Of a stretch of DNA of 64,000 bases, positions 1 to 64,000 are shown in pieces. This DNA is from Stenotrophomonas sp. 610A2 (GTDB lineage Bacteria > Pseudomonadota > Gammaproteobacteria > Xanthomonadales > Xanthomonadaceae). The notes beneath the pieces were generated by a model. It searched no databases. It was not told the origin of the DNA and was given only the letters and a program-made list of their open reading frames with translations. The translations under genes and the position numbers were made by a program. Location: positions 1,488,001-1,552,000 of the forward strand of contig NZ_CP130832.1 in the NCBI RefSeq assembly GCF_030549615.1, written 5' to 3'. Within the stretch, counting starts at the first letter, position 1. Every line of letters begins with the position of its first letter.

Positions 1-39
1 CAGCAAGCACCAGCTACGTTTGCAATTGCAGCTTCAAAG

Positions 40-79
40 CCCCTCTCCCCTTGCGGAAGAGGGGTTGGGGAGAGGGGAG
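40..79. repeat. Pyrimidine/purine-rich extragenic palindrome
   Basis: The segment reads CCCCTCTCCCC-TTGCGG-AAGAGGGG and continues into TTGGGGAGAGGGG. It resembles the CCCTCCC...GGGAGGGTTGGGGAGGGG palindromes at about 22372, 49170 and 55620 in this window, so it belongs to a dispersed intergenic family. No coding function is seen. Confidence 0.6.
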
Positions 80-141
80 GCGCGCAGCGCTGCTTCCGCC
101 AAACAAGACCCCTGTCCACCACCATGCTAGGCTCCACCCTC

Positions 142-172
142 AACGCCACGTCACCAACGTGGCGTTTTTATT
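142..172 (+). terminator. Rho-independent terminator of an upstream gene
   Basis: AACGCCACGT and ACGTGGCGTT form a 10-bp stem around a short CACCA-type loop, followed by TTTATTT. It lies just before the DUF819 gene and probably ends a rightward gene to the left of the window. Confidence 0.6.
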
Positions 173-199
173 TCCCTTCGATCGACAGGAACAGGCCTT

Positions 200-1450
200 A
201 TGCCGACCGAACCCAGTACCGCCCTCATCACCAATGACATCGTCGGCCTCGGCCTCATCGCTGCCACATTGGCCCTGATCTTCTGGTTGGCCAGCGGCCC
301 AACCCCGCTGTGGAGGAAGATCTTCACCTGGGTCCCAGCACTGCTGCTGTGCTACTTCATACCCGCCATCTACAACACCACTGGCCTGATCGACGGCCAT
401 GGCACCAAGCTCTACAACCCGATCGCACGCGATGTGCTGCTGCCGGCCGCACTGGTGCTGCTGACACTTTCCATTGACCTGAAAGGCATTGCCAAGCTCG
501 GCCCCAAGCTGCTGGTGATGTTCGTCACCGGCACCTTCGGCGTTGTGCTGGGCGCTGCGGTGTCGTTCCAGGTGATGAAGTTCATCCACCCGGAAACCGT
601 CGCCGGTGATACCTGGGCCGGCATGGCCGCGTTGGCAGGCAGCTGGATCGGTGGTGGCGCCAACATGGCCGCCATGCGCGAGACCTTCAACGTCGATGCA
701 ACCACCTTTGGTCAGTTCGCCGTGGTGGACGTGGCCTGCGCCAGCCTGTGGATGGCGATGCTGCTGTGGATGGCAGGGCGCTCGCAGATCATCGATGCAA
801 AGAACGGTGCCGATACCTCGGCCATCGATGACATGAAGCAGCGCATCGCGGAATATGAGGCCAAGAGCGCACGCAATCCCAGCCTGACCGACTTGATGGT
901 GATTGTCGGTGTTGGCCTGGGCATTGTTGGCCTGGCACATGCAGTGGCAACGCCGCTGGCCAGTTGGTTCGGCGAGAACGTCAGCTGGGCCAGCAAGGCG
1001 TCGTTGAACTCGTCGTTCGTGTGGGTGGTGATGATTTCCACCCTTTCCGGCCTGCTGCTGAGCTTTACCCGTGCACGCAATCTGGAAGCGGCGGGTGCGT
1101 CGAAGATTGGCACCTTGTTCCTGTACTTCCTGATCGCCTGCATTGGCATGCAGATGGATCTGTTGTCGCTGGCCGATCGCCCGTGGTTGTTCCTGCTCGG
1201 CGTGATCTGGATGGCCGTGCATATCGGCCTGCTGTATATCGTTGGCCGCTTGATGCGCACGCCGCTGTTCTTCTTTGCGATTGGTTCGCAGGGCAATATC
1301 GGCGCGGCGGCGTCGGCGCCGGTGGTTGCAGCGGCGTTCCATCCGACCTTGGCGCCGGTGGGTGTATTGCTGGGCACGGTGGGATACGCCACTGGTACGG
1401 TGATCGCCTACATGACCGGCCTGATGTTGAAGTGGATGGCGGGGGCCTGA
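200..1450 (+). CDS. DUF819 family integral membrane protein
   Basis: 416 residues, very hydrophobic, with about ten to twelve predicted membrane segments spread over the whole length. Glycine-rich turns such as AGSWIGGGANMAA (about residue 145) and IGSQGNIGAAASAP (about residue 355) are typical of the DUF819/YjcL-like family, which resembles secondary transporters. Substrate and direction are unknown. The ATG start lies 19 bases after a CAGGAACAGG stretch. The gene is a single unit: a terminator precedes it and a repeat cluster follows. The family call is good; the role cannot be inferred from context. Confidence 0.85.
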   Translation: MPTEPSTALITNDIVGLGLIAATLALIFWLASGPTPLWRKIFTWVPALLLCYFIPAIYNTTGLIDGHGTKLYNPIARDVLLPAALVLLTLSIDLKGIAKLGPKLLVMFVTGTFGVVLGAAVSFQVMKFIHPETVAGDTWAGMAALAGSWIGGGANMAAMRETFNVDATTFGQFAVVDVACASLWMAMLLWMAGRSQIIDAKNGADTSAIDDMKQRIAEYEAKSARNPSLTDLMVIVGVGLGIVGLAHAVATPLASWFGENVSWASKASLNSSFVWVVMISTLSGLLLSFTRARNLEAAGASKIGTLFLYFLIACIGMQMDLLSLADRPWLFLLGVIWMAVHIGLLYIVGRLMRTPLFFFAIGSQGNIGAAASAPVVAAAFHPTLAPVGVLLGTVGYATGTVIAYMTGLMLKWMAGA

Positions 1451-1465
1451 GGCTTCGGTTGGGGT

Positions 1466-1565
1466 TGTGGGAGCGGCGTTAGCCGCGAAACCGATAAATC
1501 ATGCGATTGCGATGACAGCGTGATCTGCGACAACACCGGCTTCGCGGCTTACGCCGCTCCTACAG
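1466..1565. repeat. Paired REP element (GGAGCGGCGTNAGCCGCGAA type)
   Basis: A left arm TGTGGGAGCGGCGTTAGC and a right arm GGCTTACGCCGCTCCTACA are inverted repeats about 60 bases apart. Each arm contains its own small palindrome, GGCGTTAGCC or GGCTTACGCC. The same two-armed element recurs at 8729, 8885, 13140, 13278 and 29634, always between genes. Confidence 0.85.
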
Positions 1566-1587
1566 GCCGGGTTATCGGTAACGCCTC

Positions 1588-1610
1588 TGCCGAGCATGGC
1601 TCGGCACTAC
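1588..1610 (-). repeat. GTAG-type (SMAG-like) palindrome
   Basis: Single copy of TGCCGAGC-AT-GGCTCGGCA followed by CTAC, which is GTAG on the other strand. GTAG-headed palindromes of this kind are the SMAG repeats described in Stenotrophomonas maltophilia. Further copies occur at 35525 and in arrays at 51265 and 55671. Confidence 0.85.
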
Positions 1611-1616
1611 AGGTAC

Positions 1617-1650
1617 AAAAAAGGCGGCGCCATCGGCGCCGCCTTTTCTT
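1617..1650 (-). terminator. Terminator of the cstA-ybdD operon
   Basis: AAGGCGGCGCC-ATC-GGCGCCGCCTT is an 11-bp GC stem. On the minus strand it is followed by TTTTTTG, so it terminates leftward transcription just after ybdD. Confidence 0.85.
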
Positions 1651-1668
1651 CTGCTTGTCTCCGCTGGC

Positions 1669-1893
1669 TTAGCAGCAGCGGAAGCCGCTCCTGCCGCCGA
1701 AGCGGGCTTCCTGACGTTCGCGGAAGAAGGTTTTGTAATCCATGACCTCGCGGTCGGGATGCTTCTCGCGCATGTGCCGGACATAGTTGTCATAGTCCGG
1801 CACGCCGCAGCAAAGCCGCGCGGTCTGCACCAGACGCCGCCAGGTGCGGCGGAACGTCTGGTACTGGCCGACGGGGACCAGCTCGGTGCCCAT
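1669..1893 (-). CDS. ybdD: YbdD/YjiX family small protein (CstA partner)
   Basis: 74 residues. The CCGVPDYDNYVRHMREKHP region and the MDYKTFFRERQEARFGG region are the conserved YbdD/YjiX (DUF466) signature. It ends in GFRCC. Members are routinely encoded directly downstream of the peptide/pyruvate transporter CstA/BtsT and are thought to assist it; the biochemical role is unsettled. The ATG overlaps the cstA stop by one base (TAATG), so translation is probably coupled. Family identity is secure. Confidence 0.93.
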   Translation of the reverse strand: MGTELVPVGQYQTFRRTWRRLVQTARLCCGVPDYDNYVRHMREKHPDREVMDYKTFFRERQEARFGGRSGFRCC

Positions 1894-3959
1894 TACAGAT
1901 CAACCTCGTGCGGCTTCAGTGCCACGTACGGGGTTTCCTTGTCGGTACGAACCGGCGAGCGACGTGCAGCGGCGATGGTCTTGATCGAGTACACCAGCAC
2001 CGCGAACACCACGAACAGGAACAGCGCAGTCAGGCCGGTGTTGATGTAGTTGTTCACCATCACCTGGTGCATCTGGTCGAAGTTCTTCGACGGTGCCAGC
2101 AGTTCACCTGCGGCAATGGCGTCACGGTACTTGTGCGCCTGGGCCAGGAAGCCCACTGCCGGGATGTCGGAGAAAATCTTGATGAAGCCGGCTGCGGTGG
2201 TGCAGATCAGCAGCCAGATGGCTGGGACCAGCGGCACCCAGGCGTACTTGTCCTTCTTCATCTTGAACAGCACCACGGTGCACAGCAGCAGCGCCACGCC
2301 GGCCAGCATCTGGTTGGCGATGCCGAACAGCGGCCACAGCATGTTGATGCCGCCCAGCGGATCGGTCACGCCCTGGTACAGGAAGTAACCCCACAGTGCG
2401 ACGCAGCCGCCGGTGGCGATGAAGCTGGCCACCCACGAGTCGGTACGGCGCAGGGCCGGCACGAAGTTGCCCAGCAGGTCCTGCAGCATGAAGCGGCCCG
2501 AACGGGTACCGGCGTCGACGGCGGTCAGGATGAACAGGGCTTCGAACAGGATGGCGAAGTGGTACCAGAACGCCATCATGCCTTCGCCCGGCAGCACCGC
2601 GTGCAGGATCTGCGCGATACCAACGGCCAGGGTAGGTGCACCACCGGCGCGCGAGAGGATGGTGGTTTCACCGATCTCCGCCGCAGTGGCAGTCAGCTGG
2701 TCCGGGGTGATTGCAAAGCCCCAGTTGGTGACGACCTGGGCCGCGTGCACCACATCGGTGCCGATGATTGCGGCGGGGCTGTTCATGGCGAAGTAGATGC
2801 CCGGCTCGATGATCGAGGCCGCCACCATGGCCATGATGGCCACGAACGATTCCATCAGCATGCCACCGTAGCCGATGTAGGCGGCATGGCCTTCATTGGC
2901 CAGCAGCTTGGGCGTGGTGCCCGAGCTGATCAGCGCATGGAAACCCGACACCGCGCCGCAGGCAATGGTGATGAACAGGAACGGGAACATGCTGCCCTTC
3001 CACACCGGGCCCGTGCCGTCGGCGAACTGGGTCAGTGCCGGCATTTTCAGCTCCGGCATCACGATCAGGATGCCAATCGCCAGGCCGACAATGGTGCCGA
3101 TCTTGAGGAAGGTGGACAGGTAGTCGCGCGGGGCCAGCAGCAGCCACACCGGAAGGACCGCGGCGACGAAGCCGTAGCCGATCAGCATCCATGTGATCTG
3201 GATGCCGGTGAAGGTGAACATCGGGCCCATCACCGGATCCGCGGCAACCTTGCCGCCGTACCAGATCGCAGCGATCAGCAGCACCAGGCCGACGATCGAA
3301 ATCTCGCCGATCTTGCCCGGGCGGATGTAGCGCATGTAGACGCCCATCAGGATGGCGATCGGCATTGTCGCGATCACCGTGAACATGCCCCAGGGGCTGC
3401 CCTCCAATGCCTTCACCACGATCATCGCCAGCACCGCGAGGATGATGATCATGATCATGAAGACGCCGAACAAGGCGATGGTGCCAGGCACCTGGCCCAT
3501 TTCCTCACGCACCAGATCGCCCAGCGAGCGGCCGTTGCGGCGGCTGGAGATGAACAGGATCATGAAGTCCTGCACGGCACCGGCCAGCACCACGCCGGCA
3601 ATCAGCCATAGCGTGCCGGGCAGGTAGCCCATCTGTGCAGCCAGCACCGGGCCGACCAGCGGGCCGGCGCCGGCAATGGCGGCGAAGTGGTGGCCGAACA
3701 ACACGTGCTTGTTGGTGGGCACGTAGTCCAGGCCATCGTTGTTGATGACCGCCGGGGTGGCGCGGGTGGGATCAACGCCGAGTACCTTGTTGGCGATGAA
3801 CAGGCCGTAGTAGCGGAACGCGACCAGATACAGCGAAACCGCTGCGATCACGATCCAGAGGGCATTGATGTGCTCGCCGCGGCGTAGCGCCACGACGCCT
3901 AGACAGAACGCGCCTATCAGGGACAGCAGCGCCCATCCGGCTTTGGAAAAACCTTTCAT
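1893..3959 (-). CDS. cstA: Carbon starvation protein A (peptide/pyruvate transporter)
   Basis: 688 residues, about the family length. It is an inner-membrane protein with some sixteen to eighteen hydrophobic segments. The N-terminal half carries the CstA signature: NKHVLFGHHFAAIAGAGPLV near residue 85, then AQMGYLPGTLWLIAGVVLAG. CstA proteins take up peptides or pyruvate and are usually induced in stationary phase by cAMP-CRP-like control; no clear CRP/Clp site was identified here. First gene of a two-gene operon with ybdD, ending at the terminator at 1617. The start at 3959 gives a normal N-terminal membrane helix. Confidence 0.96.
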   Translation of the reverse strand: MKGFSKAGWALLSLIGAFCLGVVALRRGEHINALWIVIAAVSLYLVAFRYYGLFIANKVLGVDPTRATPAVINNDGLDYVPTNKHVLFGHHFAAIAGAGPLVGPVLAAQMGYLPGTLWLIAGVVLAGAVQDFMILFISSRRNGRSLGDLVREEMGQVPGTIALFGVFMIMIIILAVLAMIVVKALEGSPWGMFTVIATMPIAILMGVYMRYIRPGKIGEISIVGLVLLIAAIWYGGKVAADPVMGPMFTFTGIQITWMLIGYGFVAAVLPVWLLLAPRDYLSTFLKIGTIVGLAIGILIVMPELKMPALTQFADGTGPVWKGSMFPFLFITIACGAVSGFHALISSGTTPKLLANEGHAAYIGYGGMLMESFVAIMAMVAASIIEPGIYFAMNSPAAIIGTDVVHAAQVVTNWGFAITPDQLTATAAEIGETTILSRAGGAPTLAVGIAQILHAVLPGEGMMAFWYHFAILFEALFILTAVDAGTRSGRFMLQDLLGNFVPALRRTDSWVASFIATGGCVALWGYFLYQGVTDPLGGINMLWPLFGIANQMLAGVALLLCTVVLFKMKKDKYAWVPLVPAIWLLICTTAAGFIKIFSDIPAVGFLAQAHKYRDAIAAGELLAPSKNFDQMHQVMVNNYINTGLTALFLFVVFAVLVYSIKTIAAARRSPVRTDKETPYVALKPHEVDL

Positions 3960-4194
3960 CGAGTCGCCTCGCAGGGGAATGCCTGCAAGGGTCTACCCAT
4001 GCAGGTCGGGGGTCAATGTGCATGGCAGCTGAATTGGATGCGACTTTGGTCTTAGGCCCGCGTCTTAGTGAACATGACTGCGGGGGGCGGGGAGTTCCAG
4101 AAGTAGCCTTGCGGAACAAATGGTTGCAGTTGTGATGATTGGTTTGGGCGGTGTGGGCTTCCATTGTCTGCAGCATGTTCGAAGGAGGTACGTC

Positions 4195-5046
4195 ATGAGT
4201 AGCCACGATTCTGCCCGGGTGCTGCGCAGCATCCGCGGCATGCCCACCTCCGATGGTGCTGGCGTGCGCCTGACCCGCGTCATCGGTACGCCGTCGCTGC
4301 CGGAGCTGGACCCGTTCCTGATGCTCGATGAGTTCGGCACCGAGCGGGCCGAGGACTACATCGCCGGTTTCCCTGATCACCCACACCGGGGTTTCGAGAC
4401 GGTGACCTACATGCTCGATGGCCGCATGCGTCACAAGGACAACCATGGCAACGAGGGTTTGCTTACCCCCGGCAGCGTTCAATGGATGACCGCCGGTCGC
4501 GGCTTGGTCCACTCGGAGATGCCCGAGCAGGAATCCGGTCGCATGCGTGGTTTCCAGCTGTGGGTGAACCTGCCGGCACGCGACAAGATGAGTGATCCGC
4601 GCTATCAGGAATTCGCACCCGAGCGCATCCCGCAACTGGCGCCAGCCGACGGCGTCAGCGTGAAGGTGATTGCCGGTACGGTGGGTTCGGTCAGCGGGCC
4701 GATCCAGCAACCGGCCACCGATCCGGTTTACCTGGACATCGCGTTGGATGCGGGCACTCACTGGAGTTACCGCTTGCCGGAAGGCCACAGCGCTTTCGCC
4801 TACGTGTTCGAAGGTGGCGTGTCGTTGGGCGAGGGCGAGCACGCGCGCGCTGTCGAATTGCAGCAGCTGGCGGTGCTGGGCGGTGGCCGTGAGCTGCAGA
4901 TGCGCGCTGGCGCTGAAGGCGCACGCTTGATCGTGGTGGCCGGGCGACCGCTGCGCGAGCCGGTAGCGCGGCACGGGCCGTTCGTGATGAACACCCGCGA
5001 GGAGTTGATGCAGGCCTTCGTCGATTATCAGGAAGGGCGCTTCTGA
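4195..5046 (+). CDS. Pirin family protein
   Basis: 283 residues from the ATG at 4195, chosen because GAAGGAGG lies 6 bases upstream; an in-frame ATG at 4120 has no such site. Bicupin fold. The N-terminal cupin has the metal-binding pirin signature: HPHRGFETVTYMLDG (about residues 60-75), then DNHGNEGLLTPGSVQWMTAGRGLVHSE in two adjoining blocks. Pirins bind Fe or other divalent metals; some have quercetinase activity or bind partner enzymes. The substrate here is unknown. Probably monocistronic. A second, distinct pirin lies at 6766. Confidence 0.93.
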   Translation: MSSHDSARVLRSIRGMPTSDGAGVRLTRVIGTPSLPELDPFLMLDEFGTERAEDYIAGFPDHPHRGFETVTYMLDGRMRHKDNHGNEGLLTPGSVQWMTAGRGLVHSEMPEQESGRMRGFQLWVNLPARDKMSDPRYQEFAPERIPQLAPADGVSVKVIAGTVGSVSGPIQQPATDPVYLDIALDAGTHWSYRLPEGHSAFAYVFEGGVSLGEGEHARAVELQQLAVLGGGRELQMRAGAEGARLIVVAGRPLREPVARHGPFVMNTREELMQAFVDYQEGRF

Positions 5047-5138
5047 GCGATGGCCGGTCCCGCGCAGGCTGCGACGGGACCGGCATCAATCAGCCGGCAT
5101 CACCTGGTCGACATCAAGATGGCAACGCAAAGCCGGGC

Positions 5139-5600
5139 TCAGTTGCTGCCTGCCAATGCGGACGGGTTGAGGTTCAGGGTCTGGGTCAGGCTCTGCAGCG
5201 TGCCGAGCTCGGTGGTGTCGGCAGCGTCGATCCAGATCTGCGCGTAGCGGTTCTTGTCCAGCTTGACCACGCTGATGCGGCGCGACTCCAGGCCGGGTAC
5301 GTCGCGCCCGCCCATGTCCAGCTTGTACCAATGCATCTCGGTGCCGCCGAACGCGCCTTTTTCCGCGCGCAACGGGCGGTTCAAGGACAGGCCGGGATCA
5401 CGCCCGCTGAGCATCATGTTGAGTACGGCGCGGCCATCTTCGGTGGTGGCCTTGCAGACGATGAAATCGCTCTGTACCTGTTGTTCCCAATGCAGGCCAC
5501 TGCTCGAAGGTAGTGACGGACATTGCACGGACTGCTGGGCGAACGCGTTGCTGCAGGCGGCGAGCGCGATTGCAGCGCAAAAGATACTGACAGTCTTCAC
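5139..5600 (-). CDS. Hypothetical secreted protein
   Basis: 153 residues from a GTG at 5600, preceded by GGGGGAA. That start gives a clean signal peptide (KTVSIF, then CAAIALAACSNAFA, cleavage before QQ). An ATG at 5615 would add five polar residues (MGESE) and is the alternative. The LAAC motif could mark a lipoprotein, but signal peptidase I cleavage after AFA looks more likely. The mature part has two or three Cys and no motif I recognise. It lies convergent with the pirin gene, which ends 92 bases away. Function unknown. Confidence 0.7.
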   Translation of the reverse strand: MKTVSIFCAAIALAACSNAFAQQSVQCPSLPSSSGLHWEQQVQSDFIVCKATTEDGRAVLNMMLSGRDPGLSLNRPLRAEKGAFGGTEMHWYKLDMGGRDVPGLESRRISVVKLDKNRYAQIWIDAADTTELGTLQSLTQTLNLNPSALAGSN

Positions 5601-5781
5601 TTCGGATTCCCCCATGGAACATCGGCCGAACGGCGCGATGAAAAACGTGTGGATGCTTCAGAAGGTGCAGTCTGGCTGGTGGGTGGTATCCCTCCCTCTG
5701 TACGTGCATCCCCATGCGCGCCAGCCAAGTTGCGACGGTATTACAAAATCCCGGTCAGTTGCAAAGTGTCTTTTGCAACGC

Positions 5782-5811
5782 AAAAAGAACGGCCCCTTAT
5801 AGGGGCCGTTC
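5782..5811 (-). terminator. Terminator downstream of aqpZ
   Basis: GAACGGCCCCT-TAT-AGGGGCCGTTC is an 11-bp perfect stem. On the minus strand it is followed by TTTTT, 36 bases after the aqpZ stop. Confidence 0.85.
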
Positions 5812-5847
5812 CGGGGATTTGCTAACAAATGAAACTATCGCTGCGAC

Positions 5848-6567
5848 TTACTTGTCGCTGCCAATCCACTTGTACGCCACGCCGCCGATGGCCGCGCCCA
5901 GGATCGGTGCCACCCAGAACAGCCACAGCTGGCTGATCGCACCGGCACCGGCAAACACGGCCACCGCGGTGGAGCGGGCCGGATTGACCGAGGTGTTGGT
6001 GACCGGGATGCTGATCAGGTGGATCAGGGTCAGTGCCAGACCGATGGCAATCGGTGCGAAGCCGGCCGGCGCACGGCCATGGGTAGAACCCATGATCACG
6101 ATCAGGAACACCGCGGTCAGCACCACTTCGCACAGGAACGCAGCAGCGACGGTATAGCCACCCGGCGACAGCGCGCCGTAGCCGTTGCTGGCGAAGGCAC
6201 CGGGCGCGCTGCCATCGATCAGGAAGCTGGCATTGCCTTGGGCGATCTGCAACAGGATGAAGCCGGCGACGATGCCGCCCAGTACCTGGGCAACGATATA
6301 GGGCAGCAGGTCTTTGGCCGGGAAGCGACCGCCAGCCCACAGGCCGATACTGACCGCCGGGTTGAAGTGCGCGCCGGAGATGTGGCCGAAAGCATAGGCG
6401 CCGGTCAGTACAGTCAGACCGAAGGCCAGGGCAACACCGACAAAGCCAATGCCCAACGGATTACCGTCACCGCCAAATTTCGCAGCCAATACCGCGCTGC
6501 CGCAGCCGCCCAATACCAACCAGAAAGTGCCGAGGAACTCGGCAGCCAAACGCTTTCCCATGCTCAT
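5848..6567 (-). CDS. aqpZ: Aquaporin Z
   Basis: 239 residues with six membrane spans and both half-helix NPA motifs, HFNPAVSIG (about residues 66-74) and [10 protein letters not shown] (about 192-201). The Arg after the second NPA is the selectivity-filter arginine. Length and pattern fit the water-specific AqpZ group rather than GlpF; there is no glycerol kinase nearby. The start at 6567 is supported by AAGGAA 7 bases upstream. Single gene with its own terminator at 5782. Confidence 0.95.
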
Positions 6568-6765
6568 TGTGTCGTTCCTTTTATGTTCCCCGATTCGGGT
6601 GTGGGGAAAGTAACGGAGAAGAGGCGTAGATGCGTAGCTAAATCGTTAACCAATTACCGCTTTTACCTGTAGTGCTTTAGCACTATGCGCGGCTTGCGCC
6701 TTGCTGGCTACAGGAAGGAAACAGACGGGCATGGGGGCGTCTGGGCCATCGTGGATCGAACGTGA

Positions 6766-7626
6766 TCAGCCGGGCAGGGGAATGAACTCCTTGTCGTCGC
6801 CGGGGATGGTGCCGAAGCGGCCATTCTGCCAATCGTCCTTGGCCTGCTCGATGCGCTCCTTGGAGCTGGAGACGAAGTTCCACCACAGGTGACGCGGACC
6901 ATCCAGCGGCTCGCCGCCCATCAACATGGCCTTGAGGGGCGTCTTGGCGCGCAGGCGGCCGCGTGCACCGGGCTCGGGGATGACCAGGTGCTGGGTGGGG
7001 ATATCCACACCGTCCAGTTGGGCGTCGCCTTCAAGGATGTAGAGCGCGCGCTCGACGTGGGAGGTGTCCAGCTCGATCTCGGCACCGGGCTCCAGGTCGA
7101 TGGCGACGTTCAAGGTGTCGGCGAATACCTTGACCGGGGACTCCTCGCCATAGGCGCGGCCGGCGATCACTCGCAGCCAGGCGCCATCGCGGCGCTGTTG
7201 TGGCAGCTGGTCGGCGGAGAAATGGAAGAAGCCGGGGTCGGTTTCCTCATGCGTCTTGGGCAGCGCCACCCAGGTCTGCATGCCGTGCAGGGCCTGTGCG
7301 TGTTCGCGAACATCGGCCGGGGTGCGTTCGGAATGGGCGATGCCGCGACCGGCAGTCATCCAGTTGACGTCGCCGGGGCGGATGACCTGCTCCGAGCCCA
7401 GGGTGTCGCGGTGACCGATCTGGCCGGCCCACAGGAAGGTGACCGTGGCCAGGCCGATATGCGGATGCGGGCGTACGTCGATGCCCTGGCCGGGGCTGAA
7501 GATGGCCGGGCCCATATGGTCCACGAACACGAATGAACCCACGGTCCGCGCCTGCAGGGTGGGAACGGCGCGGCGGACCTGGAAGCCGCCAAGGTCGTGG
7601 ACGCGCGGGCTGATGATGGTGGTCAT
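6766..7626 (-). CDS. Pirin family protein (second copy)
   Basis: 286 residues from the ATG at 7626; an upstream in-frame ATG at 7767 would add 47 low-complexity residues. The bicupin signature is intact: RPHPHIGLATVTFLWAG, then DVNWMTAGRGIAHSER. The N-terminus (ISPRVHDLGGFQVRRAVP) matches the YhaK/PNPase-like pirin branch more than the protein at 4195, so these are paralogues of different branches rather than a recent duplication. Probably a cytoplasmic metal-binding protein. Isolated gene between aqpZ and gpmA. Confidence 0.92.
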   Translation of the reverse strand: MTTIISPRVHDLGGFQVRRAVPTLQARTVGSFVFVDHMGPAIFSPGQGIDVRPHPHIGLATVTFLWAGQIGHRDTLGSEQVIRPGDVNWMTAGRGIAHSERTPADVREHAQALHGMQTWVALPKTHEETDPGFFHFSADQLPQQRRDGAWLRVIAGRAYGEESPVKVFADTLNVAIDLEPGAEIELDTSHVERALYILEGDAQLDGVDIPTQHLVIPEPGARGRLRAKTPLKAMLMGGEPLDGPRHLWWNFVSSSKERIEQAKDDWQNGRFGTIPGDDKEFIPLPG

Positions 7627-7884
7627 GGCTGGCTGCTCCGGCTTGCTTGAATGTGGGGGCAGGATGGCATGGCGCGGGCGAAGAATGGGTTGTCGTGCGG
7701 AGAATGGATTGTTGTTTTGGTGGGTGGGTTGGGGAGGGGTGAGCTTCTGCTCCTGCGCTTTCACCAATAAACCCCGTCCCCCCGCAACTACTCAGCCCCC
7801 ATACCCAAACCCTCGACAAAGAACGGATGCCCGCGCGAAGGGGCTACAATCGCCGCCTCACTTCCCCATCCGGAGACCTCCGCA

Positions 7885-8634
7885 GTGACCCGCAAACTCG
7901 TGCTGTTGCGCCATGGCCAGAGCCAGTGGAACCTCGACAACCGCTTCACCGGCTGGGTGGACGTGGACCTCACCGAGCAGGGCCGCCAGGAGGCTGCAAC
8001 CGCCGGCCGGCTGATGAAGGAAGAAGGCCTGCAGTTCGACGTGGCCCACACCTCGGTGCTCAAGCGCGCCATTCATACCCTGCAGGGTGCACTGGCCGAA
8101 CTGGGCCAGGACTGGCTGCCGGTCAACAAGTCGTGGCGCTTGAACGAGCGTCACTACGGTGGCCTGCAGGGCCTGGACAAGGCCGAGACCGCCGCCAAGC
8201 ACGGCGAGGAGCAGGTCAAGGTATGGCGTCGTTCCTATGACATCCCGCCGCCGCCGATGGACCTGGCCGATCCGGGCCATCCGATCCATGACCGTCGCTA
8301 TGCCGGCCTGGACCGCAATGCACTGCCGGCCACCGAGTCGTTGGCGACCACGCTGGACCGCGTGCTGCCGTACTGGCACGACGCCATCGCCCCGCAGTTG
8401 AAGGAAGGCAAGACCGTGTTGGTCACCGCCCACGGCAACTCGCTGCGCGCGCTGTACAAGTACCTCAACAACGTGAGCAAGGAAGCCATCCTTGAGCTCA
8501 ACATCCCGACCGGCATCCCGCTGCTGTTTGAATTGAACGACGACCTGACCGTCAAATCGTTCCGTTACCTGGGCGACCCGGAAGCAGCCAAGAAGGCCGC
8601 CGAGGCCGTAGCCAACCAGGGCAAGGCCAAGTAA
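7885..8634 (+). CDS. gpmA: 2,3-bisphosphoglycerate-dependent phosphoglycerate mutase
   Basis: 249 residues, the normal GpmA length. Interconverts 2- and 3-phosphoglycerate in glycolysis. The phosphohistidine motif [18 protein letters not shown] is at residues 6-23; [11 protein letters not shown] (near residue 88) and [11 protein letters not shown] (near residue 184) complete the active site. Starts with GTG at 7885, with CGGAG about 9 bases upstream and a TACAAT box at 7845. Followed by a strong terminator at 8688. Confidence 0.97.
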
Positions 8635-8687
8635 GCGAACAGCTGCAGGCAGCATCGCTGCTGCCGGCTCAAGCAAAGAGTGACCCA

Positions 8688-8723
8688 AAGACCGATGCCA
8701 GCACGCTGGCATCGGTCTTTTTG
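8688..8723 (+). terminator. Terminator of gpmA
   Basis: AAAGACCGATGCCAGC-AC-GCTGGCATCGGTCTTT is a perfect 16-bp stem followed by TTGTTTGTTT, 54 bases after the gpmA stop. Confidence 0.9.
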
Positions 8724-8728
8724 TTTGT

Positions 8729-8983
8729 TTGTAGGAGCGGCGTAAGCCGCGAAGCTGGCAATGCTGAAGTCGCAAGCACCGCTGGCGTCTGATGATGCCC
8801 CGGCTTCGCGGCTCACGCCGCTCCTACAAGCCGCGACTCCTGGGCTGTGCTTTGAAAGATCACCGCAGGCATCGGCTCAGTTGTTGTGGGAGCGGCGTAA
8901 GCCGCGAAACTGGCAATGCTGAAGTCGCAAGCACCGTTGGCATCCGATGATGCCCCGGCTTCGCGGCTTACGCCGCTCCTACA
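8729..8983. repeat. Two tandem copies of the paired REP element
   Basis: Copies at 8729-8829 and 8885-8983 lie in the same orientation and are nearly identical. Both contain GCTGGCAATGCTGAAGTCGC between the GGAGCGGCGTAAGCCGC left arm and the GCGGCTYACGCCGCTCC right arm. The 8635-9001 gap between gpmA and the XRE gene consists of the gpmA terminator and these repeats; nothing else is seen there. Confidence 0.85.
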
Positions 8984-9001
8984 GCTATCAGCGCCGCTGC
9001 C

Positions 9002-9397
9002 TCAGCGGTGGCACTGCACCGGGTTGGCGTCACAGCGTGCGTTGTCACGCACGGCCAGATCCTTGCCGATGTTGTAGCCGCCGTATAGCAATGCCAGCAC
9101 CAGCAAGGCCAGACCAAACACAAGGTTCTCGGTACGGATGCCGGCAGAGCTTGGCGCGGCATTGCTGGCGTGCAGGACGTTGGCTGGCTGGGTAAGACCC
9201 AGATCCTCCGTCGCAACCTCCAATGCCGCCGCAACCGCCATGCGCGATTCAAGCGAGGCGTTGCCCTCTGCTTCCAGCCGTTGCACGGTGCGCGGGCTCA
9301 AACCGCAGATGCTGGCCAGATGCTCCTGCGACCAGCCGCGGGCTTCGCGCAGCTGCCTGATCCGCTTTCCGTCGATCTTCATCGTTTCATCTTCCAT
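9002..9397 (-). CDS. XRE-family HTH regulator with C-terminal membrane anchor
   Basis: 131 residues. The XRE helix-turn-helix is near the N-terminus: RIRQLREARGWSQEHLASIC and then GLSPRTVQRLEAEG (residues 12-45). After a linker, residues about 93-112 (LVFGLALLVLALLYGGYNIG) form one transmembrane helix, followed by a short Cys-containing tail. The DNA-binding head should therefore be held at the cytoplasmic membrane. AGGAGG lies 7 bases before the ATG at 9397. Targets unknown; it faces away from the esterase gene and may share its control region. Confidence 0.85.
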   Translation of the reverse strand: MEDETMKIDGKRIRQLREARGWSQEHLASICGLSPRTVQRLEAEGNASLESRMAVAAALEVATEDLGLTQPANVLHASNAAPSSAGIRTENLVFGLALLVLALLYGGYNIGKDLAVRDNARCDANPVQCHR

Positions 9398-9637
9398 GGC
9401 GTCCTCCTGCCGATGTTAGCCGAGCCGCGAGGCTGAGCGAAAACCACGCCGGGCAACACGACAGCAAGCCGACAGCACCCTGTCGTGCCAGCTCAATCAA
9501 GGGCTTGCAGCTCTTTCACCCGGCCGCTCGGGCGCTCGACGGTAGATGGATATGCGGCAGGTACAGCGCCCGGACCAGCGCCGTGCCGTGCCATCATCGG
9601 GAGCTGATCACGATCGCTGGAGAGTCTGCTTGAGCAA

Positions 9638-10564
9638 ATGGATGATGTCGGTGGTGGCAATGATGGCGCTGGCGCCTGCAATGGTGCTCCGGAGGCGGCG
9701 CCCAAGCCCTCGTCGCAAGTGGCAGCGGCACAACCCGCAAAGGCAATCGTGCAGCGCGGCGAAGGCAGCCCCTATGAAGTACTGGGCAGCGAAGTCTGGG
9801 ACGTGCCGGACCCGGTCAGTGGTCGCGACTACCAGGTATTCGTGGCCTTGCCGGCCGGTTACGCCGACCATCCGGACAAGCGCTACCCGGTGCTGTACGT
9901 CACCGATGCCGACTATGCCTTTCCGCTGGTCTGGCAGATGGCGCGGCGCTTGAATGTCGAAGGCCGCAAGATCGAGGACTTCATCCTGGTCGGCCTGTCG
10001 TATGCCAAGGGCGAGGGCGGCATGCAGAGCCGCCGGCGCGATTACACGCCCACCGTCAATGGCCCAACTGGATCGCCTGCCGATGCCGTGCACGGTGGCG
10101 CCAGCGACTACATCAGCTGCCTCGAAACGCAGGCGCTGCCATTCGTGGCCAAGCGTTACCGCAGTGACGAGAGCCGGCGCATGTTCCTTGGCCATTCCTA
10201 TGGCGCCTTGCTCGGCACGCAGGTACTGCTGGAACGCCCGCAGCTGTTCAGCGGCTACATCCTCGGCAGCCCGTCATACTGGTTCGACAAGCACGAAATG
10301 GAGCGCCGCCTGGCCGCAGCGGACAAGCCGGCCGAGCAACCGGTGCGCGCCTATATGTACGTGGGCGAGTACGAATCGGTGCAGCACGGTGGCGATGCCG
10401 ACATGGTGATCGATGCGCAGCGCATGATTGGTCTGCTGGGTGCCCGTGGTGGCCAGTCACTGGAGCTGAAGCTGGATGTGCTCAATGACGAGGACCATCT
10501 CAGCGTTGCACCGCGCGGCTTCATGCATGGCTTGAAGTACCTGCTGGCCGCGCCGAAGGGCTGA
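9638..10564 (+). CDS. Esterase-family alpha/beta hydrolase, 5' end probably frameshifted
   Basis: About 308 residues in this frame. YPVLYVTDADYAFPL, FILVGLSYAKGEGG and the nucleophile elbow FLGHSYGALLG (G-H-S-Y-G) place it in the Fes/IroE/esterase-D group of putative serine hydrolases, possibly siderophore or acyl esterases. The ATG at 9638 gives an implausible glycine-rich start. In another frame, a TTG at 9630 with GGAGAG 6 bases upstream encodes a classic signal peptide (SKWMMSVVAMMALAPAMVL). The intact gene was probably 9630-10564, with a one-base loss between about 9685 and 9710 that breaks the reading frame. The body is otherwise open to the stop. Confidence 0.75.
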   Translation: MDDVGGGNDGAGACNGAPEAAPKPSSQVAAAQPAKAIVQRGEGSPYEVLGSEVWDVPDPVSGRDYQVFVALPAGYADHPDKRYPVLYVTDADYAFPLVWQMARRLNVEGRKIEDFILVGLSYAKGEGGMQSRRRDYTPTVNGPTGSPADAVHGGASDYISCLETQALPFVAKRYRSDESRRMFLGHSYGALLGTQVLLERPQLFSGYILGSPSYWFDKHEMERRLAAADKPAEQPVRAYMYVGEYESVQHGGDADMVIDAQRMIGLLGARGGQSLELKLDVLNDEDHLSVAPRGFMHGLKYLLAAPKG

Positions 10565-10701
10565 ATCGCGCGGAGGGCGGGGCGGGGTCGGCCGCCTGGG
10601 CAGTAGCCGGCCCCGGTCAGGGCGAACCACGACCAACGGCAGGTGCGTTGCCATGCAGCGTGGCTAGACTTGCTTCAACTCCTTGCCGCCTGCGGTATGT
10701 C

Positions 10702-11514
10702 ATGGCCCCGCTGCCCGCCCCACATGCGACCGATGCAGCGCCCCAAGCTACCAGGCGCAGGATCTTCGCTGGCGAGCAGCTGGCCGTGCGGGTCAGCTGG
10801 TACGCGCCCGGGGAGCGTATGCACCGGCATGCGCACGATTGCCATCAGCTCTCCTTGTTGATGCTGGGTAGCTTGGGCGAACAGACCGCGCAGGGCGAAG
10901 AACGTCTGCTGGTGCCCGCGCTGGGCGTGAAGCAGGCGGGCGTGGCACATGCCAACGATTACGGTCCGGCTGGCGCGCTGATGCTGGGTGTCGATCTGCC
11001 GGCTGGGTTTGACCTGCAGGAACAGCTTGGCATCGGCGATGCGTGGCGTTGGCGTGTCGGGGATCTGCAGCCGGCACTGCTGCAGGGGCGCGGGCTGCTT
11101 GCTGCGCTGTTCTGCGGCGAACTTGCCAAGGCCGATATCGATATCCGGCTGTGGGAGCTGCTGGCCGGCATGGCGGCCACGGCTGAGCGACCGCGCGGTA
11201 TACCGCCACGTTGGTTGGCGCTGTGCTGCCAGCGTCTGCAGGATGAAACCGTGTCGTTGACCGCCCTGGCCAGCGAGCTTGGCCTGCATCCGGTGTATCT
11301 GGCCCGCGCCTTCGCGCGCTGGATGGGCTGCGCACCCTCGGTGTTCCGGCTGCGCGCGCAGCTGCAGCGTGCCTTGCCGCTATTGGCCAGCGGCAAGGCC
11401 TTGGCCGACGTGGCGCAGCAGGCCGGCTTTGCCGATCAATCCCACTTCAGTCGCAGCGCCCGTACCCACAGTGGCTTGACCCCGGCCCGGTTGCGGGCGT
11501 TGTTGCGGGCGTGA
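10702..11514 (+). CDS. AraC family transcriptional regulator
   Basis: 270 residues from the ATG at 10702; an in-frame ATG at 10648 is an alternative. An N-terminal cupin-like sensing domain contains APGERMHRHAHDCHQLSLL. The C-terminal double HTH includes VSLTALASELGLHPVYLARA and ALADVAQQAGFADQSHFSR. The effector is unknown. The serine hydrolase gene begins 74 bases downstream and could be a target or a co-transcribed partner. Confidence 0.88.
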   Translation: MAPLPAPHATDAAPQATRRRIFAGEQLAVRVSWYAPGERMHRHAHDCHQLSLLMLGSLGEQTAQGEERLLVPALGVKQAGVAHANDYGPAGALMLGVDLPAGFDLQEQLGIGDAWRWRVGDLQPALLQGRGLLAALFCGELAKADIDIRLWELLAGMAATAERPRGIPPRWLALCCQRLQDETVSLTALASELGLHPVYLARAFARWMGCAPSVFRLRAQLQRALPLLASGKALADVAQQAGFADQSHFSRSARTHSGLTPARLRALLRA

Positions 11515-11588
11515 GCAGGTTCAATACGTTCAATATCCGCGTCGCGGCGATAGCGCATCGTGGCAGCCGTCAGCCACGGAGCCGCCCA

Positions 11589-13112
11589 ATGCATCAACGC
11601 AACATCCTGTTCTTGCCAATGCTGCTGTCGATCTGGCTGGGTGGCGTGACGCCCGCTGCCGCAGCGTCTCCCGAGCAGGCCGCGCAGAAGCTGGCGACGT
11701 TCCTCGACGGCGTTCCAGAGCTGGGCCCGGGCTATGCGGTGGTGATCGTCGATCGCGAGCAGCAATTGCTGGGTTACACGCGAGGTCAGCGCAATGCCAG
11801 CACGCAGGCAGCGCTGAGCATGCAGACCCCGATGTACATCGCCTCGCAGACCAAGTCCTACATGGGGCTGCTGGCGCAGGTATTGGATCAGCAGGGCGTG
11901 TTGCGCCTGGACAGTACCTTGGCCGAGCACTGGCCGCAGCTACGTTTGCCCGAGGGCGTCGACCCTGCTGCGTGGACATTGGCAGACCTGCTCAATCACC
12001 GCGTGCCGCTGAGTGCAGATGCAATCACCACACTGGAGGCGTATATCGGCAGTCCCGATCCCGCCTTGTACCCGCAGCTGCTGCAGCAGTTCGCCAGCAA
12101 GCGTGCTGATGGCTTCGATTACGACAATCTCGGCTACAACATCTATGCCGCCATCCTGCAGCAGCGCACCGGTAGGTCGTGGCAGGACTGGCTGCAGCAG
12201 ACACTGTTCACGCCGCTGCAGTTGCACGAAACCGCCACGAACACTTCCAGCTTCGACCCAACGCAGCTTGCGTTCAATCACCAGTGGCTGGGTGCCGAGC
12301 AAGGCTGGCGCGTGGTGCCACCCAAGCCGGATGCGCTGATGCACTCGGCCGGCGGCATGATGACTTCGCCGCGCGACCTGGGACGCTGGCTGCGCCTGCA
12401 GCTTGGCGCAACGCTGCCGCCACAATTTGATACGCGCTTGCTGCAGGCTGCACATCGCGTTGGGGCGCAGGTCGATCCGAAGGCGCGCAATGCCTATGAG
12501 CTGCCGTGCAACGGCTATGCCTTTGGTTGGAACGTCTGTGATTTCGAAGGCCACACCCTCTACATCCACGGCGGCAGTTACACCGGTGCACGCAGCATGA
12601 TGGCGTTCTCGCCGGATCTGGGTGTTGGCATCGGTGTGTTCTCCAATTCGGATAACGCTACCGGCTGGTTGACGTCGCGCACGGTGGTGCAGTTCTTCCA
12701 GTACCTGGTTGACCATCCCGAGGCTGCCTCTTGGGCGCAGATCCGGCAGAAGGCGTATCCGCAGCGGGTGGCCGATCAGCTGGCCGGCATGCGCGCGCGG
12801 CAGGCGAAGCAGCATGACGATCCGCAGTGGCAGGGCTGGCGGTGGAAGCCGGATTCGGTTGCCGGCTATGCAGGTGCGTTCCGCGGAGAAGCGCTGCCGG
12901 TTACCGCGCAGCTGACGGATGGCGACGAGGGGCTGCAGCTTCGGATCGGTGCGCTCAAGCGCAGTTTGATGCCCGCTGCGATGGATCTGTTCGCTGCCCA
13001 GGATGGGCCCTTGGATGTGCCGGAGCCGCTGCAGTTCCAGCGTAGTGCACAAGGTGAACTGCTGGGGTTTGAGTTTGATGGGCAGCGCTATGTGCGGGCG
13101 GAGCCCAAGTAA
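11589..13112 (+). CDS. Secreted serine hydrolase, beta-lactamase/PBP4-like family
   Basis: 507 residues from the ATG at 11589. The signal peptide (HQRNILFLPMLLSIWLGG, cut near PAAAA) fits this start; the upstream in-frame ATG overlaps the AraC gene. Class C beta-lactamase-like fold: S-x-x-K as SQTK in MYIASQTKSYMG, Y-x-N as YDNLGYN, and a third-box HGGSYTG. The last 100 residues form a beta-rich extension. Likely an esterase or D-amino peptidase in the periplasm; a true beta-lactamase role is not indicated. Confidence 0.88.
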   Translation: MHQRNILFLPMLLSIWLGGVTPAAAASPEQAAQKLATFLDGVPELGPGYAVVIVDREQQLLGYTRGQRNASTQAALSMQTPMYIASQTKSYMGLLAQVLDQQGVLRLDSTLAEHWPQLRLPEGVDPAAWTLADLLNHRVPLSADAITTLEAYIGSPDPALYPQLLQQFASKRADGFDYDNLGYNIYAAILQQRTGRSWQDWLQQTLFTPLQLHETATNTSSFDPTQLAFNHQWLGAEQGWRVVPPKPDALMHSAGGMMTSPRDLGRWLRLQLGATLPPQFDTRLLQAAHRVGAQVDPKARNAYELPCNGYAFGWNVCDFEGHTLYIHGGSYTGARSMMAFSPDLGVGIGVFSNSDNATGWLTSRTVVQFFQYLVDHPEAASWAQIRQKAYPQRVADQLAGMRARQAKQHDDPQWQGWRWKPDSVAGYAGAFRGEALPVTAQLTDGDEGLQLRIGALKRSLMPAAMDLFAAQDGPLDVPEPLQFQRSAQGELLGFEFDGQRYVRAEPK

Positions 13113-13139
13113 TTACGTACAGCGGCTTTGACAGCTTTT

Positions 13140-13378
13140 TGTAGGAGCGGCGTCAGCCGCGAAGCTGGCAATGCTGCAGTTGCAGATATCTGTGCCATCT
13201 GGAGATCTATCTGCTTCGCGGCTGACGCCGCTCCCAAAAAAAAGAAGAAGCTGGTCACGCGACGGGCGCGCTCTTGTTTGTAGGAGCGGCGTCAGCCGCG
13301 AAGCTGGCATTGCTGCAGTTGCAGGTTTCTGTGCCAGCTGATGGTCTATCTGCTTCGCGGCTTACGCCGCTCCTACAA
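13140..13378. repeat. Two tandem copies of the paired REP element
   Basis: Copies at 13140-13236 and 13278-13378 share GTAGGAGCGGCGTCAGCCGC and GAAGCTGGCAWTGCTGCAGT in the same order. With the terminator at 13417 they fill the 13113-13468 gap; no gene is seen there. Confidence 0.85.
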
Positions 13379-13416
13379 GGAGAAAATGCAGGTCGCTTGG
13401 TGCTGCTGTCCAATGC

Positions 13417-13443
13417 AAAAGCCCGGCATCTCGCCGGGCTTTT
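13417..13443. terminator. Bidirectional terminator
   Basis: AAAAGCCCGGC-ATCTC-GCCGGGCTTTT. The flanking A and T runs would end leftward transcription of the roadblock gene and rightward transcription from the serine hydrolase. Confidence 0.8.
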
Positions 13444-13468
13444 GCTTGTTGCCAGTAACTGCTGCGAC

Positions 13469-13831
13469 TTACTTGAAATCCAGCGTCTTCTCGAAGGATT
13501 TCAGTTCATGCCGCGCCATCGCAAGGTTGGCGTGGGTGCGATCCAGTACGACGTAGAGGAACAGATCCTTGCTGCCATCGAGCGGACGGATCAGGTGGTA
13601 CTGCTTGGACAGGGTGAGCAGGATGTCCTCCACCACGTCGTTCAGGCCCAGCGAATTCGCCACGCGGCGCTTGGCGCGCACGACGTCGGCATTGCCTGCG
13701 GCGGCAACTTCCATGTTGATGGCGCCGCCACCCAGGGTGCCCAGCGTCATGCCGCTGTCGCTATCCACCAATGCAGCGCCGATGAAACCGGCAATTTCGC
13801 CCAGAGCATCAAGTTTTACGTTTGCAGCCAT
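13469..13831 (-). CDS. Roadblock/LC7 domain protein
   Basis: 120 residues, a single roadblock/LC7 domain. DALGEIAGFIGAALVDSDSG at residues 8-27 is the conserved first helix and strand; a second mixed region runs to FLYVVLDRTHANLAMARHEL. Such proteins usually partner small GTPases of the MglA/Ras-like type or control polarity and motility; no such GTPase is adjacent. The 13832-14276 gap upstream (445 bases) holds the divergent promoters and shows no other feature. Confidence 0.85.
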   Translation of the reverse strand: MAANVKLDALGEIAGFIGAALVDSDSGMTLGTLGGGAINMEVAAAGNADVVRAKRRVANSLGLNDVVEDILLTLSKQYHLIRPLDGSKDLFLYVVLDRTHANLAMARHELKSFEKTLDFK

Positions 13832-14276
13832 TTTTCATCCAATGAAGTGAGTAGTTCTACAAATACAGCGCTCGCGCAGGTCTGGCCCGGGTGAGCAGTC
13901 CGCCAGAATAGCGAATAGAGATAGGCGCATGCGCGCTGCCAGGTTTCTTCAGGCTGCAACGATGTGTTTGTCACCAGGCGAGAGGGAGTGCAAGCGAATG
14001 CAGCTGGTATCGGCATGGCACCGCGGCTACACCCTTCGGATAGCCCCGCAGCGGATCGGCGATAGCACCGGTAGAAGTGCCGGAACTGGCCTCCATGGTG
14101 ACTGGCGTCCTCGCTCTGGGCGGGGTGCGGGGCGCTGCAGCTTGTCGCAATGAAACCCTCACGGCCAATTTACGGGCCGGTCGCAGAATGGCGTCTGGCG
14201 AGCGAGTGTGAGCCGGAGGCAGCGGCTATCGTCGCCTTTCCGTCATCGACTATTCCAACCCGCGGGAGCGCACGAA

Positions 14277-14969
14277 ATGGGTAAGCCGGCAGTGGTTCTG
14301 GTGCATGGTTTCTGGGGCGGGGCGGCGCATTGGGCGCGGGTGATACTGGAGCTGCGGCGGCTGGGTTACCAGGATATCCGTGCAGTTGAAAACCCGCTTA
14401 CGTCCTTGGGCGATGATGCCGAGCGCACCCGCAAGATGGTGACGCAGGTTGGCGGCCCGGTGGTGCTGGTGGGGCATTCGTATGGCGGTGCGGTGATCAG
14501 CCAGGCCGGCAACCTCCCCAATGTGAAGGCACTGGTATTCATTGCCGCCTTTGCCCCTGATGCGGGCGAAAGTGCGGGGGGTATCACCCAGCAGCATCTG
14601 CCCGCCGCAGCGCCGAACCTGGCGCCGGACAGCGATGGCTACCTGTGGCTCAAGCCTGACAAGTTCCACGAAAGCTTCTGCCAGGATCTGCCCGAGGAAG
14701 AAGGCTTCGTCATGGGCGTCACCCAGAAGGCACCGCTGGCTGGCACCTTTGGTGACAACATCAGCGATCCGGCGTGGCGGCATAAACCCAGCTGGTACCA
14801 GATTTCCAGCCTGGACCGGATGATCGCGCCGGAGAACCAGCAGGCCATGTCGGCCCGCCTCAACGCGCGCAAGGTGATCACGCTGGAGGCCGGGCACGCC
14901 TCGCTGGCTTCGCATCCGGCAGACGTAGCTGCGTTGATCGATGAGGCGGCAACGGCGACGGCTGACTGA
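14277..14969 (+). CDS. Alpha/beta hydrolase
   Basis: 230 residues from the ATG at 14277, with GGGAG 8 bases upstream; an ATG at 14208 lacks a site. VVLVHGFWGGAAHW is the oxyanion-hole HG motif, VVLVGHSYGGAVIS the nucleophile elbow (Ser in GHSYG), and LEAGHASLASHP carries the catalytic His. It resembles the short EstC/salicylate-binding-protein-2-like hydrolases. Cytoplasmic, no signal peptide. Substrate unknown. Convergent with the AraC gene, 7 bases away. Confidence 0.88.
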   Translation: MGKPAVVLVHGFWGGAAHWARVILELRRLGYQDIRAVENPLTSLGDDAERTRKMVTQVGGPVVLVGHSYGGAVISQAGNLPNVKALVFIAAFAPDAGESAGGITQQHLPAAAPNLAPDSDGYLWLKPDKFHESFCQDLPEEEGFVMGVTQKAPLAGTFGDNISDPAWRHKPSWYQISSLDRMIAPENQQAMSARLNARKVITLEAGHASLASHPADVAALIDEAATATAD

Positions 14970-14976
14970 GGCCGCT

Positions 14977-15783
14977 TCAACGGAAGAACTGGCTGGGCGT
15001 CAAACCAAAGCGACGCTTGAACATGGTGGCGAAGGCGCTGGGGCTTTCATAGCCCAGCGCCAAGGCCACATCGATGACCTTCTCGCCGACGGCGAGCCGT
15101 TCCAAGGCACGCAGCAGGCGTGCCTGCTGGCGCCATTGACCGAAGGTCATGCCGAGTTCGCGGGCACACAGGCGCTGGATGGTTTTGACATCGACCTGCA
15201 GCCGGGTAGCCCAATCCTGCAGGGTCGATGCATCTTCCGGATGTTGCTGTAGCTGTCGGCCGATCTGCCGCAGGCGCGCGTCGCGCGGTTCTGGCAGGTG
15301 CAGCGGGAGTACCGGCAAGGTCTGCACTTCATCGAGGATCAGCCGCATCAACCGGCCATCACGCGAGTTCTCGGCATAGCGCGCCGGTATCTTGACCGCG
15401 GCGTGGATCAGCGATGCCAGCAGCGGGGTGATGGACACAGCCGACGGCGTCTCTGGTGCGTCAGGCATTGCCTCTGGGGTGATGTACAGGCTGCGCATCT
15501 GGACCAGCCCGATGCAGTGCACCTGATGGCCGATGCCGGCCGGCATCCAGATCGCGCGCGTGCTGGGCACCACCCAGCGGCCCATGCCGGCATTGACCAC
15601 CAGCACCCCGGTTTCCGCATAGACCAGCTGGTGCCGATCCGGATGGTGGTGCAGTGGAATCAAGGTAGCGGCGGGGTAGTCCCGGGCCTTGCAGTACACC
15701 ACGGTCTCCGGGCCGACCGGGAGTGGTTGGCGGCGACCTTTTCGGACAGATGGAATGTCCTTTTCGAAAGGATGCATGACCAT
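14977..15783 (-). CDS. AraC family transcriptional regulator divergent from fsr
   Basis: 268 residues from 15783; 15777 and 15846 are other possible starts, but 15846 would leave only three bases to the fsr start. The cupin sensing region includes ATLIPLHHHPDRHQLVY. The C-terminal HTH pair includes WATRLQVDVKTIQRLCAREL and VIDVALALGYESPSAFATMF. The divergent arrangement with the fosmidomycin-type exporter suggests it controls that gene, but no ligand is evident. Confidence 0.88.
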   Translation of the reverse strand: MVMHPFEKDIPSVRKGRRQPLPVGPETVVYCKARDYPAATLIPLHHHPDRHQLVYAETGVLVVNAGMGRWVVPSTRAIWMPAGIGHQVHCIGLVQMRSLYITPEAMPDAPETPSAVSITPLLASLIHAAVKIPARYAENSRDGRLMRLILDEVQTLPVLPLHLPEPRDARLRQIGRQLQQHPEDASTLQDWATRLQVDVKTIQRLCARELGMTFGQWRQQARLLRALERLAVGEKVIDVALALGYESPSAFATMFKRRFGLTPSQFFR

Positions 15784-15849
15784 ATCGCGCAGGATGGACG
15801 TGTCCTGCGACTCTACCATGCGCGTCCGCCCCCATCTCGCGGTCACGCC

Positions 15850-17061
15850 ATGTCATCTCCCGCTTCAACGGTTGCAGCCCCTGTCACACAACGTCGCCCG
15901 GTCGCGGTGGGCGTGCTTGCTGCCATCAGCAGTTCGCACCTGGTCAACGACATGATGCAGTCGCTGATCCTGGCGCTGTATCCGATCTTCAAGGGGCAGT
16001 TCCATCTGAGCTTCGCCCAGGTCGGTTTGATCACGCTGACCTATCAGCTCACTGCCTCGTTGTTCCAGCCGCTGATTGGTTTGCGCACCGACAAGCGTCC
16101 GGCGCCGTATTCGCTGCCGATGGGCATGGTGTCCACCTTGTGTGGCCTGTTGCTGTTGGCCTTCGCGCCCAACTTCGTGACGGTGTTGGTGGCGGCGATG
16201 CTGGTCGGCATTGGCTCGGCGATCTTCCACCCGGAATCCTCGCGCATCGCGCGGCTGGCTTCCGGTGGCCGTCATGGCCTGTCGCAATCGGTGTTCCAGT
16301 TGGGCGGCAACGCCGGTACGGCGGTGGGTCCATTGCTGGCTGCGGCGGTGATCGTGCCGAATGGCCAGCGCAGCGTTGCCTGGTTTGCCTGTGCCGCGTT
16401 GCTCGGTATCGGCTTGCTGACCTATGTGAGCCGCTGGTACCAGCAGCACCTGGTGGCCGTGGCCGCGCAGCCTAAAGCAGCAGCCAAACCGGCCAATCTG
16501 TTGCCACCGAAGACCGTAGCCTGGGTGATCGGCATCCTGCTGGTGCTGATCTTCAGCAAGTACTTCTATATCGCCGGCTTGAGCAGCTATTACACGTTCT
16601 ATCTGATCCAGAAGTTCCACGTCTCGGTGCAGAGCGCGCAGCTGCATCTGTTCGGTTTCCTGGCTGCGTCTGCGGCCGGCACCTTGCTCGGCGGCCCACT
16701 CGGTGACCGCATTGGTCGCAAGCCGGTGATCTGGGCGTCGATCCTCGGCGTGGCACCGTTCGCGCTGATGCTGCCGTATGCCGACCTGCAATGGACCATG
16801 ATCCTGACGATGGTCATCGGCTTCGTCTTGTCTTCTGCGTTCTCGGCGATCCTGGTGTATGCGCAGGAGTTGATGCCCAACCGTATCGGCACGGTCTCTG
16901 GCCTGTTCTTCGGCTTCGCCTTCGGCATGGGCGGCCTGGGGGCCGCGGTGCTGGGTGTGCTGGCCGATCACACCAGCATCCTCTGGGTCTACAAGGTGAT
17001 CTCGTTCCTGTCCTTGCTGGGCATCGTTGCTGCCTTCCTGCCCAATCCGCGGGCCCATTGA
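15850..17061 (+). CDS. fsr: Fosmidomycin resistance-type MFS exporter
   Basis: 403 residues from the ATG at 15850 and twelve membrane spans. Long stretches match E. coli Fsr by memory, including HLVNDMMQSLILALYPIFK, IFHPESSRIARLASGGRHGL and SSYYTFYLIQKFHVSVQ, and the C-terminal FFGFAFGMGGLGAAVLGVLA. Fsr exports fosmidomycin and possibly related metabolites by proton antiport. The start was set by the usual Fsr N-terminus. Regulated perhaps by the divergent AraC protein. Confidence 0.93.
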   Translation: MSSPASTVAAPVTQRRPVAVGVLAAISSSHLVNDMMQSLILALYPIFKGQFHLSFAQVGLITLTYQLTASLFQPLIGLRTDKRPAPYSLPMGMVSTLCGLLLLAFAPNFVTVLVAAMLVGIGSAIFHPESSRIARLASGGRHGLSQSVFQLGGNAGTAVGPLLAAAVIVPNGQRSVAWFACAALLGIGLLTYVSRWYQQHLVAVAAQPKAAAKPANLLPPKTVAWVIGILLVLIFSKYFYIAGLSSYYTFYLIQKFHVSVQSAQLHLFGFLAASAAGTLLGGPLGDRIGRKPVIWASILGVAPFALMLPYADLQWTMILTMVIGFVLSSAFSAILVYAQELMPNRIGTVSGLFFGFAFGMGGLGAAVLGVLADHTSILWVYKVISFLSLLGIVAAFLPNPRAH

Positions 17062-17127
17062 GGCCCAGCCGTAGCCCGGGTGCGCAGAGCGCGCTCGGGA
17101 CTGCGGCAATGCCGCAGGCGCTTCGCC

Positions 17128-18177
17128 TCAGTCGGGAAGGTTTCGTGCTGGCCGGGGCGCTGCCTCATACCAGTGCCGGGAACCGTTGACGATCGCCACT
17201 ACGGACAACATCACTGGAACCTCGATCAAGACGCCGACCACGGTGGCGAGTGCCGCACCGGAATGCACACCGAACAGGCTGACGGCAGTGGCCACCGCCA
17301 GCTCGAAGAAGTTACTGGCGCCAATCAGGGCTGAGGGCCCGGCGACGCAATGGGCTACACCCAGTCTGCGATTGAGAAGGTAAGCAAGGCCGGCGTTGAA
17401 GTAGACCTGCAGCAGGATTGGAACAGCGAGCAGGACGATGATCAACGGTTGTTCAATGATCTGCTTGCCTTGGAAGCCAAACAGCAGCACCAATGTGGCC
17501 AGTAATGCGGTAAGCGAGGCCGGCGCAAGTCGCTGCAGGACTTGCTCCAGGCGCGTTTGTCCTCCGCTGCGCAGCAACCAATGCCGTAACAGTGCGGCGA
17601 GCACCATCGGCAGCAGGATGTACAGCGCCACCGAAGATGCCAGTGTTGCCCAGGGCACGCTGATCGCCGAAATGCCCAGCAGCACGGCGACCAGCGGCGC
17701 GAAGGCCAGCACCATGATTGCGTCGTTCAGGGCGACCTGGCTCAAGGTGAAGTTGGCATCACCGCGGCACAGGTTGCTCCACACGAATACCATCGCGGTA
17801 CACGGTGCCGCGGCCAACAGGATCAGCCCGGCCATGTACGAATCAATCTGCTCGGCTGGCAGCCACCCGGCAAACAGATGGCGCAGGAACAGGCCGCCCA
17901 GCAGTGCCATCGAGAACGGTTTTACCGCCCAGTTGATGAACACGGTGACGCCGATGCCCCGCCAATGCTGTCCTACCTGGCGCATGGCACCGAAATCGAC
18001 CTTCAGCAGCATCGGAATGATCATCAACCACACCAGCAGTGCGATCGGCAGGTTGACCTTGGCTACCTCCATGTCGCCAAGGCGCGCGAAGGGAGTCGGG
18101 AACAAATGGCCAAGCGTGGTTCCGATGATGATGCACAGTGCCACCCACACGCTCAGGTAGCGCTCGAACCTGCCCAT
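17128..18177 (-). CDS. arsB: ACR3 family arsenite efflux permease
   Basis: 349 residues from the ATG at 18177, which gives the usual ACR3 start (GRFERYLSVWVALCI). A GTG at 18198 overlapping the arsC stop is an alternative. Ten spans of the bile/arsenite/riboflavin transporter fold. FVWSNLCRGDANFTLSQVALN holds the conserved Cys needed for As(III) transport. It expels the arsenite made by ArsC. Last gene of the leftward arsR-arsN2-arsC-acr3 operon. The symbol acr3 is equally valid. Confidence 0.93.
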   Translation of the reverse strand: MGRFERYLSVWVALCIIIGTTLGHLFPTPFARLGDMEVAKVNLPIALLVWLMIIPMLLKVDFGAMRQVGQHWRGIGVTVFINWAVKPFSMALLGGLFLRHLFAGWLPAEQIDSYMAGLILLAAAPCTAMVFVWSNLCRGDANFTLSQVALNDAIMVLAFAPLVAVLLGISAISVPWATLASSVALYILLPMVLAALLRHWLLRSGGQTRLEQVLQRLAPASLTALLATLVLLFGFQGKQIIEQPLIIVLLAVPILLQVYFNAGLAYLLNRRLGVAHCVAGPSALIGASNFFELAVATAVSLFGVHSGAALATVVGVLIEVPVMLSVVAIVNGSRHWYEAAPRPARNLPD

Positions 18178-18194
18178 GCAGGCCTTTTCCCCGG

Positions 18195-18707
18195 TCACGG
18201 TGAGTCCATGTCTTCGGCTGGTAGCACACCAATGGAATCGAGTGCGGATTGCAGTTGCTGGCGGTCATCCCAGGTGGAGGCGGGCAGGGCAAGCATCGCC
18301 CGCAGGCGGGTTCTGATGATGCGATGTGCCTGTACGAAGGCCATGCGCCGGGTCTCGTCGCTGCCAACAACCGCTGCCGGATCCGGCAGCCCCCAGTGTG
18401 TACGCAGGAAATCGCCAAATACCACCGGACAGGACTCGGCTGCTGCGGCGTCACAGACCGTGATCACCAGGTCCATGCGTGGAGCGTCGGCAGCGGTGAA
18501 CTCATCCCAGGACTTGCTGCGCAGGCCGCTACTGGCCATGCCTGCAGCCTGCAGTTGCTGGATCGCGAAGGGGTTCACGGTGCCGGTGGGCTGGCTGCCT
18601 GCGCTGAAGGCAGCGAAGCGGTCGCCGCCCCAGGCATGCAGTGTGGCTTCGGCAAGCACGCTGCGTGCACTGTTGCCGGTGCACAGGAAAAGGACGTTGC
18701 GTGTCAT
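18195..18707 (-). CDS. arsC: Arsenate reductase, low-molecular-weight phosphatase (thioredoxin-linked) type
   Basis: 170 residues from the ATG at 18707. The P-loop FLCTGNSARSVLAEA has the C-x5-R signature near residue 8. Later Cys residues occur in VITVCDAAAAESCPV, matching the Cys82/Cys89 relay of the pI258-type enzyme. It reduces As(V) to As(III) for export by the adjacent ACR3 protein. Tightly packed with arsN2 (2-base gap) and acr3. Confidence 0.93.
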   Translation of the reverse strand: MTRNVLFLCTGNSARSVLAEATLHAWGGDRFAAFSAGSQPTGTVNPFAIQQLQAAGMASSGLRSKSWDEFTAADAPRMDLVITVCDAAAAESCPVVFGDFLRTHWGLPDPAAVVGSDETRRMAFVQAHRIIRTRLRAMLALPASTWDDRQQLQSALDSIGVLPAEDMDSP

Positions 18708-18709
18708 GG

Positions 18710-19159
18710 TTATGGCAGGCCAGGGGAAAGTGATTTGTGCAGGCAGACTGCGTTGGCAGGACAAAGGCCGCGGAACTCGCTGGTTGCGGCGATCACACTG
18801 GAGCAGTGCGCACGCGGCAACGGCGTGTAGCCGAGACGGTTGAAGAACGGCGCGGCGGTCTGGGTGAGCAGTGTCAACTCGGTACAGCCCTGTTGCAGGG
18901 CGTGTTGTTCCAATGCGAGCACCAGTTGCGTGCCCAGACCGTTGCCGCGTAGATCCGCGCGCAGACAGAGCGAACGCAGCAGGCCATGCGGGGGGAAAGC
19001 CTGCAGGCCTATCACGCCCAAAAGCGAGGCGTCGGCCTCGGCGAGCAGGAACTGGATGCGCGCTTCATCGAGATCGGCAGTCGGCAGCGCAGCGGCGTCC
19101 AGCATCTGCCGCACGGCAGGCAGGTCGCAGGGGTGGGCTTGGCGAATGCGTGCATGCAT
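18710..19159 (-). CDS. arsN2: GNAT acetyltransferase, ArsN2-like
   Basis: 149 residues with an acetyl-CoA-binding GNAT core: RSLCLRADLRGNGLGTQLVLALEQHA (the R-x-x-G-x-G/A loop), then FFNRLGYTPLPRA. ArsN-type acetyltransferases are typical passengers of ars operons, where some acetylate and detoxify organoarsenicals such as arsinothricin. This protein fits the ArsN2 group by size and position. It lies between arsR and arsC with gaps of 1 and 2 bases. The substrate is inferred from context only. Confidence 0.85.
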   Translation of the reverse strand: MHARIRQAHPCDLPAVRQMLDAAALPTADLDEARIQFLLAEADASLLGVIGLQAFPPHGLLRSLCLRADLRGNGLGTQLVLALEQHALQQGCTELTLLTQTAAPFFNRLGYTPLPRAHCSSVIAATSEFRGLCPANAVCLHKSLSPGLP

Positions 19160-19160
19160 G

Positions 19161-19490
19161 TCAGCAGCAGCCGTTGTCCGCGGGGGTGTTGCAGCTCGGG
19201 TCGGGTGATCCGGCGCAGCAGTTCTCCGTGAGATAGGCCAGCAACGCGTTCATGGTCGGGTAGTTGGCGCGATAGCAGACGTTGCGGCCGAGGTTCTCGT
19301 TCTGCACCAGTCCAGCTTGCACGAGTTCCTTGAGATGGAAGGACAGCGTGGCATTGGGGATGGACAGGGCCAAGGCAATGTCACCGGCCATGCGCCCTTG
19401 GGGACCGGCTTCAACCAGCAGTCGAAAGGCGGCCAGTCGGGTCGCGTGGCCGAGAGCGGTAAGTGCAGCTATTGCCTGATTCATTTCCAT
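19161..19490 (-). CDS. arsR: ArsR family arsenic-responsive repressor
   Basis: 109 residues with a winged HTH (IALALSIPNATLSFHLKELV as the recognition region). The C-terminus is Cys-rich: ENCCAGSPDPSCN and then DNGCC. A vicinal Cys pair plus a third Cys after the last helix is the As(III) site of the Acidithiobacillus-type ArsR proteins rather than the N-terminal CVCDLC site of the R773 type. It heads the leftward ars operon and probably also controls arsH across the 17-base divergent gap. Confidence 0.92.
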   Translation of the reverse strand: MEMNQAIAALTALGHATRLAAFRLLVEAGPQGRMAGDIALALSIPNATLSFHLKELVQAGLVQNENLGRNVCYRANYPTMNALLAYLTENCCAGSPDPSCNTPADNGCC

Positions 19491-19515
19491 ATTTCTAGAA
19501 TAGTCGAATGAATAT
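19489..19515. promoter_or_regulatory. Candidate ArsR operator between arsR and arsH
   Basis: The AT-rich stretch reads ATATTTCTAGAA...GAATGAATAT, an imperfect dyad centred on the only 17 bases between the two start codons. Both start codons lie inside it, so a bound repressor would cover both genes. Inferred from position and symmetry. Confidence 0.45.
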
Positions 19516-20254
19516 GCCCAATCAAGCTACCCCTGACCTGCTGCCCAACATCGATCCCGGCCTGCTGCCCGACCTGCGTGCCGACCTGCTCGGGTCCGAA
19601 CCGGGCTTGCATCGGCCGCGCATCCTGTTGCTTTACGGCTCGCTGCGCCCGCAGTCTTTCAGCCGCAAACTGGCCTTGGAGGCCGAGCGCGTGCTGCAGC
19701 AACTTGGTGCAGAGACACGCTTGTTCGATCCCCACGATCTTCCGCTGCTCGACAGCTGTGGCAAGGAGCATCCGAAGGTGCAGGAGCTGCGCGCGTTGTC
19801 ACTGTGGTCTGAAGGCCAGGTCTGGGTATCGCCAGAGCGCCATGGCACGTTGACCGGTGTGTTCAAGAACCAGATCGACTGGTTGCCGCTTGAGGACGGC
19901 AGCGTGCGCCCGACGCAGGGGAGAACCCTTGCAGTGATGCAGGTCTGCGGTGGCTCGCAATCGTTCAATGTCGTCAATACATTGCGCGTGCTCGGCCGAT
20001 GGATGCGCATGGTCACGATTCCCAATCAGTCCTCGGTACCCAAAGCCTGGCAGGAGTTCGATGAGCATGGACGCATGCGAGCTTCGCCGTACTACGACCG
20101 TGTGGTCGATGTGATGGAAGAGCTGATGAAGTTCACCTTGTTGGTGCGCGGACGCAGTGAGTATCTGGTCGACCGCTACAGCGAGCGCAAGGGGGCTGTC
20201 GAAGCCGCGCAACTGGCGCGCGCTGCGGCTGTGGTTGAAGCCGATGCACCTTGA
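19508..20254 (+). CDS. arsH: ArsH NADPH-dependent FMN reductase / organoarsenical oxidase
   Basis: 248 residues. The flavodoxin-like core has the FMN phosphate loop [17 protein letters not shown] (about residues 39-55). [20 protein letters not shown] and [19 protein letters not shown] are ArsH signatures. ArsH oxidises trivalent organoarsenicals to less toxic pentavalent forms with NADPH and FMN. Divergent from the arsR operon. No obvious Shine-Dalgarno sequence precedes the ATG. Confidence 0.95.
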
Positions 20255-20537
20255 GCTGTCGTCGCTCTCAACTGCCCCCTTGGCAACGCAGGCGCTGTTG
20301 CCGTCGGGGTGGCGCCACCTTTCGCCGGTCGAACCGGGCAGTTTTGCGATCGAGGCCATCATGGTGCCGCGTTGTTGCATCCCTGGCTTGGGTGTGTGCG
20401 TCCGGACGGTTGTTTGCATTTTGCGCGGAAGAACTGGCTGAAACCCCGCCACTCGCTGCGTCGCGATAGCCGCCCGGTATCGCAGCGGCATGCAATCGGT
20501 ATTGGTGCGGATGCGTTCCGGAACCGATGCTGCGTGG

Positions 20538-21431
20538 ATGAATCCAAACACCATTTCGTTCGAAGGACAGGTAGGCCTGATCACCGGAGCTGCCGGTGGT
20601 CTTGGCCTGGCCTACGCGCGCTTGTTGGCCAGCATGGGCGCGCGCGTGGTGCTGAATGACGTAGGCGCAGCGACCGATGGCAACGGCCAGGATCCGGTGG
20701 CGGTGGCTGCAGCCGTCGAGTGGCTGACTGCGAAGGGACTGCAGGCGCAGGGCGACCATCAGCCGATCGATACGCGCGATGCCTGCCATGCATTGGTGGA
20801 GCGCATCGTGGGCGAGCATGGGCGTCTGGATTTCCTGATCCACAATGCCGGCTGGGTCGAGTATCAGTTGATCGAAGCATTGGACGAGCAGCACTTGGAT
20901 CACATGCTGGCCATCGCCGCCAAAGCGCCGCTGTGGCTGGCGCAGGCAGCGTGGCCAGTGATGCGTGCTGCAGGTGGTGGCCGCATCGTGGTGACCACGT
21001 CTGATCGCGCGCTCTACCCGCAGTACGTGCAGCAAGGCCTTTCCAGCTATGCAATGGGCAAGAGTGCAGCGGTTGGTCTGGTCAACGTACTCGCGGCGGA
21101 AGGCGCGGCGCACAACATCGTGGTGAACGCGGTGTCGCCGGTCGCCAAGACGCGGATGTGGGGCATCACCGGCGAGCCCGATGAGCTGCATCCGGAGGCG
21201 GTTGCCGCGGGCGTGGCGTATCTTGCCTCACGTCAGTGCAGTGAAGGCGGCTGGATACTGCGTGCGAGCAATGGCCAGTTCCGCGCGACGCGCCTGCAGG
21301 AGACCGGGAGCGTCAGTTACCCGCGTGATCTGTGTGCGGTGCAGGCGGATAGCCCGCAGGCCGTGCATGACGCATGGTCGCGTATAGCCTTGCCAAGCAT
21401 CAGCGAGCCCGGCTCGCGGGCGGCCTGTTAG
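20538..21431 (+). CDS. Short-chain dehydrogenase/reductase
   Basis: 297 residues from the ATG at 20538, set by the SDR N-terminus. LITGAAGGLGLAYARLLAS is the T-G-x3-G-x-G cofactor motif. NAGWVEYQLIE (NAG) and SSYAMGKSAAVGLVN (Y-x3-K) complete the active site. The N-terminal region resembles the (3R)-hydroxyacyl-CoA dehydrogenase part of multifunctional enzyme 2, but the substrate is open. The LysR gene starts 30 bases downstream, so the two may be co-transcribed. The 283-base gap upstream shows no clear feature. Confidence 0.88.
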   Translation: MNPNTISFEGQVGLITGAAGGLGLAYARLLASMGARVVLNDVGAATDGNGQDPVAVAAAVEWLTAKGLQAQGDHQPIDTRDACHALVERIVGEHGRLDFLIHNAGWVEYQLIEALDEQHLDHMLAIAAKAPLWLAQAAWPVMRAAGGGRIVVTTSDRALYPQYVQQGLSSYAMGKSAAVGLVNVLAAEGAAHNIVVNAVSPVAKTRMWGITGEPDELHPEAVAAGVAYLASRQCSEGGWILRASNGQFRATRLQETGSVSYPRDLCAVQADSPQAVHDAWSRIALPSISEPGSRAAC

Positions 21432-21460
21432 GCTGCAGGCCCTTCGTTGCGGTTTCCCCG

Positions 21461-22345
21461 ATGATCGACCTTCGTCTGTTGCGGCAGTTTGTGGCCGTTG
21501 CCGAGGAACTGCATTTCCATCGAGCTGCGGCGCGCTTGCATATGTCGCAGCCGCCATTGACTGCGGCAATCCGCCGCTTGGAGGAATTGCTGGGCGCGGA
21601 GTTGATCGTGCGCGGCAATCGCACGCTCGGGCTGACGGCGGCTGGGCAGGTGCTGCTGGTTGAAGCGCGGCAGACTCTGCAGCAAGCCGAACATGCGTTC
21701 GCGCATACCCGCGACGTCGCTGCAGGGCGCAGCGGCACACTGCGCATGGCCTATGTCGGCAGCGCGATGTACGGCCGTCTGCCGGGTTTGATCCGCCGTT
21801 TCAGGCAATCGCATCCACAAGTCCGGCTGGAGTTGCGCGAGGCAACTTCGCGGCAACAGCAGCGCATGCTGCGTGCGGCGGAAATCGATCTCGGCATCCT
21901 GATTCCACCGATGCCCGAGGCAGGCGATCTGCAGTTGCGCGGCTTCGATCGCGATGGACTGGCAATCGTCTTGCCACACGAGCACCGGTTGTTGGCCTCC
22001 GCACGAACGATCGATGTCCCGGATCTGGCCGGCGAGGATTTCGTGATGTGGCCCGCGGACGAAGGCATCGGCTTCCATTCACATGTGATGACACTATGCC
22101 GTTCCTCGGGCTTTGCACCCAGCGTGGTGCAGGAAGCGCACGGCATGCATGCCGTTCTATCGCTGGTGGCAGTAGGTGCGGGTGTATCCATCGTACGGGC
22201 GAGCATGACTGGATTCCGCAGCGAAGAAATCCACTATCAAGCCATTGAAACCAGCGGGGCAGGCTTCGAGCTGCAGTTCTGCCTGCGGCCAGGACAGGAC
22301 AATCCAGCTCTGCAGCAATGGCTGGCGCTCTGCACCACCGAGTGA
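21461..22345 (+). CDS. LysR family transcriptional regulator
   Basis: 294 residues from the ATG at 21461. The HTH is at the N-terminus: LRLLRQFVAVAEELHFHRAA then RLHMSQPPLTAAIRRLEELL. The substrate-binding domain starts near residue 90 (GTLRMAYVGSAMYGRLPGLI). It is close to the CatR/BenM-like group by that pattern. It follows the SDR gene in the same direction. Effector unknown. Confidence 0.9.
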   Translation: MIDLRLLRQFVAVAEELHFHRAAARLHMSQPPLTAAIRRLEELLGAELIVRGNRTLGLTAAGQVLLVEARQTLQQAEHAFAHTRDVAAGRSGTLRMAYVGSAMYGRLPGLIRRFRQSHPQVRLELREATSRQQQRMLRAAEIDLGILIPPMPEAGDLQLRGFDRDGLAIVLPHEHRLLASARTIDVPDLAGEDFVMWPADEGIGFHSHVMTLCRSSGFAPSVVQEAHGMHAVLSLVAVGAGVSIVRASMTGFRSEEIHYQAIETSGAGFELQFCLRPGQDNPALQQWLALCTTE

Positions 22346-22371
22346 ACGAGCAGTGCAGTCACTGGCTCTCG

Positions 22372-22414
22372 GCCCCTCCCTTTCGCGCAGCGAAGGGGAG
22401 GGCTGGGGAGGGGT
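22372..22414. repeat. CCCTCCC/GGGAGGG extragenic palindrome
   Basis: GCCCCTCCCTTTCGC-GCAGCGAAGGGGAGGGC and then TGGGGAGGGG. This is the same family as at 40, 49170 and 55620. It lies in the 309-base gap between the LysR and DeoR-type genes, which holds nothing else recognisable. Confidence 0.65.
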
Positions 22415-22654
22415 AAAGCTCCCACCGCATCCGCCCCCGGCATAGCTGCGATATCCCAAGAAGCCAGCTGTATCTCCGCATCTCGAAAGCCGCACGGTCG
22501 TTCCGGGAGTTGCAGGGTCTCCATTCGTTCATGCATGAAGTTGCGCGATGTCGCATGTTGCTGCATGATTCGTGGCGGGTTACCCCCTGCGTCCCCAGTC
22601 CCAGGGCCGCAATGTCAGCGCCCCACCAAGCTCCCGTCCCTACCAAATACAGCC

Positions 22655-23443
22655 ATGACCGCCACCAATCCCGACGCGCTCCCACAGGAACGCCAGCAAC
22701 GCATCCTCGACCAGCTGCAAAAGCACGGCCGGGTCGTTGCCAACGATCTGGCAGCGGAATTCGCGGTTTCCGAGGACTCCATCCGCCGCGATCTGCGCGA
22801 GATGGCATCCAAAGGGCTGTGTCGGCGGGTCTACGGCGGCGCGCTGCTGCCCACGCCACAATTCGACGCCTTGCCCGAGCGGGTAGGGCGGCTGGATCCG
22901 GAGCGTAGCGCCTTGGCGGCCCATGCGGCCTCCTTGTTGCTGCCCGGGCAGGTGGTGCTGATGGACGCCGGCTCGACCAATGTCGAGATTGCCCGCGCGC
23001 TGCGTGGCACGGCGGTGACGGTGGTGACCAACTCGCCTGCGGTTGCCGATGCATTGGCCGGTGCGCAGGCGGCCGAGGTCGTGATGATCGGCGGCCGGAT
23101 TGACCCGCGCAGTGGTGGTGCCATCGGTTCCATCGCCTTGCAGCAGCTGAGCCAGCTGCAGGCAGATGTCTGCATTCCCGGCGTCTGTGCAGTCGATCCT
23201 GAAACCGGCATCTGGGGCATCAATGCCGAAGAGTGCGCGTTCAAGCAGGCAATGCTGCGCGCCTGCGACATGACGCTGATCGTCGCCAGCAGCGAAAAAA
23301 TCGGCGCGCGCGGCAGCTTCCGTATTGCCGGCATCGAGCAGGTGGATCAACTGCTGCTCAGTGACCGCGTTGCGCCGGAAATGCTGGAGCGGTTCGCGCC
23401 GATTGCACAGCGGCTGCAGAAAATTCCCGTGGCGAAAGCCTGA
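22655..23443 (+). CDS. DeoR/GlpR family transcriptional regulator
   Basis: 262 residues from the ATG at 22655. The N-terminal HTH is ERQQRILDQLQKHGRVVAND then LAAEFAVSEDSIRRDLREMA. The C-terminal DeoR sensor has LMDAGSTNVEIARALRG and VMIGGRIDPRSGGAIG, the sugar-phosphate binding fold. It directly precedes the MFS gene and is likely to control it in response to a sugar phosphate that cannot be named from sequence. Confidence 0.92.
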   Translation: MTATNPDALPQERQQRILDQLQKHGRVVANDLAAEFAVSEDSIRRDLREMASKGLCRRVYGGALLPTPQFDALPERVGRLDPERSALAAHAASLLLPGQVVLMDAGSTNVEIARALRGTAVTVVTNSPAVADALAGAQAAEVVMIGGRIDPRSGGAIGSIALQQLSQLQADVCIPGVCAVDPETGIWGINAEECAFKQAMLRACDMTLIVASSEKIGARGSFRIAGIEQVDQLLLSDRVAPEMLERFAPIAQRLQKIPVAKA

Positions 23444-23500
23444 TCCGGCGCCTTGAACCAGCGCCCACAGCAGCAGTAAATGAGCATCCAGGAAAAGCAC

Positions 23501-24640
23501 GTGAGCAATCCACTCCTTCTACAGCGCAGCCAGCAGATGGCCACGCGCGCAGCCTTCTTCGTTCCCGGTTTTGCGATTGCCTGCTGGGCGCCGCTGGTGC
23601 CGTTCGCCAAGGCCCGCGCTGGTCTTGATGACGCATTGCTGGGCGTGCTGCTGCTATGCCTGGGCTTGGGCTCGCTGCTGTCCATGCCGCTGGCCGGCAT
23701 GCTGGCCGCGCGTCATGGTTGCCGGACGGTGATGCTGGTAACCGTATTGATGATGGTATTGATGCTGCCCTTGTTGGCAGTTGCATCCACGCCGCTGACC
23801 ATCGGTGCCGTGCTGCTGGTGTTCGGTGCGGGCATCGGTGCCATGGACTGCGTGATGAACATGCAGGCAGTCGTGGTCGAACGCGAATCCGGCCGCGCGA
23901 TGATGTCTGGCTTCCATGCCTTCTACAGCATTGGTGCGCTGTCTGGCGCGGCCTTGGTTACATTGCTGCTGTCGATCGGTGGTGGCGCCTTGCTGTCCAC
24001 ATTGGTGGTGGCCGCAGGTGTTGTCGCGATCACGTCACTGTCATCGCGTTGGTGGCGAAGTGAGCGCGCAGAGCAGGGCGAAAGCAGCTTCGCGCTGCCG
24101 CGTGGCGTGGTGATCGTGATTGGTGCGGTGTGCTTCATCAGCTTCCTGGCCGAAGGTTCGATGCTGGATTGGAGCGCGGTGTTCCTGCATGACGTGCGCG
24201 GCGTTGAGCTGGCCCATGCCGGTTGGGGTTTCGTCGCCTTCAACATCGCCATGACTGCCACGCGCCTGTTCGGCGACCGGCTGGTGAACCAGCTCGGGTC
24301 GAGCAAGGCGGTGCTGCTGGGTGGCCTGCTCGCATGCGCTGGCTTCGCACTGGCCACCTTGGTGCCAAGCTTCGGTGTAGCGCTGCTGGGCTACGCGCTG
24401 GTTGGCATTGGTTGCGCCAATATCGTGCCGGTGATGTTCAGCCTTGCCGGGCGCCAGACCCGCATGCCGGAGAGCGTCGCCATTCCTGCGGTCACCACCA
24501 TGGGCTATGCCGGTGTGCTGCTGGGCCCGGCGGCAATCGGCTTCATTGCCCAGCAGTGGTCGCTGCCGGTTGCATTCCTGATGGCTGCGGCTGCGCTTGC
24601 GGTTGTCGCGGTAATTGGTTCGATGTTGCGGGTACGCTGA
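23501..24640 (+). CDS. MFS transporter, YbjJ-like
   Basis: 379 residues from a GTG at 23501, which has AGGAAA 6-7 bases upstream; an ATG at 23480 is possible but weaker. About twelve spans. ACWAPLVPFAKARAGLDDA followed by LLCLGLGSLLSMPLAGMLAA resembles the YbjJ / fucose-permease-like branch. Likely sugar or drug transport, substrate unknown. Forms a pair with the DeoR-type regulator 57 bases upstream. Confidence 0.88.
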   Translation: MSNPLLLQRSQQMATRAAFFVPGFAIACWAPLVPFAKARAGLDDALLGVLLLCLGLGSLLSMPLAGMLAARHGCRTVMLVTVLMMVLMLPLLAVASTPLTIGAVLLVFGAGIGAMDCVMNMQAVVVERESGRAMMSGFHAFYSIGALSGAALVTLLLSIGGGALLSTLVVAAGVVAITSLSSRWWRSERAEQGESSFALPRGVVIVIGAVCFISFLAEGSMLDWSAVFLHDVRGVELAHAGWGFVAFNIAMTATRLFGDRLVNQLGSSKAVLLGGLLACAGFALATLVPSFGVALLGYALVGIGCANIVPVMFSLAGRQTRMPESVAIPAVTTMGYAGVLLGPAAIGFIAQQWSLPVAFLMAAAALAVVAVIGSMLRVR

Positions 24641-24698
24641 AGAGGCAGCATTGGCGGACAGCAGGGAGCTATGTTGGAACTCGCAGCCGTAGCCGCCT

Positions 24699-27164
24699 TC
24701 AAGCAGCTGCCGGTGGCGGCTCGGTCGATGGATCCGGCGTTGCCGTCGGCAAGCTGCGCACATGTACATCCTGCTGCGGATAGGGGATTTCGATCCCGGC
24801 CTCCTGCAATGCTGCGTGGATGCGGGTGATGAGCTCACTGCGGATGTTGAGCCAGTTGTCGTAGTCGCGGGTCCAGGCGCGAACACTGAAATCAAGCGAA
24901 CTGGCACCGAAGCCAACGAACAGCGCGGCGATGGCCGGCTCGCTGGCGATACCGGCGGTTTGCCTGGCGCAATTGGAAAGCAGTGCCAGAACCTGCTGTG
25001 GGTCACTGCCATAGGCAACGCCGACATTCACTTCGATGCGCCGGTTGCGGTCGAGCAGGGTCCAGTTGACCAGCGGCTCGGAGAGCAGGGTGCCGTTGGG
25101 GACCACCACATCGGCGCCATCGAAGGTCTTGATGCGGGTGGAGCGCATGCCGATGTCGCGCACGCGGCCGTTGATGGTGCCGACCTCCACCACGTCGCCT
25201 GGTTGGATCGGCCGCTCGAACATGAGGATCAGGCCGGAAACGAAGTTGTTGACCACGTTCTGCAGGCCAAAACCAATTCCGACGCCGAGTGCGCCGAACA
25301 GCAGCGCCAGCTGGCTGCCTTTGAAGCCTGCGGCCGACAACGCGATGATCACGCCGAGCATCAGTACCGCATACGAGGCAAGCGAGGCGATGCTGTTGCC
25401 GATGCCGCGCGACATGTTGGCGCCATGCTGGAGCACATCCTGCAGCAGCAAGCGGGTTATCCGCGCGGCCCAGAAGGCAATGGTGATTGCCGCGATGAAG
25501 GCCAGCACGTGGCCGAGCGAAAGACTGAATTCACCAATGGAGAACTCATGCGAGAGCAGCCTGCTCAGCAAGGCATAGATCGGCCGCAGGATGCGGAAGC
25601 TGTCCATCGCATAGACCACCCAGCCGACGACCGCGGCGAATATGCCTAGCCGGCCGAGCAGCGCCAACAACGGCGGCGCATGATCACGGGTAAGCCGGTA
25701 GCGTGCCAGGCTGGGCCGGCTCAGCAGCAGGTGCAGCAGGCTCAACAGCACGGCGATGCCGACGTAGAGCAGCAGGCCAAAGTAGGCACTGTCGATGATC
25801 GCGCTGGTCAGCATCTCCACCAGCGTGAGGTTGCCGACAACGTTGGCTGCAAGTGACACGGCGAACAAGCCCTGTGCGGCCCATGCCGCCATGCGCAAGG
25901 CCTGCCCCGTGCGCCCGGTAGTACTGGCGTGGCCGCTGCGGTAAGCCTGCCATTGCACCAGTCCGGTCAGCAGCATGGCGACGACGGTCAGCGCCAGTGT
26001 GTAGTAGCGGAATGCGACGTTGCTGGACAGGAAGAAGATGCCCAGGCTGCCGAGCAGGTACAGCAACGAGGCGACCAACGGCCAGTAGCCCAGCAATCGG
26101 CGGCTGCCCGGCGGCAGCGGCCGCAGCACCGCAACCAGCGCGAACAGCATGCCTATCTGCAAGGTCAGCAAGGGGGCGTCAGGCTCGATCGCCAGCATCA
26201 CCATGGTAGACAGCAGCAGCCAGGTCGATACCGGCCGGGCCAGCACGCGTTGTGTGGCAGCTTCGATATTGCCGTTGGCGGGCGCCCGCCGGCGGTAATG
26301 CCAGCCCCATAGCAATAGCGGGATCAGCAATATCTGGATCCCGTGGAACAGGAACTGTGTGCGCCGGTGCTCGCTCACGTAGGCGCGGCTGAACTCCAGT
26401 TCGATCTGCAGTCCGGAGGTAAGGGCATCACTGGCTGCTGCGGGCTGATCGGCAGAACCCGCATCAGCCTGCCATAGCGGTGGCGAGTCTATCTGCAGCA
26501 ATTGGCGATCGAGGTAGGCAATGGCATCGGTGACGGCGGCGTGGCCGGATTGCAGCCGGGTCTCCAGGGCATTGGCGCGGGCGCTCAGTTCCATTTGCCG
26601 GGAAAGCGGTACTGCAAGCGCCTGCTCGGCTCGGGTGAGCAGCGTGATCAGGGCATCGATGCGGCTCAGCAGCACCGGCGGGATATCGCTTGGATGTTCA
26701 CGGGTGAGCTGCCAACTGGCGCGGCGACGTGCCAGCTCTGCGGCGTCCGCGGCATACGGTTCGGTTGCGGTCTGCAGGGCGTCACGCCAGCGCGCAAAGC
26801 GCTTGGCGTCGAACTGCCAGTGCCGGTCAAGGCTCTCCAGGCGAATGATCGGGACTCTGCGCAGTTGCGTGGGCGACAGGGCTTGCCTGCGTTGGTCCAC
26901 CGAACGGGTGATCGCTTCCAGCCCTGGGCCCAGCGCGGTGGTGGGATCGGGCTGGCCGGCGCGCTCGATCGCGGAGATGGCGAGACGCTCGTCGGTATCG
27001 GCGCGGATCACGATCAGCGCGCTGTCGATCGGTTCCGGGATGTTTGGATTGGGCTGCGCAGCGGTGGGCGTTGTGGCTGCGGCGGGCGGCGAGCCTGCCT
27101 GTGCGTGGGCGACATGGCAGCAGATCGCGGCGAAACAGAGCACAGCTGCGCGTAGCCAATGCAT
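24699..27164 (-). CDS. DUF3772-containing MscS family mechanosensitive channel
   Basis: 821 residues from the ATG at 27164, which begins a signal peptide (HWLRAAVLCFAAICCHVAHA); an ATG 150 bases upstream gives an Arg/Thr-rich leader and is unlikely. A periplasmic DUF3772 region is followed by about eleven membrane spans. The C-terminal MscS domain has GVGIGFGLQNVVNNFVSGL, the pore-lining helix end, and RPIQPGDVVEVGTINGRVRD. It should relieve hypo-osmotic stress from the inner membrane. Large MscK/MscM-like architecture. Convergent with the MFS gene. Confidence 0.92.
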   Translation of the reverse strand: MHWLRAAVLCFAAICCHVAHAQAGSPPAAATTPTAAQPNPNIPEPIDSALIVIRADTDERLAISAIERAGQPDPTTALGPGLEAITRSVDQRRQALSPTQLRRVPIIRLESLDRHWQFDAKRFARWRDALQTATEPYAADAAELARRRASWQLTREHPSDIPPVLLSRIDALITLLTRAEQALAVPLSRQMELSARANALETRLQSGHAAVTDAIAYLDRQLLQIDSPPLWQADAGSADQPAAASDALTSGLQIELEFSRAYVSEHRRTQFLFHGIQILLIPLLLWGWHYRRRAPANGNIEAATQRVLARPVSTWLLLSTMVMLAIEPDAPLLTLQIGMLFALVAVLRPLPPGSRRLLGYWPLVASLLYLLGSLGIFFLSSNVAFRYYTLALTVVAMLLTGLVQWQAYRSGHASTTGRTGQALRMAAWAAQGLFAVSLAANVVGNLTLVEMLTSAIIDSAYFGLLLYVGIAVLLSLLHLLLSRPSLARYRLTRDHAPPLLALLGRLGIFAAVVGWVVYAMDSFRILRPIYALLSRLLSHEFSIGEFSLSLGHVLAFIAAITIAFWAARITRLLLQDVLQHGANMSRGIGNSIASLASYAVLMLGVIIALSAAGFKGSQLALLFGALGVGIGFGLQNVVNNFVSGLILMFERPIQPGDVVEVGTINGRVRDIGMRSTRIKTFDGADVVVPNGTLLSEPLVNWTLLDRNRRIEVNVGVAYGSDPQQVLALLSNCARQTAGIASEPAIAALFVGFGASSLDFSVRAWTRDYDNWLNIRSELITRIHAALQEAGIEIPYPQQDVHVRSLPTATPDPSTEPPPAAA

Positions 27165-27439
27165 GGGCGATTCCCGAGGGGTGGACGCTCTTGTCCGCGT
27201 CGCGGCAGTGTCGCACAGGGTTGGTTTGTGCGGAGTGCCAGACGCCCACGGGCGGCGCGCTGGCTGGATTGACCTTTGCGCTGCCGCCGTTGCAGCGCAG
27301 GCCTCCGTCGGCATTGCCGGTGCGGGGGGGCGCGGCGGGCGTGACCTTCGGCGGGTCCCGCGATACGGGCTGATCCTTTACCCTCCAAGGTTGCGCCGCG
27401 CCACCTGTGCGGCCTTTCCCTGTTTGGCCGGAGATGTCC

Positions 27440-29536
27440 ATGTCGTTTTCCAAGCTCGTCCCGTTGTCCCTGACGGTTGCAATCGCCGCCTCGCTCGCTG
27501 CCTGTGGCAAGACCGATACCGCGCCCGCCGCGCCGGCTGCCGAAGCCAAGGCCGCGTTTGACCAGTCGCAGCTCAAGACCCAGCTGATCTCGCTCAACGC
27601 CGCCGACCTGGATCCGGCCGTGCAGGCCTGCGCTGACCTCAACGGCTTCGTCAACAGCAAGTGGCTCAAGGCCAACCCGGTGCCGGGCGACCAGACCACC
27701 TGGGGCAGCTTCGAGATCCTGCGCGAGCGCTCGCTGGAAGTGCAGCACGCGCTGGTCCAGCAGGCGGCCGCTGGCAAGGCTGCCGCCGGTTCCAACGAAG
27801 CCAAGATCGGCGACATCTGGAAGACCGGTTCGGACGAGGCTGCCATCGAGGCTGCCGGTATCAAGCCGCTGCAGCCGGAGCTGGACAAGATCGCCGCGCT
27901 GAATGACACCGCCGCCATCACCGGTTACCTGCGTGATGCCTATGCGCAGGGCAATGGCTTCCTGTTCTCGCTGTATGCCAGCCCGGACTTCAAGGATTCG
28001 TCCAACGTCATCGCCTATGTCGGCCAGGGTGGCCTCGGCCTGCCGGAGAAGGGCTATTACTTCGACGAATCGCAGGCCAAGATCCGCGAGGCCTATGTGG
28101 CCTATATCGAGCAGCTGCTGACCCTGTCCGGCGTTGATGCCGCGCAGGCCAAGGAGCAGGCCAAGGCGGTGATGGATTTCGAAACCCGCCTGGCCAAGGC
28201 TTCGCTGACGCGCATCGAGCTGCGTGACCCGGCCAAGCGCTACAACCCGCTCAGCGCCGCCGACGCCGACAAGCAGACCCCGAACTTCAGCTGGACCGCG
28301 CTGTTCGACACGCTGCAGATCCCGGCCAAGGACAAGTTCTCGCTGGCCCAGCCGGGCTTCTTCGGTGAAGTGGACAAGATGCTGGGCGACGTGCCGGCCG
28401 CCACCTGGCAGGCCTACCTGCGTTTCCACACCGTGGACAACGCTGCGCCGTACCTGAGCAAGAACTTCGAGCAGGCCAACTTCGATTTCTTCAGCAAGAC
28501 CCTGCGCGGCCAGCAGGAAATGCAGCCGCGCTGGAAGCGCGTGCTGGATTCGGTGAACGGCTCGATGGGTGAAGCACTGGGCCAGCTGTACGTGGACGCG
28601 GTGTTCCCGGCCGAATCCAAGGTGGCCATGCAGCACCTGGTGGAAAACCTGTCGGTCGCACTGAAGGCACGCCTGGAAACCCTGCCGTGGATGGGCGAGG
28701 ACACCAAGAAGAAGGCGCTGGAGAAGTGGGCCAGCTTCACCCCGAAGATCGGCTACCCGGACAAGTGGCGCGACTGGTCGGGCCTGACCACCAACAGCGA
28801 CAGCTACCTGGGCAACGTGCAGGCCGCGCAGGCGTTCAACTACCGCTACATGCTGGCCAAGATCGGCAAGCCGGTGGACAAGACCGAGTGGGGCATGACC
28901 CCGCAGACCGTCAACGCCTACTACAACGCGACCAAGAACGAGATCGTGTTCCCGGCTGCCATCCTGCAGCCGCCGTTCTTCGACGCCAAGGCTGATCCGG
29001 CGCTCAACTACGGTGGCATCGGTGCAGTCATCGGTCACGAAATGATGCACGGCTATGACGACTCGGGCAGCCAGTTCGCTGCCAATGGCAACTTCGACAA
29101 CTGGTGGACCGACGCTGATCGCACTGCGTTCAACAGCCGCACCGACCAGCTGGTCGCGCAGTTCGACGGCTATGAGTCGCTGCCGGGCGTCAACGTCAAG
29201 GGCAAGCTGACCCTCGGCGAGAACATTGGTGATCTCGGCGGCCTGACCGTTGCCTATGACGCGCTGCAGATGGCGCTGAAGGAAGACGAGAAGCTCAACG
29301 TACCGGTCGATGGCTATACCCAGGACCAGCGCTTCTTCATGAACTGGGCCACCGTGTGGCGCCGTAACTTCACCGAAGGCGAGCTGCGCGTGCGCCTGAA
29401 CACCGACCCGCATGCACCGGCCAACTTCCGTGCCAACGGTGCGCCGTCCAACATGCCGTCGTATGCCGCTGCGTTCCAGTGCAAGGCCGGTGATGCGATG
29501 GTGCGTGGCGATGACAAGCGGGTTGTGATCTGGTGA
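27440..29536 (+). CDS. pepO: M13 family zinc metallopeptidase, lipoprotein
   Basis: 698 residues. Start at 27440, chosen from GGAG 7 bases upstream; 27434 is two codons earlier. The signal ends in IAASLAACGKT, a lipobox with Cys as the lipidated residue, so the protein is periplasmic and anchored. M13 catalytic motifs: HEMMHGYDDSG (H-E-x-x-H) and GENIGDLGGL (third zinc ligand Glu and E-x3-D). NAYYNATKNEIVFPAAILQ is the M13 substrate-binding strand. It cleaves oligopeptides. Single gene with a terminator at 29567. Confidence 0.95.
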   Translation: MSFSKLVPLSLTVAIAASLAACGKTDTAPAAPAAEAKAAFDQSQLKTQLISLNAADLDPAVQACADLNGFVNSKWLKANPVPGDQTTWGSFEILRERSLEVQHALVQQAAAGKAAAGSNEAKIGDIWKTGSDEAAIEAAGIKPLQPELDKIAALNDTAAITGYLRDAYAQGNGFLFSLYASPDFKDSSNVIAYVGQGGLGLPEKGYYFDESQAKIREAYVAYIEQLLTLSGVDAAQAKEQAKAVMDFETRLAKASLTRIELRDPAKRYNPLSAADADKQTPNFSWTALFDTLQIPAKDKFSLAQPGFFGEVDKMLGDVPAATWQAYLRFHTVDNAAPYLSKNFEQANFDFFSKTLRGQQEMQPRWKRVLDSVNGSMGEALGQLYVDAVFPAESKVAMQHLVENLSVALKARLETLPWMGEDTKKKALEKWASFTPKIGYPDKWRDWSGLTTNSDSYLGNVQAAQAFNYRYMLAKIGKPVDKTEWGMTPQTVNAYYNATKNEIVFPAAILQPPFFDAKADPALNYGGIGAVIGHEMMHGYDDSGSQFAANGNFDNWWTDADRTAFNSRTDQLVAQFDGYESLPGVNVKGKLTLGENIGDLGGLTVAYDALQMALKEDEKLNVPVDGYTQDQRFFMNWATVWRRNFTEGELRVRLNTDPHAPANFRANGAPSNMPSYAAAFQCKAGDAMVRGDDKRVVIW

Positions 29537-29566
29537 TTGCAGTTGTTTGATCGCGATCTGTGAATG

Positions 29567-29600
29567 AAGAAGGCCCGGCAATGCCGGGCCTTCTTTTTTG
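29567..29600 (+). terminator. Terminator of the M13 peptidase gene
   Basis: AAGAAGGCCCGGC-AAT-GCCGGGCCTTCTT followed by TTTT, 31 bases after the stop. The flanking A and T runs make it usable in both directions. Confidence 0.88.
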
Positions 29601-29633
29601 GGTGATCACTTTGACGATGAGCAGTCCGGCTTT

Positions 29634-29732
29634 TGTAGGAGCGGCGTAAGCCGCGAAGCAGATACATCATCAGATGGCATATCTACCAAGGGTTCCAGCA
29701 ATGCCAGCTTCGCGGCTTACGCCGCTCCTACA
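29634..29732. repeat. Paired REP element overlapping the map 3' end
   Basis: TGTAGGAGCGGCGTAAGCCG and CGGCTTACGCCGCTCCTACA arms flank a 60-base core. The right arm reaches into the last codons of map (stop at 29728), so the element abuts the coding end. Confidence 0.8.
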
Positions 29733-30519
29733 CCAGCGCGCCCAGCAGCTTCTGCGCGATGGCCCGTTCTTCATCGCGCAGGGTCAATACGCGCACGCCG
29801 GTCTCCGTCACCTCGACGGTATGCTCGCATTGCGCCGACAACTTTCCATCGCGTGTGGTCACGGTCCAACCATCATCGTGGTTGTCGATCGCCGCACGGC
29901 CCTGGTTGATCATCGGTTCGATGGTGAAGGTCATGCCGGCCTGCAGTTCGAGTCCGGCGCCACGATGCCCGTAATGCAGCACCTGCGGCTCTTCGTGCAT
30001 TTCGCGGCCAATGCCGTGGCCGCAGTATTCCTTCACCACCGAATAGCCGGCGTCCTTGGCGTGGCGGTTGATCGCAAAGCCGATGTCGCCCAGGGTTGCG
30101 CCGGGGCGCACCGTGGCGATGCCCTTCCACATGGCTTCGTTGGTGACGCGCACCAGGCGTTTGGCTTGATGGCTCACCTCGCCGATCAGGAACATGCGGC
30201 TGGAGTCGGCGATGTAGCCGTTCTTCTCCAGGGTGATGTCCAGGTTGACGATGCTGCCACTGCGCAGGATGTCCTTCGATGACGGCACGCCGTGGCAGAC
30301 AACCGTATCTATGGAGCTGTTGAGTACATAGGCGAAGCCATACTGGCCCTTGCTGGCTGGGCGCGCCTGCAGTTGATCGACGATGAAACGCTCGACCCAG
30401 TCGTTTACCTGCAGGGTGCTCAAGCCCTCCAGCGGCAGCTTGTTCAATGCTTCGAACACTGACGCGAGGAGGCGCCCGGATTCGGCCATCAATGCAAGTT
30501 CGTGCGGCTGCTTGATCAT
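29728..30519 (-). CDS. map: Type I methionine aminopeptidase
   Basis: 263 residues. It removes the N-terminal Met from nascent proteins. Metal ligands are visible in SIVNLDITLEKNGYIADSSR (Asp pair), YCGHGIGREMHEEPQVLHYG (His), TFTIEPMINQG and TVEVTETGVRVL (Glu residues). Compared with usual Map, the N-terminus is normal (IKQPHELALMAESGRLLASV). The ATG overlaps the stop of the ParD-like gene (ATGA), so it is the second gene of a coupled pair. Confidence 0.95.
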   Translation of the reverse strand: MIKQPHELALMAESGRLLASVFEALNKLPLEGLSTLQVNDWVERFIVDQLQARPASKGQYGFAYVLNSSIDTVVCHGVPSSKDILRSGSIVNLDITLEKNGYIADSSRMFLIGEVSHQAKRLVRVTNEAMWKGIATVRPGATLGDIGFAINRHAKDAGYSVVKEYCGHGIGREMHEEPQVLHYGHRGAGLELQAGMTFTIEPMINQGRAAIDNHDDGWTVTTRDGKLSAQCEHTVEVTETGVRVLTLRDEERAIAQKLLGALV

Positions 30520-30728
30520 GCCTCTGCCACCCGCATGCTTGCCGGGCTCACCCCGGCTGCCGCAAGTTCGCGCGCCACCAGCTCCTGGAAGCTCAGCTGC
30601 GGGTTCAGCTCGCAGAGCATGCCGATCCTGATCCAGAACCCGGCTTGGGCATTGATGGAGCGGCCAGACACGGTGCTGGCCTTGCGCAGGTTGTCGTGCA
30701 GTTCGTCGTCGATGTTCACGATGCCCAT
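30516..30728 (-). CDS. ParD-like antitoxin-family protein
   Basis: 70 residues with a ribbon-helix-helix-like start (IVNIDDELHDNLRKASTVSG then RSINAQAGFWIRIGML) that fits the ParD-like antitoxin family (PF11903). No toxin gene accompanies it. Instead it is translationally coupled to map. It may be a DNA-binding autoregulator or a domesticated antitoxin. An AT-rich ATATGATTCATATGCGAATC dyad at about 30752-30771 upstream could be its operator. Confidence 0.8.
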   Translation of the reverse strand: MGIVNIDDELHDNLRKASTVSGRSINAQAGFWIRIGMLCELNPQLSFQELVARELAAAGVSPASMRVAEA

Positions 30729-30932
30729 CGGTCGCTCCGTTGATCGAATATATGATTCATATGCGAATCATATTCCCCATGTGCTGAACAGGACACCGGA
30801 AGCGAGCTGGCGGTAGTAGCTGCCAAGCTAAAAGGGGGAGGGGCTGAGTGCGAAGATCGAGCCTGCAGGGCGGGCGTGCCGCCAGCTCAAGCGCGGAATG
30901 GCGCTTGTTCAGGTTTTCGATCAGGGCTGGGG

Positions 30933-30961
30933 TTGGAATGGGGCGGAGTGGTCGCTATAAT
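30933..30961 (+). promoter_or_regulatory. Sigma-70 promoter of the rpsP operon
   Basis: TTGGAA, 17 bases, then a perfect TATAAT, ending 52 bases before the rpsP ATG. It is the strongest core promoter seen by eye in this window. Confidence 0.75.
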
Positions 30962-31013
30962 CGCCGGCTTACCGCGCCATCCTGGCGACTGGGCAACATA
31001 GGAAAACACCACC

Positions 31014-31274
31014 ATGGTCAAGATTCGACTGACCCGCGGCGGCGCCAAGAAGCGTCCGTTCTACCACATCATCGTCACCGACGTCCGTAGCGCCCGCGAC
31101 GGCCGCAACATCGAGCGCGTCGGTTACTACAACCCGGTTGCCCAGGGTGCTGAGCAGCGCGTTGTGCTGGATATCGCCGCTGTCGACAAGTGGGTTGCCA
31201 ACGGCGCCCAGCTGACCGACAAGGTTCGCAACCTGTACAAGGAAGCGACCAAGGCCCAGGCCGCTGCGGCCTGA
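31014..31274 (+). CDS. rpsP: 30S ribosomal protein S16
   Basis: 86 residues. [20 protein letters not shown] at the N-terminus is the S16 signature. It binds 16S rRNA early in 30S assembly. TAGGAAA lies 8 bases before the ATG at 31014. First gene of the conserved rpsP-rimM-trmD-rplS operon. Confidence 0.98.
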
Positions 31275-31281
31275 TCCTGGC

Positions 31282-31303
31282 GGGCCGCGCGAAAGCGCGG
31301 CCC
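31282..31303 (+). other. GNRA-capped stem-loop between rpsP and rimM
   Basis: GGGCCGCGC-GAAA-GCGCGGCCC is a perfect 9-bp GC stem with a GAAA tetraloop. It starts 8 bases after the rpsP stop and ends 10 bases before the rimM ATG. There is no T run, so it is probably an RNA processing or translation-control element that keeps RimM/TrmD output below that of S16. Confidence 0.65.
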
Positions 31304-31312
31304 GACTGCTAT

Positions 31313-31828
31313 ATGAAGAAAGATATCGAGCGCCGGATCCTGCTGGGCAGGGTTGCCGGCGTTTTTGGTGTGCGCGGCGAACTGAAGCTTGAGTCCTGGA
31401 CCGAGCCACGTTCCGCCATTTTCAAATACCAGCCCTGGATTCTGCGTACCCCCGCGGGGCAGGAGTCCGAGCTGACCGGTGTACGTGGCCGTGATTCGGG
31501 CAAGACCCTGGTGGCGACCTTCCCGGGTGTGACCGATCGCGACGTGGCCGAGGCCATGCGCGGGACCGAGATCTACGTCGCCCGCAGCGCCTTGCCGCCG
31601 CCGAGCGCGGATGAGTATTACTGGGTCGATCTTGAAGGCCTGGACGTGCAGACCGTCGAAGGCGTCAAGCTGGGTATCGCCTCGCATCTGTTCAGTACCG
31701 GCTCCAACGACGTGCTGGTTACCCGCGGCGACCGTGAGCGGATGATTCCGTTCGTGATGGGCGACTTCGTCAAATCCGTGGATTTCGAGGCCAACCTGAT
31801 CGTGGTCGACTGGGATCCGGAGTTCTAA
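31313..31828 (+). CDS. rimM: 16S rRNA processing protein RimM
   Basis: 171 residues from the ATG at 31313. [20 protein letters not shown] is the RimM N-terminal signature, and the PRC-barrel half contains [14 protein letters not shown]. It assists 30S 3'-domain maturation. The trmD GTG follows 5 bases after its stop. Confidence 0.97.
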
Positions 31829-31833
31829 AGCCC

Positions 31834-32613
31834 GTGCGTGTAGACGTCATCAGCCTGTTCCCGGAATTTCTCGCCCAATCTGCCGCGCTGGGCGTGGTCG
31901 GTCGTGCGCAGGAGCGGGGACTGCTGGAACTGCATGGTTGGAACCCGCGCGACTATGCCGAGGGCAATTACCGCCGGGTGGACGACCGTCCGTTTGGCGG
32001 CGGCCCGGGCATGGTGATGCTGATCGAGCCCCTGCGCGCTGCCCTTGCGGCTGCGCGTGAGGCAGATCCGACGCCGGCACCGGTGATCTACCTGAGCCCG
32101 CAGGGGCGACTGCTGGACCAGGCCAAGGTTCGTGAACTTGCAGCCTTGCCGCGGATGATCCTGCTGTGCGGTCGTTATGAAGGCGTGGACGAGCGCTTTC
32201 TGGCGAGCGAGGTGGACGAGGAGGTTTCCATTGGTGATTACGTGCTGTCCGGCGGTGAGCTGGGTGCGGCGGTGATCATCGATGCGGTGACCCGTCTGCA
32301 GGAAGGTGCCTTGAACGACGCCGAATCTGCGGTACAGGACAGTTTTGAAGGTGACGGACTGCTGGATTGCCCGCACTACAGTCATCCGGCCAGCCATGCG
32401 CTGGGCGATGTGCCGGACGTGCTGCGCTCCGGTAACCATGCCGCCATTGCCGCCTGGCGCCGCCAGCAATCCTTGCTGCGCACGTCGCTGCGGCGTCCGG
32501 ACCTGCTGGACGAGGCTGGCCTGAACAAGGCCGACCGCAAGCTGCTGGCCGAGGCCCGGCAGGCGCTTGCAGATTCATTCAAACAAGCTACTGGCGCCGA
32601 GGGCGGACAGTAA
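31834..32613 (+). CDS. trmD: tRNA (guanine-37-N1) methyltransferase
   Basis: 259 residues from a GTG at 31834 ([11 protein letters not shown]). The deep trefoil-knot SAM site is seen in [13 protein letters not shown] and [20 protein letters not shown]. It makes m1G37 in tRNAs to prevent +1 frameshifting. [12 protein letters not shown] is also conserved. Coupled to rimM by a 5-base gap. Confidence 0.98.
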
Positions 32614-32748
32614 GTTAGAATTACGAGTTCCCGTCGGCTGAATGGCTTGACGTGGTGCCAGAACAATAACGTGCAGCGCAATCCGGCGACTGTATGAGCC
32701 TAAGCTGTCGATACCGACACGCCCACCCCGAACAATCGGTGTAACCCA

Positions 32749-33159
32749 ATGAGCAAGCTGAACAAGTCCATCGTCGCGGAATTCGAATCCGCCCAGATCA
32801 CCCGCGAACTGCCGAAGTTCAGCCAGGGCGACACCGTCGTGGTGAACGTGAAGGTCAAGGAAGGCAACCGTGAGCGCGTGCAGGCATACGAAGGCGTCGT
32901 CATCGGCACCAAGAATGCTGGCCTGAACTCCGCTTTCACCGTGCGCAAGATCTCGCACGGCTACGGCGTCGAGCGCGTCTTCCAGACCCACAGCGCCATC
33001 ATCGACTCGGTCGAAGTGAAGCGTCGCGGTAAGGTTCGCGCCGGTAAGCTGTACTACCTGCGTGGCCTGGAAGGCAAGGCTGCCCGCATCAAGGAAGATC
33101 TGGCTGCTGCCCAGCAGGCCAAGGCTGCTCGCCTGGCTGCCAAGGCTTCCGCCGAGTAA
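32749..33159 (+). CDS. rplS: 50S ribosomal protein L19
   Basis: 136 residues. [20 protein letters not shown] and [14 protein letters not shown] are L19 signatures; an Ala/Lys-rich tail follows. It sits at the 30S-50S interface. The 135-base gap after trmD has no clear feature. Terminator at 33190. Confidence 0.98.
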
Positions 33160-33189
33160 TCCCGCCAACAGGCCGCGCCTGTTTGCAGC

Positions 33190-33219
33190 AACGGCCACCT
33201 TCGGGTGGCCGTTTGCGTT
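33190..33219 (+). terminator. Terminator of the rpsP operon
   Basis: ACGGCCACC-TTCG-GGTGGCCGT with a UUCG-type loop, followed by TTGCGTTTG. Confidence 0.75.
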
Positions 33220-33265
33220 TGTGGGGTTGGGTGAAGTGGAAGCTGGAAGCTGGGAAAGCTTTGAG

Positions 33266-33425
33266 GCTCAAAAGCTCAAAAGCTCAAAAGCTCAGAAGCT
33301 CAGAAGCTCAGAAGCTCAGAAGCTCAGAAGCTCAGAAGCTCAAAAGCTCAAAAGCTCAAAAGCTCAAAAGCTCAAAAGCTCAAAAGCTCAAAAGCTCAAA
33401 AGCTCAAAAGCGTAGAAGCGTAGAA
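33266..33425. repeat. 8-bp tandem repeat (microsatellite), 20 units
   Basis: Eighteen perfect-length units of GCTCARAA run from 33266 to 33409. The first three are CAAAA, six from 33290 are CAGAA, and nine from 33338 are CAAAA. Two GCGTAGAA units then follow. The array lies between the rplS terminator and a MITE-like palindrome. Because 8 is not a multiple of 3, any ORF through it is incidental. Confidence 0.97.
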
Positions 33426-33602
33426 GCCCCCTCATCCGCCCTTCGGGCACCTTCTCCCGCAAGCGGGAGAAGGGAAGGCTGGCATTGCTGGGGGCTGGTG
33501 CATTGCTTGCGCTCTGCGCGGGCAACTATCCGATAGCAGAAAAGCCCACCTGTCCCTTCTCCCGCTTGCGGGAGAAGGGACAGGTGGGCGGATGAGGGGG
33601 CT
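33425..33602. repeat. MITE-like element with 17-bp terminal inverted repeats
   Basis: AGCCCCCTCATCCGCCC at 33425-33441 is repeated inverted as GGGCGGATGAGGGGGCT at 33586-33602. Inside are CTTCTCCCGC-AAG-CGGGAGAAG and a perfect 21-bp stem with a TT loop at 33545-33588 (arms CCCACCTGTCCCTTCTCCC...). No ORF. It starts where the 8-bp repeat ends. Confidence 0.8.
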
Positions 33603-33624
33603 TTTGATTCCCGCCTTGCAACCC

Positions 33625-35424
33625 TCAGCGGAAATGCGCCTCGATCTGCTCCAGCGTCTTGCCCTTGGTTTCCGGCAGCCAGAACGCGGCAATCAGGAAG
33701 AACGCAAACGTACACGCCGCCCAGAACAGGAACATGCTGGCGTAGCCGTAGTGGCCCACCGTCGGCAGGAACACCGCCGCTATCGTGGTCGACACGAACT
33801 GGTTGATCAGCAGCGCGATGCTCATGCCGTTCGAGCGGATGCGGTTTGGCATCAACTCCGACAAGGCCAGCCACACGCATACGCCCGGGCCGACCGCGAA
33901 GAACGCCACGAATACCAGGATGCAGGCCGCCACCGCCCAACCATGCGAAGCCGGCGGCACCGCACCGATCCAGGCCTGCTCGATGCGCAACGGTGCCTCG
34001 GCTGCGGCGCTTGGGTCGGGGAAGGGATTCAGGTGCAGGCTGCGGAAGAAACGGCCAATCACGCTGTCGGCATGCACGGTGCTGGAGCGCTCGATCAACA
34101 GCTGCTGATCGCTGGGGTTATCACTGCGCAGCGAACGCACATCGCTGAAGCCGCCATAGCTCCACGACACCGTCAGCTGCGAGGGTTGCCCGTCGCGATT
34201 GCGGGTGCCGGCCAGCTGATGCCATTGCGCCGCATCCAGCTGCAACTGCAGGCCATCTGCCTGCACCGCACGCTGCAACACCTGCTGCACATCGGCGCGG
34301 CCCTGCTCGGCCTTGAAGAACAGCATCGCTGCCGCCAGCAGGGCAAGACAGATGCCGCCACTGCCGATCATCAACAGGAACTTGCGGCCCTTGCGATCCA
34401 CCAGGAACAAGGCGACCAGCGTCATGATCACGTTGAGCAGCTTGATCGCTACATCCGCGCCGTTCGCAGCTGCACCGGGCAGACCAGCCTGATTGAGGAT
34501 GTTGACCGCGTAAGCGAGGATCGAGTTGATGCCGGTGGCCTGGGTGAAGGCCAGCACCAGGCAGGCCAGCACGAACGGCACCATGTAGCGGCGGCTGAAA
34601 AGCCGGTCGCGCTCGCCTTCGGCTTTCGCGATGACTGGATTCTGGATCTGCGCCAGCGTGGCTTCCACCTGTGACGGCGGCAGCGTGGCCTGCAGGCCGC
34701 GACGCGCGGCATCGATGCGACCGCGACGTGCCAGCCAACGCGGTGATTCATTTAGCCAGAACAGGCCAATGCAGAACACCACGCCCGGCAGCAGGCAGGT
34801 CCAGAAAATCGTGCGCCAGGCCTGGTCCTTCACCGCGAACAGGTGTTGCGCCTGCTGCACCAGTGGCAGGTTGCGCACCGACTCGGTCGCTGCATCCACC
34901 GAATGCGCCTGATACAGGCCAATCAAGGCAGCCAGCACCAGGCCTACCGTCAGCAGCAGCTGGAACATTGCCGCGCCGCGGCCGCGTCGTTCCGGTCCCA
35001 GCACTTCGGCCAGATACAAAGGCACCACAACGCCGATCAAACCGCCGCTGATGCCTTGCAACAGGCGTCCAAGCAGCAGCGGTGTATAGCCGGAGGCCAG
35101 CGCCATGATCGGGATGCTGGCTGTGAACAGCACGCCGGCCAGCATCATCGCGCCACGGCGGCCGATCAGGTCGGCGATCATGCCGGCGAACAGCGACGAC
35201 AACACGCTGCCCAGCAATACGGCGGCAACCACGAAGCCCATCTGCTGGCTGCTCAGCTGCCAGGCATGGCTGGCGGTCGCTTCCAGATAGGGCAGGGCGC
35301 CGGCAATGATGCCGATGTCGATGCCGTACAGCAGGCCGCCAAGACCGGCGATGAAAAGGAGATAGCGCACGGGCCAACGCGGCGCGGCGTCGCTGGCGGG
35401 CACGGCAAAAGTGGTGTCGGTCAT
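33625..35424 (-). CDS. MFS sugar porter, probable GalNAc permease
   Basis: 599 residues from the ATG at 35424. Twelve-span sugar porter family: GLLYGIDIGIIAGALPYLEA in TM1, RRGAMMLAGVLFTAS, VPLYLAEVLGPERRGRGA (the PESPR-like loop region) and NESPRWLARRGR. A hydrophilic stretch of about 130 residues between the ninth and tenth spans (from KAEQGRADVQQ to IGAVPPASHG) is longer than usual and should face the periplasm. It is the last gene of the leftward aga cluster, 133 bases after agaA with a GTAG palindrome between. GalNAc as substrate is inferred from context. Confidence 0.85.
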   Translation of the reverse strand: MTDTTFAVPASDAAPRWPVRYLLFIAGLGGLLYGIDIGIIAGALPYLEATASHAWQLSSQQMGFVVAAVLLGSVLSSLFAGMIADLIGRRGAMMLAGVLFTASIPIMALASGYTPLLLGRLLQGISGGLIGVVVPLYLAEVLGPERRGRGAAMFQLLLTVGLVLAALIGLYQAHSVDAATESVRNLPLVQQAQHLFAVKDQAWRTIFWTCLLPGVVFCIGLFWLNESPRWLARRGRIDAARRGLQATLPPSQVEATLAQIQNPVIAKAEGERDRLFSRRYMVPFVLACLVLAFTQATGINSILAYAVNILNQAGLPGAAANGADVAIKLLNVIMTLVALFLVDRKGRKFLLMIGSGGICLALLAAAMLFFKAEQGRADVQQVLQRAVQADGLQLQLDAAQWHQLAGTRNRDGQPSQLTVSWSYGGFSDVRSLRSDNPSDQQLLIERSSTVHADSVIGRFFRSLHLNPFPDPSAAAEAPLRIEQAWIGAVPPASHGWAVAACILVFVAFFAVGPGVCVWLALSELMPNRIRSNGMSIALLINQFVSTTIAAVFLPTVGHYGYASMFLFWAACTFAFFLIAAFWLPETKGKTLEQIEAHFR

Positions 35425-35524
35425 CGGCGCGTTCCTGGGGCTGGTTTTGTGGTGCCGGGCCCTGCCCGGTTTGCCGTGCGGGTGCGTGGCGTGTTCCGGT
35501 GATATGGCTACCGGAACGGAAGGC

Positions 35525-35547
35525 TGCCGAGCATGGCTCGGCACTAC
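35525..35547 (-). repeat. GTAG-type (SMAG-like) palindrome
   Basis: Single TGCCGAGC-AT-GGCTCGGCA followed by CTAC, in the agaA-permease gap. It could shape mRNA stability between the two cistrons. Confidence 0.8.
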
Positions 35548-35557
35548 ATGGAGCGGG

Positions 35558-36670
35558 TCAGCTTGGGTCGACGGGGGTGCCGGCTATCCATACCTGCTGC
35601 AATTTCAATTGCGGGTCCAATACCACCATGTCGGCACGCAGGCCCGGCGCGATGCGGCCGCGGTCTTCCAGATCCAGGTAATCGGCCTGGATGGTGGAAA
35701 CACGTTGCGAGGCGTCGGCAAGGTCCAGGCCGACATCGACCAGGTTGCGCAGCGCCTGGTCCATGGTCAGTGCGCTGCCGGCCAATGAGCCGGTCGAAAG
35801 CCGCACGCAGCCCATGCACTTGTGCACGCGTTGTTCGCCCAGTGCGTATTCGCCATCGGGCATGCCGGTGGCGGCGGTGGCATCGGTGACGGCATACAGG
35901 CGCGGGATCGCGCGCACCGCCATGCGGATGGCACCGCGATGCACATGCTGCAGGTCGGGAATCAGTTCGGCGTATTCCGCATGCGCCAATGCGGCAGCAG
36001 CGATACCGGGCTTGTAGTGATCAACGCCGGTCATGCCGTTGAACAGATGAGTGAAGCCAACCGCGCCAGCCTGCAATGCAGCGACCGCATCTTCGTACGT
36101 GCCGGCGCTATGGCCGATCTGCACGCGGATGCCCATTGCGGCCAAGGCTGGAATCAAGGCGGTGTGCTGGCCGATCTCCGGTGCGATCGTCAGCACCTTG
36201 ATCGGGGCCAGGGCATGCAGGTGTTGCACCGACTCCAGCGTTGCCTCCAGCGTCCGCGGTGGCTGTGCGCCCAAACGCTGCGGGCTGATGAAGGGACCTT
36301 CCAGATGCACGCCGATGATCTGCGCAGCATCGGGATCGGGCGTCGCCATCACCTGCGCTACACCGCGCAGGGCGTTCTCGATCTCGGCGTACTCGGCGGT
36401 CATGGTGGTGCCGAGCAGGGTGGTGGTGCCGTAGCGCGCATGGGTGTGGGCGATGCGGCGGGCGACATCGCCGCCCTGCATCAAATCCACGCCGGCTGCG
36501 CCATGCACGTGCAGATCGATGAAGCCGGGCAGGATGATAGGCAGATCGCTGCCGTCGCCAGCATGGTCTTCCACGTCCAGCGTGCGCAGTTGCTGGTCGA
36601 AGTGGACGTGGCCGCGGCGCCAGCCCAAGGGAGTGAGGATGCGGCCGTACAGGCTGCGGGTAGCGGTCAT
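35558..36670 (-). CDS. agaA: N-acetylgalactosamine/glucosamine-6-phosphate deacetylase
   Basis: 370 residues. Amidohydrolase of the NagA family: FIDLHVHGAAGVDLMQ (H-x-H), GVHLEGPFISPQRLGAQ (metal Glu), QIGHSAGTYEDAVAALQAGA (His), and AVTDATAATGMPDGEY (catalytic Asp). It removes acetate from the 6-phosphate of the amino sugar. GalNAc-6-P rather than GlcNAc-6-P is inferred from its place beside agaS, agaZ and agaR; nagA is the alternative name. The ATG overlaps the agaR stop (ATGA), so the pair is coupled. Confidence 0.9.
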   Translation of the reverse strand: MTATRSLYGRILTPLGWRRGHVHFDQQLRTLDVEDHAGDGSDLPIILPGFIDLHVHGAAGVDLMQGGDVARRIAHTHARYGTTTLLGTTMTAEYAEIENALRGVAQVMATPDPDAAQIIGVHLEGPFISPQRLGAQPPRTLEATLESVQHLHALAPIKVLTIAPEIGQHTALIPALAAMGIRVQIGHSAGTYEDAVAALQAGAVGFTHLFNGMTGVDHYKPGIAAAALAHAEYAELIPDLQHVHRGAIRMAVRAIPRLYAVTDATAATGMPDGEYALGEQRVHKCMGCVRLSTGSLAGSALTMDQALRNLVDVGLDLADASQRVSTIQADYLDLEDRGRIAPGLRADMVVLDPQLKLQQVWIAGTPVDPS

Positions 36671-37443
36671 AGCGGTGGCTCGGCGGTGATCACTTCGATG
36701 CCCTGGCGCTGCAGTCCCTCGCGGGTGGCATCGTCGATGCCGGTATCGGTGATGATGGCGTGGATCTGGTCGAGGCGCGCGATGCGGTGCAGGCTGACGC
36801 GGCCGAATTTCGAGGCGTCGGTCAGCACCACGATGCGCCGTGCGCGCTCGACCATGCGGTGATTGAGGCGGGCTTCGGCTTCGTCATGGGTGGTCAGGCC
36901 GAACTGCAGGTCCAGGCCGTCCACGCCGAGGAACAAGGTGTCGAAGCTGTAGGAGGTGAGGCTGGCTTCGGCCTGGCTGCCCTGCAGCGACAGCGACTGC
37001 TTGCGCAGCAGGCCGCCGGTGAGCAGCACGTTGACCGCCGGTGCGTTGGCCAGCTCCCAGGCAATGTTCAGACCATTGGTCATCACGGTGACATCGCGGT
37101 GATCGCGCAGGTGCCGGGCCAGGGTCATGGTGGTGGAGCCGGAGTCGATGATGATGTTGTCGCCGGGTTGCACCAGCTGCGCGGCGCGCATGCCGATGGA
37201 TTCCTTCAGCGACAGGTTCAGCGCATCTTTCTCGTGGATGTCCTGTTCCAGCGGCGGCATGCGTACCAGCGTTGCGCCACCGTGGGTGCGCGTGGCAAGG
37301 CCCTGGGCCTCGAAGTGGCCCAGGTCGGTACGGATGGTCACCGCCGACACGCCGAACTGGTCAACCAGTTCGGCAACCTGCACCGAGCCCTGGTCGATCA
37401 GGCGTTGCAGGATCTGCTGTCGGCGGGGACGGGTATTGCGCAT
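36667..37443 (-). CDS. agaR: DeoR/GlpR family repressor, AgaR-like
   Basis: 258 residues from the ATG at 37443. HTH at the N-terminus (RRQQILQRLIDQGSVQVAEL, then VDQFGVSAVTIRTDLGHFEA). DeoR sensor: IIDSGSTTMTLARHLRDH and VLLTGGLLRKQSLSLQG. AgaR proteins repress GalNAc genes and respond to a phosphorylated intermediate. Known proteobacterial AgaR operators share CTTTC, and that motif is abundant in the 40911-41226 region. Embedded in the operon between agaZ and agaA. Confidence 0.9.
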   Translation of the reverse strand: MRNTRPRRQQILQRLIDQGSVQVAELVDQFGVSAVTIRTDLGHFEAQGLATRTHGGATLVRMPPLEQDIHEKDALNLSLKESIGMRAAQLVQPGDNIIIDSGSTTMTLARHLRDHRDVTVMTNGLNIAWELANAPAVNVLLTGGLLRKQSLSLQGSQAEASLTSYSFDTLFLGVDGLDLQFGLTTHDEAEARLNHRMVERARRIVVLTDASKFGRVSLHRIARLDQIHAIITDTGIDDATREGLQRQGIEVITAEPPL

Positions 37444-37475
37444 GGTCAGCTCTCTTGTGCGTTTGAAAGCGGAGA

Positions 37476-38810
37476 TTAACCGTTCGCAAGGTTTTGGGTG
37501 CGCAAACTTTCGCTTTGCTTGCGCGCACCTGCCTGATTGGCGCTGCAGGCGCGCGCGTATTCGCCCAGGCACTGGCCGACGCGATGCTGCACCAGGGCGG
37601 CGGGAGTTGCGGCCAGCTGGCCCTCCCGCACGGCCACGTACTGGCCCGGCAGGTATTGGCTGAGCAGCACCAGCGGCGGGGTGTGCTTTTCGAGGTTGGC
37701 GAACAATGTCTGCACAGCCTGCAGCAGTTCCGGCTCGCCCCAGTAGTAGCGGCAGCGGTCACTGAAGGCGTAGGAGCGCAGCAGACGCAGCGTGGCTTCA
37801 TCGCCGTGGTAATGCGCCTGCCAGTTCTTCGGCTTGGCCAGCATCACTTGTTCCAGCACCTGTGGCAGCTTCGAGCACTGCGCGGCGGGCAGCAGTACGG
37901 CTTCGATCGCGGCGAGTGCGAACAGCGCTTCGCGGTAGGCGAACGTTGCCGCAGGGCCGACCTTGAGGATGGCGAAGTGATCGCGCACCAATGCATGCAG
38001 GCCGGACTCGCGCTGATAGTCAGTGGAGTGCGCTTCAAACACGATGCGCGGCTGCTGTTCGAGGAAATCGGCCAACTCGCTGGCAGCGGCGGCATCGTAT
38101 TCGTGCACGCTGCTGTGGTCGAAGTCCACGCCCGGCTGCACCACCATTGCAATCACGCGCTGCCAGGCATCGCGCAGATCCGGCGTATCGAACGCCTGCT
38201 GGTGGATGGCCAGGGTCTGCGCGGCAGCGGCCGGCGTGGTCACCGCCAAGCCGCCTGCCAACGAGGCCTCGCCACCGGGGATCGGCACTTCGGTACCAAT
38301 CACGTAGACCGGCGGCGGCAGGCCCATGGCTGCAGCGGTCGCTTCGGCAATCAGCGCCAGTTCGGCCGAGCGCGCGGCGACGGTTGCGTCCGGCAGCGGG
38401 GTCGGGTCGTCAGCGCAGGACATGCTGCAGTCCAGATGGATCTTGTGGAAGCCGGCGGCGACGTAGGCATCGATCAATACGCGCGCATTGGCCATCGCTT
38501 CGGCGGCCGGCTGCTTCTGCCACGCGTTGGGACCGAGATGGTCGCCGCCCAGGATCAGCTGCGCGCGCGGGAAGCCTTCCTCATCAGCAAGCGCTTCCAC
38601 ATAGGCGCGGTACTGCGACGGAGTCATGCCGGTGTAGCCGCCGAACTGGTCAACCTGGTTGGAGGTGGCTTCGATCAGCAGCACGGTGCCGTGCTGCGCG
38701 GCCACATGCATTGCAGCGCGCAACACCTGTTCGTTGCTGCAGCAGACGCTGTACAGGCCGACATTGTGGCCTTGGCGATGAGAGGCAAGCAGGGATTGCA
38801 GCGGTGACAT
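37476..38810 (-). CDS. agaZ: Tagatose-bisphosphate aldolase non-catalytic subunit (AgaZ/KbaZ/GatZ family)
   Basis: 444 residues from the ATG at 38810, with GGAG 7 bases upstream; a TTG at 38816 would overlap agaK. LLASHRQGHNVGLYSVCCSN then LLIEATSNQVDQFGGYTGMT are GatZ/KbaZ signatures. These proteins support the class II aldolase KbaY/AgaY, and a kinase role for AgaZ has also been proposed. No catalytic subunit gene is present here, so the aldolase step must be supplied elsewhere or by another enzyme. Two bases separate it from agaK. Confidence 0.92.
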   Translation of the reverse strand: MSPLQSLLASHRQGHNVGLYSVCCSNEQVLRAAMHVAAQHGTVLLIEATSNQVDQFGGYTGMTPSQYRAYVEALADEEGFPRAQLILGGDHLGPNAWQKQPAAEAMANARVLIDAYVAAGFHKIHLDCSMSCADDPTPLPDATVAARSAELALIAEATAAAMGLPPPVYVIGTEVPIPGGEASLAGGLAVTTPAAAAQTLAIHQQAFDTPDLRDAWQRVIAMVVQPGVDFDHSSVHEYDAAAASELADFLEQQPRIVFEAHSTDYQRESGLHALVRDHFAILKVGPAATFAYREALFALAAIEAVLLPAAQCSKLPQVLEQVMLAKPKNWQAHYHGDEATLRLLRSYAFSDRCRYYWGEPELLQAVQTLFANLEKHTPPLVLLSQYLPGQYVAVREGQLAATPAALVQHRVGQCLGEYARACSANQAGARKQSESLRTQNLANG

Positions 38811-38812
38811 GG

Positions 38813-39763
38813 TCAAGCTCCGGGAATCAGGTAAGCGGGTTGGCAGGCGAGCAGGGCGGCACCACGGGCACCGCCGGCATCGCCGAAGCGCGGTGGCACG
38901 ATGGGCGGCACTTCCACGCCGTTGAACAGATGTGCGGCGATGGCCGCGGGCAGCTGCTGGTAGAGCGGCGCGTACTGCGACAGACCGCCACCGAGCACGA
39001 TGACGTGCGGGTCCAGCGCGAGGATCAGCGCGGCGAAACTATGGCCGAGCAGATCGCGGTGGATGTCCAGCGCCTGCATGGCGCGGGTATCGCCAGCTTC
39101 GGCCTGGGCGATGACTTCGCTGGCGTTGGCCGCATTGCCGCCAAGATGGCGTTCGATCATTGCCACGCCGCTGCCGGAGACATAGCGCTCCACGCAGCCG
39201 CGCAGGCCGCAGCCACAATCCAGCAGTGGCAGGCCGTGCCGTTGCAGCAGGTTGGCTGGCACGCTCCAGTGGCCCCATTCGCCGGCCAAGCCGTTGAAGC
39301 CACCGACCAGCTTGCCGTGCAGGCAGTAACCGCCGCCGGCACCGGTGCCGAGGATGGCACCGAACATGCTGGGGTAAGCATCCGCCGCGCCGCCGTGTGC
39401 CTCCGACAAAGCAAAGCATTGCAGGTCGTTGCCGAAATGCAGCGGCCGCTGCAGGCGCGCCTGCAGATCGGCGCTGACGCATTGGCCGGTCAGTGCCGGT
39501 ACGTTGGCACTGAGCTGGCGACCACTGCGCCGCTCGCGCACGCCGGGCAGGGCGATGCCGATGGCCTGCGCGCGTTGGCCGAGCTCTGCATCGGCATCTG
39601 CAACCAGCGTTTCCACTGCCTGCAGGAAACCGTTGTAGTCGCCTTGTGGGGTGGCGATGCGTTTGCGCCACGCGACCTGGAGGGCGGCATCGCAGGCCAC
39701 CAGTTCAATCTTGGTACCGCCAATGTCGATGCCGTAACAGGCCGGGGCGCGGGTATCAGCCAT
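38813..39763 (-). CDS. agaK: ROK family amino-sugar kinase, probable GalNAc kinase
   Basis: 316 residues. YGIDIGGTKIELVACD is the ATP phosphate-1 loop, GAILGTGAGGGYCLHGKL the second, and LLDCGCGLRGCVERYVSG the ROK zinc/sugar motif (C-G-C-G-x2-G-C). ROK kinases phosphorylate hexoses; the AgaK of Shewanella is a characterised ROK GalNAc kinase, so 6-phosphorylation of GalNAc imported by the porter is likely. Overlaps agaS by 8 bases. GlcNAc kinase (NagK) is the alternative. Confidence 0.9.
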   Translation of the reverse strand: MADTRAPACYGIDIGGTKIELVACDAALQVAWRKRIATPQGDYNGFLQAVETLVADADAELGQRAQAIGIALPGVRERRSGRQLSANVPALTGQCVSADLQARLQRPLHFGNDLQCFALSEAHGGAADAYPSMFGAILGTGAGGGYCLHGKLVGGFNGLAGEWGHWSVPANLLQRHGLPLLDCGCGLRGCVERYVSGSGVAMIERHLGGNAANASEVIAQAEAGDTRAMQALDIHRDLLGHSFAALILALDPHVIVLGGGLSQYAPLYQQLPAAIAAHLFNGVEVPPIVPPRFGDAGGARGAALLACQPAYLIPGA

Positions 39764-40910
39764 GGTGGATGGTGACGCCCTTGACCACGCGGTTGACGGT
39801 GCCGTCCGGGAACGGATTGTCCGGGGTCAGGCCGAGTGCGGCCGAGCGCTGCAGTGCGTACAGCTGGGCGAACGGCAGCCATACCGGCGCCAGCCAGCTG
39901 TCAGGCAGGGCAGGCGCGGACAAGGTGTAGTCGTCGTGGATGCCCAGGTCCGAATGCGGGCCGATCGACAATACCTTGCCGGCAACGCCATCACCGCGCA
40001 GTTCTTCCAGCAGATCCTGCTCGTAGCGACGCGACAGCGGTTCGGCGCTGCGCAGCACGACGACCAGGGTTTCATCATTGAGCGTGGACTTGGGACCGTG
40101 GCGGAAACCCAGCGGGGTATTGGCCAGGGCCAGCACGCGGCCAGCGGTGAGCTCCAATACCTTCAGCGCAGCCTCGCGGGCCAGCGCTTCCAGTGGACCA
40201 CTGGCAAGGTAGATAACGCGGTTGTATGGCTGCGCAGCGAGTGCAGCTACCGCTGCATCCCAGTTATCCAAGCCCTGGCGCGCGAGTGCGGCAACCTGCT
40301 GCAGGCGCTGTACACGCTCGGCCCAAGGGGCGCTGTCGAACACGGTCAGTGCGGTCAGCAGCATGCAGCTCAGGCTGCTGGTCATGGCGAAGGCGCGGTC
40401 GCAGCTGGCGGCCGGCATCAGCAGCGTGCAGGTATCGTCGCGACCGGCGCCACGGCGGGCCAGCTCGCCTTCGGCATTGCAGGTGATGTCGAGGAAGCGG
40501 GCATCGTCGACGTCGGCGCGGACGCGGTCGACGGCGGCCACGCTTTCCGGGCTGGAACCGCTGCGGCCGAACGACACCAGCAGGGTCGGGCGGTCGCGCT
40601 GCAGGTACAGCGCCGGGTGGGTGAGCAGGCTGGTGGTGTGCACGGCGCGCACTTCGGCCGGCCACTGCGCATTGATGGTGTCGGCCACCATCTCGGCGAT
40701 GAAACCGGAGCTGCCGGCGCCAGTGAAGATCACCCGCTGGCGCGGATCGGACAGGCGCTGCCCATGGAAATCCTGCAGGCGGGTGCTGGCCTGTTGCAGG
40801 TCGATGGCAAGCGTTTCCCACAGCGCGGGCTGCTGGGCGATTTCGGTAGCGGTATCGGATCCGCCCAGGCGCTGCCAGGCGGTCAGATCGTGAAGCAGGT
40901 TGGCATCCAT
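39756..40910 (-). CDS. agaS: Galactosamine-6-phosphate deaminase/isomerase (SIS domain)
   Basis: 384 residues from the ATG at 40910; an upstream in-frame start would run into the control region. Two SIS domains: RVIFTGAGSSGFIAEMVADT and LLVSFGRSGSSPESVAAVDR. VLELTAGRVLALANTPLGFR with HGPKSTLNDE is typical of AgaS. It converts GalN-6-P to tagatose-6-P and ammonia. First gene of the leftward operon, behind several CTTTC/GAAAG boxes. Confidence 0.93.
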   Translation of the reverse strand: MDANLLHDLTAWQRLGGSDTATEIAQQPALWETLAIDLQQASTRLQDFHGQRLSDPRQRVIFTGAGSSGFIAEMVADTINAQWPAEVRAVHTTSLLTHPALYLQRDRPTLLVSFGRSGSSPESVAAVDRVRADVDDARFLDITCNAEGELARRGAGRDDTCTLLMPAASCDRAFAMTSSLSCMLLTALTVFDSAPWAERVQRLQQVAALARQGLDNWDAAVAALAAQPYNRVIYLASGPLEALAREAALKVLELTAGRVLALANTPLGFRHGPKSTLNDETLVVVLRSAEPLSRRYEQDLLEELRGDGVAGKVLSIGPHSDLGIHDDYTLSAPALPDSWLAPVWLPFAQLYALQRSAALGLTPDNPFPDGTVNRVVKGVTIHHG

Positions 40911-40939
40911 GTGTGATTCCTGATTGGCCAGCGCACCAT

Positions 40940-40984
40940 CTTTCTTTTCTTTCGAAATGTCAAATACCGAAAGCAAAACGAAAG
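40940..40984. promoter_or_regulatory. Candidate AgaR operator near agaS
   Basis: CTTTC boxes at 40940-40944 and 40949-40953 (CTTTCTTTTCTTTCG) are followed by GAAAG boxes at 40969-40973 and 40980-40984, exactly 11 bases apart. They lie 30-75 bases upstream of agaS. CTTTC in multiple spacings is the known core of proteobacterial AgaR sites. Confidence 0.65.
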
Positions 40985-41026
40985 AAATTATTTGATTCGA
41001 CTTTGCTGCCTTGAGAATCGTCCGAA

Positions 41027-41055
41027 GCGAAAGGTTTCCCGGGAAACCCTTTCGC
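41027..41055. promoter_or_regulatory. 29-bp near-perfect palindrome centred on CCCGGG
   Basis: GCGAAAGGTTTCCC faces GGGAAACCCTTTCGC; the right arm has one extra C. Each arm includes one GAAAG/CTTTC box, so this may be a high-affinity AgaR dyad shared by both directions, or the binding site of another regulator. Confidence 0.55.
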
Positions 41056-41104
41056 AGCAATGAATGCGCTCAGCTTCGCGATGTGAAAGTTGGTGCTGTG
41101 CACC

Positions 41105-41180
41105 ATCTTTCGATTGCAAGAAATCTTACTTATCTTTTGCTTTCATTTTGTTGACATCTTTCGATTTCCTGCCCTAGAGT
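41105..41180 (+). promoter_or_regulatory. Promoter and operator of the GH31 gene
   Basis: TTGACA at 41151-41156, 18 bases, then TAGAGT at 41175-41180. CATCTTTCGATT occurs identically at 41105-41116 and 41156-41167, the second copy lying in the promoter spacer. Another CTTTC is at 41140. A repressor bound there would block RNA polymerase. Confidence 0.65.
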
Positions 41181-41226
41181 CGGCGCACTCGGTTTCGAAA
41201 CGCCCGTTGAACGGGTTGGAGGCAAG

Positions 41227-44200
41227 GTGGAACACTGCGTTCGTCAATCGCCGCTGCTGCTGGCGCTGCTTTCGGCCCTGTTGTTGCCGGCAGTGACCGC
41301 ACAGGCCGAGCCCATCGGCAATCTGCGCTCCGTCACCGCCAGCGATGGCCGCGACGGCGTGCGAGCCTGGGACGTACGCAGTGACAACGGCAGCACCCTG
41401 CGCATCGAGGTGCTGGCCAACGACATCGTGCATGTGCAGGCCGGCCGCAACGGCAAACTGACCGGCGCTGGCGACAAGGCCGCGCCCATCGTGTTGCCGC
41501 AGCCCGTGCAGCAGGTGCAGGCGCAGCTGGAAGAAGACGCGCAGGAGATCCGCGTGCGTACCCCGGCGCTGGTCCTGCATGTGCAGCGGCAGCCCCTGCA
41601 GCTGCGGTTGGAGCGTCTGGACGGTGGCAAGCCGGTGTCGCTATGGCAGGAGCAGCAGCCGCTGGACCTGTCCGCCGAGCAGAGCGTGCAGGTGCTGTCC
41701 TCGCAGGCAGATGAAGCCTTCTACGGTGGCGGCCAACAGAACGGCCGTTTCCAGTTCAAGGGCCGCGAGCTTGAAGTTTCCTATTCCGGTGGCTGGGAAG
41801 AGGGCGACCGCCCGAGCCCGGCGCCGATGCTGCTCAGCTCACGCGGCTGGGGCATGTTGCGCAATACCTGGAGCGACGGCAGCTATGACCTGCGCCAGCC
41901 GGACCAGGCCACGCTGCTGCACCGCGAGGATCGCTTCGACGCCTATTACTTCGTCGGCAATGATCTGCAGCGGCTGCTGGAACGCTACACCCAGCTGACC
42001 GGCCGGCCGAACATGGTCGCGCGCTGGGCGCTGTCCTACGGCGATGCCGATTGCTACAACGACGGCGACAACATCAAGAAGCCCGGCAGCGTGCCCGAAG
42101 GCTGGAGCGATGGCCCCACCGGCACCACCATCGACGTGGTCAACAGCGTTGCCGCCAAGTATCGCGAGAACGATATGCCGGGCGGTTGGATCCTGCCCAA
42201 CGACGGCTATGGCTGCGGTTACAAGCAGCTGCCGGAAACCGTGCAGGGCCTGGTCAAGTACGGCTTCAAGACCGGCCTGTGGACCGAGAACGGCGTCGAC
42301 AAGATCGCCTGGGAAGTCGGCAAGGCCGGCAGTCGCGTGCAGAAGCTGGACGTGGCCTGGACCGGGCAGGGCTATCAGTTCGCGATGGATGCCAACCGCC
42401 AGGCCTTCGACGGCATTCTCAACAATTCCGACTCGCGCCCGTTCCTGTGGACGGTGATGGGGTGGGCCGGCATCCAGCGTTATGCGGTTGCATGGACAGG
42501 CGACCAGAGCAGCAGCTGGGACTACATCCGCTGGCACGTGCCGACCCTGGTGGGTTCGGGCCTGTCCGGCATGGCCTATGCCAGCGGCGACGTTGATGCG
42601 ATCTTCGGCGGCAGCGCCGAGACCTTTACCCGCGACCTGCAGTGGAAGACCTTTACTCCGGTGCTGATGGGCATGTCCGGCTGGTCGTCGAATGCGCGCA
42701 AGCACCCCTGGGCTTTCGATGAGCCCTACCGTTCGATCAACCGCGACTACCTCAAGCTGAAAATGCGCCTGACCCCGTATATGTACGGGCTGGTGCATGA
42801 CGCCGCACAAAGCGGCGCGCCGCCGGTGCGCGGACTGATGTGGGACAACCCGCAGGACCCGCACGCGCAGGACGAAACCTACAAGTACCAGTTCCTGCTC
42901 GGCCGCGATCTGCTGGTCGCGCCGGTCTATCGCAGCCAGGCGGCAAGCCGTGGTTGGCGCCGCGACATCCATCTGCCGGCTGGCGGCTGGTACGACTATT
43001 GGGACGGCCGCCATCTGCAGGCCGGTGCTACCGGCAAGCAACTCGACCGCCCGGTCGAACTGGCGACGCTGCCGGTATTCGTGCGTGCCGGTGCGATCCT
43101 GCCGATGTATCCGGAAATGCTGTTCGATGGCGAAAAACCGCTGGATGAAGTGACCTTCGATCTGTATCCGCAGGGCGAATCCAGCTACACCTTGTACGAA
43201 GACGATGGCAGCACCCGCCGCTACCAGAAGGGCGAATCGAGCACGCAGCAGATCCGCGTGCAGGCACCGGCGCAGGGCAGTGGTCCGGTGCAGGTGGAGA
43301 TCGCGCCGGTACAGGGCGAGTATCAAGGTCAGTTGGCGCAGCGCCGTTACGGCCTGCGCGTGTTGAATCGCACTGCGCCTACCGCAGTGCAGGCGGATGG
43401 CCGGGCGCTGCCCAAACTGGCCGATGCGGCTGCACTGCAGGCAGCCAGCGAAGGCTGGTACTTCGACACCAAGGAACGCAAGGGCACGCTGCACGTGCGT
43501 ACTGCCACGCAGGACATCCGTGCGCCGTTGAAACTGCAGCTGGATTTTCCGGTCGCCGCCGCACTGGCTGACGACGCTTTCCCGAACGCACCGGAGCTGG
43601 GCCGCGCGCTGCCGTCCGACAGCCTGCTGGTGGTCAACCGTCCGGCCGAAGAGCCCGGCCATCCGCTGGAAAATGCTTTCGACGATGATCCGGCAACCTG
43701 GTTCCGTAGCGTGCGCAACCAAGCCATCCGTACCGGCGCCCACGAATGGGTGGTGGGCTTTGGCGAACGCAAGCTGATCGACGGCATCGAGCTGGCACCG
43801 CGCAATGACCAGCACTGGAAACATGGCCAGGTGCGTGACTACGAAATCTACATGGCCGACAGCAATGGCGAGTGGGGCAAGCCGATTGCCAGCGGTCAGC
43901 TGCAGCTGAAGCAGGAACTGCAGCGCATCGATTTCCCTGCCCATGCCGGTCGCCTGCTGCGCTTCCGCGTGCTCAGCGTGCAGAACCCCGACGGTGATGG
44001 CGCAAGCGGTGCCGATCCGATGGTGACCGCAGCGCAGGGCAGCACCGCACGTGCGGTGGATGCACTGCAGCCGCGCGATGTTGGCCCGATTGCACTGTCC
44101 ACCTTCCACATCCTCGAGCAGCAAACGGCTGAGCGGCCGGCGCGGCAGCAATACCTCTCCCAGCTGCCGCTGCCGGCCGTATTGGCCGCCCAGGTGCATG

Positions 44201-44589
44201 CCGATCGTTCGTTTGCCGCCGCGGTACCGATGCGCATGAACGGCTTGCAGTTCCGCCGCGGCCTCGGTGTCGGCGCGCAAAGCCGCATCGACATGAGCTT
44301 GAAGGGGCAGTGGAAAACACTGCGCGCCGACCTCGGCGTCGACGACCAATGCCGTCAAGCCGGCGGACTCCAGTTCCAGGTCTGGGGTGATGATCGCCTG
44401 CTCTATGACAGCGGCTTCGTGAAAGCGCCGGGTGTGGTCAAGCCCGAGCTCGACATCCGCGGTCTTTCCAAATTGAGCCTGCGCACCTTGGGCGCGCAGG
44501 GTAGCCAACCGTCCCAGGTCTGCGCCAACTGGGCCAACGCCGTACTGATCGGCGAGGAGGGCGATTCCGCCGACATCCTCGCCCCATGA
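41227..44589 (+). CDS. Secreted GH31 glycosidase with CBM32- and NPCBM-like domains, probable alpha-N-acetylgalactosaminidase
   Basis: 1120 residues from a GTG at 41227, with GGAGG 5 bases upstream. The signal peptide ends near TAQA. The GH31 N-terminal beta domain comes first, then the barrel. QKLDVAW puts a nucleophile candidate at D375, and AWTGDQSSSW an acid/base candidate at D426. GSGLSGMAYASGDVDAIFGG and QWKTFTPVLMGMSGW resemble subfamily 18, which includes alpha-GalNAc enzymes, rather than alpha-glucosidases. A discoidin/CBM32-like domain spans about 790-930, and an NPCBM-like domain (RNGLGVG-type RRGLGVGAQSRIDM) about 950-1115. Divergent from agaS. Confidence 0.85.
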   Translation: MEHCVRQSPLLLALLSALLLPAVTAQAEPIGNLRSVTASDGRDGVRAWDVRSDNGSTLRIEVLANDIVHVQAGRNGKLTGAGDKAAPIVLPQPVQQVQAQLEEDAQEIRVRTPALVLHVQRQPLQLRLERLDGGKPVSLWQEQQPLDLSAEQSVQVLSSQADEAFYGGGQQNGRFQFKGRELEVSYSGGWEEGDRPSPAPMLLSSRGWGMLRNTWSDGSYDLRQPDQATLLHREDRFDAYYFVGNDLQRLLERYTQLTGRPNMVARWALSYGDADCYNDGDNIKKPGSVPEGWSDGPTGTTIDVVNSVAAKYRENDMPGGWILPNDGYGCGYKQLPETVQGLVKYGFKTGLWTENGVDKIAWEVGKAGSRVQKLDVAWTGQGYQFAMDANRQAFDGILNNSDSRPFLWTVMGWAGIQRYAVAWTGDQSSSWDYIRWHVPTLVGSGLSGMAYASGDVDAIFGGSAETFTRDLQWKTFTPVLMGMSGWSSNARKHPWAFDEPYRSINRDYLKLKMRLTPYMYGLVHDAAQSGAPPVRGLMWDNPQDPHAQDETYKYQFLLGRDLLVAPVYRSQAASRGWRRDIHLPAGGWYDYWDGRHLQAGATGKQLDRPVELATLPVFVRAGAILPMYPEMLFDGEKPLDEVTFDLYPQGESSYTLYEDDGSTRRYQKGESSTQQIRVQAPAQGSGPVQVEIAPVQGEYQGQLAQRRYGLRVLNRTAPTAVQADGRALPKLADAAALQAASEGWYFDTKERKGTLHVRTATQDIRAPLKLQLDFPVAAALADDAFPNAPELGRALPSDSLLVVNRPAEEPGHPLENAFDDDPATWFRSVRNQAIRTGAHEWVVGFGERKLIDGIELAPRNDQHWKHGQVRDYEIYMADSNGEWGKPIASGQLQLKQELQRIDFPAHAGRLLRFRVLSVQNPDGDGASGADPMVTAAQGSTARAVDALQPRDVGPIALSTFHILEQQTAERPARQQYLSQLPLPAVLAAQVHADRSFAAAVPMRMNGLQFRRGLGVGAQSRIDMSLKGQWKTLRADLGVDDQCRQAGGLQFQVWGDDRLLYDSGFVKAPGVVKPELDIRGLSKLSLRTLGAQGSQPSQVCANWANAVLIGEEGDSADILAP

Positions 44590-44710
44590 CCCACCCGTAA
44601 CACCGCTCCTCCCACCGGATTACCCCCGGCTACGGTCCAAGAACCGTGGCATGGGATCGCTTTGCCCGCCAACTGCTTTTTTTGCGTGCCCTTGCCAGGA
44701 GAGAACCCCG

Positions 44711-47686
44711 ATGTTGCCAGCCAACCGCAGTGCCAAACGCTGTTTGCAAGCCCCGCTATCGTTGGCTGTCGCCAGCGTGCTGTTCGCCATCGCCGCACCT
44801 GCCTTCGCGCAGGACAAGGCTGAAAAGGAAAAGGACAAGACCACCGAGTTGTCCCGCATCGAGGTCACCGGTTCCAACATCCGTCGCACCGATGTGGAAA
44901 CCGCATCGCCGGTGCAGGTGATCAGCAAGCAGGACATCCAGAACATGGGTGCACGCACGCTGTTGCAGGTGCTCGACAATCTGCCAGCGGCACGACCGGG
45001 CCAGGTCGATTCCAAGTCCCTGTTCACCGGCTCCGACGGCGCGTCGCAGGCTAATCTGCGTGGCCTTGGTGCACAGGGCACGCTGGTGCTGTTGAACGGT
45101 CGCCGCCTGTCGTACTACGGTGCACCGGCTGGCTTCCAGACCCAGTTCGTCAACATCGATGCCATTCCTGCCGCGGTGATCGAGCGCATGGAAGTGCTGA
45201 CCGATGGCGCCTCGGCCGTGTACGGTACCGACGCGGTGGCTGGCGTGATCAACGTCATCACCAAGAGCAGCTACCAGGGCTTGGAAGTCAGCGGCACCTG
45301 GGACACCGCTTCGCGCTTTGATTCCTTCGGTGAAAAGCAGGCCAGTGTCACCGGCGGTTTCGGCGACATGGCCGAGGATGGCTACAACGTCTATGCCAGC
45401 GTCAATCTGTATGAGCGCGACGGTATTCCGGACAGCGAGTGGTACCTGAAGAACCCGGGCCAGTTCTACGTCAACAATCCGGACTACATCAAGAACCTGC
45501 GACTGGACACCGGCAGTGCGCCCGGTGTGTTCAATCCGGGCTACTACTACGCCATCGACCCGGTCACCGGCGCGCGCAGGGATGAGGCTGCACCGGGCTG
45601 CAACAACGTGCTGCAGGTCAGCAGCGGCACCCGCTGCATCTGGCAGACCTGGATGAACCGGCAGATCAATGGCGGCGCTGATTCCAAGCGCGTCACTGCC
45701 TACGTCAACAGTCATTTCCAGCTCAACGACACCACCGAAGCGTTTGCCGAAGTCACCTATACCGACATCGACCTGCATGCCAATGGCGGCACGCCGCGTG
45801 CGTATGGCACCACCACCGGCAATCCGCAGAGCTGGTTCTCGCGCAACACCGGCAACACGGTCAACCAGTTCCTGACCCCGTGGCTCGGCCCGAACAACGA
45901 ATACAACCACGCCAGCCCGGAACTGAAGGCGATGAATGGCGGTGTGGTCGGTTTGGGCTATCTGCTGCAGGACGTTGGCGGTGGCCACTTCGGCCAGCGC
46001 AACACCGACGAGAGCTACCGCGCCGTTGCTGGTCTGCGCGGCAGCGCCGGTGACTGGAACTGGGAAACCGCGTTCGCCACCGCCGGCTCGCATTCGGTCA
46101 CCTACCAGACCACCAACGTCAACCTGAAGGGCTTCGAGAAGGCCTTTGGTCCTTACACCATCGATCCGGGCACCGGCCGCGTCATCATTTCCGATCACCC
46201 GGCCTACAAGTTCGGCGAGATCAGTGAAGCCAATGCGGCGCTGATACGCGAAGCCTTCCCGACCTTCGACATCGAGTCGTGGACCCGCCTGCACACCTTG
46301 GACGGCAAGATCGAAGGCCCGCTGTTCAACATGCCGGCCGGCGAAGTGCGCGCGGCATTCGGCTTCAACGCCACCCGCGAGACCTTCTACACGCCGGGTA
46401 ACCCGGATGCCGCAAACGGCCTGATCACCCAGCAGGGCGGCTCGTGGTTCGACGGCAAGCGCAATACCTATGCGCTGTTCGCCGAAGCCGTGGCACCGCT
46501 CACCGAAAAGCTCGAGATGGACCTGGCACTGCGCCTGGACAAGTACCCGGGCTTCAGCGCCAACGCCGCGCCGAAGATCGGCCTGAAGTACCAGGCGCTG
46601 CCGCAGCTGATGCTGCGCGGTACCTATTCGGAAGGCTTCCGTGCACCGAGCCTCGCCGAGGCTGGTAGCGGTGGCGTGTATGCGCAGATCGGTGGTTACC
46701 GCGATGAAGTCCGTTGTGCCGAAACCAATGCGATCGCGGGCCTGCTGCGGCAGTCCAACCGCGTCGTCGACAAGGACCTGGGCAACAGCCTGTGGAACAG
46801 CGATTGCAGCCGCAACGTGGCGCGCATGACCCAGCCCAACCAGGACCTGAAGCCGGAGAAGGCGAAGATCGCCACCTTGGGCTTCGTGCTGGAACCGACC
46901 GATTGGTTGTCGGTGTCGGCCGACTACTGGTTCGTATACCGCCGCGATGAAATCGTCGCGCCGGATTACAGCAAGGAAGAAGACATCGACTCGATGACCC
47001 GCTTCCCTATCACCGAGTCCGACAAGTCCAACCTCGTTGCGCTGGCTGCCATGTGCAGCGACCCGGCCAGTGGCGTCACCTGTCCGGGCACCTTGCCGGG
47101 CTATAGCATCGGTAACGTCGCCAGCGTGATCGGACAGTACAGCAACCGTGGCCGCACCCTGATCGACGGCTTCGACGTGGACCTGCGCAGCCGCTTCGAC
47201 CTGGGTGAATGGGGCCGCCTGAACATCGGCGTGGCCGCGACAATTGCCAATCGCAACATGTACAACTCCGACAACGGTGACGGCTGGTACTACGGCAACG
47301 TGGTTGGTTACTACAACAACCCGATGGTGCGCGCCACGTTCAACACCAACTGGACGTATGGCAACTGGGACACCGGCTTCTACGTGAACTATGTCGGCGG
47401 TACCAAGTGGGCCTATGACCGCATCGACGCCGAAGACAACAACGCACAGACCTGCACCGGCAGCTACCTCGACCTGGCCCCGGGCCATTGCGGTGGCGCA
47501 CCGGCATGGTGGACGGCAAACCTGAGCGTGAACTGGCGTCCGATCGAGAAGCTGAGCGTGGGCGTGACGGTGAAGAACCTGTTCAACCGCCTGCCGTTCT
47601 ACGACCCGAACGACTGGATGAACTTCGCCGGCTACACCAACAACTTCGGCCGCATCTACAGCGTGACCGCGACCTACAAGTTCTGA
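44711..47686 (+). CDS. TonB-dependent outer-membrane receptor of the GalNAc locus
   Basis: 991 residues from the ATG at 44711, with AGGAGAG 7 bases upstream. Signal peptide to about residue 33 (APAFA then QDK). The plug domain has IEVTGSNIRRTDVETASPVQ and LTDGASAVYGTDAVAGVINV, and the barrel ends in YSVTATYKF with the terminal aromatic needed for assembly. Oar-like large receptors of this kind import oligosaccharides in Xanthomonadaceae. Placed between the two glycosidases, 121 bases after the GH31 gene, it probably imports alpha-GalNAc glycans. No SusD-like partner is present. Confidence 0.92.
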   Translation: MLPANRSAKRCLQAPLSLAVASVLFAIAAPAFAQDKAEKEKDKTTELSRIEVTGSNIRRTDVETASPVQVISKQDIQNMGARTLLQVLDNLPAARPGQVDSKSLFTGSDGASQANLRGLGAQGTLVLLNGRRLSYYGAPAGFQTQFVNIDAIPAAVIERMEVLTDGASAVYGTDAVAGVINVITKSSYQGLEVSGTWDTASRFDSFGEKQASVTGGFGDMAEDGYNVYASVNLYERDGIPDSEWYLKNPGQFYVNNPDYIKNLRLDTGSAPGVFNPGYYYAIDPVTGARRDEAAPGCNNVLQVSSGTRCIWQTWMNRQINGGADSKRVTAYVNSHFQLNDTTEAFAEVTYTDIDLHANGGTPRAYGTTTGNPQSWFSRNTGNTVNQFLTPWLGPNNEYNHASPELKAMNGGVVGLGYLLQDVGGGHFGQRNTDESYRAVAGLRGSAGDWNWETAFATAGSHSVTYQTTNVNLKGFEKAFGPYTIDPGTGRVIISDHPAYKFGEISEANAALIREAFPTFDIESWTRLHTLDGKIEGPLFNMPAGEVRAAFGFNATRETFYTPGNPDAANGLITQQGGSWFDGKRNTYALFAEAVAPLTEKLEMDLALRLDKYPGFSANAAPKIGLKYQALPQLMLRGTYSEGFRAPSLAEAGSGGVYAQIGGYRDEVRCAETNAIAGLLRQSNRVVDKDLGNSLWNSDCSRNVARMTQPNQDLKPEKAKIATLGFVLEPTDWLSVSADYWFVYRRDEIVAPDYSKEEDIDSMTRFPITESDKSNLVALAAMCSDPASGVTCPGTLPGYSIGNVASVIGQYSNRGRTLIDGFDVDLRSRFDLGEWGRLNIGVAATIANRNMYNSDNGDGWYYGNVVGYYNNPMVRATFNTNWTYGNWDTGFYVNYVGGTKWAYDRIDAEDNNAQTCTGSYLDLAPGHCGGAPAWWTANLSVNWRPIEKLSVGVTVKNLFNRLPFYDPNDWMNFAGYTNNFGRIYSVTATYKF

Positions 47687-47700
47687 TCCACGCAGCAGCG

Positions 47701-47731
47701 CTTCCCCCTCATGCATTGCATGAGGGGGAAG
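47701..47731 (+). other. 15-bp stem-loop between the receptor and GH109 genes
   Basis: CTTCCCCCTCATGCA and TGCATGAGGGGGAAG form a perfect inverted repeat around one T, 14 bases after the receptor stop. There is no T run. It may protect the receptor mRNA 3' end or attenuate read-through into the GH109 gene. Confidence 0.65.
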
Positions 47732-47801
47732 ACAGTGACACCGTCAGCACGGTCGCGGCACGCCTGCCATGACCGGCACGACCCCTGAAAGAGGAAACAC
47801 A

Positions 47802-49157
47802 ATGAAGCGTAGGGAATTCATCATGGCCAGCGCGGCCCTGGCCGCCACCAGCCTGTTGCCGAACACCCCGGCGTGGGCACGTGGTCGCAAGGTGCGCCTG
47901 GGCGTGATCGGCACCGGCATGCGTGGCCAGGTACTGCTGAAGGAACTGGTACGCCGCGACGACGTCGAAGTGGTTGCCCTGTGCGACATCGAGCCGATCA
48001 TGCTCGGCCGCGCCATGGCCATGGTGGCCAAGGCAGGCAAGCCGGCACCGCAGGCTTACGGTGCGGACCGTGACCAGAACGCCTGGAAGCGCCTGCTGGA
48101 GCAGCGCGGCCTGGATGGCGTGATCATCGCCACCCCGTGGGAACTGCATGCACCGATGGCGATCGCTGCGATGCAGGCCAAGGTCGCGGTGGGCTGCGAA
48201 GTGGTCGCCGGCATCTCCCTGCAGGACCATTGGGATGTGCTCAACACCCAGCTCAGCACCGGCACGCCCTACATGTTGCTGGAGAACGTGTGTTACCGCC
48301 GTGACGTGATGGCCGCGCTGCAGATGGTGCGCCAGGGCCTGTTCGGCGAACTGGTGCATCTGCAGGCCGGTTACCAGCACGACCTGCGCGGGGTGAAGTT
48401 CAACGACGGCACGCCGGAGCATCCCTATGACAGCGGCGTGGAGTTCGGCGCCAAGGGCTGGTCGGAAGCACGCTGGCGCACCGAGCATTCCGTACAGCGC
48501 AATGGCGAGTTGTATCCCAGCCACGGCATCGGCCCGTGCGCGATGTATACCGGCATCAACCGCGGCAACCGTTTCACCCATATCAATGCCTTCGCCAGCA
48601 AGGCGCGCGGCCTGCACGAGTACACCGTGGCCAAGAGCGGCGGCACCACCCATCCGAGCACCAAGGTCAAGTTCAAGCTCGGCGACATCGTCACCACCAC
48701 GCTGGCCTGCGAGAACGGTGAGACCATCCTGCTGCAGCACGACACCTCGTTGCCGCGCCCGTACTCGATGGGCTTCCGCGTGCAGGGCACCAAGGGCCTG
48801 TGGATGGACGTCAACCACGGCATCCACATCGAAGGCCGCAGCCCGCCGCACCAGTGGGAAGAGTTCAAGACCTACCAGGACCAGTACGAGCACCCGCTGT
48901 GGAAGCAGCATGCCGATACCGCCGCAAGCGCCGGTCACGGTGGCATGGACTGGTTCGTGATCCACGCCTTCGTCGAGGCATTGAAGGCCAAGTCACCGAT
49001 GCCGATCGACATCTATGACGCCGTGACCTGGAGCGCCATCACGCCGTTGTCCGAGCAGTCGATTGCCAACAGCTTCCAGACCCTGGAGTTCCCGGATTTC
49101 ACCAAGGGCCTGTGGCAGCAGCGCAAGCCGATCTTCGCCTTCGACGGCAGTTATTGA
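47802..49157 (+). CDS. GH109 alpha-N-acetylgalactosaminidase (Gfo/Idh/MocA fold)
   Basis: 451 residues from the ATG at 47802, with AGAGG 7 bases upstream. A Tat signal (KRREFIMASAALAATS) should export it already folded with bound NAD. Rossmann motif LGVIGTGMRGQVL; QAYGADRDQNAWKRLLEQ and ELYPSHGIGPCAMYTGIN fit GH109, the latter containing the conserved Tyr/His of the active site. GH109 cleaves terminal alpha-GalNAc by an NAD-dependent elimination mechanism. The neighbourhood of aga genes supports this over a plain oxidoreductase. Confidence 0.88.
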   Translation: MKRREFIMASAALAATSLLPNTPAWARGRKVRLGVIGTGMRGQVLLKELVRRDDVEVVALCDIEPIMLGRAMAMVAKAGKPAPQAYGADRDQNAWKRLLEQRGLDGVIIATPWELHAPMAIAAMQAKVAVGCEVVAGISLQDHWDVLNTQLSTGTPYMLLENVCYRRDVMAALQMVRQGLFGELVHLQAGYQHDLRGVKFNDGTPEHPYDSGVEFGAKGWSEARWRTEHSVQRNGELYPSHGIGPCAMYTGINRGNRFTHINAFASKARGLHEYTVAKSGGTTHPSTKVKFKLGDIVTTTLACENGETILLQHDTSLPRPYSMGFRVQGTKGLWMDVNHGIHIEGRSPPHQWEEFKTYQDQYEHPLWKQHADTAASAGHGGMDWFVIHAFVEALKAKSPMPIDIYDAVTWSAITPLSEQSIANSFQTLEFPDFTKGLWQQRKPIFAFDGSY

Positions 49158-49169
49158 TCAGCCTTGGTT

Positions 49170-49273
49170 CTGCCCCCTCCCTTGCGCCGAAGGCGTAGGG
49201 GAGGGTTGGGGAGGGGTTGAGCTCTTCGGCCCTTCCAGCAATGCCAGCTTCGCGGCTGACGCCGCTCCTACAG
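49170..49273. repeat. Composite palindromic element
   Basis: CCCTCCCTTGCGCCGAAGGC, then GGGGAGGGTTGGGGAGGGG, then AGCAATGCCAGCTTCGCGGC ending in the half-REP GACGCCGCTCCTACA. The element at 55565-55668 has the same parts in the same order on the opposite strand, so this is one mobile-looking unit of about 105 bp. Confidence 0.7.
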
Positions 49274-49279
49274 CGCTGT

Positions 49280-50734
49280 CTAGCGTTCCAATTCCACGTC
49301 CGGATCCGCCACCGGTGACGGCGGCGTCGCCGGCACTTCCGCCGGGGTGGCCTGCGCCGGCTTGTCCAGGATGGTTGCCTTGCGCCAATTGCCCCAGCGG
49401 TAATAGGCCATGATCATCAGCATCGAGCACAACGCGCTGATCGGGAAGCTCCACCAGATCGCATCGGCGCCAAAGCGTGGCTGCAGCCACAGCGCAAACG
49501 GCACGCGGATGCCCCACATGCCGATTGCCAGGATCAACAGCGGCGGCAGCACCGCGCCGGTGGAACGAACCACGCCGGAAAGCACGAAATTGACGCCGAA
49601 GAACAGGAACGACCACACCGCGATGTGATTCAGGTGGCGGCCGATTTCCAGCGCCTCGCTGGCTGCTGGCAGGAACAACGCCAGGGTGCTGCGATCAAAC
49701 AGGATGATCGGCGCGATCAAGGCACCGGTCAGCAGGAAGTTGAACAGCACACCGGTACGCGCGGTGGCTTCCACCCGTGGCCAGAGGCCGGCGCCGACGT
49801 TCTGTGCGGCCATCGTCGAGCAGGCCGCACCAATGGCCATGGCCGGCATCTGCACATAGGTCCACAACTGCATCGCGGCGCCATAGGCCGAGGCGGTTTC
49901 CACCCCGTAGCCATTGACCATGCTGATCATCATGATCATCGCCAGCGAGATCAGGATCATCTGCAGGCCCATCGGCACGCCCTTGACCACCAGCGCCTTG
50001 AGGATGACCGTGTCGATCTTCAACAGGCCGATGTCCTTGCGGCCCAGCCACAGCATGTGTCGCTTGTTGCGCAGGTAAAGCATCAGGCCGGCCAGCGCCA
50101 GGCCCTGCGAGAAGAAGGTGGCCCACGCTGCACCGGCAATACCGAGCTCCGGGAACGGGCCCACGCCGAAGATCAGCAGCGGGTTGAAGGCGATATCCAT
50201 CAGCACCGCCAGCAGCAGGAAGCGGAACGGCGTGCGCGCATCGCCGGCGCCGCGCAGGGCGGCGGTGATGAAGGCGAACGCGTACAGCAGCGGCATCGCC
50301 AGGAAGATCACCTTCAGATAGGCATCGGCCATCGGCAGTGATTCGGCCGGTGTGCCCATCGCCACCAGCAGGCGGTGCGAGAGGAACCAGCCCAGCACCG
50401 CGATCACCGCAGACAGGCCGATGAAGAAGGTGGCACTGGTGCCCATCACCCGCCGGGCCTGCGGCAGGTCCTTGGCACCGATGGACTGGCCGATCAGGAT
50501 GGTCGCGGCCATGCCGATACCGAACACCGAGCCGATCAGGAAGAACATGATGTTGTTGGCGTTGGCCGTGGCGGTCAGCGCCGCCTCGCCGAGGAACTTG
50601 CCCACCCAGATGGCATTGACCGAGCCATTCAGCGACTGGGCGATGTTGCCAGCCAGGATGGGGAGCGCGAACATCAGCAGGCTGGTCCCGATTGGACCTT
50701 CGGTCAGCGAGCGGGTTTGCTTGGGTTTCGACAT
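49280..50734 (-). CDS. MATE family efflux transporter
   Basis: 484 residues from the ATG at 50734; 50764 would add ten residues. Twelve spans in two repeats, with FALPILAGNIAQSLNGSVNA and IWVGKFLGEAALTATANANN at the start. AYLKVIFLAMPLLYAFAFIT and RGAGDARTPFRFLLLAVLMD are MATE motifs. Likely Na+ or H+ coupled export of cationic compounds. Single gene, convergent with the GH109 gene. Confidence 0.92.
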   Translation of the reverse strand: MSKPKQTRSLTEGPIGTSLLMFALPILAGNIAQSLNGSVNAIWVGKFLGEAALTATANANNIMFFLIGSVFGIGMAATILIGQSIGAKDLPQARRVMGTSATFFIGLSAVIAVLGWFLSHRLLVAMGTPAESLPMADAYLKVIFLAMPLLYAFAFITAALRGAGDARTPFRFLLLAVLMDIAFNPLLIFGVGPFPELGIAGAAWATFFSQGLALAGLMLYLRNKRHMLWLGRKDIGLLKIDTVILKALVVKGVPMGLQMILISLAMIMMISMVNGYGVETASAYGAAMQLWTYVQMPAMAIGAACSTMAAQNVGAGLWPRVEATARTGVLFNFLLTGALIAPIILFDRSTLALFLPAASEALEIGRHLNHIAVWSFLFFGVNFVLSGVVRSTGAVLPPLLILAIGMWGIRVPFALWLQPRFGADAIWWSFPISALCSMLMIMAYYRWGNWRKATILDKPAQATPAEVPATPPSPVADPDVELER

Positions 50735-50840
50735 GGACAACGTTGTCGGGATCGGGGCAGGCACACTAGCATCTTGCAGGTGAGCGCGGCGGTGGCAGGT
50801 ATCACCGCTTGGGCGGCAACAAGGGAGTCATGGCAGCGCA

Positions 50841-51248
50841 ATGAGTGGCGAAGTCGTAGTGGTAGCAAGCATTCGTCTTGATGTGTGGCTGTGGGCTGCA
50901 CGTTTTTTCAAGACCCGCAGCCTGGCCAAGCAGGCGGTGGAGACCGGCAAGGTGGATGTGGAAGGGCAACGCCCCAAGTCGTCCCGCGCCATTCGCCTGG
51001 GCGACGCGCTGCGGGTGCAGCGTGGCGATGAGGTCTTCGAGATCGCGGTGCGCGGGCTCAGTGACAAGCGTGGTTCGGCGCCGGTAGCGCAGGCCATGTA
51101 CGAAGAGTCGGCGGCCTCGAAGCAGGCGCGTCACGAGCTGCAGCAGCGTCGCGCCGCCGAAAGGACAGGCTACCAGGCCCCGGAGCACAAGCCCGACAAG
51201 CGCGCCCGCCGCCTGATCCGCGCCCTGGGTGACCTCGACGCGCTCTGA
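50841..51248 (+). CDS. hslR: Heat-shock protein 15, S4-domain RNA-binding protein
   Basis: 135 residues. S4 domain at the N-terminus: IRLDVWLWAARFFKTRSLAK and AVETGKVDVEGQRPKSSR, with a basic C-terminus. Hsp15 binds stalled 50S subunits that carry nascent chains and helps recycle them. The start at 50841 includes a short MSGEVVVVAS leader; no better start is closer. Confidence 0.93.
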   Translation: MSGEVVVVASIRLDVWLWAARFFKTRSLAKQAVETGKVDVEGQRPKSSRAIRLGDALRVQRGDEVFEIAVRGLSDKRGSAPVAQAMYEESAASKQARHELQQRRAAERTGYQAPEHKPDKRARRLIRALGDLDAL

Positions 51249-51264
51249 CCCAAGCGCTTCACCT

Positions 51265-51525
51265 GTAGTGCCGAGCCATGCTCGGCAGGGGCTCTACCAT
51301 AAAGCCAGACCTGTAGTGCCGAGCCATGCTCGGCAGGGGCTTTACCAATAAAGCCAGACCTGTAGTGCCGAGCCATGCTCGGCAGGGGCTTTACCAACAA
51401 AGCCAGACCTGTAGTGCCGAGCCATGCTCGGCAAGGGGCTCTACCGGTAAAGCCTCTGCCGAGCATGGCTCGGCACTACAGGGGCATTACTAGTGAAGCT
51501 TCTGCCGAGCATGGCTCGGCACTAC
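51265..51525. repeat. Array of six GTAG-type palindromes
   Basis: Four copies of GTAGTGCCGAGCC-ATGCTCGGCA run forward at 51265, 51313, 51362 and 51411 (period 48-49), followed by two inverted copies at 51457 and 51503. The spacers are also similar (GGGCTYTACCA...AAGCCAGACCT). It lies between hslR and the DUF937 gene, which converge. Confidence 0.92.
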
Positions 51526-51531
51526 CGAAAC

Positions 51532-51560
51532 AAAAACGCCACCTTGCGGTGGCGTTTTCA
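51532..51560 (-). terminator. Terminator of the DUF937 gene
   Basis: AACGCCACC-TTGC-GGTGGCGTT. On the minus strand it is followed by TTTGTTTC, 17 bases after the stop. Confidence 0.8.
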
Positions 51561-51576
51561 ATCAACCTGCAGCAGC

Positions 51577-52182
51577 TCAGCGCTTGCCACTACCCAACAA
51601 GCCGCTGCCCAGCCTGATCAGGTCGCTGACCCCGAACTGGCCGTCGCCATCCTGGTCCAACACGCTGCCCAGCAGCCCGCCGCCGATGCCGCCAGCCTGG
51701 GAAACCTGCTGCTTCTCCTGGCCCAGGATCTGCGCCAGCCCACCGGCGCTGGCCTGGCCGCCGCTGCTCATGCGCTGGGCGATGAAGGCCATCACGATCG
51801 GGGCAAGGATCTTCAACAACTGGCTGGAGCTGCTCGGGCTCAGGCCGGTAGCCTGGGCAAGGCCGGTCTCGGCGCGGTCCTGGTTGCCGCCGAAGATGTG
51901 GCCGAGGATGCCGGCGCCGTTGGCTGCCGGGCTGTTGCCGCCGCCCATCACCGCACCCAGCACGCTGCCGATGTCCAGGCCGCTGTGGTTGTTCTGCAGC
52001 GCGCCGAACAGGGCTTGGGCGCCCTGCGGCTTGGCCGCGTTGTTGCCCAGTGCGCCCATCAGCAACGGCAACGCGGCGCTGATCGCGCCCGAGGCCTGCT
52101 GGCTGTCGATGCCCAACTGCTGCGAAACCTGCTGCAACGGTGCGCCCTGCAGCTGTGAAAGAAGGTCGTCGGTCAGGCTCAT
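51577..52182 (-). CDS. DUF937 family protein
   Basis: 201 residues from the ATG at 52182 (SLTDDLLSQLQGAPLQQVSQ). Gly/Ala/Gln-rich repeats such as LGAVMGGGNSPAANGAGILG and ILGHIFGGNQDRAETGLAQA are typical of DUF937/YidB-like proteins. The C-terminal SVLDQDGDGQFGVSDLIRLG looks like an EF-hand or dockerin-like Asp loop that may bind calcium. No signal peptide. Function unknown. Confidence 0.85.
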   Translation of the reverse strand: MSLTDDLLSQLQGAPLQQVSQQLGIDSQQASGAISAALPLLMGALGNNAAKPQGAQALFGALQNNHSGLDIGSVLGAVMGGGNSPAANGAGILGHIFGGNQDRAETGLAQATGLSPSSSSQLLKILAPIVMAFIAQRMSSGGQASAGGLAQILGQEKQQVSQAGGIGGGLLGSVLDQDGDGQFGVSDLIRLGSGLLGSGKR

Positions 52183-52276
52183 CGGGGAATCCTTGAAGGT
52201 GGGTTGTCCAGCGGCATGGTAACTCCCGCACGGGGGCGTAAGTGAAGAGACCAAAGACGTGTTGGGTTGTGGGCAG

Positions 52277-52314
52277 AAACAGCACCGCCCGCGCAGGGCG
52301 GGCGGTGCTGTTTC
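52277..52314 (-). terminator. Terminator of the catalase gene
   Basis: GAAACAGCACCGCCCGC and GCGGGCGGTGCTGTTTC pair around a short loop. The arms carry A and T runs, so it works in both directions. Confidence 0.8.
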
Positions 52315-52337
52315 ATCGTTGGAACGGTCAGCTTGGC

Positions 52338-53984
52338 TTACAGCTCGATGTCCTCGGCGCCTGGGGTGGCGGTCGGGAAATCGCTGCCCGGATGCGGCGG
52401 CGGTGCGAACGGATCAGCCGGGGCGGCTGCCGCGGCCAGCTTCTGCAGGGCGGCGGCGATGCCCGCGCCGTAGGCTGGATCGGCCTTGTTGCAGTTGTCG
52501 ATGTGGCGCTGCTTGATGAAGTCCGGGGCATCGCCCAGGGCGCGTGCGGTGTTCTCGAACAGGCGCTGCTGCTGCGCGGCGTTGTAGCTGCGGAACAGCG
52601 CGCCGGGCTGGCTGAAGTAATCGTTGTCGTCTTCGCGGAAGTTCCAGAAGTCGGCATCACCACGGATCTTCAGTGCCGGCTCGCGGTACTGCGGTTGTTC
52701 CTGCCACTGGCCATAACTGTTGGGCTCGTAGTGCGGCAGGCCACCGTAGTTGCCATCGACGCGCATGGCGCCATCGCGGTGGTTGCTGAAGACCGGGCAG
52801 CGGGCAGCATTGACCGGAATCTGGTGATGGTTGACGCCCAACCGGTAACGCTGCGCATCGGTGTAAGCGAACAGGCGGGCCTGCAGCATCTTGTCCGGCG
52901 AGGGGCCGATACCCGGCACCAGGTTGCTCGGTGCGAATGCCGACTGCTCCACGTCCTGGTACCAGTTGACCGGGTTGCGGTTGAGTTCGAACTCGCCGAC
53001 TTCGATCAGCGGGTAATCGCTCTTCGGCCAGACCTTGGTCAGGTCGAATGGATGGATGCGATAGGTCTCGGCTTCGAGCTCCGGCATGACCTGCACGAAC
53101 AGCTTCCACTTCGGGAACTCGCCACGCTCGATCGCCTGGAACAGGTCACGGCCGTGGCTTTCGCGGTCCTTGCCGACCAGCACTTCGGCCTGCGCATCGG
53201 TCAGCGCCTGCACACCCTGCTGGGTGACGAAGTGGAACTTCACCCAGAAGCGCTCGCCGCCCTCATTGGTGAAGCTGTAGGTGTGCGAACCGAAGCCGTT
53301 CATATGACGGAAGCTGCGCGGGATGCCACGGTCGCTCATCACCACGGTGACCTGCATCAGTGCTTCCGGCAACAGGGTCCAGAAGTCCCAGTTGTTGCGG
53401 GCGCTGCGCAGGTTGGTGTGCGGGTCACGCTTGACCGCCTTGTTGAGGTCGCCGAACTTGCGCGGGTCACGCAGGAAGAACACCGGCGTGTTGTTGCCGA
53501 CCAGGTCCCAGTTGCCTTCCTCGGTGTAGAACTTCAGTGCGAAGCCGCGGATGTCGCGCTCGGCATCGGCGGCGCCACGCTCACCGGCCACGGTGGTGAA
53601 GCGGGCGAACATTTCGGTCTGCTTGCCCACCGCCGAGAAGAGCTTGGCGCGGGTGTATTTGCTGATGTCATGGGTGACGGTGAAGGTACCGAATGCGCCA
53701 GAGCCCTTCGCATGCATGCGGCGCTCGGGAATGATCTCGCGGTTGAGGTTGGCCAGCTTCTCCAGCAGCCACACGTCTTCCATCAGCAACGGGCCGCGGG
53801 GGCCGGTGGTCTTGCTGTTCTGGTTGTCCACCACCGGCGCACCGAAGGCGGTGGTCAGCGGCGTTACCGGCGCGTCGCCATGCTGCTGCTTGGGGGTGGT
53901 GCTGGTGTCACGCTGCGACTGCGCGGCCTGCTCGGGGGAGGGGGCGCTGTGGTACGGACAGGTCGGCTTGGTGTCGTTGCTCAT
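52338..53984 (-). CDS. katA: Monofunctional heme catalase
   Basis: 548 residues from the ATG at 53984. Decomposes hydrogen peroxide. The distal His lies in [17 protein letters not shown], the distal Asn in [13 protein letters not shown], and the proximal heme Tyr in [16 protein letters not shown] Gln/Ser/Thr-rich N-terminal leader of about 45 residues and a Pro/Ala-rich tail (about 30 residues) extend the core beyond the small-subunit length. The exact kat name is uncertain. A WYL regulator is divergent 210 bases away. Confidence 0.94.
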
Positions 53985-54194
53985 GGCTGGCTCCTGCTGG
54001 CGTTGGGGTTTTGCTCCCACCGACTGTAACCACCGAACCGTTAAATGAATAATCAAATGAAACGTTCGCTCTGATAGGACTTACCTATTGCTCAGCTCGC
54101 CCGGATAAATGCGCTCTGTTGTTGGTGAGTGGCAGTTCCACCGCCTGCCAGCCGTTATGCTGGGCAGCTGCCTGTCCCGGATACGGATCTGTCC

Positions 54195-54881
54195 ATGAGC
54201 CAACGCGCCACCCGATTGCTGCACCTGCTGGACGAATTGCGGCGCCGCCGCACGCCGGTGCGCGGGGCTGAACTGGCACAGCGCCTGGAGGTGAGCCTGC
54301 GCACCCTTTATCGGGATATCGAGGCGCTGCGCGGTCAGGGTGCGGAGATCGTCGGCGACCCTGGCATCGGCTTCCAACTGCGGCCGGGATTCCTGCTGCC
54401 ACCAATGATGTTCTCGGCCGAGGAATTGGAAGCCTTGATGCTGGGCGCACGCTGGGTTGCCTCACACGGTGATCCGGAACTGGCAGCTGCGGCCGGCACG
54501 GCCTTGGAGCGCGTCACCGGCGTGCTGCCTGAAGCGTTGCGCCTGCAGGTGGAAACCAGCGGCCTGTTCGCACCGCATTGGCACGGCGTGCCGCCGGAGC
54601 CGTGGTTGCCTGCACTGCGCCGCGCCATCCGCGACGGCAATGCGGTGCGCATCCATTACCGCGATGCCGAGGGCAGGGCCAGCGAGCGGATGATCTGGCC
54701 GTTCGCAATGGCGTTCATGGCCGACGTACGTGTGCTGGCGGCGTGGTGCGAAATGCGCAGCGATTTCCGCCACTTTCGTGCTGACCGCATGTTGGCGCTG
54801 GAAGACACCGCGCAGCGTTATCCGGCACAACGCCATCAACTGCTGAAGCGCTGGCGCGCGGAGTGCATGACGGGAACGTGA
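54195..54881 (+). CDS. YafY/WYL family transcriptional regulator
   Basis: 228 residues from the ATG at 54195. N-terminal HTH-11 (RGAELAQRLEVSLRTLYRDI), middle region FSAEELEALMLGARWVASHG, and C-terminal WYL-like sensor (AVRIHYRDAEGRASERMIWP). YafY-type proteins often control an adjacent detoxification gene. Here the GST gene follows 73 bases downstream and a perfect 9-bp inverted repeat lies between them at 54890. Confidence 0.9.
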   Translation: MSQRATRLLHLLDELRRRRTPVRGAELAQRLEVSLRTLYRDIEALRGQGAEIVGDPGIGFQLRPGFLLPPMMFSAEELEALMLGARWVASHGDPELAAAAGTALERVTGVLPEALRLQVETSGLFAPHWHGVPPEPWLPALRRAIRDGNAVRIHYRDAEGRASERMIWPFAMAFMADVRVLAAWCEMRSDFRHFRADRMLALEDTAQRYPAQRHQLLKRWRAECMTGT

Positions 54882-54889
54882 TGTGTCAC

Positions 54890-54910
54890 TGCTGACAGCA
54901 GCTGTCAGCA
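54890..54910. promoter_or_regulatory. Candidate operator of the WYL regulator
   Basis: TGCTGACAG-CAG-CTGTCAGCA is a perfect 9-bp inverted repeat with a 3-base centre, just after the regulator stop and 45 bases before the GST start. Confidence 0.6.
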
Positions 54911-54954
54911 GCCCCTGCGCACACTGTCGGCTCCTTACAACGCAGGTGCCTGAC

Positions 54955-55578
54955 ATGACCGATACGCTTACCTTCTACAGCCATCCACATTCGCGCGGCC
55001 GTATCACCCGTTGGATGCTGGAAGAAACCGGTCTGCGCTATGACGCGGTGATGCTTGCGTACGGCACCAGCATGAAGTCCGCGCAATACTTGGCGATCAA
55101 TCCGATGGGCAAAGTGCCGGCCTTGCTGCAGGGCAAGACGGTCATCACCGAGAACGCGGCTATCTGCCTGCACCTGGCTGATCTGGCGCCGGCGAAGGCC
55201 TTGCTGCCACCGGTTGGCAGCCCCGAACGTGGTGAATGCTACCGCTGGGTGTTGTTCGCGGCCGGGCCGCTGGAGGCCTTCGTCACCGATCGTCGCCATG
55301 GTGGGCTGGCTCCGGCGATGGAAGCGGGTTACGGCACCGCCGAGGACCTGCTGCATACGCTGGAAACCGCGGTAGCCGGCAAGCGCTATCTGGTGGGTGA
55401 CAGCTTCACCGTTGCCGACCTGTATATGGCCTCGTTCCTGAGCTATTACATCCGCGTGGGTGAGCTGGAGGCCAAGCAGGTATTCACCGACTACTGCGCT
55501 GTGCATCTGCAGCGGCCGGCATCAGTGCGTGCGGGGCAGTTGGATGATGCGCTGGTCGCGGATGTGGGAGCGGCGTAA
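54955..55578 (+). CDS. Glutathione S-transferase family protein
   Basis: 207 residues from the ATG at 54955. Thioredoxin-like N-terminal domain: YSHPHSRGRITRWMLEETGL, the cis-Pro in INPMGKVPALLQ, and the glutathione-binding VITENAAICLHLAD. All-alpha C-terminal half with YLVGDSFTVADLYMASFLSY. Likely conjugation or reduction of electrophiles. Co-directional with the WYL regulator. Confidence 0.92.
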   Translation: MTDTLTFYSHPHSRGRITRWMLEETGLRYDAVMLAYGTSMKSAQYLAINPMGKVPALLQGKTVITENAAICLHLADLAPAKALLPPVGSPERGECYRWVLFAAGPLEAFVTDRRHGGLAPAMEAGYGTAEDLLHTLETAVAGKRYLVGDSFTVADLYMASFLSYYIRVGELEAKQVFTDYCAVHLQRPASVRAGQLDDALVADVGAA

Positions 55579-55668
55579 GCCGCGAGGCTGGGATTGCTCG
55601 AAAGGCGGAAAGAGCCAACCCCTCCCCAACCCTCCCCTTGGCCTTCGGCCAAAGGGAGGGAGTAGAAG
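55565..55668. repeat. Composite palindromic element (inverted relative to 49170)
   Basis: Half-REP TGTGGGAGCGGCGTAAGCCG, then a 35-base linker, CCCCTCCCCAACCCTCCCC and TTGGCC-TTC-GGCCAA. The element overlaps the last few codons of the GST gene. Confidence 0.7.
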
Positions 55669-55670
55669 CC

Positions 55671-55848
55671 GTAGTGCCGAGCCATGCTCGGCAGTGGGCG
55701 GTACCAGGAAAGCCCCTTGCCGAGCATGGCTCGGCACTACAGGTGGGGCTTCTTGCCGAGCATGGCTCGGCACTACAGGTGGGGCTTCTTGCCGAGCATG
55801 GCTCGGCACTACAGGTGGGGCTTCTTGCCGAGCATGGCTCGGCACTAC
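55671..55848. repeat. Array of five GTAG-type palindromes, four inverted
   Basis: Forward copy at 55671, then TGCCGAGC-AT-GGCTCGGCA copies at 55718, 55754, 55790 and 55826. The last four form an exact 36-bp tandem repeat that includes CAGGTGGGGCTTCT. The array ends 11 bases before the mutS stop. Confidence 0.92.
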
Positions 55849-55859
55849 AGGTGCTGCGG

Positions 55860-58484
55860 TCAGATCAACGACTTCACCCGGTACAGCGCTTCCAGCGCCT
55901 GCTTCGGCGTCAGCTCATCCGGATCGATCGCCTGCAATGCATCCAGAGCCGCTGAATTCGGCGCGGCAAACAAACCAAACTGCTGCGGCGCATCCAGTGC
56001 CTGCGGCGCCATCGCCGCGCTCTGCGTCTCACCACCACGTTGTTCCAGCTCGGCCAGACGGCGACGCGCCTGTGCAACGGTGGACTTGGGCAAGCCAGCC
56101 AGTGCCGCCACCTGCAAACCAAAACTGCGGTTTGCCGGGCCATCCTTCACAGCATGCATGAACACCAGCGTGTCGCCGTGTTCCACTGCATCCAGATGCA
56201 CGTTGGCGATGCCGCTGGCGCCGCCTTCGTGGCTCTCATCGGCCAAGGCCGTCAGCTCGAAGTAGTGCGTGGCAAACAGCGTGTAGCAGCGGTTCTGGTA
56301 GGCAAGGTGACGCGCGACTGCGTCGGCCAGGGCAAGACCGTCATAGGTCGAGGTGCCGCGACCGATTTCGTCCATCAACACCACCGAGTGTTCGGTGGCG
56401 TGGTGCAGGATGTAGCTGGTCTCGGCCATTTCCACCATGAAGGTGGATTGGCCCTTGGCCAGATCGTCACCGGCGCCGATGCGGGTCAGGATGCGGTCGA
56501 TCGGGCCGATCACCGCACGGCTGGCCGGCACGAAGCTGCCGATGTGGGCGAGCAGCACGATCAGCGCGTTCTGCCGCATGTACGTCGACTTACCGCCCAT
56601 GTTCGGACCGGTGATGACCAGCATGCGACGGTCTGGGTGCAGGTCCAGGTCGTTGGGTTCGAATGGCGTATCACGGACGGCTTCCACCACCGGATGACGG
56701 CCACGTTCGATGCGCAGGCAAGCATCTTCCTGCAGTTCCGGCTGCGCCCAGTCCAGCGCCTGCGCGCGTTCGGCGAATGCGGCCAGCACGTCCAGCTCGC
56801 TAAGCGCGCCCGCGCAGCGCTTCAGTGGTTCCAGATGCTGGCCGACGATGTCGAGCAGGCCTTCGTACAGCAGTTTCTCGCGGCTGAGCGAGCGCTCGCG
56901 TGCCGACAACACCTTGTCCTCGAAGTTCTTCAACTCCTCGGTGATGTAGCGCTCGGCATTGGTCAGGGTCTGGCGGCGGGTGTAGTGCACCGGCGCCTTG
57001 TCGGACTGGCCCTTGCTGATCTCGATGTAATAGCCATGCACGCGGTTGTAGCCGACCTTCAAGGTGGCGATGCCGCTTGCCTGGCGCTCGCGTGCTTCCA
57101 GGTCGATCAGGAACTGGTCGGCGTGGGTGGACAGACGGCGCAGTTCGTCGAGCTCGGCATCGTAGCCTTCGGCAATGACGCCGCCATCGGACAACTTCAG
57201 TGGCGGCTGCTCGGCAACCGCGCTGGCCAACAGATGTGCGCTTTCATCGTGCGAGCCAAGCTCGGCGCGCAGCTGCTGCAGGCGCGGCGAATCCAGCGTG
57301 TCCAGCTGCGAGGTGATTGCCGGCAGCAGGGCCAGGCCATCGCGCAGGGTGGAGAAGTCGCGCGGGCGCGCCGAGCGCAGCGCCATGCGGGTGAGGATGC
57401 GCTCGATGTCGCCGAGGGCGCGGAAGCTGTCGCGCAGGTCGGCGTCGGTACCGCGATCAATCAGGGTGGCAACTGCGTGGTGGCGTTGCTGCAGCACGTT
57501 GCGCAGGCGTAGCGGGCGGTGCAGCCAGCGCCGCAACAGGCGTCCGCCCATTGGCGAGACGGTGCTGTCGAGCACGCCAAGCAAGGTATTGCGGGTGTCG
57601 CCGTCAACGCGCGTATCCAGTTCCAGATGTCGGCGGGTGGCGGCATTCATTGCAATCGCTTCGCCGGCGTTCTCCATCGAGATGGAAGTCAGGTGCGGCA
57701 GGCGCTGCTTCTGGGTTTCCTCGACATAGCCGAGCAGGGCACCGGCAGCGCCGGTGGCGCGCGGCTTGTCGTCGATGCCGAAGCCGCTGAGGTCGTGCAG
57801 CTTGAAGAAATTCAGCAGGTGGCGTCGGCCGCTGTCGGCATCGAACAGCCATGGTGCGCGTCGGCGCACGCCATTGCGGTGGCGCAGGAACTCCGGCCAG
57901 TTCTCCTCGTCGGGCACCAGTAGCTCGGCCGGCTCCAGTCGGGCCAGCTCAGCTTCCAGCGCGTCGTCACTGTCAACTTCGTTGACCAGGAAACGGCCGC
58001 CGGCCAGATCGGCCCAGGCCAGGCCGTAACCGGCCTTGCTGCGCGACAGCGCCATCAGCAAGGTGTCGCGGCGCTCGTCCAGCAGCGCTTCGTCGGTGAC
58101 GGTGCCCGGGGTGACCACGCGTACTACCTTGCGCTCGACCAGGCCCTTGGCCAGCGCCGGGTCGCCGATCTGCTCGCAGATCGCCACCGATTCGCCGACC
58201 GCCACCAGCCGCGCCAGATAGCCCTCGAAGGCATGTACGGGCACGCCAGCCATCGGGATCGGCGCGCCGCCGGAGCTGCCGCGCTGGGTCAGGGTGATGT
58301 CGAGCAGGCGCGCGGCCTTGCGCGCGTCGTCATAGAACAGTTCGTAGAAATCGCCCATCCGGAAGAACAGCAGCAGGTCCGGGTACTCGGACTTGGCTGC
58401 AAAGAACTGCTTCATCAAAGGGGTGTGCTCAGCCGAACCCTTGTTATTATTGAGTTTTGTATTTGAATCAATAGTTTGGGTCAT
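55860..58484 (-). CDS. mutS: DNA mismatch repair protein MutS
   Basis: 874 residues from the ATG at 58484 (a GTG two codons earlier is possible). The mismatch-binding F-x-E is in [11 protein letters not shown]; Walker A is [13 protein letters not shown]; the Walker B region is [16 protein letters not shown]. It recognises mispairs and recruits MutL. From [19 protein letters not shown] onward it matches the family. The first ~18 residues ([16 protein letters not shown]) are encoded by AT-rich DNA unlike the rest, and no good ribosome site precedes the start. The neighbour is an integrated element, so the 5' end may have been replaced by element DNA. Confidence 0.96.
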
Positions 58485-58544
58485 TATCACTGAACTGGAA
58501 ATAGGGGTCTATGAGGGTGGTCAGGGGTCGATAGAGGCGTCTTC

Positions 58545-58647
58545 TTGTATCCACGATGTATCCACGTATAGAATCGGCCCAATGTCCATGTATCCATGGA
58601 TGCAAGTAGCTGGGAGAGGCCTATGTCCACCACGTCCATGGATACAT
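58545..58647. promoter_or_regulatory. Integrase promoter with four TGTATCCA boxes
   Basis: TTGTAT at 58545-58550, 16 bases, then TATAGAAT at 58567 form a likely int promoter. TGTATCCACG occurs at 58546 and 58557 (11-bp period). TGTATCCATGG lies at 58589, and its inverted copy CCATGGATACA ends at 58646, inside the start of int. The boxes straddle the mutS-int divergent region and are likely binding sites of an autoregulator or integrase arm sites. Confidence 0.55.
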
Positions 58648-60542
58648 CTGATGAGACCACGAAAGAGACTGTAAAGGGGAAGTCTGGCAGCAAGTTGAGC
58701 CTGACAGAGAAACAACTTCGAAGCCGGGAATTGAACACGGCCAATTATCCGGTCATTGGATCGGGTGGAAAATTGGTCTACCAGCCCCGACCGCCAGAAG
58801 AGGCGGGCAAGCCCTACCGGTTCAAGCTGGCGGATGCCCCGACTGGGGTCGGCATCTATGTGGGCCCCAAAGGAGTCATCTATGAAATGGCCAAACGTGG
58901 TCCAGAGGGCTTTCGACGGGTGGCTATCGGCAAAGTCCTAGACCTGTCTATGGAGGAGGCCTTCGATAAGGCCAGGAAGTGGGCAAAGATCATTCACGAG
59001 ACCGGCGACAACCCCAAGCGAATTGAGGCTCAGAAATGGAAGCGGAAGTCCGTCAAGCACATCACCGTTGGGCAGTGCATGGAGGACTACATCAAGCGCT
59101 TGGAGGGGTTTGTAAAAGAAGGGAAGGCCAAGGCAGTGAGCGCTGAGGCGATCGGTGACAGCCTCGCTCGGCTCAAGCGGGCAGAGGTGGACCTAGCCCG
59201 TAAAGAGGTGAGGGATCTGACCGACGACGATGTTTCCGAAGCTCATGAGCTAGTCCGGCTTTCAGCTCAGTCAAAGTCAAACCGTATTCCCTCAGATATG
59301 AAGGGTCGGCTTGAACCTTACAAGGATTGGGCAAAGCTCACGACACTCGAACTGGAAGCGCTGGGCATCCATGGAAAATACATTCAGAGGGTAAAGGCGG
59401 CTGGATTGGCCGCGGCTGAGCACACGCTTTCTGACGCATATCGCGCTGTGCAGTTCATTGTAGAAATGGAGACAGAACAGGCGCAGCGAGAACAACGTGC
59501 ACCGGACTTGTTTGCCAATCCATTTAAGGCAATACGGCGGTTGAAGCTGTTTCGAGAAGCACAAGAGCTACGGAAGCACTACGAGAGGGCGAAAGTCAGG
59601 AACCCGCTCGGAGAAGATGACAACAGCCTGCCTACTGTGCTGAAAACAATCTTGGCGCGTCGCGACGAGCAGGGTGGCTTGAACAAGGCTGGTGCGGACT
59701 ATCTACTTCTCACACTTCTTTTCGGTGCCAGACGGGGCGAGAGTGCGCGGTTGAAGTGGTATGACAAGTGCACATCAGGAGAGCTGGCACAAAATGAGGC
59801 ATCTTGGGTGTGGCTGGCTCAGTTTCCTGATGAGGTGAACCCAACGACAGGCAAGAGGGGCTCGCAGGCCTACTTCCACGATACGAAGAATGGCGATGAG
59901 CGGTTTATACCTATCGCCTACTTTGCTGAGCGCATTTTGAGACAGCGTTTAGCTGAGCGCTTGGAGAAGGAAGGGCAGGCTCCCCGAGCCATTCGGGCCG
60001 CAGAAGCCGCATACAAGAAGGTCTGCAAAGAGACCAAGGATGAAATCAAGCAGGCTAAGGCGCTTAGACAGCTGAATTACGCCAGAGAGGATCTGGCTCG
60101 ATTGGTCTGGGTCTTCCCTGCCAGGAGTCGCAAAGCCAACAAGGGCCACTACTCTGACAGCAAGTCGATCATTCGCAATGTCCGTAGGGACTCAGGGATG
60201 TTGGATCTGGACAAGGAAATTGATATCGGGCTCACTCCCCATGACCTGAAACGCACCTTGGGCCGCTACGCCGAGAAGCTGGAACGCGGCACGATCATTT
60301 CCCAGATGCTTCAACACACCGTTCCCGATGGAAAAGCGAAGGTATCGACCCGTTACACCCAACAAGAGTGGGAAGAGTTGCGCCGTGCGTTTGGTCGGGT
60401 TGAGGAGGCTATGATTGCCACGAGCCCGAGGGTATGGAACAACTTGAAGGACACGGACAAGCCGCGTCTTGATGAGGCTAACGATCCGGCTCCCACAATC
60501 TTCATGTCCAAGAAGGAAGGCTTGGTCAATGCAGCAGATTAG
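58623..60542 (+). CDS. int: Tyrosine recombinase (integrase) of the integrated element
   Basis: 639 residues from the ATG at 58623, with GGGAGAGG 4 bases upstream; 58596 is an earlier in-frame ATG. Catalytic residues: Arg in LLFGARRGESARLKW, H-x-x-R in LTPHDLKRTLGRYAEK, and the nucleophile Tyr in STRYTQQEWEEL. The long N-terminal half (over 350 residues) should hold the arm- and core-binding domains. It is larger than lambda-type integrases. It overlaps the next gene by 14 bases. GC content is clearly lower than in the flanking chromosome. Confidence 0.92.
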   Translation: MSTTSMDTSDETTKETVKGKSGSKLSLTEKQLRSRELNTANYPVIGSGGKLVYQPRPPEEAGKPYRFKLADAPTGVGIYVGPKGVIYEMAKRGPEGFRRVAIGKVLDLSMEEAFDKARKWAKIIHETGDNPKRIEAQKWKRKSVKHITVGQCMEDYIKRLEGFVKEGKAKAVSAEAIGDSLARLKRAEVDLARKEVRDLTDDDVSEAHELVRLSAQSKSNRIPSDMKGRLEPYKDWAKLTTLELEALGIHGKYIQRVKAAGLAAAEHTLSDAYRAVQFIVEMETEQAQREQRAPDLFANPFKAIRRLKLFREAQELRKHYERAKVRNPLGEDDNSLPTVLKTILARRDEQGGLNKAGADYLLLTLLFGARRGESARLKWYDKCTSGELAQNEASWVWLAQFPDEVNPTTGKRGSQAYFHDTKNGDERFIPIAYFAERILRQRLAERLEKEGQAPRAIRAAEAAYKKVCKETKDEIKQAKALRQLNYAREDLARLVWVFPARSRKANKGHYSDSKSIIRNVRRDSGMLDLDKEIDIGLTPHDLKRTLGRYAEKLERGTIISQMLQHTVPDGKAKVSTRYTQQEWEELRRAFGRVEEAMIATSPRVWNNLKDTDKPRLDEANDPAPTIFMSKKEGLVNAAD

Positions 60543-61296
60543 AAGCGAGGAAGCCTACCGAGCTTTGGCAACCGATCGGATCTCGAAAGAGATCGAGGAC
60601 GCCAAGGCAGGCCTTCGCTCTTCTGTTGGCACCAAGGCTGCCGCACGGATCTTGAATGTCCACTTCGACACCCTCTCAGACTGGCGCAACAGGTCGCCTC
60701 CCAAAGGACCGCCATTTGGGAAAGGATCTGAGAGTGAGGGGTCTGGGAACGAGAGCATCCGATACAACTACCAAGCCCTCATCGAGTGGGATAAGACCCG
60801 ACAAGGCCTGACCACGAAAGAGAAGAGGCTCATTGACGAACTCGAGGCGTTACGCCAAAAAACACGCGAGCTCGAACTGGAGTTGCAGGTCCAAGAAGCT
60901 AAGGACCAACTCGCCAAGCTGAAGAAGAAGCTTGGGCGCAAGCTCGACTTTGCGACTTTGGCAGACTGCCTGATGCCGGAAGACTGGGCGGTGCATGGCG
61001 GCTTGGTAATGGGCCATGTGCTCACGGTGGACGACGCAACACTAATCCGCGCGCTGGACGACGATACAGTGTTCACGGGTAGCCTGGATGCCGCGCTATC
61101 CCTGCCTTGGGCCGATGAAGTAGCGAGGGAGCCCTTTGCATCCGCAATGGCCAGTGCTCTTGCTGATGCTGGTAGTCGCCATGATGCAGCCAATGTCATG
61201 GGGGCGGACTTGCAGCAGCATCGAGAGCGCGAGCGGCTTCGAGGGTCTACCCCTCTACCATCTAATCCAACAGACAGAGGCAGCAAAGGCCTCTGA
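60529..61296 (+). CDS. Helix-turn-helix protein, possible recombination directionality or regulatory factor
   Basis: 255 residues from the ATG at 60529, with AAGGAAGG upstream inside int. The N-terminal GTKAAARILNVHFDTLSDWR, then PPKGPPFGKGSES, then IRYNYQALIEWD pattern is an excisionase/AlpA-like wHTH. A coiled coil of about 45 residues follows (KRLIDELEALRQKTRELELE and on). The C-terminal half shows no motif I know. Translationally coupled to int, so it is likely an excision or copy-control factor. Terminator at 61304. Confidence 0.75.
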   Translation: MQQIRSEEAYRALATDRISKEIEDAKAGLRSSVGTKAAARILNVHFDTLSDWRNRSPPKGPPFGKGSESEGSGNESIRYNYQALIEWDKTRQGLTTKEKRLIDELEALRQKTRELELELQVQEAKDQLAKLKKKLGRKLDFATLADCLMPEDWAVHGGLVMGHVLTVDDATLIRALDDDTVFTGSLDAALSLPWADEVAREPFASAMASALADAGSRHDAANVMGADLQQHRERERLRGSTPLPSNPTDRGSKGL

Positions 61297-61303
61297 GAAC
61301 AAC

Positions 61304-61328
61304 AAGGCCCCCTTCGGGGCCTTTTCTT
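61304..61328 (+). terminator. Terminator of the int operon
   Basis: AAGGCCCC-CTTC-GGGGCCTT then TTCTTT, 8 bases after the HTH gene stop. Confidence 0.85.
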
Positions 61329-61335
61329 TGCCTGA

Positions 61336-61623
61336 TGCACGGGCACTGCACAGGCTGTGCACGGGCTGGGGAGCTAGCCCGTGCACCACATTTACCAGAG
61401 ACGTCAATAAGTTGCGTGCTACTGCACGGGCTGCACGGGCTAAGTGCAAATTCCCTGTGGCTGGGGAGTTGCGTAGCAATAGTTGGAAAACAATCCTCAT
61501 TGAACCGATTTTGACTTTTACCCGTGCAGCCCGTGCACTCAGTTCTAAGTCGATGATTCCATTTAGAAAAACACTGCACGGGCTGTTGCTTTTTACCCGT
61601 GCAGTGCCCGTGCAGCCCGTGCA
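61336..61623. repeat. Iteron cluster, candidate replication origin of the element
   Basis: TGCACGGG or its complement occurs eleven times, at 61336, 61358, 61376, 61423, 61432, 61520, 61528, 61575, 61595, 61605 and 61614, plus TGCACAGGCT at 61347. Most copies extend to TGCACGGGCT. The left block is mainly forward; the right block is mainly inverted. An AT-richer stretch of 80 bases (61441-61520) lies between. The region is non-coding and upstream of a P4-type primase-helicase, the arrangement of satellite P4 and iteron plasmids. Confidence 0.75.
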
Positions 61624-61632
61624 GTGTCTGGA

Positions 61633-61672
61633 AGGGAATAGGGGGTGCGCACCCCCTCTTCGATCATTCCCT
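61633..61672. other. Nested palindrome next to the iterons
   Basis: A perfect 18-base palindrome AGGGGGTGCGCACCCCCT (61640-61657) is flanked by AGGGAAT on the left and ATTCCCT on the right. It could form a cruciform or be a primase, resolution or nicking site at the origin. Confidence 0.6.
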
Positions 61673-61778
61673 AAATCAATAAGCTTCAACTTACACAGTT
61701 GAAAGACGAGGGGCTTGGCTAAGAAATACTTCGCAACAACCTATTGCCAACTCTCCTTTTTCTGCTTCATTGAATAGG

Positions 61779-61789
61779 CCCACTGTGGG
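61779..61789. promoter_or_regulatory. Short dyad upstream of the RHH gene
   Basis: CCCAC-T-GTGGG lies 24 bases before the start of the small RHH gene. It may be its operator. Weak evidence. Confidence 0.3.
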
Positions 61790-61812
61790 TCAATCGTGAA
61801 ACGGGAGATGTA

Positions 61813-62016
61813 ATGACGAATGTAGTTGAGCTTCGTAAGCGTGCGAAGCCAGGGGCGAAAAAACGCAAGTCAATCAAGGTGCATATGCACGATGAACAAA
61901 TTGCGGAAGTCGATGCGCTCGCTGGCCAGTATCACTGCTCAAGATCTCAGGCGTTCGGGCTGCTTCTCGCATTTCATAGGGAATCAACCGCTAGACAGCA
62001 AGTAGCGACGGGATAA
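61813..62016 (+). CDS. Small ribbon-helix-helix-like protein
   Basis: 67 residues with GGGAGA 6 bases before the ATG. Very basic N-terminus (LRKRAKPGAKKRKSIKVHMH), then a likely beta strand and two helices (DEQIAEVDALAGQYHCSRSQ and AFGLLLAFHRES), the RHH pattern. Likely a DNA-binding copy or transcription regulator of the element, between the iteron region and the primase gene. Confidence 0.65.
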   Translation: MTNVVELRKRAKPGAKKRKSIKVHMHDEQIAEVDALAGQYHCSRSQAFGLLLAFHRESTARQQVATG

Positions 62017-62025
62017 ACAAATGAA

Positions 62026-62049
62026 AACCCCGCCTGCCAGGGCGGGGTT
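62026..62049 (+). terminator. Stem-loop between the RHH and primase genes
   Basis: AACCCCGCC-TGCCAG-GGCGGGGTT. No T run follows, so it may be an attenuator rather than a full terminator. It lies 10 bases after the RHH stop. Confidence 0.5.
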
Positions 62050-62079
62050 CGATGACACAGACTTACAAAGGATATAATT

Positions 62080-63693
62080 ATGGTAGTTCAAAGCGCAGCC
62101 GCGTCAAGCGGTAACGTTGTTTCTTTTCCGGGCAATTCCAACGTTCGATACGACATGTTGGGCCCATATCAGGAGGCCGCACCGGAATTTCGATACGCCT
62201 ACGAGATCTTGAAGAGGGAGATCCCCCAAGGCGTGGATGCTGCTGGCGTCCCTCTGGAGATGGACAGGCTTGGAAACATTGCCTTGGGTGAGGTGAGCGA
62301 GAACGGGGATATCGACACTTCTGTCTACCGTTGGCTTGAAGATCCCAGGGGTAGCCGCTGGCAGATCCAATCCCATAAGGAACTTCGCGCAGACGCCATG
62401 CAATGGCTGGCTCGATACGCGCAAGAAGACATTTCAGGTTCTCGACCAGACTCCTGCATTCGCGTGCTTACTGATTTGATGGTGGGTCAGGGACGGTTCC
62501 TTGTCCGCAAGCAAGGATTGAACCTTGTGCCATTCCGAAACGCCTACTTGATCATTGAGGGCGACGGCACCTTGAGGGCCACCGCTCCCGACAAGTCGTT
62601 TTGCATTGACTATGTCATTCAGGCGGACCTGGACATGAGCAGGGTGGATCCGGAAACGATGATCTACACCCCATCTACTTCAAAAGAAGGGTCCTACTGG
62701 CACAACTACGTCAACTCCGCCTTCATTGACCAAGACGTCCATGACTACTCGCAAGAAGCGCTTTCGACGGTCTTGCTCTCCCAGTGCTACGAGAAGGGCA
62801 TCTTGCTCTATGGGGACGGTGAGAACGGCAAGAGTGTGATGCTGCATATCCTCCGATCGCTTGCGCCTCGCCATACCCAGTCGATCAACCTGAAACGACT
62901 TGTCAAGAACGAGTTCGGAACCGCCTCGCTGATTGGAAAGCGCGTGGCAATGATCTCTGAGATGCCCTCCCGGCTGTCCAAGGATATGCAGGATGCCTTG
63001 AAGAACATCATTTCCTGGGACCCAATGCCCGCAGAGAAGAAGGGCAAGGACGAGTTCACGTTCGTTCCTAGGGTGATTGTGATTGGTGCGACCAACCATT
63101 TCTCGGAAGTTAGCAATCACGAGCATGGCTTTTGGCGAAAGATCGAGATCATCCCCTTCATCAAGAGGGTCAGGTCAGACCAGAAGATTTTTGACCTTCA
63201 TAAGCACATCACGCAATCGCCGGAAGAGCTGGGGCAGGTCATCGACTGGCTGCTTATCGGAGCTTCCCGTCTGACCAGCCGTAAGCGCTGGCTGTCAGAC
63301 AGTGAGAAGCCGGCAGCAGTTCGCAAGTTGTCCAGGGAGCAGCGCCGGGAAACCGATAGCGTGTCGGCTTGGCTGTTCGATGTCCGGCTCGAATACAACC
63401 CTACCGCTCTCACCAAGAAGCAGTTCATCTACAACAGCTATTGCGAGCATGTGGACAGTGCAAACAAGCATCCGATCTCAGACAGCAAGTTCTGGCAGCG
63501 GATGAAAGAGGTGTTCCGCGAATTCGGGTTCGATCATGTTGGCATCCAGAAGAGCCTTGGATCAGAGCGGCCGCGTTGCGTCAATCTCGTGTTGGAGGGT
63601 GTGAAGCCGCTTGAAGAGCCCACCATTGCAGGTTCTATTCCCCAGGCCAAGCTGGACGAACATGAAGATATGCCGGATATGTTCAATGGGTAG
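62080..63693 (+). CDS. P4/D5-type DNA primase-helicase
   Basis: 537 residues from the ATG at 62080, with AAAGGA 8 bases upstream. SF3 helicase: Walker A GDGENGKS (about residues 244-251), then ISEMPSRLSKDMQDALKNII, and sensor region VIVIGATNHFSEVSNHEHGF with WRKIEIIPF. The D5_N/Pox_D5-like region precedes it. Such proteins replicate phage satellites and integrative plasmids. The TOPRIM or AEP primase part seen in P4 alpha is not evident, so it may work mainly as a helicase. Likely acts on the iterons at 61336. Confidence 0.9.
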   Translation: MVVQSAAASSGNVVSFPGNSNVRYDMLGPYQEAAPEFRYAYEILKREIPQGVDAAGVPLEMDRLGNIALGEVSENGDIDTSVYRWLEDPRGSRWQIQSHKELRADAMQWLARYAQEDISGSRPDSCIRVLTDLMVGQGRFLVRKQGLNLVPFRNAYLIIEGDGTLRATAPDKSFCIDYVIQADLDMSRVDPETMIYTPSTSKEGSYWHNYVNSAFIDQDVHDYSQEALSTVLLSQCYEKGILLYGDGENGKSVMLHILRSLAPRHTQSINLKRLVKNEFGTASLIGKRVAMISEMPSRLSKDMQDALKNIISWDPMPAEKKGKDEFTFVPRVIVIGATNHFSEVSNHEHGFWRKIEIIPFIKRVRSDQKIFDLHKHITQSPEELGQVIDWLLIGASRLTSRKRWLSDSEKPAAVRKLSREQRRETDSVSAWLFDVRLEYNPTALTKKQFIYNSYCEHVDSANKHPISDSKFWQRMKEVFREFGFDHVGIQKSLGSERPRCVNLVLEGVKPLEEPTIAGSIPQAKLDEHEDMPDMFNG

Positions 63694-63699
63694 GGGTCG

Positions 63700-63759
63700 A
63701 TGAAAGCGCTCTTCGCAAGCCTTGCGCAATCCCAGTCCTCTGCAAGCATGGATCTATGA
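63700..63759 (+). CDS. Possible 19-codon leader peptide
   Basis: ATG at 63700, with AGGGG 3 bases upstream, reads KALFASLAQSQSSASMDL and stops in TGA at 63757-63759. That stop overlaps the ATG of the next gene (ATGA). Either a translationally coupled leader or chance. Confidence 0.35.
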   Translation: MKALFASLAQSQSSASMDL

Positions 63760-64000
63760 CCAAGGATCCTCACTCACCACTCCAGATCGCTCTGATTGAA
63801 GCCATCGACCGCCTGGACGCAGGCGCCGTCCGGCAAGCTCTAAATGATGGCGCCAATCCGAACCTGGCCCACCCCTCGCTTTGGGCTGGTAAGGAAGTCC
63901 CCGCCATGGGCAGGGCACAGGCCGAGTTCGCTCACTCCCAGTGGCCCGGCAACCAGGACATCTACCAGTCGCTCATCGAGGCTGGCGCCAAGGTCAATGA
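63756..64000 (+). CDS. Ankyrin-repeat-like protein, cut by the window end
   Basis: The first 81 residues are visible and open to the window end. QIALIEAIDRLDAGAVRQAL with NDGANPNLAHPS is a consensus-like ankyrin repeat, and IYQSLIEAGAKVN begins another. It probably mediates a protein contact. As cargo of a mobile element it might be a defence or host-interaction factor, but that is only context. Confidence 0.65.
   Translation, partial: MTKDPHSPLQIALIEAIDRLDAGAVRQALNDGANPNLAHPSLWAGKEVPAMGRAQAEFAHSQWPGNQDIYQSLIEAGAKVN

Follow-up and report, generated by a model that had tools for sequence, protein, structure and literature searches.

The host of this locus, Stenotrophomonas sp. 610A2, is a soil bacterium in which AgaZ is encoded within a GalNAc operon and the single-contig genome has no class II aldolase. 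The locus makes the disputed role of AgaZ easily testable. AgaZ/KbaZ proteins have variously been described as an aldolase subunit or chaperone, a tagatose-6-phosphate kinase and an epimerase (PMC11907403, PMC12118421, PMC3668189). We consider it probable that this is an AgaR-controlled alpha-GalNAc harvesting locus with AgaZ acting as a stand-alone 4-epimerase. The gene order, the protein families, the active-site conservation, the box cluster and the lack of any class II or PF01791 aldolase gene are observed in the DNA, and from these we infer substrates, locations and reactions. The route would run from GalNAc through GalNAc-6-P, GalN-6-P and tagatose-6-P to fructose-6-P, and a lone 4-epimerase would make both a tagatose-6-phosphate kinase and a tagatose-bisphosphate aldolase unneeded.

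Locus layout and occurrence in relatives

The window, that is, the whole 64-kb stretch of DNA that was analysed, contains all nine genes in the positions, order and divergent arrangement claimed in the original prediction. agaS-agaK-agaZ-agaR-agaA-permease on the minus strand stand opposite GH31-TonB receptor-GH109 on the plus strand, with about 315 bp between them:

33625-35424 (open reading frame 33625-35544), minus strand: agaP, permease, a sugar-porter MFS protein of about 599 aa; the start is our choice
35558-36670, minus strand: agaA, putative N-acetylhexosamine-6-phosphate deacetylase (Amidohydro_1, NCBIfam nagA)
36667-37443 (open reading frame 36667-37572), minus strand: agaR, DeoR-family repressor; the start chosen is the Met before the HTH
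37476-38816, minus strand: agaZ, member of PF08013, proposed to act alone as a D-tagatose-6-phosphate 4-epimerase
38813-39763, minus strand: agaK, sugar kinase of the ROK family, proposed to act on GalNAc
39756-40910 (open reading frame 39756-41060), minus strand: agaS, putative SIS-domain galactosamine-6-phosphate deaminase/isomerase; the start at 40910 is our choice
40911-41226, no strand: control region between the divergent operons, holding ten CTTTC/GAAAG boxes and one promoter-like site
41227-44589, plus strand: GH31, predicted alpha-N-acetylgalactosaminidase, GH31_18-like
44651-47686, plus strand: TonB-dependent outer-membrane receptor (TonB barrel, Plug), not SusC
47769-49157, plus strand: GH109, predicted NAD-dependent alpha-N-acetylgalactosaminidase with a Tat-like signal

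Related loci were compared by tblastn using the best 80 of 199 confirmed loci, with the two loci of the host's own genome (L001, L002) left out of the counts. A gene was scored as present when its best piece covered more than half of the query, and loci cut by a contig or fetch end, which explains the missing genes in some of the 80, were included. agaR, agaZ, agaK and agaS share a strand, with GH31 opposite, in 76/80 loci, and all nine genes lie on the window's strands in 56/80; given these two counts, the gene arrangement is not due to chance. The window's gene order is kept in 54 of the 56 nine-gene loci, and 40 of these 54 run from GH31 to GH109 without a large insert. Among 198 family genomes, 43 carry PF08013 (AgaZ) and 28 carry the window-type GH31 (E up to 1e-150); all 28 fall within the 43, with GH31 and PF08013 2.4-2.6 kb apart. 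The locus is particular neither to the host strain nor to Stenotrophomonas. None of the papers listed on Stenotrophomonas or Lysobacter and GalNAc describes it in title or abstract.

Release, uptake and deamination of GalNAc

The GH31 protein is predicted to be a subfamily 18-like alpha-GalNAcase. Its best profile match is the Enterococcus alpha-GalNAcase 6m76 (468 bits over profile positions 19-759), and the next structure, a non-GalNAcase, reaches 242 bits. Asp375 is aligned with the Asp that is replaced by Asn in 7f7r and, together with Asp426, Asp455 and Asp457 of the active-site motifs, is invariant in 81 sequences; F5/8C and NPCBM modules (Pfam) and a signal peptide, judged by eye, are also present. 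This type of GH31 points to peptide-borne GalNAc as the target (PMC11790493), and the enzyme would cut GalNAc off peptide; Tn antigen, blood-group A and other glycans are candidates for the natural substrate. Against this reading, two GH31_18 enzymes are reported to have failed with the Tn antigen as substrate.

The GH109 protein combines a C-terminal GH109 domain (273 bits) with a Rossmann domain, was assigned to family GH109 and is closest to the alpha-GalNAcase 2ixa (477 bits). Seven active-site positions are invariant in 68/68 sequences, and a loose twin-arginine pattern is likewise found in 68/68. The enzyme may be exported folded with its NAD via Tat and cut GalNAc off other alpha-GalNAc ends. 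The nearest structures of both proteins are in line with the two unrelated GalNAcases of the original prediction.

GalNAc-bearing glycopeptides or oligosaccharides would be brought into the periplasm by the TonB receptor, which matches the TonB barrel model with 121 bits and the Plug model with 73 bits. SusC was rejected as its identity, the SusC/RagA model scoring just 31 bits against a cut-off of 368, and a Pfam/NCBIfam scan of the nine locus proteins gave no SusD-type match. A SusCD-type PUL is rejected on these two grounds; the sequences support an alpha-GalNAc utilisation locus that would function as a PUL-like unit without SusC/D.

Free GalNAc would then be transported inward by AgaP, which is recognized as a member of Sugar_tr (289 bits) and, in NCBIfam, as a sugar porter with 270 bits against a cut-off of 238. 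An additional conserved domain, roughly 115 aa long, occupies residues 376 to 490 approximately, and its columns in an alignment of 61 sequences are gapped at 0 to 6 per cent; the structure model resembles GLUT/STP/XylE, and the pLDDT of the insert is about 78-92. AgaK would phosphorylate GalNAc to GalNAc-6-P, AgaA would deacetylate this product, and AgaS would convert GalN-6-P into tagatose-6-P by deamination and isomerization. The family matches are ROK for AgaK (216 bits), Amidohydro_1 (65 bits) and NCBIfam nagA (226 bits, narrowly above the cut-off of 225.65) for AgaA, and agaS_fam for AgaS (399 bits), which remains its top-scoring family although the cut-off of 529 is not reached. The top three PDB matches of AgaS, 3odp, 3c3j and 3i0z (putative tagatose-6-phosphate ketose/aldose isomerase), score 263-277 bits.

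A locus for another sugar, such as GlcNAc or an alpha-glucoside, with misleading gene names, would be compatible with some of these matches. The closest PDB chain of AgaK is a GlcNAc kinase (263 bits), although AgaK stays under the GlcNAc-kinase equivalog cut-off (301 vs 380); all ten top PDB matches of AgaA are NagA enzymes, the PDB neighbours being GlcNAc-6-P deacetylases, and GH31 also includes glucosidases. We nevertheless regard this explanation as very unlikely: AgaR exceeds its NCBIfam equivalog cut-off (328 bits, cut-off 260), GalNAcases are closest to both GH31 and GH109, and AgaS and AgaZ are members of the galacto pathway.

The joining of Aga catabolism to outer-membrane uptake, which the original prediction set apart from the Aga catabolism of Shewanella and enterics, has a precedent in Shewanella, where the TonB-type outer-membrane transporter omp-Aga is reported with the permease AgaP and the kinase AgaK (PMC2996990, PMC12118421); the pathway members reported there are omp-Aga, AgaP, AgaK, AgaA-II, AgaS and agaO (PMC2996990). 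Both systems have a kinase and permease in place of a PTS, a TonB-type transporter, AgaA and AgaS, whereas the Shewanella AgaP is assigned to the GGP permease family (PMC2996990) and the present one belongs to the sugar porters and carries the extra domain. In the window, GH31 and GH109 flank the receptor; glycosidases may occur in the Shewanella locus too. Release of GalNAc by both GH109 and GH31 GalNAcases is likewise known from Bacteroides (PMC11992087). The B. thetaiotaomicron PUL BT4240-4250 system resembles the window in its GH109 and GH31 alpha-GalNAcases, its MFS transporter and its kinase for GalNAc of mucin-type glycans; it differs in SusD-type uptake and in a GH31 (BT3169) located outside the PUL (PMC11992087). 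Because its kinase is reported to phosphorylate O1, it does not follow a deacetylase-deaminase route (PMC11992087). If the proposed pathway is true, it would define how relatives of Stenotrophomonas and Duganella living in soil and with plants can use O-glycosylated proteins as food, and the locus would be a source of alpha-GalNAcases beyond the gut.

AgaZ and the last steps of the pathway

The locus was originally described as complete-looking. This description fails for the classical route, because neither a tagatose-6-phosphate kinase nor a catalytic tagatose-bisphosphate aldolase subunit was recognized among them; overlooked was that the pathway, as read from its genes, is incomplete as an aldolase pathway. 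The E. coli aga/kba cluster is similar in its AgaA, AgaS, AgaR and KbaZ homologues and differs in taking up its sugar by a PTS and in having KbaY as catalytic aldolase (PMC3668189).

The family name of AgaZ and the reported role of KbaZ alongside KbaY (PMC3668189) would suit an accessory subunit of an enteric-like class II tagatose-bisphosphate aldolase, with the catalytic subunit encoded elsewhere. The class II aldolase model PF01116, which gave matches in 11/14 control genomes, has none in the whole single-contig host genome and none over the cut-off in the 43 PF08013 genomes, two of which show short sub-threshold matches. Without a class II partner in the genome, the last steps cannot follow the enteric aldolase scheme; within the sensitivity of the Pfam model this reading is refuted for the host genome, and overall we rate it as extremely improbable. 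A PF01791 aldolase is also absent from the host genome. PF01116 over the cut-off is absent from 195/198 family genomes, with or without AgaZ, so that the absence shows AgaZ to work without a class II partner and is no correlation in itself.

AgaZ matches GatZ_KbaZ-like (617 bits) and lies above the general agaZ_gatZ cut-off (601 vs 568.8) and under the equivalog cut-offs of KbaZ (595 of 707) and GatZ (485 of 579). Six residues, C25, E49, H93, E176, H263 and K285, are invariant in 33 sequences and align with C20, E44, H88, E171, H257 and K279 named for GatZ (PMC11907403). GatZ and KbaZ are reported as C4-epimerases in E. coli, converting Fru-6-P into Tag-6-P, and AgaZ shares with them PF08013 and these six residues; according to the authors, the reaction preference was not clearly explained by active-site differences (PMC11907403). 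The reported epimerases were described in work on E. coli engineered to produce tagatose (PMC11907403), whereas agaZ of the window belongs to a GalNAc operon in a genome without a class II aldolase. Of the papers listed, none ties AgaZ epimerase activity to a GalNAc operon in its title or abstract.

PDB 2fiq and 3txv, the closest solved relatives of AgaZ, bear titles that call them a putative or probable tagatose 6-phosphate kinase. By an earlier proposal, AgaZ would be this kinase and the host's class I aldolase, of which the genome has one (open frame of 352 aa), would split tagatose-1,6-bisphosphate, leaving locus and substrate unchanged. The structure model of AgaZ retrieves 2fiq and 3txv first and then class II aldolases at low TM-scores near 0.4, and besides these two entries no kinase is among the 50 fold matches listed. 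Together with the epimerase activity reported for GatZ and KbaZ in E. coli (PMC11907403), this makes the kinase proposal unlikely.

The host genome also has one PFK-family gene, so that a kinase-aldolase route could in principle operate; the search for class I aldolases matched 0/14 control genomes, and there is hence no positive control for that family. Class I aldolases can be non-stereospecific, and Tag-6-P might thus be processed by the PFK-family enzyme and the class I aldolase, with a minor or unrelated role for AgaZ. AgaZ is, however, present in 77/80 related loci (best 80 of 199), its active site is invariant in the 33 sequences and a homologue occurs in a second locus type, and we hold this route to be improbable as well. 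The preferred reading is that AgaZ alone would convert tagatose-6-P into fructose-6-P, with one carbon of the sugar flipped.

Control region and further loci

Ten CTTTC/GAAAG boxes lie within 40913-41226, a number reached in 0/2000 dinucleotide shuffles, and a promoter-like TTGACA-18-TAGAGT is found at 41151-41180 on the plus strand (1 found vs 0.2 expected in the scan). In 71/73 related control regions, the boxes equal or exceed the maximum elsewhere in the same locus; 73 of 78 loci were used, L052, L060, L063, L065 and L071 being set aside as lacking a simple intergenic region. A CTTTC-box AgaR motif was reportedly described in Shewanella by Leyn and colleagues in 2012. AgaR may sit on the cluster between the operons and be released by a pathway intermediate. 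A wider AgaR regulon is unsupported, because the 5 genome-wide matches to the tandem/triple CTTTC pattern equal the 5 control matches, without enrichment. Comparison of AgaR with plasmids gave 3248 records, each below 60 per cent identity.

The second locus type, found in 12 relatives, has AgaS and AgaZ homologues and no agaA or agaK homologue. It is rather likely that GalNAc users of the family share an aldolase-free galacto-amino-sugar pathway, in which AgaZ alone would take tagatose-6-phosphate to fructose-6-phosphate and an AgaS-AgaZ core would be fed by two loci, one with GH31/GH109 for alpha-GalNAc and one of GH36 type for alpha-galactosamine.

Other neighbours were observed in relatives. 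Two Thermomonas loci have a gene for a POT-type transporter upstream of GH31; the fetched stretch holds no aga catabolic gene in either, and one of them (L044) retains agaR. A DUF5077-DUF3472 protein adjoins 15 related loci (by clustering, three examples being domain-scanned) and GH35 adjoins 3 (one domain-scanned, two by clustering); neither was seen in the locus of the window, and both may hint at further glycan steps.

Architecture and conservation of the locus

The original prediction had the permease gene, agaA, agaR, agaZ, agaK and agaS running leftward and the genes for GH31, a TonB receptor and GH109 running rightward, and Pfam and NCBIfam bear out all nine. The genome is a single contig of 4,681,496 bases. 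In their best segments, the window's GH31 is 97 per cent identical to that of Stenotrophomonas terrae DSM 18941 and 99 per cent identical to that of Stenotrophomonas sp. PS02298. Related loci occur in Stenotrophomonas, Lysobacter, Pseudoxanthomonas, Thermomonas, Luteimonas, Duganella, Massilia, Janthinobacterium, Rugamonas, Pelomonas and other genera. Among the best 80 of 199 such loci, agaR, agaZ, agaK and agaS diverge from GH31 in 76, in 60 of which the receptor and GH109 also lie on the GH31 strand. All nine genes are on the window's strands in 56 of the 80; 54 of these 56 have the same order, 40 of them without a large insert. Across 198 family genomes, GH31 (E up to 1e-150) is present in 28, all among the 43 with PF08013, the AgaZ/GatZ/KbaZ family (hypergeometric 1.7e-23, kinship ignored), and the two genes lie 2426 to 2632 bases apart. 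The window holds a real, conserved locus, predicted from its genes to serve alpha-GalNAc utilisation as a variant of the proteobacterial Aga pathway. The idea of an outer-membrane uptake module joined to Aga catabolism is already known; the part of the locus worth testing is the proposed aldolase-free ending of the pathway.

Genes flanking the window's locus also adjoin six related loci (L003, L004, L005, L022, L056, L062), but were not found in the fetched flanks of S. maltophilia loci, so the locus seems to differ in position between relatives. L062, from S. nitritireducens, retains the flanks and the rest of the locus, but agaP and agaA were not found in it. In two Thermomonas loci (L041, L044), which retain GH31 and the receptor, a POT-type transporter lies upstream of GH31; aga catabolic genes were not found in the fetched stretch.

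Control region and permease

Ten CTTTC/GAAAG boxes lie within 314 bases (40913-41226), the top count for any 314-base stretch of the window and one reached by none of 2000 dinucleotide shuffles. A multi-copy CTTTC motif for AgaR was reportedly described by Leyn et al. in 2012. In 73 related loci having a simple intergenic region, the control region holds a median of 6 boxes, the median of the background means being 0.24, and its count exceeds the maximum elsewhere in its own locus in 65 (equal or greater in 71). One box, at 41158, falls inside a promoter-like TTGACA-18-TAGAGT directed toward GH31. Genome-wide, a three-tandem-box pattern gave 5 matches against 5 in the control, and therefore no wider AgaR regulon is claimed.

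AgaP is a sugar porter with a domain of about 115 residues inserted after the ninth predicted membrane helix:
window 33955-34299, leftward: AgaP inserted domain, residues about 376-490
This insert is kept across 61 aligned sequences and is modelled as a folded mixed alpha/beta unit on a GLUT/STP/XylE-type fold. A search with the insert, confined to 476 candidates comparable in length, retrieved 58 proteins, all with sugar-transporter domains.

The proposed aldolase-free ending

In the classical route, as given in a 2025 review (PMC12118421), tagatose-6-phosphate is phosphorylated and then cleaved; AgaZ figures there as an aldolase subunit or proposed kinase. The window's own genome gave no match to class II aldolase PF01116 (11 of 14 control genomes positive) or to aldolase PF01791 (13 of 14 positive). 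It has one class I aldolase (PF00274; open frame 352 aa; 0 of 14 control genomes positive), one PFK-family gene and seven PfkB-type genes. With the E threshold set at 1e-30, six of these seven PfkB proteins resemble fructokinase, two ribokinases, 2-keto-3-deoxygluconate kinase, pyridoxal kinase and HMP-P kinase, the seventh is without any match, and none matches a tagatose-6-phosphate kinase or 1-phosphofructokinase model. The fructokinase-like protein matches tagatose kinase weakly (123 of 420 bits). PF01116 is over the cut-off in 3 of the 198 family genomes, none of them among the 43 with PF08013, two of which have short sub-threshold matches. Because PF01116 absence is general in the family, it is no correlation in itself, but it does show that AgaZ works without a class II aldolase partner.

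The E. coli relatives GatZ and KbaZ reportedly turn fructose-6-phosphate into tagatose-6-phosphate. Their metal and substrate residues are unlike those of class II aldolases, though by the authors' account the differences do not clearly explain the reaction preference (PMC11907403). All six GatZ residues named there align in the window's AgaZ and are invariant in 33 homologues. The first fold matches of the AgaZ model (mean pLDDT 83) are 2fiq and, from Sinorhizobium, 3txv. Both entries bear the title of a putative or probable tagatose 6-phosphate kinase; no other kinase is among the 50 fold matches listed. Next come class II aldolases, including tagatose-bisphosphate aldolase 1gvf, and the Thermotogota enzyme 9lhw, presumably a tagatose 4-epimerase (TM-scores near 0.4-0.5). 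The reported GatZ/KbaZ activity, the six conserved residues and the fold matches together favour AgaZ as a stand-alone 4-epimerase.

Glycosidases and a second locus type

The closest solved relative of the window's GH31 is the Enterococcus alpha-GalNAcase 6m76, at 468 bits against 242 for the next non-GalNAcase structure. Asp375 corresponds in alignment to the Asp replaced by Asn in entry 7f7r and, like three further Asp of the GH31 active-site motifs, is invariant in 81 sequences; Pfam places two extra modules, F5/8C and NPCBM, on the protein. In GH31 subfamily 18, only alpha-GalNAc-active enzymes have so far been reported (PMC13096917). For its Akkermansia member, a periplasmic location is predicted and specificity for peptide-linked GalNAc is described; neither this enzyme nor the Hoskinsella member acted on Tn antigen (PMC11790493, PMC13096917). 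The window's GH109 scores 477 bits against alpha-N-acetylgalactosaminidase 2ixa. Of 68 GH109 sequences, all 68 carry a loosely defined twin-arginine pattern, and seven positions taken to form the active site are invariant among them. In Bacteroides, GH31 is reported to be active on desialylated mucin only and GH109 to prefer blood-group A (PMC11992087); by analogy, the window's two enzymes may be complementary.

A DUF5077-DUF3472 protein, which may be a further glycan-binding or glycan-cleaving part of the system, is encoded close to GH109 in 15 clustered loci, most of them from Burkholderiales. Elsewhere a GH35 beta-galactosidase adjoins the locus, an arrangement in keeping with core-1 (Gal-GalNAc) O-glycans. 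Examples in related loci are:
L066:21388-22653, L029:16596-17870 and L058:19367-20719: DUF5077-DUF3472 protein
L079:17347-19704 and, by clustering, L040:20278-22161 and L048:19019-20938: GH35 beta-galactosidase

Fifteen of the 43 PF08013 genomes are without GH31, and their AgaZ regions are of two kinds. Three (L099, L102 and L104, the last on a short contig) resemble the window's locus, GH31 not being in the fetched stretch. The other 12 share a different, mutually syntenic locus:
L107:6718-18274 (genome G145, same genus as the window): second locus type
L097, L098, L100, L101, L103, L105, L106 and L108-L111: second locus type
Its AgaS and AgaZ homologues are 40-46 and 48-51 per cent identical to the window's; agaA and ROK kinase homologues were not found by tblastn. 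Further genes, with Pfam scans covering members from L107 and L109 only, encode an AgaR-like regulator, a BadF-type kinase, an EamA transporter, a GH36-type enzyme, an Amidohydro_2 protein, which may be a different type of deacetylase, and a TonB receptor. The L107 GH36-type enzyme scores 247 bits against alpha-galactosidase 8x1b and 243 against 9awt ('A type blood alpha-D-galactosamine galactosaminidase'). On the simplest reading, these genes form a putative alpha-galactosamine utilisation locus whose AgaS-AgaZ core is shared with the window's locus; this is an independent hint, in line with AgaS and AgaZ acting on GalN-6-P and tagatose-6-phosphate.
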